IMG/VR virus record: IMGVR_UViG_3300031841_003649
Location: 1-34,557 of that record
From: a virus
DNA length: 34,557 nt
Strand: one strand, 5' to 3'
Shown: one piece after another, positions 1 to 34,557 of the stretch
Position numbering within the stretch: position 1 is the first letter of the stretch
Layout of the letters: each line of letters opens with the position of its first letter
Made by a program: the position numbers and the translations under genes
Notes under the pieces: model-generated
The model's database searches: none
Told to the model about the DNA's origin: nothing
The model's input: only the letters and a program-made list of their open reading frames with translations

Positions 1-7
1 CCGATCT
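1..7. other. Sequencing adapter remnant, left end
   Basis: CCGATCT equals the last seven bases of the Illumina adapter end GCTCTTCCGATCT. Seven bases alone could be chance, but the opposite end of the contig carries the matching 13-base adapter, so phage sequence probably begins at 8. Confidence 0.75.
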
Positions 8-47
8 CGCACAACGGGGGATAAAGTTTGTTTTTTTCTGGGAGCCT

Positions 48-2096
48 ATGCCTAAAGATTACGAACAACTAAAAGAAGAATCGCGCGAAAGGAATCGCAA
101 AATCTCACTGAAGGGAAGAGACATCAGTCCACTCCCTGAAGTAGTTGATCCAGATAGGAAGGAAAGATCTCGCGAGAACTTCAGCGAGTTCGCGAGGAAC
201 TACTTCCCCGAGATCTTCTCGCTGAAGTGGTCTCCTGATCATCTGAAGATCATCGGGAAGATCGAGAACGCTGTCCTCCGCGGAGGTCTCTTCGCTCTCG
301 CAATGCCGAGAGCGTCAGGGAAGACAACGCTCGCCGAGACCGCGTCTCTCTGGTCGATGCTTTACGGTCACAGGCGATTCATCGTCCTCATCGGATCCTC
401 GGAGGACGCCGCGGGAGAACTCCTCTCCTCGCTTAAAGGAGAGCTAGAAAATAACGAGTTACTTCTCGAGGACTTCCCCGAAGTAGTCTATCCGATTCAC
501 TGTCTCGAGGGGATCGCAAACAGAACGAAGGGACAACTCTATGAAGGGAAGAGGACTCAGATCTCATGGACTGGGAAGGAGATCGTCCTCCCTTCGATTC
601 CCTCCTCTCCCGCCTCCGGCGTGATATGTAAAACGACCGGAGTCACTGGTCGGATCCGCGGGATGAAACACAGGACGAGCGACGGCGACTCGATCCGTCC
701 TGAACTCGTCATCGTCGACGACTGTCAAACAGACGAGTCCGCGAGGAGTCCTTCTCAGGTCGCGACCCGCGAGAACATCCTCTCCGGAGCCGTCCTCGGT
801 CTCTCCGCTCCGAACACGAAGATCTCGGGGATCTTCCCATGTACTGTGATCCGGAAAGACGATCTCGCCTCTCGTCTCCTCGATCATGATCGCCATCCCG
901 AGTGGCAGGGCGAGCGGATGAAGATGGTGTATCAATGGCCGGAGTCGAAACTCTGGGACGAGTACGCCGAGATCCGAGAGGAAGACTTTAAGAGCGGAGG
1001 CGATGGATCGAAGGCGACTGAGTTTTATCAGGAGAACCGCGACGCGATGGATAAAGGAGCGGTTGTCGCGTGGGAGGAAAGGTTCAACGGAGACGAACTC
1101 TCCGCGATTCAACACGCTTGGAACCTGAGACTCCGAGACGAGGAGTCGTTCTTCGCGGAGTATCAGAACGAGCCGATCATCCATGAGACAGAATCGGTCA
1201 ACCTTCAGACGGATCAGATCTTCGATAAAGTCGTGAAGCTAAAACAGAACGAAGTCGATCAGGAGATCGAGCGTCTCACGGCCTTCGTCGACGTTCAGGG
1301 GAGTCTCCTTTATTATGTGGTGACCGGATGGACGTCTCGATTCTCTGGTCACGTTGTGGACTTCGGCGCCTTCCCTGATCAAGGGACGAAGTACTTCACA
1401 CTGAAGGACGCCTCGCCGACGTTCGCGGACGAGTTCCCGTCGCAGGGGATGGAGGGACAGATCTTCAGCGCTCTCGAGAGTCTCGTCCCGCGACTCCTGA
1501 AGAGAAGGTATCAGAGAGACGACGAGTCAGAACTCTCTGTCGAGATGCTCCTGATCGATGCCAATTATGGACAATCGACCGACGTCGTTTATAGATGGTG
1601 CCGACAATCAGAACACAGGACTCGGATCTTCCCGAGTCACGGTCGTTACGTCGGCGCAAGTTCTCAGCCGTTCCACGATTACCGGAAGAAGAAGGGAGAT
1701 CGACTCGGACTGAACTGGAGGATCCCCTCGATCCGTGGGAAGAGGTCGACCCGTTACGTCCTTTACGACACGAACTTCTGGAAGTCGTTCATCGCGTCGC
1801 GGATCAACACGGCGAAGGGGGACTCCGGATCCCTGACGATATTCAACGCAAACAGGAACCGGATCCAGATGTTCGCCGATCAACTGACGGCGGAGTATAC
1901 TGTCCGGACTCAAGGTCGAGGGAGAGAGGTCGACGAGTGGAAACTCCGACCGGAGAGATCTGACAATCACTTCCTCGACTGTCTCGTCGGAACAGCGGTC
2001 GCGGCGTCGATGCTGGGATGTGATCTTATCAAACCACGACAAGCAGTCACCGAGAAACGAGTGACGAAGAAGAGGAACTCCGTCTCGTATTTATAG
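48..2096 (+). CDS. terL: Terminase large subunit (DNA packaging ATPase/nuclease)
   Basis: Packages phage DNA into proheads through the portal and cuts it. The N-terminal ATPase shows a Walker A (MPRASGKTT, residues 86-94) and a Walker B with catalytic acid (VIVDDCQTDE, 221-230). The C-terminal RNase H-like nuclease shows three acidic strands: FVDVQ (413-417), LLIDANYG (501-508) and DNHFLDCLVG (639-648). At 682 residues it is on the long side for TerL and closest in style to GpA-like terminases, though I cannot fix the subfamily. The ATG follows GGGAG with short spacing. It begins only about 40 bp from the left contig end, as in cos phages. No recognisable small subunit precedes it. Confidence 0.95.
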   Translation: MPKDYEQLKEESRERNRKISLKGRDISPLPEVVDPDRKERSRENFSEFARNYFPEIFSLKWSPDHLKIIGKIENAVLRGGLFALAMPRASGKTTLAETASLWSMLYGHRRFIVLIGSSEDAAGELLSSLKGELENNELLLEDFPEVVYPIHCLEGIANRTKGQLYEGKRTQISWTGKEIVLPSIPSSPASGVICKTTGVTGRIRGMKHRTSDGDSIRPELVIVDDCQTDESARSPSQVATRENILSGAVLGLSAPNTKISGIFPCTVIRKDDLASRLLDHDRHPEWQGERMKMVYQWPESKLWDEYAEIREEDFKSGGDGSKATEFYQENRDAMDKGAVVAWEERFNGDELSAIQHAWNLRLRDEESFFAEYQNEPIIHETESVNLQTDQIFDKVVKLKQNEVDQEIERLTAFVDVQGSLLYYVVTGWTSRFSGHVVDFGAFPDQGTKYFTLKDASPTFADEFPSQGMEGQIFSALESLVPRLLKRRYQRDDESELSVEMLLIDANYGQSTDVVYRWCRQSEHRTRIFPSHGRYVGASSQPFHDYRKKKGDRLGLNWRIPSIRGKRSTRYVLYDTNFWKSFIASRINTAKGDSGSLTIFNANRNRIQMFADQLTAEYTVRTQGRGREVDEWKLRPERSDNHFLDCLVGTAVAASMLGCDLIKPRQAVTEKRVTKKRNSVSYL

Positions 2097-2105
2097 GAGA
2101 GACTA

Positions 2106-2375
2106 ATGGCGAAGAAGAAGACGACGAAGAAGAAAACCACGAAGCGAGGACGACCGAAGGGATCTCGGACGAAGGCGGTCGATATCGTCGACATGACTCG
2201 GACGAAGTGTCGGAAGTGTGGATCGACGAAGCGGTCTCGGTATCTCTCGAAGCGAGAGTGGAAGGTCTCAGGAAAACATCCGGAAGGATGGACATTCCGC
2301 GGGATCATCTGGAGGAGGTGTCAGTGTCTCGACTGTGGACAATGGCGAGACGACAGGGAATTCCTCCCAGAATAG
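2106..2375 (+). CDS. Small zinc-ribbon protein with AT-hook-like N-terminus
   Basis: Residues 1-20 are lysine/threonine rich and run into KRGRPKGSRT, which matches the AT-hook core (RGRPKG) that binds the minor groove of AT-rich DNA. CRKCGS (about 35-40) and CQCLDCGQ (about 73-80) supply two CxxC pairs, a typical zinc ribbon. It lies 9 bp after terL with its own AGGAG site and is probably co-transcribed with it. That position and the DNA-binding look make it a candidate packaging accessory factor, possibly a substitute for the missing small terminase, but this is inference. A transcription regulator is the alternative. 89 residues. Confidence 0.8.
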   Translation: MAKKKTTKKKTTKRGRPKGSRTKAVDIVDMTRTKCRKCGSTKRSRYLSKREWKVSGKHPEGWTFRGIIWRRCQCLDCGQWRDDREFLPE

Positions 2376-2402
2376 CCCCGAAAAATATTTTATAAATTCC
2401 AT

Positions 2403-2499
2403 AAAATAATCCTTTAACTGTAGTTGACCCTGAAATCTACCGAGTATAAACTATAGTTATCTTAATCAACATTACTCAAACCAATAGCGAGACACGACG
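2403..2499 (+). promoter_or_regulatory. Early promoter-leader module, copy 1
   Basis: Contains AACTGTAGTT (2416-2425) overlapping a -35 TTGACC (2424-2429), then TATAAACT (2445-2452) as -10, and a perfect palindrome AACTATAGTT (2449-2458). The two 10-mers are centred 33 bp apart, about three helical turns. An unstructured leader (CTCAAACCAATAGCGAGACA) ends at the ATG of the next gene. Near-identical copies sit at 3671, 4730 and 20101. The preferred -10 is uncertain: TATAAA gives 15 bp spacing, TAAACT gives 17. Confidence 0.85.
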
Positions 2500-2694
2500 A
2501 TGAAGTTCGAAACCAAAAACGAAGTGAAAAAATATCTTGTATCTTACATGAACGAAGAGACCGCGAAGAAGTTCGGGAGACTCACTTCAGAAGAACAGGG
2601 TCACCACGCTAAAATCGCCTATGAATACTCACGTTTCATTGGTGATCTAGGATACATGGAAGCATACGCGGAGCAGTTAGAACTAAGTCTATAA
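2500..2694 (+). CDS. Small hypothetical protein, early unit 1
   Basis: 64 residues, mostly helical and charged, with no cysteine, signal peptide or membrane segment; I do not recognise the family. It is the first gene behind promoter module 1, starting exactly at the end of the conserved leader, which fixes the ATG. Base composition is more AT-rich than the virion genes. Being first in an early unit next to an ArdC unit, it is a candidate early host-interaction protein; that role is inference only. Confidence 0.7.
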   Translation: MKFETKNEVKKYLVSYMNEETAKKFGRLTSEEQGHHAKIAYEYSRFIGDLGYMEAYAEQLELSL

Positions 2695-2700
2695 TTTACA

Positions 2701-2735
2701 ATCAACACACCTCAAACCAATAGAGAGACACACTC
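2701..2735 (+). repeat. Conserved translation leader repeat
   Basis: CACCTCAAACCAATAGAGAGACACACTC directly precedes the ATG at 2736. It repeats the 3' half of the promoter modules without the promoter part, so the leader travels separately from the promoter. Related copies precede 5096 and 20550, and a shorter one precedes 5407. Confidence 0.75.
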
Positions 2736-3593
2736 ATGACACACACAGCCCAAAAAGTCGCTTTTGAAAATATTAAACTCTGGAAAGAACACACCGTCGG
2801 GAATTACGGATACGACGCTCTCGATCCTCGCGATCGCAAGTTGTACGAGTCGGACTTCGCTCCGATCGTGTTTCAATGTCGATTCAACGATCGCAAGTAT
2901 CACGCTTTTAAGCGAGAGAACGGACTCCTCTATTATCTTCAATGCTCAGTAAAAACTCAGGAGCGTTGTGACGAGTTCGAGCAGGACATGAAGTCTCGAG
3001 GAAACTGGAGCGATAGGATGTCCGAGTTCAATCATCCACAGACAGACCTCTGGTCACAGGCGGTCGATCAGGAAGACGGACGCGGCGTCTCCTTCTGGTC
3101 ACTGTGTACTCACGACCACGACGGGACGGGAGAGTATCGCGAGGGGCATGGATGGCTCGACTCGCTGTTCTACTATCTCAACGAGAAGCGCGAAGAGGTC
3201 GGCGATCGGGTCGACTTCATCCTCGAAGACATGGGGCGAGAAGAACTCCACAGACTGATCCGCCGACGTAAGCGAGAAGAGTGTCGCGGACACGACGGTC
3301 GCGGATTCTGTTCCGGATCCGCTCTCTGTCGACGAGTGAAGAATGACGATATAATCCCTGAACACTTCGACGGGATGCCGAGTCTGAAACTAATCCGACA
3401 GTTTAACAACTGGTCGAGTGAAGACGCGAAGGACGATCAGATCTGGATCGAGGGTCAGGTCTACGAGGAAGCATACTGGGCGGAGAATCCGATCGAGGGT
3501 CGACAGTGGGAGAACAGGGAACCGACGGGAGACTATTGGACAGTCACGATCTCAGTCACCTCAGAGATCGATCGGTCTCATCTGGACGGATAA
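2736..3593 (+). CDS. Hypothetical protein, early unit 1
   Basis: 285 residues, soluble, rich in Trp, Tyr, Asp and Arg, with no motif I recognise. It has a basic stretch at about 170-180 (RLIRRRKREE) followed by cysteines and histidines (CRGHDGRGFCSGSALCRR, about 183-200), which could bind a metal, but the spacing fits no standard finger. The ATG sits at the end of a copy of the conserved leader, and a strong terminator follows, so 2500-3593 is a closed two-gene unit. Function unknown; island context suggests an early takeover or counter-defence role (inference). Confidence 0.8.
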   Translation: MTHTAQKVAFENIKLWKEHTVGNYGYDALDPRDRKLYESDFAPIVFQCRFNDRKYHAFKRENGLLYYLQCSVKTQERCDEFEQDMKSRGNWSDRMSEFNHPQTDLWSQAVDQEDGRGVSFWSLCTHDHDGTGEYREGHGWLDSLFYYLNEKREEVGDRVDFILEDMGREELHRLIRRRKREECRGHDGRGFCSGSALCRRVKNDDIIPEHFDGMPSLKLIRQFNNWSSEDAKDDQIWIEGQVYEEAYWAENPIEGRQWENREPTGDYWTVTISVTSEIDRSHLDG

Positions 3594-3601
3594 GTGTGTC
3601 T

Positions 3602-3667
3602 CCTCCGCTCGTCGCGGAGGGGGTGATGTTGAGGATCCGAGGAGGATAAAACCTCCTCGGATTTTTT
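3602..3667 (+). terminator. Double hairpin with rho-independent terminator
   Basis: A first hairpin pairs CCTCCGC (3602-3608) with GCGGAGG (3614-3620). The second pairs ATCCGAGGAGG (3635-3645) with CCTCCTCGGAT (3652-3662) around a 6-base loop and runs into six T's. This closes early unit 1 just before promoter module 2. Confidence 0.92.
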
Positions 3668-3670
3668 CTT

Positions 3671-3767
3671 AAAATAATCTATTAACTGTAGTTGACGCCA
3701 AATTTTACCGAGTATAAACTATAGTTATCTTAATCAACATTACTTAAACCAATAGAGAGACACACTC
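3671..3767 (+). promoter_or_regulatory. Early promoter-leader module, copy 2 (ardC)
   Basis: Same layout as the copy at 2403: AACTGTAGTT 3684-3693, TTGACG 3692-3697, TATAAACT 3713-3720, AACTATAGTT 3717-3726, then the leader to the ATG at 3768. The spacer between -35 and -10 is the most divergent part while both 10-mers are intact, which argues that the 10-mers are protein-binding sites. Confidence 0.87.
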
Positions 3768-4685
3768 ATGACTAAAGCAAAAAAACAGCGACAGGACGTT
3801 CAGCAAATTGTAACCGACACAATAATCGAAGCATTATCCGCGAATGTTCTCCCGTGGAGAAAACCGTGGAAGGGATCGACTCCATCCTTCCAACTCGCGA
3901 AGAACGTGAAGTCGAAAAAACATTACAACGGGATAAACATCCTACTCCTCGGGATCGCACAACAAAACGCGGGATACGAGTCGAACCTGTGGGGGACTTA
4001 TAAGCAATGGCAAGAGCTAGGCGGTCAGGTGATGAAGGGAGAGAAGTCGACTCTCGTCGTCTTCTATAAGACATGGGAGAAGAAGGAGAAGGACGAGAAC
4101 GGAAACGAGACGATCCTGAAACTCCCAGTCCTTCGACAGTTCCGAGTCTTCAACATTGCACAGATCGAGGGATGTGAAGATCTTCGTCCTGAACCTGTAG
4201 AGGACGACAAACCTGTGAACATCTGGGAACGATATGAAGAGGCGGATCGATTGATCGAAGGATCCGGAGCGGAGATTAATCACGTCCGAGGGAATCGCGC
4301 TTTCTACTCCATCGGGACGGACACGATCACACTCCCCGAGTCGGATCAGTTCGAGAGCGCCGAGGGATATTACTCGACCGCGTTCCATGAGATCGCACAC
4401 TGGACGGGAGCGAGTCATCGACTCGATCGCAAGTTCGGACACAACTTCGGCGACGAGAAGTACGCCTTCGAAGAACTCATCGCCGAACTGACCGCCGCCT
4501 TCACACTGACTCACGTCGGACTCCCGAACCGATCGGAAGAGATGCCGAGTCATGTCAGTTATCTGTCATCATGGCTCAAGTCGCTGAAGAACGATAAGAC
4601 CTTCATCCATAAGGCCGCCGCCGCCGCATCGAAGGCGACAGAGATGATCATGAATCCGAAGGAGTCTCTCGTCGAATCGAAGTAA
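3768..4685 (+). CDS. ardC: ArdC-like antirestriction protein (ssDNA-binding domain plus zincin domain)
   Basis: N-terminal ArdC domain (about 8-135: LPWRKPWKG, YNGINILLL, WGTYKQWQELGGQVMKGEKS) binds single-stranded DNA in known members. The C-terminal metallopeptidase-like domain carries AFHEIAHWTG with HEIAH at 207-211 and a downstream glutamate in FEELIAE (234-240), the gluzincin zinc site. ArdC of plasmid pSa protects incoming single-stranded DNA from restriction, so here it probably shields the entering genome. About 305 residues is normal for the family. It is a single-gene unit with its own early promoter module and its own terminator, as expected of a gene needed at once on entry. Confidence 0.93.
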   Translation: MTKAKKQRQDVQQIVTDTIIEALSANVLPWRKPWKGSTPSFQLAKNVKSKKHYNGINILLLGIAQQNAGYESNLWGTYKQWQELGGQVMKGEKSTLVVFYKTWEKKEKDENGNETILKLPVLRQFRVFNIAQIEGCEDLRPEPVEDDKPVNIWERYEEADRLIEGSGAEINHVRGNRAFYSIGTDTITLPESDQFESAEGYYSTAFHEIAHWTGASHRLDRKFGHNFGDEKYAFEELIAELTAAFTLTHVGLPNRSEEMPSHVSYLSSWLKSLKNDKTFIHKAAAAASKATEMIMNPKESLVESK

Positions 4686-4695
4686 AGAACGACGG

Positions 4696-4726
4696 ATCCG
4701 AGGAGGAAAAAACTCCTCGGATTTTT
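4696..4726 (+). terminator. Rho-independent terminator after ardC
   Basis: ATCCGAGGAG (4696-4705) pairs with CTCCTCGGAT (4713-4722) around a 7-base A-rich loop, followed by a T tract. The stem is nearly the same sequence as the terminator at 3635, so promoter, gene and terminator repeat as a cassette. Confidence 0.92.
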
Positions 4727-4729
4727 CTC

Positions 4730-4826
4730 AAAATAATCTATTAACTGTAGTTGACTCTAAAATCTGTCGAGTATAAACTATAGTTATCTTAATCAACATT
4801 ACTTAAACCAATAGAGAGACACACAG
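4730..4826 (+). promoter_or_regulatory. Early promoter-leader module, copy 3
   Basis: AACTGTAGTT 4743-4752, TTGACT 4751-4756, TATAAACT 4772-4779, AACTATAGTT 4776-4785, then the leader ending at the ATG at 4827. It drives the third early unit (4827-6225). Confidence 0.87.
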
Positions 4827-5069
4827 ATGACAAACGTATTCGGAAGCATCAGCCACAACACTTACAAAACACAGGCTAACGCAATCAAGAAGCTGGAAAC
4901 AGTTCTTGAACCTCTCGGGGAAAAAGCAAGGTTCATCCGCTATATCGTAGCAGTCAATAATGAAGGTCGATTCTTTTGTGTCATCATTAATATCTTTGAT
5001 ACATGGCGACAAAACGATCTCCCCCAACCTGCATGGTTCGCCCATAACGGACTCTGTGTCACCAACTAA
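4827..5069 (+). CDS. Small hypothetical protein, early unit 3
   Basis: 80 residues, soluble, no recognised motif. The middle is likely beta strand (ARFIRYIVAVNNEGRFFCVIINIFDTW). The ATG is fixed by the leader module. It is the first gene of a three-gene unit that ends with the papain-like protein at 5407. Function unknown. Confidence 0.7.
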   Translation: MTNVFGSISHNTYKTQANAIKKLETVLEPLGEKARFIRYIVAVNNEGRFFCVIINIFDTWRQNDLPQPAWFAHNGLCVTN

Positions 5070-5095
5070 CACCTCAAACCAGACAGGAGAATATT
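5067..5095 (+). repeat. Conserved translation leader repeat, variant
   Basis: AACACCTCAAACCAGACAGGAG directly precedes the ATG at 5096. It keeps the CACCTCAAACCA core of the other leaders but has a stronger Shine-Dalgarno (AGGAG). Confidence 0.65.
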
Positions 5096-5410
5096 ATGAT
5101 TCATTACGAATGGTCAGTCGAACACGTCGACGAATATGGTGACATTCAGGACGTCGACTTCGTGGATAAATTATCGGAACTCTGGAGAGACTGGGACGAA
5201 CCGATATCAGGATGTCAGAGAGTCGATCTCTGTCTTCGTCGTCACGACTTCTCGGAGTCCGAGGGAGTACAGGACACAGAATATTATTATCCCGACGCCG
5301 ACGGAATCCTGACTCTCTTCGATCTGGAGTTCCGACCGGAATGGAAGGCGATCAAATCGAAACAGACTGAATACGATAAATTTATTAAATCAACGGAGAC
5401 ACACCGATGA
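5096..5410 (+). CDS. Hypothetical acidic protein, early unit 3
   Basis: 104 residues, strongly acidic over 1-90 (many Asp/Glu, DEYGDIQDVDFVDK near the start), with a Lys-rich C-terminus. Small acidic early phage proteins are often DNA mimics or inhibitors of host enzymes, but nothing in this sequence proves that. It overlaps the next gene by 4 bp (ATGA), so the two are probably translationally coupled. Unrecognised family. Confidence 0.72.
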   Translation: MIHYEWSVEHVDEYGDIQDVDFVDKLSELWRDWDEPISGCQRVDLCLRRHDFSESEGVQDTEYYYPDADGILTLFDLEFRPEWKAIKSKQTEYDKFIKSTETHR

Positions 5411-6225
5411 ACACAATTACGAAAATACTGTCGCTATGCGATCAGGATCCGACGATGGATCTGATGATCCTGAAGAAGATTATCCTCGAGCATAAGATGA
5501 AGAAGAAAGTCGAGTCCCTGAAGTATATCGAACACGAACATCTCGAAGGACAGTATGACGACTGTCGGTATCATGTCCGCCGGTGTCATCATTGGCTCAA
5601 GGAAATCGGAGAGGTTCAGCATCTTCTCTTCCGAAATCACGACGTCCAGTATGTCCTCGACCCCGAGACGAAGGAGTTCAAGGAAGTCGATCCGGATTCG
5701 CTGGACTTCGTCGTGGATGACGGCGGACGGAAGGCGGCGGGATATAAGGGGAACACGTCCGACTGCGTTCTCAGGTCTCTCTCGATCGCTCTCGGGGAGG
5801 ATTACGAAGACCTCCGTCGCGAACTGATGGAGGAGACGAAGAACTTCGCGAACACTTCACGGAGTCGCAAGGCGAAGAGACAGAAGAAGGAGGGGAATTC
5901 AGTTTTCAGAGGAGTCTATCGCGAGGTGTATTCCGTGATCCTGAAGAGACGCGGATGGATCAGGACGGGGATGAGTAAGATCGGATCGTCGAAGCGATAC
6001 TATCTCACGAAGTCAGACGTCCCTCCTGTTCCTGTGATCCTTCACACTCGCGGACATCTCACGACATCCATCGATCATACGATCCGCGACACTTGGGACA
6101 CTCGTATGTCTACAGTATTTAAGGACGGATCACCGACCGACGAGAAGTCTCCTCGGGTTTATTATTCGATGTGGACTCCTCCAGACTTCGACGTCGAGGA
6201 GTGGAAGAACTCTCTCGACTCATAA
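5407..6225 (+). CDS. Papain-like cysteine peptidase fold protein, putative (Cys-His-Asp)
   Basis: Residues 1-100 are helical and charged. Residues 105-235 show a pattern I recall from phage papain-like proteins: GNTSDCVLRSLSIALG with Cys120, then ILHTRGHLTTSIDHTIRDTW with His217 and Asp228. The order Cys-His-Asp suits a papain-fold peptidase, transglutaminase or amidase. No signal peptide or cell-wall-binding repeat is seen, so a cytoplasmic target is more likely than the cell wall, though an endolysin role is not excluded because no other hydrolase is found. It ends early unit 3 and converges on the minus-strand gene at 6220 with a 6 bp overlap. Catalytic activity is inferred, not shown. Confidence 0.72.
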   Translation: MNTITKILSLCDQDPTMDLMILKKIILEHKMKKKVESLKYIEHEHLEGQYDDCRYHVRRCHHWLKEIGEVQHLLFRNHDVQYVLDPETKEFKEVDPDSLDFVVDDGGRKAAGYKGNTSDCVLRSLSIALGEDYEDLRRELMEETKNFANTSRSRKAKRQKKEGNSVFRGVYREVYSVILKRRGWIRTGMSKIGSSKRYYLTKSDVPPVPVILHTRGHLTTSIDHTIRDTWDTRMSTVFKDGSPTDEKSPRVYYSMWTPPDFDVEEWKNSLDS

Positions 6226-6429
6226 TGTCGAGGACTGGATCAGATCGTGGATCTCATTGACTCGCCTCATGAGATCCGCGTGACTGATCTCATCTCCCGC
6301 GATCATGTCTCTCAGGTCTTCATACTGGGACGCGATGATCCGGATCTGTTGAGTTCTTCGCTGGAGAAGTTTCCGGATTCTCTCGAGTTCGCTGGAACTC
6401 ATAATCCTGTCAGATCGTTCGTCAGTCAT
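6220..6429 (-). CDS. Small coiled-coil-like hypothetical protein
   Basis: 69 residues, almost entirely helical with heptad-like leucines and isoleucines (ELERIRKLLQRRTQQIRII). The start shares one base with the stop of the phosphoesterase upstream on the minus strand (TGATG at 6431-6427), so the two form a coupled pair. A second in-frame ATG lies nine codons in. Function unknown; it may partner the phosphoesterase. Confidence 0.7.
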   Translation of the reverse strand: MTDERSDRIMSSSELERIRKLLQRRTQQIRIIASQYEDLRDMIAGDEISHADLMRRVNEIHDLIQSSTL

Positions 6430-7106
6430 CAGGAGATCCTCATCGGTTCGTATATCGCGTGAACTCCATCCAGAACGACGCCGCATCCGACGAGAGGTTT
6501 CTGATTGAACTTCTGTCCGTACTTCATCGCGAGGGAGTCGATGTCGATCCCAGTGGACACACTCATCCCGAAGATGATCGTCGACTCGTTCGCGAAGTAT
6601 GTGACCCCTCCCTGTCCGTGCAAGTGTCCCTGTACCCACGACGCGAAGTGATCCTTCGCGTTCTTCATCGCCGCATTGATTCCTCCCTTCCCTCGGTCGC
6701 CGTGGGCATATAAAACGCCGTCGATCGAGTAGGTCGAGAACCTCGGTCTCCACTCCCATCTCGGCGTCTCCCAGATGTCCGAATACTCTCGGATCAAATT
6801 GTTCGGGATCCCGATTGTCGTCGCTTTCCGCCGCGGGAGGGCGTCGTGGTTCCCAGTCATCACAACCGCGTCGGGAAAGGCGGAGTATAATTCCGCGACC
6901 TGTTCCTTCGCTTTCCTGAACTCCTCGATCGGCGAGGGAGATTCCGGATCCTTCTCATGATATGAGATCGCGCCAAAGTCGACGACGTCCCCGATGTGAA
7001 CGACGCGATCGCAATTCCATGAACCATAAATCTCTCGCAAGAAGTCGACGTATCCTTCCCGCATAGCTGGCGCGTGAGTGTCGCCAATAACCAAAACTCT
7101 CGACAT
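6429..7106 (-). CDS. Calcineurin-like metallophosphoesterase
   Basis: All the metal-binding motifs of the family are present, in order: GDTHAP (8-13), GDVVDF (39-44), GNHD (85-88), HGDRG (135-139) and GHLHG (160-164). It probably hydrolyses a phosphomonoester or diester; the substrate cannot be read from sequence. I place the start at 7106 because GGAGGTG (7113-7119 on the opposite strand) sits six bases before that ATG and the protein then opens with MSRVLVIGDTH. An in-frame ATG 36 bases further upstream lacks this support. It and its downstream partner are the only clear minus-strand genes, a sign of a separately acquired cassette. Confidence 0.92.
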   Translation of the reverse strand: MSRVLVIGDTHAPAMREGYVDFLREIYGSWNCDRVVHIGDVVDFGAISYHEKDPESPSPIEEFRKAKEQVAELYSAFPDAVVMTGNHDALPRRKATTIGIPNNLIREYSDIWETPRWEWRPRFSTYSIDGVLYAHGDRGKGGINAAMKNAKDHFASWVQGHLHGQGGVTYFANESTIIFGMSVSTGIDIDSLAMKYGQKFNQKPLVGCGVVLDGVHAIYEPMRIS

Positions 7107-7161
7107 GAAGTTCACCTCCGAATTCATTGTCGCCTCGATCACAGGATCCGTCGAACAATTA

Positions 7162-7201
7162 ATCGACAGAGTCGATATTACTTTGTAGAATGTTCGCGAA
7201 C
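7162..7201 (+). promoter_or_regulatory. Candidate promoter of the virion operon with flanking palindromes
   Basis: TCGACA (7163-7168) and TAGAAT (7186-7191) are 17 bp apart, a good sigma70-type arrangement pointing at the head genes. ATCGAC-aga-GTCGAT (7162-7176) is an inverted repeat over the -35, and GTTCGCGAAC (7192-7201) is a perfect palindrome just after the -10. The region separates the divergent phosphoesterase and head genes. It does not resemble the early modules. Confidence 0.6.
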
Positions 7202-7230
7202 TCTGACGCGATCTAATTAATAATATAAAG

Positions 7231-7470
7231 ATGACTCAGAACATAACAAACAAAGACGCGAAGTCCTCGACGCCTTCCTTCGCTTCGAAAATGGTGTCGG
7301 CATTGGAGAAGGCTCTCATCTCGAACGCGATGATCGTCTCGGTTCAGATCGACGGGATCTCCACTCGATTCGATCGTCGTCAAGCGCTCGACGAGTTGAA
7401 ATACTGGAAGAGACTGAAGGCGTCCGAAGATGGAACTCGACCGCGACTCTCACGGATCAAAATGTCGTAA
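7231..7470 (+). CDS. gpW-like head-tail joining protein
   Basis: 79 residues. The segment SVQIDGISTRFDRRQALDELKYWKRL resembles the beta-hairpin and helix of lambda gpW and relatives (x-V-x-x-DG-x-x-x-x-F-x-R). It sits directly before the portal gene, exactly where W lies in lambda (A-W-B), and shares one base with it (TAATG). gpW-type proteins plug the connector after packaging so that the tail can attach. Identification rests on this short pattern plus position. Confidence 0.65.
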   Translation: MTQNITNKDAKSSTPSFASKMVSALEKALISNAMIVSVQIDGISTRFDRRQALDELKYWKRLKASEDGTRPRLSRIKMS

Positions 7471-8849
7471 TGAAGACAATTAAAAAAAACAGAATCCCCT
7501 CGCCGGTAAAATTCAATTATGAATCCGGCGACAGTTCGAAGAAGAGAAGGAATCCATCGACGCGACTGAAGTCAGTCGACTCGATGCTGACTCGGGATAA
7601 ACGGAATCGCCTACAGGCGAACACTCGCGACCTGACTCAGAACTTCGCTCTCGCTGGGTGGGCTGTTCGTCGTCATCTCGATTATATATCACAGTTCGAC
7701 TTTCAAGCGAACACAGGAGACGTCGGTCTCGATCGTGATATCGAAGCGATGATGGAGTGGTATCAAAGACCTCAGAACTGTGATGTCTCACGTCGTCACA
7801 GTTTTGCGTCGATCGTTCGGATGTGCGAGGAGCGTCGGACGATCGACGGCGATGTCTTCCTCGTGAAATTGAGTTCCGGACATTTGCAGGTCATCGAATC
7901 CGATCGCGTTCGCGATCCCGATCAGATCTCTCCCGAGGATCAGGGGAAGATCGTTCACGGTGTGAAGGTCGCTCCCTCGGGGATGCTGAGATCGATCGCA
8001 GTTCATCGAAGAGATGATCGCCGCGGATATGAGTTCGAGAGATCAGTCCGCGGGGCGAACGTCTTTCACTTCGGATACTTCGATCGCTTCGATCAGATCC
8101 GAGGAGTGAGTCCCCTCGCTCCGGCGGTTGCGACCTTCCGAGACATCGCGGAGTCATCCGAGTATGCTCTCCAGAAAATGAAAGTCCAGAGTCTCTTCGC
8201 GTTAGTGTTTTATCGTGACTCATCCGATAACTTCGGCGACTATGAATCGTCGGGAGGATACGAGGTCGACTTCGGAAAGAACGGCGGCGCCGTGAAGTTA
8301 GATCTCGAACCGAATGATCGAGCCGAATTCCTCGAGAGTAAATCTCCGGCGAATGAATTCCAGTCCTTCCTCGACCACTCGATCGGGATGGCGCTGAAGT
8401 GTCTCGACATTCCGATCTCCTTCGCTGACGAGAGTCGCGTGAATTACTCCTCCGCTCGATCCGCGTGGATCCATTACGAACGGTCGACTCGATCGAAGCG
8501 AAGATCGCTCCGCGATCTATTGGATCGGATCACCTACTGGAGAATGAAGCTATTCATTCAGGATGGAGACCTGACACTCTCTCGCGGGATGGATCTCTCG
8601 GCGGTTCGCTGGGAGTGGGTTCACTCGGGTACGCCGTGGGTCGATCCGAAGAAGGAAGTCGAAGGAGACATCCTCGCGATTGCCGCCGGTCTGAAGACTC
8701 GGAGTCAGGTCGTGAAGGAGAGACACGGGAAAGAATTCAGGGACGTCGCGGAACAACTCGCGAACGAACAGAGACTCCTCGAGGAACTGGGAGTCGATAC
8801 AGCATTGAACAAAGTCCTCGACCTATCAGGAGAAGACAATGACGAATAA
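7470..8849 (+). CDS. Portal protein (lambda gpB family)
   Basis: Forms the dodecameric ring through which DNA enters and leaves the head. Residues 30-80 (RDKRNRLQANTRDLTQNFALAGWAVRRHLDYI) match the N-terminal pattern of lambda-type portals. The central part (RGANVFHFGYFDRFDQIRGVSPLAPAVATFRDIAE, about 190-230) is the most diagnostic piece of the family. 459 residues is a typical length. Placed between the gpW-like gene and the protease, with an 11 bp overlap into the latter. Confidence 0.92.
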   Translation: MKTIKKNRIPSPVKFNYESGDSSKKRRNPSTRLKSVDSMLTRDKRNRLQANTRDLTQNFALAGWAVRRHLDYISQFDFQANTGDVGLDRDIEAMMEWYQRPQNCDVSRRHSFASIVRMCEERRTIDGDVFLVKLSSGHLQVIESDRVRDPDQISPEDQGKIVHGVKVAPSGMLRSIAVHRRDDRRGYEFERSVRGANVFHFGYFDRFDQIRGVSPLAPAVATFRDIAESSEYALQKMKVQSLFALVFYRDSSDNFGDYESSGGYEVDFGKNGGAVKLDLEPNDRAEFLESKSPANEFQSFLDHSIGMALKCLDIPISFADESRVNYSSARSAWIHYERSTRSKRRSLRDLLDRITYWRMKLFIQDGDLTLSRGMDLSAVRWEWVHSGTPWVDPKKEVEGDILAIAAGLKTRSQVVKERHGKEFRDVAEQLANEQRLLEELGVDTALNKVLDLSGEDNDE

Positions 8850-9948
8850 GGAGAAGATCCCAGTCGAAGCGCTCGAGATGGTGTCTCGCGGCGAGGCTGT
8901 TAATTTTAATCACACAGAAGGAGCGAAGGATGACGGACTGAATGTCACACTCCTCGCTCGAAGTTCTAAGGCGATAGATCACTGGTATTGGGGGTCGGTC
9001 GTTCATGATCTGGAAGGGATGAAAGTGAAGGAGCGGATCCCGCTCGACTTCAATCACAACCCCGACGAGATCATCGGATATCTGGACGAGTTCGAGATCA
9101 CTGAAGAGGGACTTCTCTGTCATGGGAAGTTAACTCCCTTCAGTGAGAACGACCGCGCCTCGGAGATCGCGTTCAAATCAAAAGCAGGCGTCCCGTGGGA
9201 GAGTTCGATCTCCTTCGGCGGCGATGGGATTGTCCTCGAGAATATCGGCGACGATCCTGTGACTGTGAACGGATTAGAGTTCTCGAACGGGACAGTCGTT
9301 CGGGAGTGGCCGTTCCGCGCTTGCGCAATTTGTCCCAGTGGAGCAGACGCGAACACGTCCTCCGCTGTTTTTAATAGTGGTGATCTCGTCGAGGTCACGG
9401 TCTTATCAAAGGAGAAGAAGATGGACGACAACAAGGAAAGCGACTTCACAGAAGTCGCTGAAGATGTTATCGTCGCAGACCTCGATGAAGTTCAAGAGGA
9501 TGAAATCCTCGAAGAAGCAGTCGATCAGGTAGGCGACGAACAGGTCGAAGAATCTCAGGAAGAAGCAGTCGTCGAAGATGCTGAAGAAGCAGTCGTCGAA
9601 GAGGCGGTCGAACTGAGTGATCCTCGCGCCGAGTGTCGACAATTTGTCGAACAATTCGGAGCGGAGAACGGCGGTCAATGGTTCGCTGAAGGATTGAGTC
9701 TCGCAGAGGCGACCTCACTTCATAATCAGGGAATCGAAGATGAACGCGACGAACTTCTGAAGGAAGTCGCTGAACTTCGTCAACGTCTAAGCAGTATAGA
9801 ACGCGGAGAGGATGCTCCTCTTCAGTTCTCAAACAGCGACGACGATGAAGAGGCAGAACGTCGAAACAGGTTCGAACGTAAACGAAGGGAAGTCGGATCC
9901 GGCGCGATCGCCGCGTTCGAGAATCGCTTCGAAACAAAACAAAACTAA
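8839..9948 (+). CDS. Head maturation protease fused to scaffold
   Basis: Residues 1-185 are a prohead serine protease: PLDFNHNPDEIIGYLD with His73, PWESSISFGG with candidate Ser122 or Ser123, and the closing VREWPFRACAICPSGADANT. Residues 195-260 are extremely acidic, and 295-325 form a coiled coil (DERDELLKEVAELRQRLSSIE), as in scaffolding proteins. The protease would cleave scaffold and capsid proteins during head maturation. The 369-residue fusion mirrors lambda C/Nu3. Catalytic residues are assigned by pattern only. Confidence 0.87.
   Translation: MTNKEKIPVEALEMVSRGEAVNFNHTEGAKDDGLNVTLLARSSKAIDHWYWGSVVHDLEGMKVKERIPLDFNHNPDEIIGYLDEFEITEEGLLCHGKLTPFSENDRASEIAFKSKAGVPWESSISFGGDGIVLENIGDDPVTVNGLEFSNGTVVREWPFRACAICPSGADANTSSAVFNSGDLVEVTVLSKEKKMDDNKESDFTEVAEDVIVADLDEVQEDEILEEAVDQVGDEQVEESQEEAVVEDAEEAVVEEAVELSDPRAECRQFVEQFGAENGGQWFAEGLSLAEATSLHNQGIEDERDELLKEVAELRQRLSSIERGEDAPLQFSNSDDDEEAERRNRFERKRREVGSGAIAAFENRFETKQN
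9421..9948 (+). CDS. Scaffold protein from internal start
   Basis: GGAG at 9411-9414 lies six bases before an in-frame ATG that is codon 195 of the protease gene. Initiation there gives a 175-residue protein with only the acidic and coiled-coil scaffold part, the same nested arrangement as lambda Nu3 inside C. The site sits exactly at the domain boundary, which favours real use. Confidence 0.65.
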   Translation: MDDNKESDFTEVAEDVIVADLDEVQEDEILEEAVDQVGDEQVEESQEEAVVEDAEEAVVEEAVELSDPRAECRQFVEQFGAENGGQWFAEGLSLAEATSLHNQGIEDERDELLKEVAELRQRLSSIERGEDAPLQFSNSDDDEEAERRNRFERKRREVGSGAIAAFENRFETKQN

Positions 9949-9972
9949 AACCATTTTAAGAAAGAGACAAAA

Positions 9973-10890
9973 ATGGCTGACGCATTTTTAACAACTTCAG
10001 AAGTCGCGAAGTTCAATGATAGCGACTTAGACATCGGAATCCTGAGTGAGGTTCTGAACGACGCTCCTGTTCTCGCCGCGATCGCCGCGAAGAGTATCGC
10101 CGGAGTGACTTATAATTATCTCAAAGAGACCGCCGCTCCTAATGTAGGTTTCAGAAGTGAGAACGCCGGACGCGAAAACTCGGTCGGACAATACACGAAG
10201 GTAGCCGTCGATCTGAAGATCCTCGACGCCTCGTATTATCTGGACATCGCAGTCGCCGAAGCAGATGAACGCGGCGCATCCGCCGCTCTCGCTACTCAGG
10301 CAGTTAGTCACCTTCGGTCGGCAATGTTCCACGCCGAGAAGGAGATCATCAACGGCGATCAGACAGGAGGCTTCGGTGGCTTCGCTGATCAGATCTCAGC
10401 GCTGTCGAATTCGATGTGTGTAAACGCTGGCGGGAGTACCGCCGACACTGGTTCCAGTGTGTACGCCGTTGTCAGTTCTCCCGCGGAAGTGTCTGTCGTC
10501 TGGGGACAGAGTGGTGAGATTAATGTCGGGGATACTGTCGTCCAGAAACACGACGCAACGACCGGATCTTATCCTGTGTACTACACACCGATCTCCGCTT
10601 ACTGTGGACTACAGGTCGGGACGGATTACAGTCTCGGAGCTATCCGGAACATCACCGAGGATAGTTCCGCTAAACTGACGGACGACATGATCGCGGATCT
10701 TCTGAGTAAGTTCCCCGCGGGCAAGCGTCCATCGATGCTAGTAATGAACCGTCGGTCTCTGGCTCAACTCCGCGATTCAAGAGTCGCGAGCCATCCGACC
10801 GGAGCGCCGGTTCCGTTCCCGAGTGATAGCTTCGGCGTCCCGATCGTGGTGTCCGACGCTGTTGGATCCGCGGAAGCGCTGATCAGCTAG
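9973..10890 (+). CDS. Major capsid protein (HK97 fold)
   Basis: 305 residues. Features include an N-terminal segment with SEVLNDAPVLAAIAA, the YNYLKETAAPNVGFRSENAG strand region, a long helix (LRSAMFHAEKEIINGDQ, about 113-130), and the C-terminal PSMLVMNRRSLAQLRDSR...FGVPIVVSDAVG that is characteristic of HK97-fold capsid proteins. The position straight after the scaffold supports this. The ribosome site is weak (AAGAAAGAG), which is odd for the most abundant virion protein. Confidence 0.87.
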   Translation: MADAFLTTSEVAKFNDSDLDIGILSEVLNDAPVLAAIAAKSIAGVTYNYLKETAAPNVGFRSENAGRENSVGQYTKVAVDLKILDASYYLDIAVAEADERGASAALATQAVSHLRSAMFHAEKEIINGDQTGGFGGFADQISALSNSMCVNAGGSTADTGSSVYAVVSSPAEVSVVWGQSGEINVGDTVVQKHDATTGSYPVYYTPISAYCGLQVGTDYSLGAIRNITEDSSAKLTDDMIADLLSKFPAGKRPSMLVMNRRSLAQLRDSRVASHPTGAPVPFPSDSFGVPIVVSDAVGSAEALIS

Positions 10891-10898
10891 GGAAGGCA

Positions 10899-11270
10899 AT
10901 GACGAAACTCGACGAGATCATCTCCGATAACTTCGAAACACTGAAGACCCTCTCGGGCGTATCGATCAGATACGTCCGCGGGGACTCTTCGGTGGAGATG
11001 GTCGCCGTCGCAGGTTCGACAGACTACGCGATCGAGGAACTCTCCGGACTTCTGGAAAGTATTCAGAGTCGGGACTTCCTCGTCCTCGCCTCCGAGTTAG
11101 TTCTCGGAGGATCTCCCGTTCTTCCGGAACGCGGAGACGAGGTTCGCGAAGTTCTCCCGAACGGAGAAGAGTTGATTTATCCAGTGATGAGTCCCGCGGG
11201 GTCTCGTCATTATGAATATAGTGATCCCTATCGAGTAGTGATCCGGATCCATACGAAGCAGACGAGATAA
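10899..11270 (+). CDS. Head completion/stopper protein
   Basis: 123 residues. The C-terminal half (LPERGDEVREVLPNGEELIYPVM...YRVVIRIHTKQ) follows the beta-barrel pattern of head-closure proteins, with the PxRGD turn and terminal RIHTK that I recall from that group. It comes just after the capsid gene and before the tail terminator, the usual slot. It would bind under the connector and provide the tail docking surface. Confidence 0.7.
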   Translation: MTKLDEIISDNFETLKTLSGVSIRYVRGDSSVEMVAVAGSTDYAIEELSGLLESIQSRDFLVLASELVLGGSPVLPERGDEVREVLPNGEELIYPVMSPAGSRHYEYSDPYRVVIRIHTKQTR

Positions 11271-11272
11271 GA

Positions 11273-11692
11273 ATGTCAGGGATTAGCGACATTGCCGACG
11301 GAGTGATCTCCCTTCTGAACGAGGGGACGTTCTCTTCATCCTTTACGGCGAAACGAGTCGCGGTTCCTCTGTTCGAACGTGAGACTCTCAGGAGTCTGAC
11401 GGTCACTCTGTGGATCGTATCGGAGACCGAGAGAGTTATCTCGAGGGAACACACCGAGCGACTTTATACTGTGGACGTCGGGATTCAGAATCCCGCCGAC
11501 CCTGACTCGGTCAGTGACATCGACTCGATGATGACACTCATCGAAGAGGTTCGCGACACAGTTCGAGGAACGACAATCGGATCCGCTGTTCACGCGGGGA
11601 CTGAAGCCGAGCCTCTTTACAATTTACAAACAATAGGGGACTCGAGAGAATTTATCTCGGTCATCTCAATAACTTATAGAGAGGTCAAATAA
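11273..11692 (+). CDS. Tail terminator protein, putative
   Basis: 139 residues with the alpha/beta layout of tail terminators: an N-terminal helix (ISDIADGVISLLN), central strands (LTVTLWIVSETE, YTVDVGIQNP), a helix with acidic start (DIDSMMTLIEEVRDTVRG) and a last strand (FISVISITYREV). It sits between stopper and tail tube genes, where the terminator is expected. It would cap the tail tube and fix its length. Based on order and general pattern. Confidence 0.65.
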   Translation: MSGISDIADGVISLLNEGTFSSSFTAKRVAVPLFERETLRSLTVTLWIVSETERVISREHTERLYTVDVGIQNPADPDSVSDIDSMMTLIEEVRDTVRGTTIGSAVHAGTEAEPLYNLQTIGDSREFISVISITYREVK

Positions 11693-11694
11693 TA

Positions 11695-12117
11695 ATGGCT
11701 GTTGTTTTAGGATTAAATGCGAAGGCGTACGTCTCCGAAACTTATAACGGAACCTATGCCGAACTTACTAATATCCGTGACGTCACGATAAACCTAGAAA
11801 AGGCTGAAGCTGATATCACTACGCGCGGCGGCGGTGGATTCCGTCAAAGTGTCGGAACTCTGAAGGATGGAAGTGTGGATTTTCAGATGGTATGGGACAC
11901 CGCGGACAGTAACTTCACGACGTTCCGGACTGCGTTCTTCGATGACGATACTGTCTATTGCAAGTTCTTGGATGGAGCGAACGGACAGGGACTCCACGCG
12001 GCCTTCTCGATCGTGAACTTCTCACGATCTGAAGCACTCGAGGAAGCGCTCATGGTGGACGTGAGTCTGAAGATCACGAAGGACACCGACCTGTCTCCGA
12101 CTTGGGTGACTAGCTAG
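11695..12117 (+). CDS. Major tail tube protein
   Basis: 140 residues, beta-rich. It starts GLNAKAYVSETYNGTYAELTNIRDVTINLEKAEADITTRGGGGFRQSVGTLKDGSVDFQMVW, the usual opening of TP901-1/lambda-type tube subunits (channel loop, then beta sandwich). It ends with SLKITKDTDLSPTWV, also typical. It polymerises around the tape measure. The stop codon overlaps the GTG start of the next gene. Confidence 0.87.
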   Translation: MAVVLGLNAKAYVSETYNGTYAELTNIRDVTINLEKAEADITTRGGGGFRQSVGTLKDGSVDFQMVWDTADSNFTTFRTAFFDDDTVYCKFLDGANGQGLHAAFSIVNFSRSEALEEALMVDVSLKITKDTDLSPTWVTS

Positions 12118-12584
12118 TGAGGACGTTCAAGGATACAGCGGGACGGACATGGAGTCTGAGTCTCAATATCCTGAACGCGAAGAAACTGAGAGACACTCTC
12201 GCGATCGATCTCTTCGATGAAAATGTCGGGGAGACGATCGCGCGACTCTCAGGAGATCCGGTTCTCCTCGCGGACGTTCTGTTCTTAATTGTTAAAGATG
12301 AAGCAGACGCGAAGGGAATCTCGGACGAGGACTTCGGATCCGCTCTCGGTGGCGATGTAATCACGACCGCGACGGAATCCTTCCTCGAAGAACTGGTCGA
12401 CTTTTATCCTGAAAAAAAAAGAGCGATCCTTCAGGGTCTTCTCGTGAAGATCAATCAGGCGGAGGAGAGGCTGATGGACGAGACGATCGAGATGATCGGA
12501 TCGGAGGCGATGGACAGGTTCATCGAGGAACAGATCACAGAGATGAAGAGTCGTCTCGATTCATCTGGAAACAAGTCTTCGTAA
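12117..12584 (+). CDS. Tail assembly chaperone, G-like
   Basis: 155 residues, helical, opening with a short beta hairpin (FKDTAGRTWSLSLNILNAKKLRDTL), as in gpG-type chaperones that keep the tape measure soluble before tube assembly. GTG start overlapping the tube gene stop. Codons 99-102 read through a run of nine A's (12412-12420) that can act as a -1 slippery site. The stop overlaps the start of the T-like gene (TAATG at 12582-12586). Confidence 0.8.
   Translation: MRTFKDTAGRTWSLSLNILNAKKLRDTLAIDLFDENVGETIARLSGDPVLLADVLFLIVKDEADAKGISDEDFGSALGGDVITTATESFLEELVDFYPEKKRAILQGLLVKINQAEERLMDETIEMIGSEAMDRFIEEQITEMKSRLDSSGNKSS
12413..12419 (+). promoter_or_regulatory. Candidate programmed -1 ribosomal frameshift site
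   Basis: A AAA AAA, read in the zero frame as GAA AAA AAA AGA. The -1 frame has a TGA at 12410-12412 just before the slip point, then stays open without stop from 12419 through 12584 into the downstream T-like gene. A slip here gives a fusion of about 248 residues (101 from G plus 147). Location, heptamer and frame all match the G/GT frameshift known from lambda-like phages. Confidence 0.75.
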
Positions 12585-12862
12585 TGGCTGGCGTCCTCGG
12601 TCTCGAGCCGTGGACGTTCACACTTCGAGAACTCGACTATCTCTTCGAGGGAAGGATTCATGAGAGATGGAATCACACCTCGTCGATGATGGCTCTGACG
12701 GCGAACTGTCATCGGGGGAAGAACTCGAAGGATTATCAGTCCGCCGATTTTCATCCATTAGTAGAGAGAACTCGGGGGATCAAACTGAAAGCGGATAACA
12801 TTGAGATCCTGAAGATGTTCATCCCGAAGGAAAACAGAGGAGGCGAAGATGGCGAAACTTAA
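12584..12862 (+). CDS. Tail assembly chaperone, T-like domain
   Basis: 92 residues from its own ATG: GVLGLEPWTFTLRELDYLFEGRIHERWNHTSSMMALTANCHRG. This is the Trp- and Asn-containing pattern seen in the T part of many gpGT proteins. It lies in the -1 frame relative to the G-like gene and is open upstream to the A9 run, so it is probably made mainly as a G-T fusion. Separate initiation through the TAATG junction is also possible. Confidence 0.75.
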   Translation: MAGVLGLEPWTFTLRELDYLFEGRIHERWNHTSSMMALTANCHRGKNSKDYQSADFHPLVERTRGIKLKADNIEILKMFIPKENRGGEDGET

Positions 12863-13388
12863 AGCGATGGTGAAGGCGAGTCCCTTCTCTGTCACGGCGA
12901 ACATGAAGGAGCTATTCTTCGACCGGAAGAAAGTGAAGTCTATCATCGACAATAAGACCCGACGCTCTCTCTCTCGATTCGGTTATTATGTGATGAGTGA
13001 CGCTCGTCGATCCATGAGGAAGGGAACCTATCGGAAGGTCGGAAAACCGACGAGGGATTCCGCGGGAAGATTCCAAGCGACAGACCGTCCGCGAGTTAAG
13101 GTTCACAGTCGAGCAGGTTCGCCGCCGAGAGTCTGGGAGGGTCTGGTCAAACGACTGACCCTCTTCGCGTTTGATCCCTATCGGATGGGCGTCGTCATCG
13201 GGACGATCGGAGATCGACGTCCCCGATCCGCTCCTCGTCTTCTCGAGTATGGTGGTGTGATCCAATACGCCTTTAAGAACGATCGGGGATATTTTATTAG
13301 GGGGACTGGTTACATGGCGCCGAGACCATATCTCCGACCCGCGTTCGATCGGAACCTTCCGAAGTTTAAGAGAATGATGGAGGAGTAA
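12849..13388 (+). CDS. HK97 gp10-like minor tail/head-tail protein, putative
   Basis: 179 residues, basic. It contains FGYYVMSDARRSMRK...SRAGSPPRVWEG, then RLLEYGG and a terminal MAPRPYLRPAFDR. The closing APRPYLRPA with a preceding E-x-GG is the signature of the HK97 gp10 group. These proteins usually lie before the tail terminator, so a place between chaperones and tape measure is unusual. GGAGG precedes the ATG, which overlaps the previous gene by 14 bp. Confidence 0.65.
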   Translation: MAKLKAMVKASPFSVTANMKELFFDRKKVKSIIDNKTRRSLSRFGYYVMSDARRSMRKGTYRKVGKPTRDSAGRFQATDRPRVKVHSRAGSPPRVWEGLVKRLTLFAFDPYRMGVVIGTIGDRRPRSAPRLLEYGGVIQYAFKNDRGYFIRGTGYMAPRPYLRPAFDRNLPKFKRMMEE

Positions 13389-13391
13389 AAC

Positions 13392-15563
13392 ATGGTATCA
13401 ACCGGAGCAATTAAAGCGGGACGAGCGTTCGTCGAGCTAGGTATCAACGATAAGATGACCGCGGCTCTCAGGAAGGCATCCGCAAAATTAAAAGCGTTCG
13501 GGAATTCAGTGTCGGCGATCGGGTCGAAGCTCGCCGGATTCGGCGCCGCCGTCGGCGCTCCACTCGTTGCCGCGGGGAAGGTCTTCGCCGACTTCGAGAG
13601 ATCGATGTCAATGGTGTCGACGATGCTGGATGAACCGGAGAAACATATGGAGGGATTTTCTGAGGGGATTCGGAAACTATCGAAGGACTTCGGAGAATCG
13701 ACCGACGTTCTCGCAAAGGGTCTCTATGATATCCTGTCCGCGGGGATCGCTCCCTCGGAGGCTCTCAAAGTTCTCGAGGCTTCAGCGAAGGCGGCGACGG
13801 GAGGGATGACAGACACCGCGACCGCGGTCGATGCGGTCACGACGATGTTAAACTCCTACGGACTCGAGGCGTCTCACGCTGGCGACGTCTCCGACCTTCT
13901 CTTCGCGATTGTGAAGAGAGGGAAGACGACCTTCGGGGAAGTCGCCGGATCGATCGGACAGGTCGCATCGGTGGCGAGATCCACAGGGGTCTCGATGGAG
14001 GAACTCGGGGCGATGTTAGCGACGATGACACGGAACGGTCTATCGACCTCTGAGTCTGTGACCGCGATCCGCTCCGCTCTCTCCGCGTTCCTCAAGCCGA
14101 CTAAAGAGGCGGCGGACGCCTTCCGAGAATTGACAGGGATGGAGATGAATCCCGCCGCGATCAAATCTCTCGGAGGGATGCGAGGCGTCATGGAATTAAT
14201 TCGGGACATGCCACCGGACGCCGTCGCGAAAATCTTCCCGAATGTCCGCGCATTATCTGGGATGCTCCCCGCGTTGAATGACCTCCAGAACTTCGACGCG
14301 GATCTCGCGACAATGGCAGGACGAACAGGACTCGCCGAAGACGCATTCAACAAAATGAAAGACACAATGACGCAGGCGTTCAAATCAATGAAACAGGCGG
14401 GACTAGATCTCCTCGTCACAGTAGGATCCGCGCTTGTCCCAGTCTTCCAAGATCTGACGGAGACATTCCATCGCGTGACGGCGATCGTCGCTCCGTGGTT
14501 GGAACAGAACAAGGAACTCGTCGCAATAATCGCGAAGGTCGCGATCGGAGCGATCGCCGGAGGTCTGGCTCTCATGGTTCTCGGGAAAGCGTTCGCCTTA
14601 GTAGGAACCGCCGTCGGTGTCGCGGCGACGATCCTCGGAGTCCTGAAGGCGGTTCTCCTCGCGATCCTGTCACCGATCGGACTGACGATCGCCGCGATCG
14701 CTGGGATCGGTTACGCTCTCTATAAGTTTACAGACATTGGGAAGGAAGTCGTCGGGAAGGCGATGGATATATTCGGAGGGATCGCCGACGTCGCGGGGAT
14801 CGCGTTCGACGGTGTGAAGGATGCTCTCGCGGCGGGAGACTGGGGACTCGCGGCGAAGATCGGATGGTCTGGGATTAAGGCGGCGTGGACTTCTGGGGTC
14901 AACGTACTCCGCGAGGCGTGGATCGGATTCAAGTCCGTCTTCATGAACTCGATGACTGACATCGCGACCGGAACGAAGAAGGCGTGGACATCCGTTCAGA
15001 CATGGTTTAAGAAAGGATGGAACAATCTAAAGGCGCTATTCGGATCCGCTGATTCTGAAGCAATGGCGGCGGCGAACAGGAAACTCGAGACCGAAGCAGA
15101 ACGACGAAGGAAACAAATCGAAGCAGAAGGGGAGGCGACGAAGTCCGCGAGGAATGAAAAGTACGCCGCGGAGATGCGAGCGATCGGAGAAGAGGAACGC
15201 GCCGCGAAGCAGGAACTCGAGAGACTCAGGAATGAAGCGAAGAGGAAACGAGAGGAACGAGAGGCGAAGCTGAAGGGGATTAAAGACGGACTAGACTCCG
15301 AGGGAGGATTCGATCCTGACGCCTTTATGAGTGATCTCTCGGCGGACATGGCTGGGATCAAACCGCTCGCGAAACGTGGCGAGATGTCATCAACTGGATT
15401 CACCAGTTCGTTCGCCGCTCTCAGGATGGCGGGTAATGCTCCGAGTGATATCGACAAACAGACAGAAGAGAACACGAAGAAGACCGCCGAGATTGTAAAG
15501 AAAATGAAACAGGTTTTAGAGGACGGGATCGACGTGAATATCAGCGATCTCACGTTCGCATAA
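13392..15563 (+). CDS. Tail tape measure protein
   Basis: 723 residues. Residues about 60-320 form the TP901-type tape measure core (FERSMSMVSTML, LAKGLYDILSAGIAPSEALKVLEASAKAATGGM, FGEVAGSIGQVASVARSTGVSMEELGAMLATMTRNGL). Hydrophobic segments at about 375-440 (GAIAGGLALMVLGKAFALVG, AVLLAILSPIGLTIAAIAGIGYAL) could enter the host membrane on ejection. A charged coiled coil spans about 560-640. By the lambda rule of about 0.15 nm per residue the tail would be near 100 nm. Largest gene after the fibre, as usual. Confidence 0.95.
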   Translation: MVSTGAIKAGRAFVELGINDKMTAALRKASAKLKAFGNSVSAIGSKLAGFGAAVGAPLVAAGKVFADFERSMSMVSTMLDEPEKHMEGFSEGIRKLSKDFGESTDVLAKGLYDILSAGIAPSEALKVLEASAKAATGGMTDTATAVDAVTTMLNSYGLEASHAGDVSDLLFAIVKRGKTTFGEVAGSIGQVASVARSTGVSMEELGAMLATMTRNGLSTSESVTAIRSALSAFLKPTKEAADAFRELTGMEMNPAAIKSLGGMRGVMELIRDMPPDAVAKIFPNVRALSGMLPALNDLQNFDADLATMAGRTGLAEDAFNKMKDTMTQAFKSMKQAGLDLLVTVGSALVPVFQDLTETFHRVTAIVAPWLEQNKELVAIIAKVAIGAIAGGLALMVLGKAFALVGTAVGVAATILGVLKAVLLAILSPIGLTIAAIAGIGYALYKFTDIGKEVVGKAMDIFGGIADVAGIAFDGVKDALAAGDWGLAAKIGWSGIKAAWTSGVNVLREAWIGFKSVFMNSMTDIATGTKKAWTSVQTWFKKGWNNLKALFGSADSEAMAAANRKLETEAERRRKQIEAEGEATKSARNEKYAAEMRAIGEEERAAKQELERLRNEAKRKREEREAKLKGIKDGLDSEGGFDPDAFMSDLSADMAGIKPLAKRGEMSSTGFTSSFAALRMAGNAPSDIDKQTEENTKKTAEIVKKMKQVLEDGIDVNISDLTFA

Positions 15564-15575
15564 CAGGAGAGACAG

Positions 15576-16523
15576 ATGGCGATAAAGATGTGGGAGAAGT
15601 ATCTCTCCCGAGAGGGATCCGCCTCCGCTGAAGAGGCGACGAGCGATCGGATCTTCATCATTCAGGGAACCGAGAGCGATGAGGATGTTCATCGTCATGT
15701 CATGAATAACGTCCCCTCCGGACACCTCGGTCTCGACGTCGAGTCCTATGATATCTCTCCTCTTCACGATGACGTCTGGGAGATTACGGTTCACTATAAA
15801 GGAGGAGCCGAAGAGAAGAAGGACTCGCGGGAGAAGCAGAAGGGGGAACAGGAGAGAGATCGAGACGGAGAGATCCAGTTCAACACAAGCGGAGCGACGA
15901 CTCGACTATATAATTCTCTCGAGACGATAGGATACTGGTCTCCAGATCCTCCGGCGCCTCTGTTCGATAATGCGATCCAAGTCGACAAGGAAGGGAAACC
16001 ACAGGGGACGGACGTCGTGATCCCGACTCTCGAGTGGAGCGAGACTCACACCTTCCCCTCCTCGATGGTTGATTATAGTTTTATGAAAACACTCGCGAAC
16101 GTCACAGGGCGAGTAAATAAAAGCATCTTCAGATCATTCGCCGCGGGCGAGGTTCTCTTCACAGGAGCGTCCGCGAATTGGAACGACGAGTCGATCGCGG
16201 TGACTTATTCATTCATCGCATCGCCGAACATCAATCCCCTGAAGATCGGGGACAACAATACGGGCATGGAGAAGAAGGGTCACGACTTCGTCTGGATCTA
16301 TTACGAAGACGACGTCGACGAGACGGCTCACTGTAAAACCAAAAAGATCAGGGCTGTTTATATCGAACGAATATACGACGAGATCGACTTCGACATCCTC
16401 GGGATCCCGAGCGCTTACGATAAGAGGATGCAGATGATCAGCGACCGGAACGAGCGACTCGAAGAGAGACGCCGACAGAGAGAGCGAGGTCAACTCGGCG
16501 ACCTGTTTGGAGATCGTGAATAA
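15576..16523 (+). CDS. Virion structural protein following the tape measure (baseplate/tail tip?)
   Basis: 315 residues. After a charged linker (about 85-105) comes DGEIQFNTSGATTRLYNSLETIGYW...VVIPTLEWSETHTFPSSMV...LTG-type strands, with FAAGEVLFTGASA and FIASPNINPLKIGDN...KKGHDFVWIYYEDD. I recall this pattern from phage proteins encoded just after the tape measure, but no function is firmly attached. The position suggests a distal tail or tail-tip component. The C-terminus is very basic and coiled-coil-like (RNERLEERRRQRERGQ). Confidence 0.75.
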   Translation: MAIKMWEKYLSREGSASAEEATSDRIFIIQGTESDEDVHRHVMNNVPSGHLGLDVESYDISPLHDDVWEITVHYKGGAEEKKDSREKQKGEQERDRDGEIQFNTSGATTRLYNSLETIGYWSPDPPAPLFDNAIQVDKEGKPQGTDVVIPTLEWSETHTFPSSMVDYSFMKTLANVTGRVNKSIFRSFAAGEVLFTGASANWNDESIAVTYSFIASPNINPLKIGDNNTGMEKKGHDFVWIYYEDDVDETAHCKTKKIRAVYIERIYDEIDFDILGIPSAYDKRMQMISDRNERLEERRRQRERGQLGDLFGDRE

Positions 16524-17332
16524 TGCCATCGAATGAATATGTAAACTCGGGAGACCCGTTCAGAGTCAGGGCGGGGACATGGAACGACATCATTAAATCG
16601 AAGGACTCCTATCTGAAGAGTCGCGGAGGGGGAGCAGACTTCGACGTCTCCGACTGGTCTGACTTCGTTACAGTAAAGAACGAATCCGGCGCGGATATTC
16701 CTGATCTGACCGCCGTCCGAATTACAGACGTAAAGATCGACCCAAGTGATCATTTACAATCAGCGAGATCAACTCCAGTTTTCAAGGGAGAGTCTCTCAG
16801 TGTAACAACGGAATACAATTCTGGAAACAATATCGGGATAGCACAACAACCTATAAAGAACGGATCTGTCGGGATGGTTCAGTTTTCAGGAATGACGCTC
16901 GCGAAGATTCACGTCTTCAATGAGAACGATGACCTCGTCACTCCGAAGTCTCACCAAGGTGTTATGAAATTAACTTCCTGCTCATACGGAGAGACAGGAT
17001 CGCGGATTGTCTGGAAGGAGTCAGGGACAGGCGACGATAAACTCGCTTATATTAATCTCGGACAGTTCAGGAGTCGATACTGTTCGCTGATACGAGGGAG
17101 GCTCGCGGGTTCTTTATCTACCACAAGCGGGACAGTGACGGGAGACAGTCTTCACGGAATCGACGGCCTGATCAGGAAGGACGACGACGACGCCGGACAG
17201 ATAACTCTCGTAAATAATTTTAGTTGGGATGGAGATGACAACGCTTATTTCGTCGCGGCGTGGGAAGTGAGTACGTCTGCTGTTACGAATTCGCTGTGGA
17301 CTATCATTCAGTTAGATTGTCCAGTGAACTAG
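16523..17332 (+). CDS. Virion structural protein, hypothetical
   Basis: 269 residues, beta-rich, no cysteine cluster, no signal. It includes VKNESGADIPDLTAVRITDVKI and IGIAQQPIKNGSVGMVQFSGMTLAKIHV, strand-turn patterns common in phage appendage proteins. It overlaps the previous gene by one base (TAATG) and is followed within 10 bp by the Cys-rich gene, so it belongs to the tail-tip operon. Exact role unknown. Confidence 0.75.
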   Translation: MPSNEYVNSGDPFRVRAGTWNDIIKSKDSYLKSRGGGADFDVSDWSDFVTVKNESGADIPDLTAVRITDVKIDPSDHLQSARSTPVFKGESLSVTTEYNSGNNIGIAQQPIKNGSVGMVQFSGMTLAKIHVFNENDDLVTPKSHQGVMKLTSCSYGETGSRIVWKESGTGDDKLAYINLGQFRSRYCSLIRGRLAGSLSTTSGTVTGDSLHGIDGLIRKDDDDAGQITLVNNFSWDGDDNAYFVAAWEVSTSAVTNSLWTIIQLDCPVN

Positions 17333-17342
17333 GGGGAGAGAG

Positions 17343-18008
17343 ATGGGTGGTCGTCGCTGTTGCTGTTCCGAAACGGAGTGTTGTTTTTGTAATCAGTGCG
17401 TTACTTGTATCGATGAGTGGGATGTGACGATCAGCGGATTCGGTGACACCGAAACGTCTGAGGGCTATGGATGCTGGGACTGTGATCGATTCGATGGTAC
17501 TTACACATTAAGCCGTCCGAGTCAGTACGATCTAAGCAGCGCCGATAATTGCGAGAACCTTTCAGAAGGCACTCGGTCTAATTGTCAATGGACATACAAC
17601 TCAAATTTTAATCCTTCGACTGACTCTCATTCTCTGGCGGCTGATTGTCTTCTCTCTTCTTTAGCTTATGGAGACACTCCATATATCGCATGGATTAAAC
17701 AAATAAGGCTTCAAGTTTTCACGACGTCATTTTATGCTAATAACCAATACAACACGGGGAAGAACTTCCGTCTCGGTATAACCGCGGCGAGGGCATACGA
17801 TAACGGGACAGGAATCACAGATTACACAGAGTTATATTGGCGCTGGTTCCCTACGAAGTCAGACGGTACATATTACGGATCCGATGACCTGATGCCATGT
17901 AGCAGTTACGGGTTCAATACAACTCCTGACTGGGAGAGTACTGAGTGGATTCCAACTTATCCATGCGACCCCGACGATGTCACGTTCACGATCGAGGTCG
18001 CGGACTGA
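17343..18008 (+). CDS. Cysteine-rich N-terminus virion protein
   Basis: 221 residues. The first 25 residues hold nine cysteines (GGRRCCCSETECCFCNQCVT), with more pairs later (GCWDCDRF, DNCENL, SNCQW, DCLLSS, PCSS, PCDPDD). The body looks like a beta sandwich (DEWDVTISGFGD...DRFDGTYTLSRP). Similar C-rich proteins occur at this place in some marine and planctomycete-like phages (recalled, not checked). Cysteines may bind metal or form disulfides in the virion. It overlaps the next start by one base. Confidence 0.75.
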   Translation: MGGRRCCCSETECCFCNQCVTCIDEWDVTISGFGDTETSEGYGCWDCDRFDGTYTLSRPSQYDLSSADNCENLSEGTRSNCQWTYNSNFNPSTDSHSLAADCLLSSLAYGDTPYIAWIKQIRLQVFTTSFYANNQYNTGKNFRLGITAARAYDNGTGITDYTELYWRWFPTKSDGTYYGSDDLMPCSSYGFNTTPDWESTEWIPTYPCDPDDVTFTIEVAD

Positions 18009-18256
18009 TGGAGATATGTGAGTGGAAGAGTCTCGACGATGGGTCGTTCCAGTGTGTGAGATGTGAGAAGATAAAAACGAAGGCGACGCGGAGAAACTGT
18101 CCAATCCCTCGAGGTCTTGGAGATGTCGTCGCGTCGTTCATCAAAAAAACTTTAAGGATTAAACCTTGCTCTCCCTGTGAGAAGAGACGGAGAGCATTAA
18201 ACAAAATCAGATTAAATCGACGTGATGAATTAAGTCCCGAAGATTCGGAAGATTAA
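18008..18256 (+). CDS. Small zinc-binding protein
   Basis: 82 residues. CEWKS..FQCVRCEKIKT...NCPIPRGLGDVVASFIKKTLRIKPCSPCEKRRRALNKI: several Cys pairs around a GLGD-x-V-x-x-x-x-K helix. This short pattern recurs in phage tail operons I have seen, usually as a hypothetical protein. The ATG at 18008 shares a base with the upstream stop (TGATG); an upstream in-frame ATG at 17945 would sit deep inside the previous gene and is not used here. Confidence 0.78.
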   Translation: MEICEWKSLDDGSFQCVRCEKIKTKATRRNCPIPRGLGDVVASFIKKTLRIKPCSPCEKRRRALNKIRLNRRDELSPEDSED

Positions 18257-18296
18257 ATCGACGACGTCGATGATAATGAAATTAGGAGAAAATTAA

Positions 18297-19094
18297 ATGG
18301 CTCGTAAAACTTGGAACGGATCAGACGGAGACTTCTCGGCCTCTTCGAACTGGCTGCCGACGGGGACGCCGATCGGGGGAGACGACATCGTCTTCGATGG
18401 AACTAGCAGTCAGAGCGTGACTTCGAATCTCGATCAGTCGCTGATCGAATTCGCTTCTCTTGTCGTCGATGATGATTACACAGGTAACATCGGATCCGGA
18501 CTTAATTATCTACAGGTAGGAATAACGACCGGAGGACTCGTCTCTCTCGCGAGTTCAGGGACGGTTTTGATCGACCTCGGATCGAGCGATGTCGACGTTC
18601 AGGTTCTGGACGGGTCGGTCTATGTGAAGGGATCCGCGATCGCTGATCTTATCGCGATGGGCGGCGAGGTCTATGTCGCCGGAAAGACAGGCGACTCGGC
18701 GAGCGTCACGAAAATTAAAACGATGGGAGCGACTGTCGAAGTCTCCGATCAGGTGACGAACAGTCCCGCCGCTGAAGTTTACTCGGGAAGTCTGACAACG
18801 AAGAAGACTCTCGGGTCTCTTCAGACATACGGAGGGAAGGTCGAGACCACTCTCGACGCGGTGATCTCCGGCGCGATGACAATCGAGGGAGGTTCCTTCA
18901 TCCCTAATGGCTCCGGATCCTATGGAGCTATGACTGTTTATAGTGGCACAATCGACGGAAGAAAATCAGGAAGCGATCGAACCTTCTCATCCGTAAAAAT
19001 AAACGGAGGCGCGTTCGCTCTGAATCCGTCCGTCACTGTCACGTCACTCCAGACTCCAGACGATCAGGTCGTGATCACTGTCAGGAAGGGTTAA
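18297..19094 (+). CDS. Beta-helix-like surface protein, possible receptor-binding
   Basis: 265 residues, almost entirely short strands with Gly, Ser, Thr and Val. It opens with KTWNGSDGDFSASSNWLPTGTPIGGDDIVFDG, a motif also found at the start of repetitive autotransporter-like passenger domains (W-x-G...NW...P-x-x-GD). The rest has irregular parallel-beta repeats. In a tail operon this fits a fibre or head decoration. No enzyme motif is visible. AGGAG precedes the ATG. Confidence 0.7.
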   Translation: MARKTWNGSDGDFSASSNWLPTGTPIGGDDIVFDGTSSQSVTSNLDQSLIEFASLVVDDDYTGNIGSGLNYLQVGITTGGLVSLASSGTVLIDLGSSDVDVQVLDGSVYVKGSAIADLIAMGGEVYVAGKTGDSASVTKIKTMGATVEVSDQVTNSPAAEVYSGSLTTKKTLGSLQTYGGKVETTLDAVISGAMTIEGGSFIPNGSGSYGAMTVYSGTIDGRKSGSDRTFSSVKINGGAFALNPSVTVTSLQTPDDQVVITVRKG

Positions 19095-19097
19095 TCG

Positions 19098-19427
19098 ATG
19101 GGACGAAGGAGAGACCGAAGAAGATCAGCGATCTCGGATCCGTCCGTCGATCCTCCTGTGGCAAATAAGGACACTAGGATGTCAGTGAAGTCAGAGAAAA
19201 GAGAAGACAAGTCAGAAGCGAAGTCGGACAAGTATGACTTCAAAGTGTCGAAGATAGAATCGAAGACACAGAAGAGTCTCGCGACCGCCGAGAAGAGGAA
19301 CGCACTCGCGAACCTGATCAAGTGGGTAGTGATCGCGATCGGCGTGATTTATGGAATGACTAAACTCGGAGGACTGGATCTCGGCGGAGACCTCTTCGAG
19401 AAAGTGAAGGGATTCATCGGAGGATAA
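19098..19427 (+). CDS. Charged protein with one C-terminal membrane segment
   Basis: 109 residues. The N-terminal 75 are highly charged (Lys/Glu/Ser, coiled-coil-like); a single hydrophobic segment (ANLIKWVVIAIGVIYGMTKLGG, about 75-96) follows, then a short amphipathic tail. First of four small genes between the surface protein and the replication operon, the usual place for lysis genes. Possibly a holin-associated or spanin-like factor; not recognised. Confidence 0.65.
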   Translation: MGRRRDRRRSAISDPSVDPPVANKDTRMSVKSEKREDKSEAKSDKYDFKVSKIESKTQKSLATAEKRNALANLIKWVVIAIGVIYGMTKLGGLDLGGDLFEKVKGFIGG

Positions 19428-19428
19428 G

Positions 19429-19659
19429 ATGGTCGATCAGATTAAAGAAAACCTGAAGAGTAAATTAAAGGATTGGTGGAGCGTCTCTGATTCGAAGCGA
19501 CTCGCCGCCGTGGTGATCACCGCGGGGCTGACGACCGTCCTGACTCATAATGATCTCATGACAGACGACGCCGCGTATCGGATCACGGGTCTGATCATCG
19601 CGGCGGTTCTCGGCGATTCCTATCGACCGATGAATCCGAACAAGGGGATCGATAAATGA
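19429..19659 (+). CDS. Small protein with two hydrophobic segments, holin-like
   Basis: 76 residues with hydrophobic stretches at about 25-38 (LAAVVITAGLTTVL) and 52-62 (ITGLIIAAVLG), separated by a short polar loop, and a charged N-terminus. Size and layout resemble small class II holins, although both segments are short for full membrane spans. GGAGG precedes the ATG by four bases, one base after the upstream gene ends. Confidence 0.55.
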   Translation: MVDQIKENLKSKLKDWWSVSDSKRLAAVVITAGLTTVLTHNDLMTDDAAYRITGLIIAAVLGDSYRPMNPNKGIDK

Positions 19660-19862
19660 TGAAGTGGAGATATATTAAAGTCGGGAGCCGATCGCGAATG
19701 ATGCTCCGCTCGAACTCCGCTCACGATCTCATCGACGTCGAGACTCAACTCCTCGTTATGGGGTTCATCCGCGTGAAGTTCTTCTCGTACTGGCTCCACG
19801 TAATCAACGAAAACCACACACCGAAGAAAGACTTCTATGGAAACGCTCAAGCTAATATCTGA
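19656..19862 (+). CDS. Small hypothetical protein in lysis cluster
   Basis: 68 residues. It contains IDVETQLLVMGFIRVKFFSYWLHVINE, amphipathic rather than clearly transmembrane. It overlaps the previous gene by 4 bp (ATGA) and the next by 26 bp, so expression is coupled. An ATG one codon later (19659) is also possible. No family recognised. Confidence 0.6.
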   Translation: MMKWRYIKVGSRSRMMLRSNSAHDLIDVETQLLVMGFIRVKFFSYWLHVINENHTPKKDFYGNAQANI

Positions 19863-20085
19863 ACTCGGATTTCCTGTCGTGATCTGTGGGATCCTCCTGT
19901 GGTCATTCAAGAAACTCGGAGCGGTTCTTCTGGAGAAGGTCGTGGATCCGTTAGTGAATAGTCACAGAGTCTTCCTCGTAAAGATGGAGGAGCAACTCGA
20001 GATTCAGAGCGAACTCCTCCACCATCTCGTCGAACTCCAGAAGGATATCCTCGACAGGATCGCGTCTAAACCTTCCGGAAAATAA
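19837..20085 (+). CDS. BhlA/holin-like membrane protein, putative
   Basis: 82 residues: one N-terminal membrane segment (LGFPVVICGILLWSF, about 10-24), then an amphipathic coiled-coil tail (VFLVKMEEQLEIQSELLHHLVELQKDILDRI). This matches the layout of BhlA/UviB-type holin-like proteins. It is the last gene before the early promoter module at 20101. It is the best holin candidate in the genome, though no endolysin partner is recognised. Confidence 0.62.
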   Translation: METLKLISELGFPVVICGILLWSFKKLGAVLLEKVVDPLVNSHRVFLVKMEEQLEIQSELLHHLVELQKDILDRIASKPSGK

Positions 20086-20100
20086 TTTCAAAAGATTCTT

Positions 20101-20197
20101 AAAATAATCCTTTAACTGTAGTTGACTCTGAAATCTGCCGAGTATAAACTATAGTTATCTTAATCAACACACCTTCAAACCAAACGGAGACACACCG
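20101..20197 (+). promoter_or_regulatory. Early promoter-leader module, copy 4 (replication operon)
   Basis: AACTGTAGTT 20114-20123, TTGACT 20122-20127, TATAAACT 20143-20150, AACTATAGTT 20147-20156, then the leader up to the ATG at 20198. Nearly identical over about 60 bases to the copies at 2403, 3671 and 4730, more than 15 kb away. It reads into the replication genes. Confidence 0.88.
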
Positions 20198-20503
20198 ATG
20201 AAAACCGAAAAAAGAAACTCAGTCGATCCTTCATCCCTTTGCATAGAAGGAAGCAAGCATTACAAACGAAATTCAAATCGTTGTGAATGTTGTGATTGTA
20301 ATGAGTTCTTCAAGTCAGATCGTGAAGAGCTTCGTCACTTGGGCTTCTGGCAAGAAGTGAAAGATAGTGAAGTTGAAAATTTTTGGGTCTGTTCTTGTTG
20401 CGGTGATTTGACGAAAAGACAAGTAAGAAGTCGAAGTAAATTGAATAACACAGAACTGAATGATCTTTTCAAAAGATTAGCCCCACACTTAGTAGATGAA
20501 TAG
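20198..20503 (+). CDS. Cysteine-rich small protein, AT-rich gene
   Basis: 101 residues with CECCDCNEFF (about 29-38) and CSCCGD (about 66-71), two clusters that could hold zinc, plus a basic stretch (KRQVRSRSKL). Codons are AT-rich (TGT, AAA, GAA, AGA, TTT), unlike the neighbouring GATC- and CGA-rich genes, a sign of recent acquisition. First gene behind early module 4. Function unknown. Confidence 0.72.
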   Translation: MKTEKRNSVDPSSLCIEGSKHYKRNSNRCECCDCNEFFKSDREELRHLGFWQEVKDSEVENFWVCSCCGDLTKRQVRSRSKLNNTELNDLFKRLAPHLVDE

Positions 20504-20516
20504 AAACCTTTACAAT

Positions 20517-20549
20517 TAAACACACCTCAAACCAAACAGAGACACACCG
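20517..20549 (+). repeat. Conserved translation leader repeat
   Basis: AACACACCTCAAACCAAACAGAGACACACCG directly precedes the ATG at 20550 and matches the leader at 20165-20197, without a promoter. Confidence 0.72.
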
Positions 20550-20759
20550 ATGAAAACAGAACACAATGACGCCGATATGTCAGTTTATGATAGACACAGA
20601 ATCAAGCAACTAGAACACCTGAACAAGATGCTCGCCGAGCAGAGTATGGAGTTCATAGAGAGAGGGGTGGGGTCTTGGGTCAAATACAACGACAGGCAGA
20701 TTGAGAAGAATCTCGCAGAGATAGAGCAGATAATCAAAAGGAGATCGTCTGATGATTAA
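20550..20759 (+). CDS. Small helical hypothetical protein
   Basis: 69 residues, helical and charged with a likely coiled coil (RHRIKQLEHLNKMLAEQSMEFIER). The start is fixed by the leader repeat. It overlaps the primase-polymerase gene by 8 bp. No family recognised. Confidence 0.68.
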   Translation: MKTEHNDADMSVYDRHRIKQLEHLNKMLAEQSMEFIERGVGSWVKYNDRQIEKNLAEIEQIIKRRSSDD

Positions 20760-21315
20760 CTTACAGGAAGAACTCAGTCAGATCCCTCGGTGGGTAGCGT
20801 GGGATCTGACTCACGATCTCAGGAAGATCCCGATCGATCCGAACTCGGGGAGATGGGCGAGGGTCAACGATCCGACGACGTGGTCGACCTTCAGGAAGGC
20901 GAGAGGATTCTCTCTCCATCACGGTCTCTTTGGACAGGGGTTCGTCTTCTCCGAGGACGACGACATCTTCGGGATCGATCTCGATGGATGTCGGGATCCG
21001 GAGACAGGGGAGATCGATCAGTGGGCGAAGGAGATCGTCGACGCTCTCCCGACCTTCACGGAGATCTCGCCGTCTGGGACTGGCCTCCATCTTTACGCGA
21101 AGACAGAGATCTCTCTCAAGGGATCGCGGCGAGCGGTCGATAAGAGGGAAGACGATCCGAAGTTCAGGGGCTGGGAGATATACAGTTCCGGACGGTACTT
21201 CTGTTACACTAGCAACCGAATCAGCGAGACGAAGGAACTCACGAACTTCTCGGAGGAAGATCTCCTTCCGTTCTTCGCTCAAGCGATCGAAGGGGGAGAG
21301 CTATGGACGAGGTGA
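20752..21315 (+). CDS. Stand-alone primase-polymerase domain (archaeo-eukaryotic primase superfamily, NrS-1-like)
   Basis: 187 residues that open with IPRWVAWDL...KIPIDPNSGRWARVNDPTTWSTFRKA, then motif I GIDLDGC (Asp76, Asp78), motif II SPSGTGLH (His113) and motif III WEIYSSGRYF (Glu142). This order is that of the AEP catalytic core in phage NrS-1-type polymerases. Here the domain stands alone, without the usual helicase part. It would make primers or short DNA tracts. AGGAG precedes the ATG. A second, different AEP gene lies at 26083. Confidence 0.83.
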   Translation: MINLQEELSQIPRWVAWDLTHDLRKIPIDPNSGRWARVNDPTTWSTFRKARGFSLHHGLFGQGFVFSEDDDIFGIDLDGCRDPETGEIDQWAKEIVDALPTFTEISPSGTGLHLYAKTEISLKGSRRAVDKREDDPKFRGWEIYSSGRYFCYTSNRISETKELTNFSEEDLLPFFAQAIEGGELWTR

Positions 21316-21506
21316 AACAATTCACGGAGAAGGATTTCAACGCATCGAACCACGACGAGACCTGTCTGTGGTGTGGATGCGAACTCGACCGGAAGAACGA
21401 CTATCGGGAGAACGGATTCTTTTGTTCGCTCCGATGCGGATTCCAGTTCGGATATATCCAAGCAATCAACGACCTAAGACTCGAACCACAGAGGAGAGAT
21501 AAATGA
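21303..21506 (+). CDS. Small treble-clef-like zinc protein
   Basis: 67 residues: CLWCGCEL (about 21-28) and FFCSLRCGFQFG (about 39-50), i.e. CxxC plus CxxxC about 16 residues apart, a likely zinc-binding treble clef. It overlaps the previous gene by 13 bp and is preceded by GGGGGAG. Probably a DNA- or protein-binding accessory in the replication operon. Confidence 0.72.
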   Translation: MDEVKQFTEKDFNASNHDETCLWCGCELDRKNDYRENGFFCSLRCGFQFGYIQAINDLRLEPQRRDK

Positions 21507-21610
21507 TCTTCACAGAATACATAGAACCGATCGGACTCCTGATCGTCCTCGGGATCCTCGGACTCCAGTTCCTACTCGACGCAATGACGGGAGAGATTAA
21601 TGTCAACTAA
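21503..21610 (+). CDS. 35-residue single-pass membrane protein
   Basis: Starts with an ATG overlapping the previous stop (ATGA at 21503-21506) and ends with TAA at 21608-21610. MIFTEYIEPIGLLIVLGIL and then GLQFLLDAMTG form one clear hydrophobic helix (about 9-26). The upstream GGAGAG is a fair ribosome site, and the next gene starts inside it (21600), so it fills the gap between two coupled genes. Tiny membrane proteins of this sort are common in phage early operons. Function unknown. Confidence 0.6.
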   Translation: MIFTEYIEPIGLLIVLGILGLQFLLDAMTGEINVN

Positions 21611-21902
21611 AACGAACAACACACTCGGCGCTCCGTCTCCTTTAGTGTATGCTGGAGGGATGAGAAAAATGACCGATCAGATCGCGAGAGAACGGATCTC
21701 GAAGAACGCGAAATATTACCTAGAGAACGCGGGTCTCAATCAGAGACAACTCGCATTAAAGACCGGCGAGTCGCCGTCACGGATTAATCACCTCGTGACG
21801 GGACGGAAGATCCCGTCCGCCGCGTTTCTTTACAGAGTCGCCGTCGCTCTGGGGGTAACGATCGACGACCTGTTCGTCGCTCCCAGTCGGCGAGGTCGAT
21901 AA
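21600..21902 (+). CDS. XRE-family helix-turn-helix regulator (Cro/CI type)
   Basis: 100 residues. The HTH is KNAKYYLENAGLNQRQLALKT-GESPSRINHLVTGRKIPSAAFLYRVAVALGVTIDDLFV (about 35-93): helix 2 NQRQLALKTG, recognition helix SPSRINHLVTG. It lacks a CI-type cleavage and dimerisation domain, so it is Cro-like in size. An internal Met at 21 or 24 could also be the start. A promoter with paired operator-like 10-mers follows immediately (21901), and related pairs mark the four early modules, so this is the prime candidate for the regulator of all five. Confidence 0.87.
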   Translation: MSTKTNNTLGAPSPLVYAGGMRKMTDQIARERISKNAKYYLENAGLNQRQLALKTGESPSRINHLVTGRKIPSAAFLYRVAVALGVTIDDLFVAPSRRGR

Positions 21903-21938
21903 CTACTGTTGACACGTCAGTATCACTTTAGTTAATGT
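21901..21938 (+). promoter_or_regulatory. Promoter of the CsrA-helicase operon with operator-like pair
   Basis: TTGACA (21909-21914) is followed by TAATGT (21933-21938) at 18 bp. AACTACTGTT (21901-21910) overlaps the -35 exactly as AACTGTAGTT does in the early modules, and CACTTTAGTT (21924-21933) matches AACTATAGTT at 8 of 10. The centres are 23 bp apart here against 33 in the modules. Confidence 0.65.
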
Positions 21939-21946
21939 AGAACGAT

Positions 21947-22023
21947 CAAGGATGATTTTCAGAAGTAGGGACGACGCCGAGAAGGACTCGAGGCGTCCCT
22001 CTTCACACTCACTTAAAGGAGGA
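21947..22023 (+). promoter_or_regulatory. Leader RNA with three CsrA-type binding sites
   Basis: Site 1 is CAAGGATG (21947-21954), matching the core CARGGAUG of the known CsrA consensus. Site 2 is AAGGA as a pentaloop (21982-21986), closed by CGAG/CTCG and then ACGC/GCGT with a two-base bulge (21974-21996). Site 3 is AAAGGAGGA (22015-22023), which is also the Shine-Dalgarno. The gene that follows encodes a CsrA-like protein, so autoregulation is likely. Confidence 0.65.
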
Positions 22024-22027
22024 CACG

Positions 22028-22285
22028 ATGTCCCTAACACTCACTAGAAAACCGAAGGAACGGATCGCGATCGACATCTCCTGTCTGATCGCCTCCACTA
22101 TCAGAACAGCGGTCACGCGATCGCAATCCGGAGAATCTCTTCAGGATATAGAACTCTCTCTCCGGATCCCTCCGATCGATCTCGAGGTGAAGGAACTCGA
22201 CGGAGGGAGAGTCTCTCTCGGGTTCGATGCTCATCGAGACGTCTCCATCTGGAGAACGGAACTCAGCGAGAAGGGGGTTCGATAA
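22028..22285 (+). CDS. CsrA/RsmA-like RNA-binding translational regulator with internal insertion
   Basis: 85 residues. Residues 2-15 (SLTLTRKPKERIAI) match the first strand of CsrA (LILTRRVGETLMI). Residues 50-80 (IDLEVKELDGGRVSLGFDAHRDVSIWRTEL) match the rest, and Arg76 aligns with the RNA-contacting Arg44 of E. coli CsrA. Between them lies an insertion of about 34 residues (16-49) absent from ordinary CsrA (about 61 residues). CsrA dimers bind GGA motifs near ribosome sites and block translation. The leader carries three such sites. AGGAGG lies five bases before the ATG. The residue pattern is convincing; how the insertion fits the fold is unknown. Confidence 0.82.
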   Translation: MSLTLTRKPKERIAIDISCLIASTIRTAVTRSQSGESLQDIELSLRIPPIDLEVKELDGGRVSLGFDAHRDVSIWRTELSEKGVR

Positions 22286-22560
22286 TGATAGATCGGAATA
22301 GAAAATATCTCCCGACGTACTACTTGCAACGTGACGAGGATGACTGTGATGTGACGATCCTATGGTGTGAGAAGGAAGTCGACGGGAGACTGAAGAATTA
22401 CAGGGTCGCGACTTTCACAGACTTCGCTCTCGATCTGTTCTTCACCTATGACGAGGACTACTTCGAGTTTATCCTCGACGGAGGAGGGGATCCGATCGAG
22501 GTCTCTATGAGTTGTGAGATCTACGGACGACAGATCACGGGAAAGGTGAAAGCGAGATGA
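22285..22560 (+). CDS. Hypothetical acidic protein between CsrA-like and helicase genes
   Basis: 91 residues, beta-rich and acidic (DEDDCDVTILWCEKEVDG, FTYDEDYFEFILDGGGD). It overlaps the CsrA-like gene by one base and the helicase by four, so all three are translationally coupled. No motif recognised. Possible partner of the CsrA-like protein or helicase, by position only. Confidence 0.7.
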   Translation: MIDRNRKYLPTYYLQRDEDDCDVTILWCEKEVDGRLKNYRVATFTDFALDLFFTYDEDYFEFILDGGGDPIEVSMSCEIYGRQITGKVKAR

Positions 22561-24170
22561 TCGAGGCGAAGCTATCAGGCGACAGGATCTTCCTCGACTT
22601 TACCGAAGCGACGAAACGGGAGGAGGCGGAGGGGAGATCCTTCCTCTCCACTCTCCCGAGTGTCGCGAGAAAGCAAGGAGGGTTCTCCTGTCAACGAACT
22701 CCGGCGACCGCCGCCCAGATCCATCTCTCCGGACTCTTTCAAGTCTCCCGAGGTGTGTTCGATCTGGCGGAGGAATTCACGGAGGGACTTCGTGAGAGGT
22801 CTCTACCTCATTACGATCTCAAGTTTAAGACGGATCCGTGGTCTCATCAGATGGACGCATTCTCGTTCTCATTTTGGAAGGCTTCGTCGATGCTGGCTCT
22901 GGAGATGGGGACAGGGAAGACGAAGGTCGCGATCGATCTGGTCACTAACTGGATGAGTGAGACCGTCCTGATCCTGTGTCCGAAGTCTGTCCTCGGGGTC
23001 TGGTTCCGCGAGTTCGATCGACACTCCGTCGATCCGGTGGAGATCCTGATTCTCGACCGAGGGACAGGGAAGAAGAAGTCCGAGAAGATCGAGAACCTGA
23101 TGACGGATCCGACGAAGATCCGGAAGGTCGTCGTCATTAATTACGAGTCTCTACTCTCGAAGGATGTGAAGAGGGTCGTCTCGGCGATTCACTGGGGAGC
23201 GATCATCGCGGACGAGTCTCATCGGATTAAGAGTCCGACTGGAAAGACCTCGAAGCTGGTCTCGAAGTTAAAGACCGACCGACGACTGTGTCTCACGGGT
23301 ACGCCGATGCCACACTCCCCTCTCGACCTGTTCGCTCAGTTCAGATTCCTCGACGCGGGGATCCTCGGAGGATCGTTCACGTCGTTCCGGAATCGTTACG
23401 CTGTAACGAATCCGCGATTCCCTTCGCAGGTGAGACGCTGGAAAAATCAGGACGAGTTAAACGAGTTATTTAAGACGGTCGCCTTCAGAGTGAGAGCGGA
23501 AGATGTTCTCGATCTCCCTCCTGTCACTCATGAGGTGATCCCCATCACACTCGACGCTCCGAAGGTCTATCGCGACATTGAGTCCGAGTTCGTCGCGGAT
23601 GTAAACGAAGGACGCATCGTCGTGAATAATGCTCTCACGAAACTCCTGAGACTTCAACAATTAACGGGAGGACATTGTGTCACCGAGGACGGCGAAGTGA
23701 TCAGGACGGACACCGCGAAGGAGCGGGGACTCAGTGATCTGATCGAGGGAGTCGACTCGACTGAGAAGGTCGTCGTCTTCTGTCGGTTCCGTGAGGATCT
23801 GAAAATCGTCAGAAAGACGGCGAAGAATCTCGGGAGACAATACGGAGAGATCTCAGGATCCCAGAAGGATATCCTCCAGACTGGAGAGATGCCGGACGAC
23901 GTTCAGGTTCTGGGAGTTCAGATCCAGAGCGGAGGCGTCGGGATCGATCTTACGAAGGCGAGGATCGCGATCTATTACTCGATTGGATTCAGTCTCGGGG
24001 ATTACGAACAGAGTCTCGCGAGATGTCATCGCGCGGGACAGGAGAAGAGTGTGATTTTTTATCACCTCGTCGTCACTGGGACGATCGACGAGAAAGTATA
24101 TCAGGCGCTCAGTGACAGACGTGACATCGTCGAGTCAGTTATGGAATCAATATCGGAGGCGGATCAGTGA
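22557..24170 (+). CDS. SNF2-like superfamily 2 DNA translocase/helicase
   Basis: 537 residues. N-terminal domain about 1-90; then Q-like WSHQMDAF (95-102), Walker A MGTGKTK (117-123), DESH (219-222), TGTPM (247-251), and in the second RecA domain VVVFCRF, QSGGVGIDLTKA and the motif VI box SLARCHRAGQ. The motif set is that of SNF2/HARP-type ATPases that move on duplex DNA or anneal strands. Many phages carry such a gene in place of a replicative helicase. The ATG overlaps the previous stop. Confidence 0.93.
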   Translation: MIEAKLSGDRIFLDFTEATKREEAEGRSFLSTLPSVARKQGGFSCQRTPATAAQIHLSGLFQVSRGVFDLAEEFTEGLRERSLPHYDLKFKTDPWSHQMDAFSFSFWKASSMLALEMGTGKTKVAIDLVTNWMSETVLILCPKSVLGVWFREFDRHSVDPVEILILDRGTGKKKSEKIENLMTDPTKIRKVVVINYESLLSKDVKRVVSAIHWGAIIADESHRIKSPTGKTSKLVSKLKTDRRLCLTGTPMPHSPLDLFAQFRFLDAGILGGSFTSFRNRYAVTNPRFPSQVRRWKNQDELNELFKTVAFRVRAEDVLDLPPVTHEVIPITLDAPKVYRDIESEFVADVNEGRIVVNNALTKLLRLQQLTGGHCVTEDGEVIRTDTAKERGLSDLIEGVDSTEKVVVFCRFREDLKIVRKTAKNLGRQYGEISGSQKDILQTGEMPDDVQVLGVQIQSGGVGIDLTKARIAIYYSIGFSLGDYEQSLARCHRAGQEKSVIFYHLVVTGTIDEKVYQALSDRRDIVESVMESISEADQ

Positions 24171-24251
24171 ACTCGAAGGAAAGACTCCGAAGAAAATATC
24201 CGGCGCTTGTTGCGCTACATGAAGCACTAACACAGATTGAAGGAGAAAAGA

Positions 24252-24641
24252 ATGATAGAAGCAATGGAAGAATTTATCAGGATCGACGAACAAGTGAAGG
24301 AGGTTCAGCGGGAACTCGCCGAGCTGAAGAAGAGTCGATCCGACGTCGAGAAGATTGTCCTCGAACAGATGGCGGTCAATGGCGTCGACCAAATGAAGAT
24401 TAAAGGGAAAACACTATTCCCGCGACGGGAGATCTCTGTCTCCGCGAAGGATCCCCAACTTCTCGAGGAGGTTCTGAAGTATCACGGATATCAGCATTGT
24501 CTCGGCGTGAAGACTCAGACGCTGAAGGCGCAGATCCGCGAATACATGGGAGACGAGAAGGACGAGACGAAGATCCCCGAGGAGATCCGAGGAGCGATCG
24601 ATCTATATCAATTCACTAAATTAAGTGTACGAAGTTCATAA
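24252..24641 (+). CDS. Hypothetical protein with N-terminal coiled coil
   Basis: 129 residues: coiled coil at about 5-35 (FIRIDEQVKEVQRELAELKKSRSDVEKIVLEQM), then a small alpha/beta part. AGGAG (24241-24245) lies six bases before the ATG at 24252, which I prefer to an upstream TTG at 24237. It sits between helicase and a likely DNA-binding protein, so a replication accessory role is plausible. Not recognised. Confidence 0.75.
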   Translation: MIEAMEEFIRIDEQVKEVQRELAELKKSRSDVEKIVLEQMAVNGVDQMKIKGKTLFPRREISVSAKDPQLLEEVLKYHGYQHCLGVKTQTLKAQIREYMGDEKDETKIPEEIRGAIDLYQFTKLSVRSS

Positions 24642-24660
24642 ATTCAGAAAGGAAGAAAAC

Positions 24661-25395
24661 ATGAACGAACTCATTACTAAACCGGAAGAAACTTTTCTAG
24701 CACTACAGGACGGGAGCGACGTCGCGGAATTAATCGCGGCGAACTTCTCAGGCGGTGAGACTCTCACCGAACAGGATCTCGTCCAAGTGAAGACCCCGAC
24801 CGGAGGGTCGACGACGTGGGAATTCGAGGACATCACAGGAACGGTCGAGACGAAGACTCTCGAGGGGATCTGTGTCTATTACGGATCAGGCGGGATCCTG
24901 TGGCCGTCGATGGAGATCGGGTCACAACAGACTCCGCTCCTCGTTACTAATGATTTAATAAAAGCGAGGAAGGTCGGCGACGACTATGGAGATCTAGATC
25001 CCGATCTGATCGAGTCCTTCAGGAATGAAGACGGATCCTATAACTGGATCGGACTCTGTGGAGACAATGCTCCTCTGGGGTTCGGAGCGGGTCGGAACGG
25101 CGGGAAGAGGTGCGACGAGTATCGGAACCTGTGTCTCCTTCGAGCCGAGGACACCTTCCCGATAATGATCCGCGTGAAGGCGGGATCGTTCCGATCCGTC
25201 CTTCCGTTCATGAAGAAACTCCCCGTCCCATTTTATCGGGCGGTCATTAGTCTGTCCCTCGATAAAGTGGAGAGTCAGTCGGGGAATAAATACTCCCAGA
25301 TCTCGCCGCGTCTAATTGGTAAACTCGATAGAGAACAGGGAGAGTTTATTCAGAAGACGTATACCGAAGGATTAAGAACGACATTCGAGAGGTGA
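24661..25395 (+). CDS. Phage replication-operon protein, possible ssDNA-binding
   Basis: 244 residues. Central part LEGICVYYGSGGILWPS...IGLCGDNAPLGFGAGRNGGKRCDEYRNLCLLRAEDTFPIMIRVKAGSFRSVLPFMKKL: two or three cysteines near GxGxxxGGKxCxExR. I recall this pattern from conserved phage proteins beside helicases and polymerases, some treated as DNA-binding, but I cannot name the family. GGAAG before the ATG at 24661 favours that start over a GTG at 24625. Confidence 0.78.
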   Translation: MNELITKPEETFLALQDGSDVAELIAANFSGGETLTEQDLVQVKTPTGGSTTWEFEDITGTVETKTLEGICVYYGSGGILWPSMEIGSQQTPLLVTNDLIKARKVGDDYGDLDPDLIESFRNEDGSYNWIGLCGDNAPLGFGAGRNGGKRCDEYRNLCLLRAEDTFPIMIRVKAGSFRSVLPFMKKLPVPFYRAVISLSLDKVESQSGNKYSQISPRLIGKLDREQGEFIQKTYTEGLRTTFER

Positions 25396-25415
25396 GTGTG
25401 TGTCCCGTAAGTCCT

Positions 25416-25443
25416 CCCGTCGACCTGTGTGTCGGTCGGCGGG
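25416..25443 (+). promoter_or_regulatory. Strong GC-rich hairpin in intergenic leader
   Basis: CCCGTCGACC (25416-25425) pairs over ten positions (one T-G) with GGTCGGCGGG (25434-25443) around an 8-base loop. No T tract follows, so it is not a simple terminator. It ends 15 bases before the AGGAG of the gene at 25470 and may tune translation or RNA stability. Confidence 0.6.
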
Positions 25444-25469
25444 GGGCTGGGGTTACTCAGGAGACTATC

Positions 25470-25673
25470 ATGAAGTATTACGAAGAAGACCTCGCGGTCG
25501 AGGCGTACTGTGTCGGATGTCGCGAGAAGTGCGAGACGACGATCGTCGATATCGGGATCGGTTCCTATGAATTCTGGGGACACCGAGGGATCCACAGGGA
25601 CGAGAGAGAACTCTCAGTCTGTTGTCACGATGAATTCCAGTCGGAGCCGTTCGAGGAGGATGATGATGAATAA
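25470..25673 (+). CDS. Small protein with cysteine pairs, zinc-binding type
   Basis: 67 residues: YCVGCREKCE near the start and VCCHDEF near the end, with an acidic tail. AGGAG at 25459-25463 is six bases before the ATG. A GTG at 25392 overlapping the upstream stop would add 26 residues but would run through the strong hairpin, so I chose 25470. Function unknown. Confidence 0.7.
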   Translation: MKYYEEDLAVEAYCVGCREKCETTIVDIGIGSYEFWGHRGIHRDERELSVCCHDEFQSEPFEEDDDE

Positions 25674-25959
25674 CGTGACGAACTCGGAGACGGATCCGGA
25701 TCACTACAGCATCGGCGGGAGTGGCGAACTCTGGGATCTGATCCCTGATCTGTTCCCCGATCCTCGGTTCCAATTTTATCAGGCTCTCGTCCTGAGATAT
25801 CTCAGGAGATTCCCGTTCAAGTATGAGAGCGCCGCGGATAAACTCCGCGACATCGAGAAGGCGGAGACCTGTCTCGCTAAACTGAAGGAGAGATTCCTGA
25901 TCCTCGCGGAATTGGATCTTCTCGATGAGGCGACCGCCGGAGAGGAGTTCCTCGAATGA
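25666..25959 (+). CDS. DUF3310 family protein
   Basis: 97 residues: DPDHYSIGGSGELWDLIPDLFPDPRFQFYQALVLRYLRRFPFKYESAADKLRDIEKAETCLAKL. This follows the DUF3310 pattern (HY-x-x-GG, long helix, K/RY-x-x-R, D-x-x-KA). T7 gp1.7, a relative, acts as a nucleotide kinase; whether that holds here is unknown. Three ATGs in a row (25660, 25663, 25666) follow GGAGG; the third has the best spacing. Confidence 0.78.
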   Translation: MNNVTNSETDPDHYSIGGSGELWDLIPDLFPDPRFQFYQALVLRYLRRFPFKYESAADKLRDIEKAETCLAKLKERFLILAELDLLDEATAGEEFLE

Positions 25960-26243
25960 CGTGGAAGTGTTTCGGATGCGGTGTCAGGTTTAAGGAGCGG
26001 AGTCATCTGACGCTCCATCACAGACTCGAGGCGTACTGTCTCGGGGATCACTTGGAAGAAGTTGAAAGGAGACGACGAGAGAATGAAGGACTCACACACA
26101 CTAATCGAACTCGCGGGGATGGGATGGAAACTTATCCCGCTGAGTCCAAAGAGCAAACGACCCTTCCTCCCCGATTGGCCGCGGCTCGCGAGCGACGACG
26201 AAGAACAGATCCTCCGATGGGTCGAGGACTATCCGCGGAGTAA
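25956..26243 (+). CDS. Small C2H2-like zinc finger protein (overlapping)
   Basis: 95 residues. WKCFGCGVRFKERSHLTLHHRLEAYC (3-28) is a clean zinc-finger pattern. The ATG overlaps the previous stop (ATGA). From about residue 43 on it runs through the first 161 bases of the primase gene in another frame and becomes low-complexity, so the finger is the part under selection. The real product may be this finger with a passenger tail. Confidence 0.55.
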   Translation: MTWKCFGCGVRFKERSHLTLHHRLEAYCLGDHLEEVERRRRENEGLTHTNRTRGDGMETYPAESKEQTTLPPRLAAARERRRRTDPPMGRGLSAE

Positions 26244-27498
26244 CTGGGGAGTAAAACTCGGAGCGGGATCGGGGATCATCGACATCGAGTGTGATGACGA
26301 ACTCGCCGAACAGAAACTCCTCGAGCTATTCGACAACGACGTCCCAGTGACTCCGACCTATTCGGCGAGACGTGGGAATCATCGTCTCTTCAAATACAGG
26401 AGAGACCTCCCGCGGACTGCGGTCGTCTATATCGGGAAACTGGAAGTCAGGATCGGAGCGGGAGACAAGGGAGCGCAGTCTGTGATCCCTCCGAGTATCC
26501 ATCCCGACGGAGATCTCTATCGGTGGATAGTCTCTCCCGAGGAGTGTGACGTCGCGGAGATCCCCGACGAAGTTCTCGAGAGGATTATCGCCGAGAGTCC
26601 GAAGGCGAACATCGGCGGCGTATGGGTCGAGAAGGAGCGGAGAGACTTCACGAAGATCTCTCAGGGAGTCGGACAGGGAGAGAGAGCGAATTCAGCGACG
26701 GCGATGATCGGGAAGACATTGAGTCAGATGGTCGACGTCTGGGATGAAGAGGCGATCGCTTATCAGTATGAACTAATCAGATCATGGAATGAGAGGAACG
26801 ATCCCCCGCTCGATGATGATGAACTCGAGTCGACGTTCGATTCGATCTTACGACGGGAGCGACAACAGAGAACAGAGAGACAGTTCACGAAACAACTCAC
26901 GGGAGAAGTCGAGGAGGAAGTCAAATCTCCGGAAACTCCGAAGGGATGGAGTGTCCTGATCCTGATGGGGAAGCCGAGAGTATATCATTTATTCTCTCCC
27001 CTCTGGTCGGGACACGTTCATCTCTCGTCGAAGGAGTATCTCTCGCCGAGTCTGATCAAGATCGAAGTCCTCGAACAGAAGGAGGTCGTCCTCCCGAGTG
27101 GGTTCGAGAGACTCTGGAAGGGAGACAGGAGGAGCAGGGATCCCGCGGATCACGACGGACTCGCGAGTCGACTGATCGAGGAGGCGGACAAGATCGACGT
27201 CAGTCTCGAAGACGACCGCGATCTCGTCGTCGCCGCGATGGTGGCGGATGAGATCGAGAAGGCTCACGACATCATCGAAGGACGGGAGCCGGATGGAGAC
27301 GTCCAGAGGATGACGGACGGATCGATCGTCTTCAAGTTCTCGCGGATGCTCGAGAGACTATCGTGGTCGGCGGAGAAGGTAACGCGGAAGGAACTGTCGA
27401 ACTTGCTCAAGCAGATCGACGCGAAGGAATACAAACAAAGAACACTGAAACGACTCACCGACGAGTCACAGAAATTACTAAGGGAGATGATCTCATGA
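26083..27498 (+). CDS. Bifunctional primase-polymerase (AEP, PrimPol family) with PriCT-like domain
   Basis: 471 residues. MGWKLIPLSPKSKRPFLPDW opens the N-terminal PrimPol domain; motif I GIIDIECD (Asp67, Glu69), motif II GNHRLF (His100), motif III LEVRIG (Glu121), and PPSIHPDG (136-143) follow. A PriCT-1-like segment is at about 190-215 (ISQGVGQGERANSATAMIGKTL). The last 190 residues match no helicase and are unrecognised. I chose ATG 26083; an upstream TTG at 26062 gives seven extra residues. AGGAG lies 11 bases before it. It would prime and perhaps copy the genome. Confidence 0.87.
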   Translation: MKDSHTLIELAGMGWKLIPLSPKSKRPFLPDWPRLASDDEEQILRWVEDYPRSNWGVKLGAGSGIIDIECDDELAEQKLLELFDNDVPVTPTYSARRGNHRLFKYRRDLPRTAVVYIGKLEVRIGAGDKGAQSVIPPSIHPDGDLYRWIVSPEECDVAEIPDEVLERIIAESPKANIGGVWVEKERRDFTKISQGVGQGERANSATAMIGKTLSQMVDVWDEEAIAYQYELIRSWNERNDPPLDDDELESTFDSILRRERQQRTERQFTKQLTGEVEEEVKSPETPKGWSVLILMGKPRVYHLFSPLWSGHVHLSSKEYLSPSLIKIEVLEQKEVVLPSGFERLWKGDRRSRDPADHDGLASRLIEEADKIDVSLEDDRDLVVAAMVADEIEKAHDIIEGREPDGDVQRMTDGSIVFKFSRMLERLSWSAEKVTRKELSNLLKQIDAKEYKQRTLKRLTDESQKLLREMIS

Positions 27499-27773
27499 CA
27501 ACGAAAACAGACAGAGCGAGAGAAGTGGCGAGGGGACTGAAGGGAGCGTCGATCGCGGAGATGCAACACGTCGAGAGGATGCTTCGGATCCTCGAGTGTT
27601 ACGCGGTCGGAGAATTCGATCGCGATCAGTTGGGAGGATTCCTCGAGGCGGTGATCAATAACGACCTGAGAGGAGCCGTCGTTCGCGCCGATTCGGTGAA
27701 CCGGAGATATCTGAAGGAGATCGCGATGTTCGCGAAGTGGGACATCCCACAGGATCGGATCCGGAAGGGGTGA
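27495..27773 (+). CDS. Small conserved phage replication-operon protein
   Basis: 92 residues: RMLRILECYAVGEFDRDQLGGFLEAVINNDLRGAVVRADSVNRRYLKEIAMFAKWDIP. The pattern FL-x-x-V-x-x-NDL-x-x-A-x-x-RAD-x-x-N recurs in small phage proteins next to primases and helicases; function not established. The ATG overlaps the primase stop (ATGA), so it is coupled. Confidence 0.78.
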   Translation: MTTKTDRAREVARGLKGASIAEMQHVERMLRILECYAVGEFDRDQLGGFLEAVINNDLRGAVVRADSVNRRYLKEIAMFAKWDIPQDRIRKG

Positions 27774-27928
27774 CTCGGAGATATCGGGGACTGATGATCT
27801 CGTTCATCATCGGGACGATCTTCCCCAGTCCTCCGGCGGTGTTCATTGTATTCGCGGCGGCGATGTGGATGTGGTTCGGGGGACGAGTGAAAAACCTCCT
27901 TTTATATATAGGGATTATCAAAGTATAG
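27770..27928 (+). CDS. 52-residue membrane protein
   Basis: GTG start overlapping the upstream stop (GTGA) after GGAAGGGG. Two hydrophobic stretches, LMISFIIGTIFPSPP and AVFIVFAAAMWMWFGG, then a basic and hydrophobic tail. Last gene of the operon before the AT-rich gap. A later ATG at 27794 gives a shorter form. Function unknown. Confidence 0.55.
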   Translation: MTRRYRGLMISFIIGTIFPSPPAVFIVFAAAMWMWFGGRVKNLLLYIGIIKV

Positions 27929-28112
27929 TTTTTACTTTTATTACGTTCACTCATTCACTTTTACATTTTTAGACTACTATATCAGGATGGAATCAGTGAA
28001 TTATATAATTCACTTCATCTTCACTTAGTTCACTATTAGATTTTTAGTCTCGTTGACCGCCGCTGTTTTTAGATGGGTATCTAAAATTCTCTATATATAA
28101 AGGGAGATTTTA
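27929..28112. other. AT-rich intergenic region with palindromes and TTCACT repeats (candidate origin/control region)
   Basis: Much more AT-rich than its surroundings. It contains TTCACT at 27946, 27954, 28009, 28020 and 28029 and its complement at 27995; a perfect 20-bp palindrome AGTGAATTATATAATTCACT (27995-28014); TTTTTAG at 27966, 28041 and 28066; and the inverted repeat TTTTAGAT-gggt-ATCTAAAA (28067-28086). TTGACC (28053-28058) with TATCTA (28078-28083) could be a promoter, at 19 bp spacing. GGGAG precedes the helicase ATG at 28113. Confidence 0.65.
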
Positions 28113-29738
28113 ATGGTCGCGGTAGCGAGGTTAATCGGCGGCGCTGGAACAGGTAAAACGACGGAACTGATGAGGATCATCGAACAGGTCGTCGCGAAGG
28201 GAGTGGATCCGTTCTCGATTGGCTTCTGTTCCTTCACGCGGGCGGCGAGGATGGAGGCGTCGGGTCGAGCGGCGGAGAAGTTCAACATCGTGAAGGATGA
28301 TCTCAATCGCTTCGGATGGTTCAAGACGATCCACTCGATCGTCTATCGTCAGTTGAATGTCGGGAGTGAACTTCTCGCGGGTAATGCTGAGAGTCGAGAG
28401 TGGTTCCGCGAGGTCTTCGGCGAAGGTGTCGACGTCGATCCATCGGAGGATCTCGGCGAGGTCTCGGGGAGAACACAGACGGGAGTCGTCCTCGGACTCT
28501 GGAACTGCTCGAGGAACCGACTCACAGACTTCGAGACGGTCTGGTCTCATGCGATCCGATGCGATTCGAAGATCCCAGATCTTGATAAGTGTCAGGAGAT
28601 CGTCGATCGTTATGAGTCGAGGAAGAGACTGGATCATCGCGTCGACTTCGTGGATATCCTCGGAAGATTCGCGGGGTATCGATTCACGTTCGACGGTACG
28701 ATCCCGACAGATCCCGACGGCGACTGTCCTCCGATTCCTGTCTGGATCTTCGACGAACAACAGGACACTAGTCGACTCCTCGACTCGGTCTGTCGCCGAC
28801 TGGTCTTCGAGGGCGGGACGTCGTGGTGTTATCTCGCGGGAGATCCGTTCCAATCGATCTACGGATGGAACGGAGCGGAGGGTCGTCTCTTCATGCAATG
28901 GAAGGCAGATCATGAGAAGATCACAGGGAAGTCGTTCCGGTGTCCGGACTCGATCCTCTCACTCGGCGAGCGGTGTATCGTAAACTCGGAGGACTACTTC
29001 GACAGGAAGATCGCTCCGGCGGATCATGAGGGGCGGATCGATCTGATAAACTCACAGTCGAGGGAGTGGATGAGATCTCTCGATCCTAGTCAGTCGGTTC
29101 TCCTACTCGCGAGAACGAATCACCTCGCGACGTTCTTCGCGAACCTGATGAATGAAGAGGGGATCCCGTGGGATTCGACGAAGGGTTCCGCGTCGTGGCT
29201 AGCACCAACAAAGAGGAACGATCTCAGGACTCTCGAGTGTCTTCAGAAGAATATCCCGATCGACTTTAATGAGTGGCGATCTGTCGTCAGTCATCTTCCT
29301 GTTAAAGGGAACTTCTCTCGCGGTGTGAAGACTCAGTGGAATGAGTCAGGATATCGTCCCGAGAACCTGATGACAAATCTCGAAGGGATCTCAGAGTGGG
29401 GAGCGACTGATGAGATGATCCAGAGGATCAGGTCGGGAGACTGGTCGTCGATGATCGAAGGCGGTCATCGATATCAGAAGGCGGTCGGGCGGTTCGACGT
29501 GATGGATGTCCTCCATCCTAAAATCAGAATCGGGACGATCCACTCGGTGAAGGGAGCGGAGGCGGATCGTGTTGTCCTGATGGACTCATCGACCCGACAG
29601 TCCCGAGAGAGTGAGAGGTTCCCCGCCGGACTGGATGAAGAGAGGCGTCTCGCTTATGTCGGAGTAACTCGAGCGAGGAAGGAACTGATTATCCTTCGGC
29701 GTATGGGAGCGGGTCACAGGATGCCTATCCCAGTATGA
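28113..29738 (+). CDS. UvrD/Rep-like superfamily 1 helicase
   Basis: 541 residues with all the SF1A motifs: Walker A LIGGAGTGKTTE (7-18), motif Ia GFCSFTRAA, motif II VWIFDEQQD, motif III YLAGDPFQSIYGW, motif V GTIHSVKGAEADRVVL and motif VI EERRLAYVGVTRARKEL. It unwinds DNA 3' to 5' in known members. It starts directly after the candidate origin region, separate from the SNF2-like gene, so the phage has two different motors. Confidence 0.94.
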   Translation: MVAVARLIGGAGTGKTTELMRIIEQVVAKGVDPFSIGFCSFTRAARMEASGRAAEKFNIVKDDLNRFGWFKTIHSIVYRQLNVGSELLAGNAESREWFREVFGEGVDVDPSEDLGEVSGRTQTGVVLGLWNCSRNRLTDFETVWSHAIRCDSKIPDLDKCQEIVDRYESRKRLDHRVDFVDILGRFAGYRFTFDGTIPTDPDGDCPPIPVWIFDEQQDTSRLLDSVCRRLVFEGGTSWCYLAGDPFQSIYGWNGAEGRLFMQWKADHEKITGKSFRCPDSILSLGERCIVNSEDYFDRKIAPADHEGRIDLINSQSREWMRSLDPSQSVLLLARTNHLATFFANLMNEEGIPWDSTKGSASWLAPTKRNDLRTLECLQKNIPIDFNEWRSVVSHLPVKGNFSRGVKTQWNESGYRPENLMTNLEGISEWGATDEMIQRIRSGDWSSMIEGGHRYQKAVGRFDVMDVLHPKIRIGTIHSVKGAEADRVVLMDSSTRQSRESERFPAGLDEERRLAYVGVTRARKELIILRRMGAGHRMPIPV

Positions 29739-30019
29739 AGGAGGCGACGATCGTCCGTCAGATAATGGATTATCTTAAACGGTCGGAGTTCTGGGTGATG
29801 AAGGTTCACGGATCGAACTATCAGAGAGCAGGCGTCCCCGATCTTCTCGCGATAAAGAACGGTCGAGCGTATTGGTTCGAGGTGAAAACTCCGGACGGGA
29901 AAGTGTCGCGACTTCAGGAGATCACGATCGAAGATCTGAGAAGGTTTGGATCAGTGGCTGACGTGGTGAGATCTGTCGAAGATGTGAAGGAGGTTCTAAG
30001 ATGCTCAGGTATCGAGTGA
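29735..30019 (+). CDS. VRR-NUC domain nuclease
   Basis: 94 residues, the typical size of the stand-alone phage form. EATIVRQIMDYLKRSEFWVMKVHGSNYQRAGVPDLLAIKNGRAYWFEVKTPDGKVSRLQE holds the family motifs: a helical Glu, GVPDLL, and EVK with a downstream Gln. Members cut branched or structured DNA. ATGA overlap with the helicase suggests the two work together in recombination or repair of forks. Confidence 0.9.
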   Translation: MKEATIVRQIMDYLKRSEFWVMKVHGSNYQRAGVPDLLAIKNGRAYWFEVKTPDGKVSRLQEITIEDLRRFGSVADVVRSVEDVKEVLRCSGIE

Positions 30020-30198
30020 AGGAGGGAGACCTGATCCGGATCGACGACACTGTGATCCGGATCGAGTCGATCGGATTTAAGAACGTGAAGATCGCGATCG
30101 ATGCTCCTCGTCAAATAAATTTATCTTTACAGAAATCGAAAACTGTGGATAAAATGAAAGGAGTTAAAACAATCGAAGGAGGTGATCCTTCTAAGTGA
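30001..30198 (+). CDS. Second CsrA-like protein, lacking the RNA-contact arginine
   Basis: 65 residues: RVKEGDLIRIDDTVIRIESIGFKNVKIAIDAPRQINLSLQKSK aligns along the CsrA core (GE-x-x-x-I-x-D-x-V-x-V...V-x-I-G-x-x-AP-x-x-V). At the position of E. coli Arg44 it has Leu43, and the first strand is shortened (MLRYRV). It may therefore bind other RNA or antagonise or mix with the CsrA-like protein at 22028. It overlaps the nuclease by 19 bp; GGAGG precedes the ATG. Its last codons contain a 13-base match to the 16S anti-Shine-Dalgarno region (30176-30188). Confidence 0.75.
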   Translation: MLRYRVKEGDLIRIDDTVIRIESIGFKNVKIAIDAPRQINLSLQKSKTVDKMKGVKTIEGGDPSK

Positions 30199-30395
30199 GT
30201 GAACGGATGATCCTGCTCGCGGGGTCGTTCGTTTTTTTTATGGGAGGCTGTAATGGCTGTAACGAATCGAGGAAAGAAGAAAATTTTAGACATGGCGTTC
30301 CGGAACGCGACGGAGCCGTCGAACTTCTATGTCGCATTAGTAAGCAACACGAACGCGCCGACAGTGGATTCGAACCTCATGTCGGATCTGAGTGA
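30195..30395 (+). CDS. Possible small lipoprotein (Rz1/spanin-like), overlapping
   Basis: GTG overlapping the CsrA-like stop (GTGA), 12 bases after a very strong Shine-Dalgarno. MSERMILLAGSFVFFMGGC looks like a signal with a lipobox-like MGGC. From 30253 it shares its DNA with a well-supported virion gene in another frame. It could be a small outer-membrane spanin, but the T8 run inside it may equally belong to a terminator. Confidence 0.28.
   Translation: MSERMILLAGSFVFFMGGCNGCNESRKEENFRHGVPERDGAVELLCRISKQHERADSGFEPHVGSE
30201..30239 (+). terminator. Weak candidate terminator before the fibre genes
   Basis: GAACG (30201-30205) pairs with CGTTC (30226-30230) and ATCC (30210-30213) with GGGT (30222-30225), leaving a bulge; eight T's follow (30232-30239). 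No promoter is seen between it and 30253, so it may be partial. Confidence 0.35.
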
Positions 30396-30687
30396 GATAA
30401 GTGATTCAGGAGGATATACGAGTGGAGGAGTCTCTGTCGCTCGCGATAATACCGACTTCGACTCGCTGACTGAAGATGACACGAACGACGAGTCCGTTCT
30501 TCAGATTAAAGACCTCGAGTTTTCCGGTGAGTTCTCCGGCGCTCGGTTCGCTGTTCTGACCGACGACAACGCGACGGTATCTTCGAGAGAAGTTCTCGCG
30601 TTCTGGTCACTTGGATCCAGTGATGTCGCTGTTTCATCTGGTCAGACTTACACTCTCCAGAATTGCACAATTAAGGCGACGGAGTAG
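30253..30687 (+). CDS. Virion-associated protein, conserved phage type
   Basis: 144 residues: FYVALVSNTNAPTVDSNLMSDLSEISDSGGYTSGGVSVARDNTDFDSLTEDD...IKDLEFSGEFSGARFAVLTDDN...REVLAFWSLGS. I recall this beta-rich pattern as a recurrent phage structural protein in tail or appendage operons. GGGAGG precedes the ATG. First gene of the right-end structural operon (30253-34478). Confidence 0.78.
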   Translation: MAVTNRGKKKILDMAFRNATEPSNFYVALVSNTNAPTVDSNLMSDLSEISDSGGYTSGGVSVARDNTDFDSLTEDDTNDESVLQIKDLEFSGEFSGARFAVLTDDNATVSSREVLAFWSLGSSDVAVSSGQTYTLQNCTIKATE

Positions 30688-30690
30688 TCT

Positions 30691-31470
30691 GTGGAGTTAC
30701 TGATCAAGATCAACAATTCAGGCGACTCTCCTCTCGATTATCAGGATGGAGATGTCGTCGACGCGATATCATTGTCGACGATCAGACTCGACCACGCCTC
30801 CCGATTATGCGATCCCGACCTTCATCCCTTCGATGATGTGTCGGGTCTTCGCGTGGGAGGAACTGTCCTCGAGAAGTATCTGTCGAAGGTGAAGCGATAC
30901 AAGTTCGAGCGACTGAACGATCGCGAGGTGAAGCGAACGGATCTCACGACTGGAGTCGAGTCTCTGATCAGTGACGAACCGAACGAAGAAGGAGAGCATC
31001 TATTCGCAGAGATATTTATCGCGAAGGGACTCAGGAGTGATCGTCACCTATTCTTCGGCTCTCAGGGTCTCGAGTATTGGTTCGGAGGCGCTCGTCCTTT
31101 TATCGATCACTCTGAAGTCTGGGACGCGATCGAAGGAGACCTCGGTGTGTCGAGGGAGATCTATTCTACGTGGGACTTCAGTCCTCTCGAGATGATGAAC
31201 TTCCTCCCGATGAAGGTCGAGGGAAGTTCTGAACTGTCAGACGGGACGACTGACGAACGTCGGTCGCCTCTGGTCGAGGTCGTGGGATTCGATGATGAAC
31301 TCGGAGACATTATTGAAACGAGAGCGAAGCGAAAGTGGAGCGTCCCTTATTGGGATCTGACTCAGGACATCGGCGTCGCAGTCGACGACGTCAGAAACTT
31401 ATCGAAGGAAGTCGACGCACGATATCAGGCGACACAGATCGACGCGACTACATTCGAGAAGGAGATATAA
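30691..31470 (+). CDS. Hypothetical structural protein
   Basis: 259 residues, acidic, with no recognised domain. It contains LRSDRHLFFGSQGLEYWFGGARPFIDHSEVWDAIEGDL and a conserved-looking C-terminus ending in a coil (VDDVRNLSKEVDARYQ). GTG start three bases after the previous stop; it ends where the fibre gene begins. Operon position implies a virion or appendage protein. Confidence 0.72.
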   Translation: MELLIKINNSGDSPLDYQDGDVVDAISLSTIRLDHASRLCDPDLHPFDDVSGLRVGGTVLEKYLSKVKRYKFERLNDREVKRTDLTTGVESLISDEPNEEGEHLFAEIFIAKGLRSDRHLFFGSQGLEYWFGGARPFIDHSEVWDAIEGDLGVSREIYSTWDFSPLEMMNFLPMKVEGSSELSDGTTDERRSPLVEVVGFDDELGDIIETRAKRKWSVPYWDLTQDIGVAVDDVRNLSKEVDARYQATQIDATTFEKEI

Positions 31471-33846
31471 GTGGCGACCGTTAAAACATCAATCGGTAAG
31501 GGCGGGACGCTCGGATCGTCGACTCCGAGTTCCTGTTCCGGATCGTCGAGTCCTTACGACGTGACCTTCCCTTCAACTCCTACAGGATCGACTGTAGGGG
31601 ATCTTGTCACGATCTCAGATGATGCGACTTATTATTCGACCTTTACTTATCTCATCACGGCGATCGATACTTCAGGATCTAATCCTGTCGTGACCTTGAA
31701 GTATCTCTCCGACAATGGATCAAACGGAGATACAAGTCCCTGTTCACTCCAGACGATGGATTATGAAACCTACTCATATGAACAGGCGGCGGGATCATTC
31801 AAGAGAGCCTATTCAACGATTACAGCATGGGAGGCGGATCTCGACTCCTCTTCGATATATAATTTGAATGATATCGCGTCCGGAGAGATTCACGCGGACA
31901 ACTCGACCGCCTTTAATGAGTCGGTGACAATCAACGGAGGATCCTCTCTCGATGGAGTCATCCTCACAGTACACGAAGACAGTCGACACAATGGAACCGC
32001 CTATCCCGCGACAGGTGATAATCAGGTGACTGTAAAATATACAGGTTCAAACACCTCGACGATTCAGGTCTCTCGAAATGATGTTACGATCGAGTGGATC
32101 GAGTTCGACATGAGTTCCGGCGCAAATGCTAACAACAGAGCGATGACTGTAAACTCGACTGCGTATGAGAATATTCATATCCGGAGGAACATCGTTCACA
32201 ATCTGATCGGATCGTTCCCGATCGCGTTCAGAATTGAGGCGGGTAATTCATCGAGCGATAGTCGCTATTTAACAAATAACATTGTCTTCGATATTAATGA
32301 CAGTGACGACCGCGTGAAGGCTTTCCTGACTTTGAGTCAGTACGCGACATATTTTTACAACAATACGACATATCTAATCCGAACGGGTCGATCAGATAAA
32401 GACGCGTATTCATATTTCAATAATACTTATTCAGCGATGATCGTGAAGAACTGTCTCGGGATCATGACCTCCTCGACAGGCTCGGAATATTTCCTCGGTA
32501 ATGCTGGGACGGCGGACTATAACGCGACCGACCTCTCTTCCGCTGGAGGAGGTTCGAACGACCTCACAAGTCTCTCGACGTCTGTGTTCGTCAGTGTCAC
32601 CTCTGGAGCCGAAGATCTTCATCTCGCGAGCGGATCTGATCCAATCGGTGAAGGAGTAGATCTCGGAACTGTCGGAGGAGTGAACATCGACATCGATGGA
32701 CGCGACCGCGACGCGACTGGCGACATTTGGGACATCGGAGCAGATCAGACCGCTCCGACTATCATTTACAACACACCGACCGCGATCGACGTATCAGTCG
32801 TGACATCGGATCCATCTGGATCGCTGGATGGTTTCTCGGCGTCTCCTGTGGCTTCCTCGATGTCTCTGGTCTCATCGGATCCATCTGGATCTCTGGATGG
32901 GTTCTCAGCGTCTCCTGTGGCTTCAGATCTGTCTGTTGTGACATCAGATCCGTCTGGATCTCTGGGATCGTTCTCAGCGTCTCCTGTGGCTTCAGATCTG
33001 TCGATTGTGACATCAGATCCATCTGGATCTCTGGGATCGTTCTCAGCGTCTCCTGTGTCTTCAGGTCTGTCGATTGTGACATCTGATCCGTCTGGATCAC
33101 TGGATGGGTTCTCAGCGTCTCCTGTGGCTTCAGATCTGTCGATTGTGACATCAGATCCATCTGGATCTCTGGGATCGTTCACAGCGTCCCCTGTGGCGTC
33201 ATCGATGTCAGTCATGACAGTCGACCCGACGACTGATCTGTCGGGTGACACTTCATCCTCTCCCGATGCGATCGCGATAACTGTGGCGACTGCCGACCCT
33301 GTGAGTGTGATCCGTCAAATCCCTGAAGCGATCGATCTGTCGATCGTGACATCGAATCCATCCGGATCTCTGGGATCGTTCACAGTGTCACCGACGCCTC
33401 TCGCGATGTCTCTGGTCTCATCTGATCCGTCTGGATCGCTGGGATCGTTCTCGGCGTCCCCTGTGTCTTCAGGTCTGTCGATTGTGACATCTGATCCATC
33501 TGGATCTCTGGATGGTTTCTCAGCGACTCCTGTGGCTTCATCGATGTCTCTGGTCTCATCTGATCCGACGACTCTTCATCGCATATTCAACACACCGACG
33601 ACGATCGAGATGTCTGTGGTGACTACTGATCCGGATGATCTGTTCAGTTCCTTCTCAGCGTCTCCCGATCCCTCGTTATTCAAACTACAAACGACACTCG
33701 GACGCGGACATCTGTTCGGAGTGTTATATATCGACGCTCCCTTTATCTCTCTCGCGAGAGTAGAGAGTCCGAAGATCAGTTCATCATCGATCGACTCGAC
33801 GATCTACGTCGCGACGATCTCAGATCCTAGCATGGAGAATAAATAA
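31471..33846 (+). CDS. Large tail fibre/spike with beta-helix and tandem repeats
   Basis: 791 residues, GTG start. Residues about 100-300 have right-handed beta-helix character (VSRNDVTIEWIEFDMSS, NIHIRRNIVHNLIG, SRYLTNNIVFDIND, YNNTTYLI), ending in INIDGRDRDATGDIWDIGADQ, a motif found in many parallel-beta-helix proteins. Residues about 446-700 are a tandem repeat of about 23 residues (SDPSGSLxxFSASPVASxLSxVT). A non-repetitive tip (about 700-791) follows. Most likely the receptor-binding fibre, with helix, shaft and tip. No enzyme motif. Confidence 0.82.
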   Translation: MATVKTSIGKGGTLGSSTPSSCSGSSSPYDVTFPSTPTGSTVGDLVTISDDATYYSTFTYLITAIDTSGSNPVVTLKYLSDNGSNGDTSPCSLQTMDYETYSYEQAAGSFKRAYSTITAWEADLDSSSIYNLNDIASGEIHADNSTAFNESVTINGGSSLDGVILTVHEDSRHNGTAYPATGDNQVTVKYTGSNTSTIQVSRNDVTIEWIEFDMSSGANANNRAMTVNSTAYENIHIRRNIVHNLIGSFPIAFRIEAGNSSSDSRYLTNNIVFDINDSDDRVKAFLTLSQYATYFYNNTTYLIRTGRSDKDAYSYFNNTYSAMIVKNCLGIMTSSTGSEYFLGNAGTADYNATDLSSAGGGSNDLTSLSTSVFVSVTSGAEDLHLASGSDPIGEGVDLGTVGGVNIDIDGRDRDATGDIWDIGADQTAPTIIYNTPTAIDVSVVTSDPSGSLDGFSASPVASSMSLVSSDPSGSLDGFSASPVASDLSVVTSDPSGSLGSFSASPVASDLSIVTSDPSGSLGSFSASPVSSGLSIVTSDPSGSLDGFSASPVASDLSIVTSDPSGSLGSFTASPVASSMSVMTVDPTTDLSGDTSSSPDAIAITVATADPVSVIRQIPEAIDLSIVTSNPSGSLGSFTVSPTPLAMSLVSSDPSGSLGSFSASPVSSGLSIVTSDPSGSLDGFSATPVASSMSLVSSDPTTLHRIFNTPTTIEMSVVTTDPDDLFSSFSASPDPSLFKLQTTLGRGHLFGVLYIDAPFISLARVESPKISSSSIDSTIYVATISDPSMENK
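32806..33575 (+). repeat. Tandem repeat of about 69 bp inside the fibre gene
   Basis: About ten to twelve units of some 23 codons, each starting S-D-P-S-G-S-L; six in a row are very close, then two diverged, three close, and two diverged. The DNA units are nearly identical (GGATCTCTGGGATCGTTC and variants), so copy number could change by recombination. Confidence 0.9.
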
Positions 33847-34478
33847 TGCCGACTCGACTTAAAGACTCACTAGGTGATCATGTCAGTGTAAACGCTGGAG
33901 AGTCCTGCAATCTTAAAGGGACACTGAAGGACACAGAAGGGAACGCGATCACGTCTCCCCAAACGCTGAAGATCACTCTCTATGATCAGAAGTCGGGCGT
34001 CGTGGTAAACTCACGGAAGGATCAGTCTGTTCTCAATGAGAACGGAGGAGTCGTCACGTCCGGAGCGTACACGATCGAACTCGATCCAGATGACACTGCT
34101 ATCATCGGAGACGTGAAGGAGAAGGAGACACAGATCAGGGTCGTCCGTCTCTCCTTCACTTGGAACGATGGGGACAGTGTCCGGACAGGGATTGAAGAGT
34201 TCGAGATCCCGATCGAGCAAATGAAGGAGACGATCGGAGTCGGTTCAGGATCCGAACAAGTCACGATCACGATCACAGACGCGGACGGAAGTCCTGTCCC
34301 AGACGTCGAGGTGTATGTGACAACAGACGAAGCGGGATCGAATGTCGTCGCCGGTGTGGTGATGACAGGAGCGAACGGACAGACCCCTTCGATCTATCTC
34401 GACGCAGGAACTTATTATCGATTCGCGACTCGAGAGGGTTATTCATTCACAAATCCGACAGAGATCGTCGTGAGTTGA
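33846..34478 (+). CDS. Two-domain Ig-like appendage protein (BppU-like N-terminus)
   Basis: 210 residues. Residues 1-125 are a beta sandwich opening NAGESCNLKGTLKDTEGNAITSPQTLKITLYDQKSG, as in BppU-like upper baseplate domains. Residues 135-210 (VTITITDADGSPVPDVEVYVTTDEAGSN...TGANGQTPSIYLDAGTYYRFATREGYSF) form a carboxypeptidase-regulatory-like Ig domain. It overlaps the fibre by one base and probably joins or decorates it. Last gene before the right-end terminator. Confidence 0.75.
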   Translation: MPTRLKDSLGDHVSVNAGESCNLKGTLKDTEGNAITSPQTLKITLYDQKSGVVVNSRKDQSVLNENGGVVTSGAYTIELDPDDTAIIGDVKEKETQIRVVRLSFTWNDGDSVRTGIEEFEIPIEQMKETIGVGSGSEQVTITITDADGSPVPDVEVYVTTDEAGSNVVAGVVMTGANGQTPSIYLDAGTYYRFATREGYSFTNPTEIVVS

Positions 34479-34512
34479 TCCGAATAGGATCAACTCGGGG
34501 AAAATGTTTTTT
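34472..34512 (+). terminator. Terminator at the right end
   Basis: GAGTTGATCC (34472-34481) pairs perfectly with GGATCAACTC (34487-34496) around a 5-base loop. A run of six T's follows ten bases later (34507-34512). The gap before the T's makes it less classical, but the stem and position are good. Confidence 0.75.
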
Positions 34513-34544
34513 CTAGGTTCTTATTTGGAATCTAGAGAGTTAAG

Positions 34545-34557
34545 AGATCGGAAGAGC
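34545..34557. other. Sequencing adapter, right end
   Basis: AGATCGGAAGAGC is the universal start of the Illumina TruSeq adapter. It is not phage sequence; the genome sequence ends at about 34544. Confidence 0.95.

Follow-up and report, generated by a model that had tools for sequence, protein, structure and literature searches.

A promoter-leader module repeated at two island sites of a virus genome, with a candidate operator sequence that is private to each phage

Near-identical stretches of about 97 bp stand before unrelated genes at four places in the virus genome analysed here, three in one gene island (A) and one in a second island (B). What such a stretch does at two sites about 15 kb apart, and whether one regulator reads all copies, are the questions addressed here. 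Taken from IMG/VR, the window, meaning the whole stretch of DNA analysed, is a virus record that spans 34,557 bases and includes genes for terminase, portal, major head and tape-measure proteins and for replication.

Four copies of a promoter-leader module

The four copies and their parts, in which sites A and B are 10-mers, were located as follows.

2403-2499, + strand: module A1, before ORF 2500; site A 2416-2425, -35 TTGACC 2424-2429, -10 TAAACT 2447-2452, site B 2449-2458, leader up to 2499
3671-3767, + strand: module A2, before the ArdC gene (ORF 3768); site A 3684-3693, -35 3692-3697, -10 3715-3720, site B 3717-3726
4730-4826, + strand: module A3, before ORF 4827; site A 4743-4752, -35 4751-4756, -10 4774-4779, site B 4776-4785
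20101-20197, + strand: module B1, before ORF 20198 and the unit ending in the XRE gene; site A 20114-20123, -35 20122-20127, -10 20145-20150, site B 20147-20156

Site A (AACTGTAGTT) was exact at 2416, 3684, 4743 and 20114 and site B (AACTATAGTT) at 2449, 3717, 4776 and 20147, with a constant A-to-B distance of 33 bp, which confirmed the four near-identical modules with paired 10-mers described in the initial annotation. A scatter of the 10-mers elsewhere in the genome, which that annotation had set against its own proposal of a regulon, was not found for exact copies; in the whole 34,557-base window, no further exact AACTGTAGTT or AACTATAGTT lay outside the four modules. When up to one mismatch was allowed, 14 and 9 near-matches, respectively, were counted across the window, compared to 0.62 and 0.21 in whole-window shuffles.

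The likeness among the copies started about 13 bp upstream of the first 10-mer (column identity 0.41 upstream of -13 and 0.90 in the AT-rich stretch) and stopped at the start codon. Past the ATG, the coding sequence was unrelated (identity 0.33-0.42), and different genes stand behind the same promoter, which supports the proposed cassette-like behaviour. Invariant columns made up 13/13 of 10-mer A plus GAC, 15/15 of the -10 plus 10-mer B and 13/15 of the leader start, compared to 7/14 of the spacer (identity 0.70). The difference in invariance between sites and spacer was significant (Fisher P = 1.3e-4), the invariance of site B being inseparable from that of the surrounding -10 and leader. 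A perfect 10-nt palindrome with a second copy at no more than one mismatch occurred in 0.05-0.18% of dinucleotide-shuffled modules. A 10-nt palindrome alone was found in 8-16% of shuffled modules, and the palindromes of the 10-mers alone are therefore weaker evidence than they appear.

The -10 is best read as TAAACT, which lies 17 bp from the -35 hexamer TTGACN in all four modules, and not as first proposed; TATAAA lies just 15 bp from the -35. Reuse of terminator stems, also proposed earlier, held for modules A2 and A3 and failed for the other two.

3635-3667, + strand: terminator (ATCCGAGGAGG stem, T run), directly upstream of module A2
4696-4727, + strand: terminator with the same ATCCGAGGAGG stem, directly upstream of module A3

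Genes behind the modules

The units that follow the modules contain the genes listed below; homologues are those in the related phage G001.

2500-2694, + strand: island A unit 1, small ORF without a family match
2736-3593, + strand: island A unit 1, 285-aa ORF; homologue in G001 island B (46%)
3768-4685, + strand: island A unit 2, ArdC-type anti-restriction protein
4827-6225, + strand: island A unit 3, ORFs 4827, 5096 and 5407; homologue of 5407 in G001 island B (47%)
20198-21606, + strand: island B unit, ORFs 20198, 20550, primase-like 20752, 21303 and a small hydrophobic ORF

The product of ORF 3768 carried ArdcN and MPTase-PolyVal domains, both far above the gathering score. No homologues of ORF 2736 were found in cultured phages. 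Judging by the layout and by the ArdC anti-restriction gene, the island genes are probably early. Module B1 fronts two small ORFs, a short primase-like ORF and two more small ORFs, followed by the XRE gene. No + strand terminator was predicted between module B1 and the end of the XRE gene or the replication operon, and XRE could therefore be produced from the module that it is proposed to repress. The main replication operon, which had been placed under the same control, has its own, different promoter, P5 (at about 21905), and would be reached from module B1 through read-through only; this part of the proposal was at most partly supported.

A leader separable from the promoter

The leader shared by the modules runs to the ATG, as had been noted. 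It was not bound to the promoter, however, since promoterless copies were present before three ORFs of the window.

2695-2735, + strand: promoterless leader before ORF 2736
5384-5406, + strand: promoterless leader, short form, before ORF 5407
20509-20549, + strand: promoterless leader before ORF 20550

Promoterless copies were also present in G001 and in a second relative, G013, and the leader is a second element, separable from the promoter-operator. GACAC was found within 30 nt of the start of 7/8 island genes and of one other gene, the csrA-like gene at 22028. The median folding energy was -1.6 kcal/mol for island leaders and -10.2 kcal/mol for those of other genes (P 1e-5). Island leaders are A/C-rich and AT-rich (GC 0.37 vs 0.45), and their shuffled versions folded just as weakly, so the weak folding can be attributed, at least in part, to composition. 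The leader probably aids translation. Between phages, the B1 leader resembled those of G001 and of a further relative, G030, beyond shuffles (p 0.009 or less); similarity between G013 and window leaders was weak (p 0.03-0.3), and the leader of ORF 3768 showed no resemblance to the G001 leader.

Island layout is kept in related phages and module sequence is not

Most genes are common to the window, G001 (34,784 bases, loci L042 and L043) and G013 (35,201 bases, L055 and L056), with amino-acid identities to the window of about 25-73%, for most of them 45-73%. In both relatives, modules occupy the two island sites, as in the window. Island site A is flanked by the small gene that follows the terminase and by the phosphoesterase gene, and island site B separates the tail-end genes from the XRE/replication block. 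The two-island layout is thus conserved in three related phages. Over 66 bp, mean module identity was 0.84 when the islands of one phage were compared and 0.40 when different phages were compared, irrespective of island; module flanks and coding sequence were unrelated. In G001 both islands point leftward, and the homologues of the island A ORFs 2736 and 5407 sit in its island B. The layout was thus kept, genes were moved and the module sequence changed in concert across distant sites. The dispersed regulon of one specificity that had been proposed was supported by these modules, alike within and unlike between phages.

The promoter-operator sequence is private to each phage. The window operator was absent from eight other records, including G001, and module DNA matched cultured phages only at E 0.9. 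A search of other viral contigs for the same paired operator returned two matches, both rejected as lying in unrelated AT-rich contexts. These private operators fit control of the whole set by a phage-private repressor.

Concerted change could result from copying between islands, or from selection exerted by a regulator common to them. In G001, all four modules share TATG-N8-CATA in the -35/-10 spacer; its TATG and CATA arms were kept in 4/4 while the centre changed, and the upstream 10-mer was not kept in module M1. Site arms were thus retained in sequence that has otherwise diverged, which favours selection by a common regulator, at least in part. Were copying the whole explanation, the modules would be strong constitutive host-type promoters, spread within the genome by recent duplication or gene conversion, with palindromes that no dedicated regulator reads. 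Gene conversion would give modules far more alike within than between phages; two G001 copies are moreover identical over 75 bp, and two window modules also share their terminator stem. This account is nevertheless somewhat unlikely, given that likeness stops sharply at both module ends, that diverged copies (the window spacer; G001 M1 vs M2) keep the site arms and not the centre, and that the G001 operator also occurs outside any module, at the XRE start codon.

It is very improbable that the modules serve in recombination or replication, as exchange points or iteron-like elements, and not as gene switches. They do lie next to the most variable genes, and sequence is common to two distant sites, but a -35/-10 pair (17-18 bp), a terminator upstream of several copies and a leader ending at the start codon, in three phages, point to gene expression.

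Several other features were noted in these genomes. G001 (L042) contains a 47-bp exact repeat (reverse-complement coordinates 17635 and 18272) at the starts of two different genes, where it covers the leader and the opening codons (MLTQKKINEA); it suggests recombination at gene starts. In the window, 69-bp repeats lie at 32788-33642 inside a large ORF (31471-33846), and the G001 homologue has a comparable repeat array. G013 carries a tyrosine-recombinase-like gene (L055, 8920-10100) adjoining a tRNA-like 3' fragment, on which basis it is probably temperate. A host search with this fragment gave no exact match, no integrase match was obtained in the window or G001, and no prophage relatives were found in bacterial genomes via the capsid protein.

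The XRE protein as candidate regulator

Two features near the end of the island B unit bear on the identity of the regulator.

21669-21902, + strand: XRE (HTH_3) protein, likely module regulator; start uncertain, longest ORF from 21600
21901-21940, + strand: promoter P5; -35 TTGACA 21909-21914, degenerate AACTNNAGTT sites 21901-21910 and 21924-21933

The XRE protein matched PF01381 at 5e-13 and resembled 434 repressor chains at 2e-4 to 6e-4. Its orthologue stands directly before a csrA-like gene in all three phages, and the presumed recognition-helix region differs among the three, as do their operators. P5 lies between the XRE and csrA-like genes. Its first degenerate site covers the -35 in the same register as in the modules, and the centres of its two sites are 23 bp apart, shorter than in the modules by about one helical turn. 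Of the 13 AACTNNAGTT near-sites outside the modules, three fell within 150 bp of the XRE gene, a distance of our own choosing (Poisson P 0.0016), and two of these are in P5, where the initial annotation had listed none. In G001, TATG-N8-CATA was found five times genome-wide, four times in the modules and the fifth time over the XRE start codon, compared to 0.18 expected from a first-order model. A search for a motif shared by both XRE flanks in the window and G001 returned nothing above shuffles.

XRE, already named as regulator in the initial annotation, is thus likely to be so on two independent, indirect lines, the G001 operator and the clustering in the window; G013 provided none. There, a different repeat, TTGTCAACTTTTGTMAAC, lies on either side of the XRE gene and is absent from the G013 modules, so XRE may have another target in that phage. 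This repeat, unlike the module, is one reason to consider that a factor other than XRE 21669 reads the modules, whether a second XRE (in G001 and G013), some other DNA-binding protein of the phage or a host factor; another is the presence of a second HTH_3 protein in both G001 and G013. Such a factor is unlikely, as the window has a single HTH_3 match and the G001 operator sits on the orthologue of the window XRE, and operators private to each phage argue against a host factor in particular.

Proposed mechanism

Control by XRE as a phage-encoded repressor is the reading that we prefer. Taken as a whole, it is rather probable that the module combines a host sigma-70-type promoter and two phage-repressor sites with a start-associated leader that favours translation, and that its copies place the small genes of the two islands, including the ArdC gene, under one switch. 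After DNA entry, the unoccupied promoters would fire at once. XRE, whose gene closes the module B1 unit, would then build up, and its dimers would take site A, covering the -35, and site B, covering the -10 and start, both on the same helix face. All module promoters would be shut in this way, and the related P5 more weakly; production of XRE from its own repressed module would amount to negative feedback. The A/C-rich, unstructured 5' UTR, ending in GAGACAC(AC), probably helps ribosome loading. The anatomy of the modules, the conserved layout of two islands, the operators private to each phage and the separate, repeated leader are seen directly in the sequences; early timing, XRE binding, repression and the effect of the leader on translation we infer from them.

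Comparison with known systems

The closest known counterparts are the start-associated sequences (SAS) and extended SAS (ESAS) of cluster K mycobacteriophages. SAS are 13-bp sequences repeated just before the start codons of non-structural genes, and about half of them have an upstream inverted-repeat element of about 47 bp, the ESAS; the inverted repeat is subcluster-specific and the SAS shared across subclusters (PMC3203893). Putative SigA-like promoters with 17-18 bp spacing are contained in ESAS (PMC11373665). Similarly, the window has a short GACAC-type leader at the starts of a subset of non-structural genes and a sigma-70-like promoter upstream of some of these leaders, absent before 2736, 5407 and 20550. 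However, the 13-bp SAS consensus GGGATAGGAGCCC had 0 matches in the window at up to two mismatches. Repeat geometry also differed: ESAS have 17-bp imperfect inverted repeats with a variable spacer, the window has two 10-bp palindromic sites, at the -35 and the -10 and a fixed 33 bp apart, in place of 17-bp arms, and the G001 operator is a 16-bp inverted repeat. The modules therefore appear to work like SAS/ESAS without being members. Two conserved island sites, a candidate operator also at the XRE gene and different phages further set them apart.

With lambdoid regulation of the 434 type, the modules share an HTH_3 protein and inverted-repeat sites inside a sigma-70-type promoter. The half-site geometry of 434 repressor is 4-6-4, which TATGT-N6-ACATA of G001 fits, whereas the 10-bp window sites are 4-2-4. 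Also unlike the lambdoid arrangement, there are four dispersed near-identical promoters instead of one divergent pair, and the window has no integrase match. At the regulator's own gene, G001 has an operator copy (at the XRE start), the window degenerate sites nearby and G013 a different repeat. The conserved inverted repeats of phiC31 and the c1 operators of P1 are dispersed-operator phage regulons. The L5 stoperators are likewise named as dispersed phage sites (PMC3203893). One repressor specificity with many sites across the genome is common to these regulons and the modules; in the latter, by contrast, promoter, sites and leader form a unit copied whole in front of genes.

Occurrence in other phages

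Of 136 non-redundant loci retrieved with terminase, helicase and other queries, 21 carried at least two alike TTGA[CT]-anchored cassettes before unrelated ORFs, compared to 2-7 with control anchors. In our judgement, the cassettes appear to be genuine promoters in about 14 of these loci; the others resemble coding repeats, as do many of the control matches. A second group (L152, L154, L156, L158, L159, L161, L178, L184 and L197) carried promoter-leader cassettes with a common leader hairpin, CGCGGCGGACACCGCG (GGA in the loop), and a common AACGGAG start region; the promoter-operator differed between phages, one private example being CCTATTGAC...CGATAGG.

We tentatively suggest, as a possible generalization, that at least two phage groups share a two-part design, in which a leader common across phages is joined to a promoter-operator rewritten in concert in each phage, a private repressor rules the accessory genes and incoming genes are adopted behind a local copy. 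The copies number four at two distant sites in the window group and 2-3 per record in the second group. What is new here is the conservation of two island sites, together with an operator copy at the G001 XRE gene and the phage-private rewriting of all copies. In other phages, a repeated private promoter may mark a probably early, anti-host gene set with many genes of unknown function, and the three XRE proteins with their three operator sequences offer a natural series for the co-change of a repressor and its dispersed operators.

CsrA-like genes

A post-transcriptional device was also considered, in which a phage CsrA-like protein (22028, 30001) would bind the common leaders and control translation. 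CsrA requires GGA, and the ACAAGGA found in G001 leaders is close to its consensus. Each of four related phages (the window, G001, G013 and G030) has two csrA-like genes, and the leader of one such gene contains a hairpin with an AAGGA loop, both in keeping with this device. In the window, however, GGA lay within 20 nt of the start in only 3/8 island leaders, one of them of another type, and no CsrA match was obtained in the tested records of the L152-L197 group, which also has repeated promoter-leader cassettes. The device is quite improbable, and CsrA as the main regulator of the window leaders was rejected, GGA being missing from most of them.

The two CsrA-like genes of the window (PF02599; 22028-22285 and 30001-30198) bracket the replication operon. 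In the first, about 25-30 residues are inserted after the first strand of the protein, and its leader (21965-22027) contains a strong hairpin with the AAGGA loop (z -2.5) and then a GGAGGA ribosome site, which resembles the arrangement in CsrA autoregulation.
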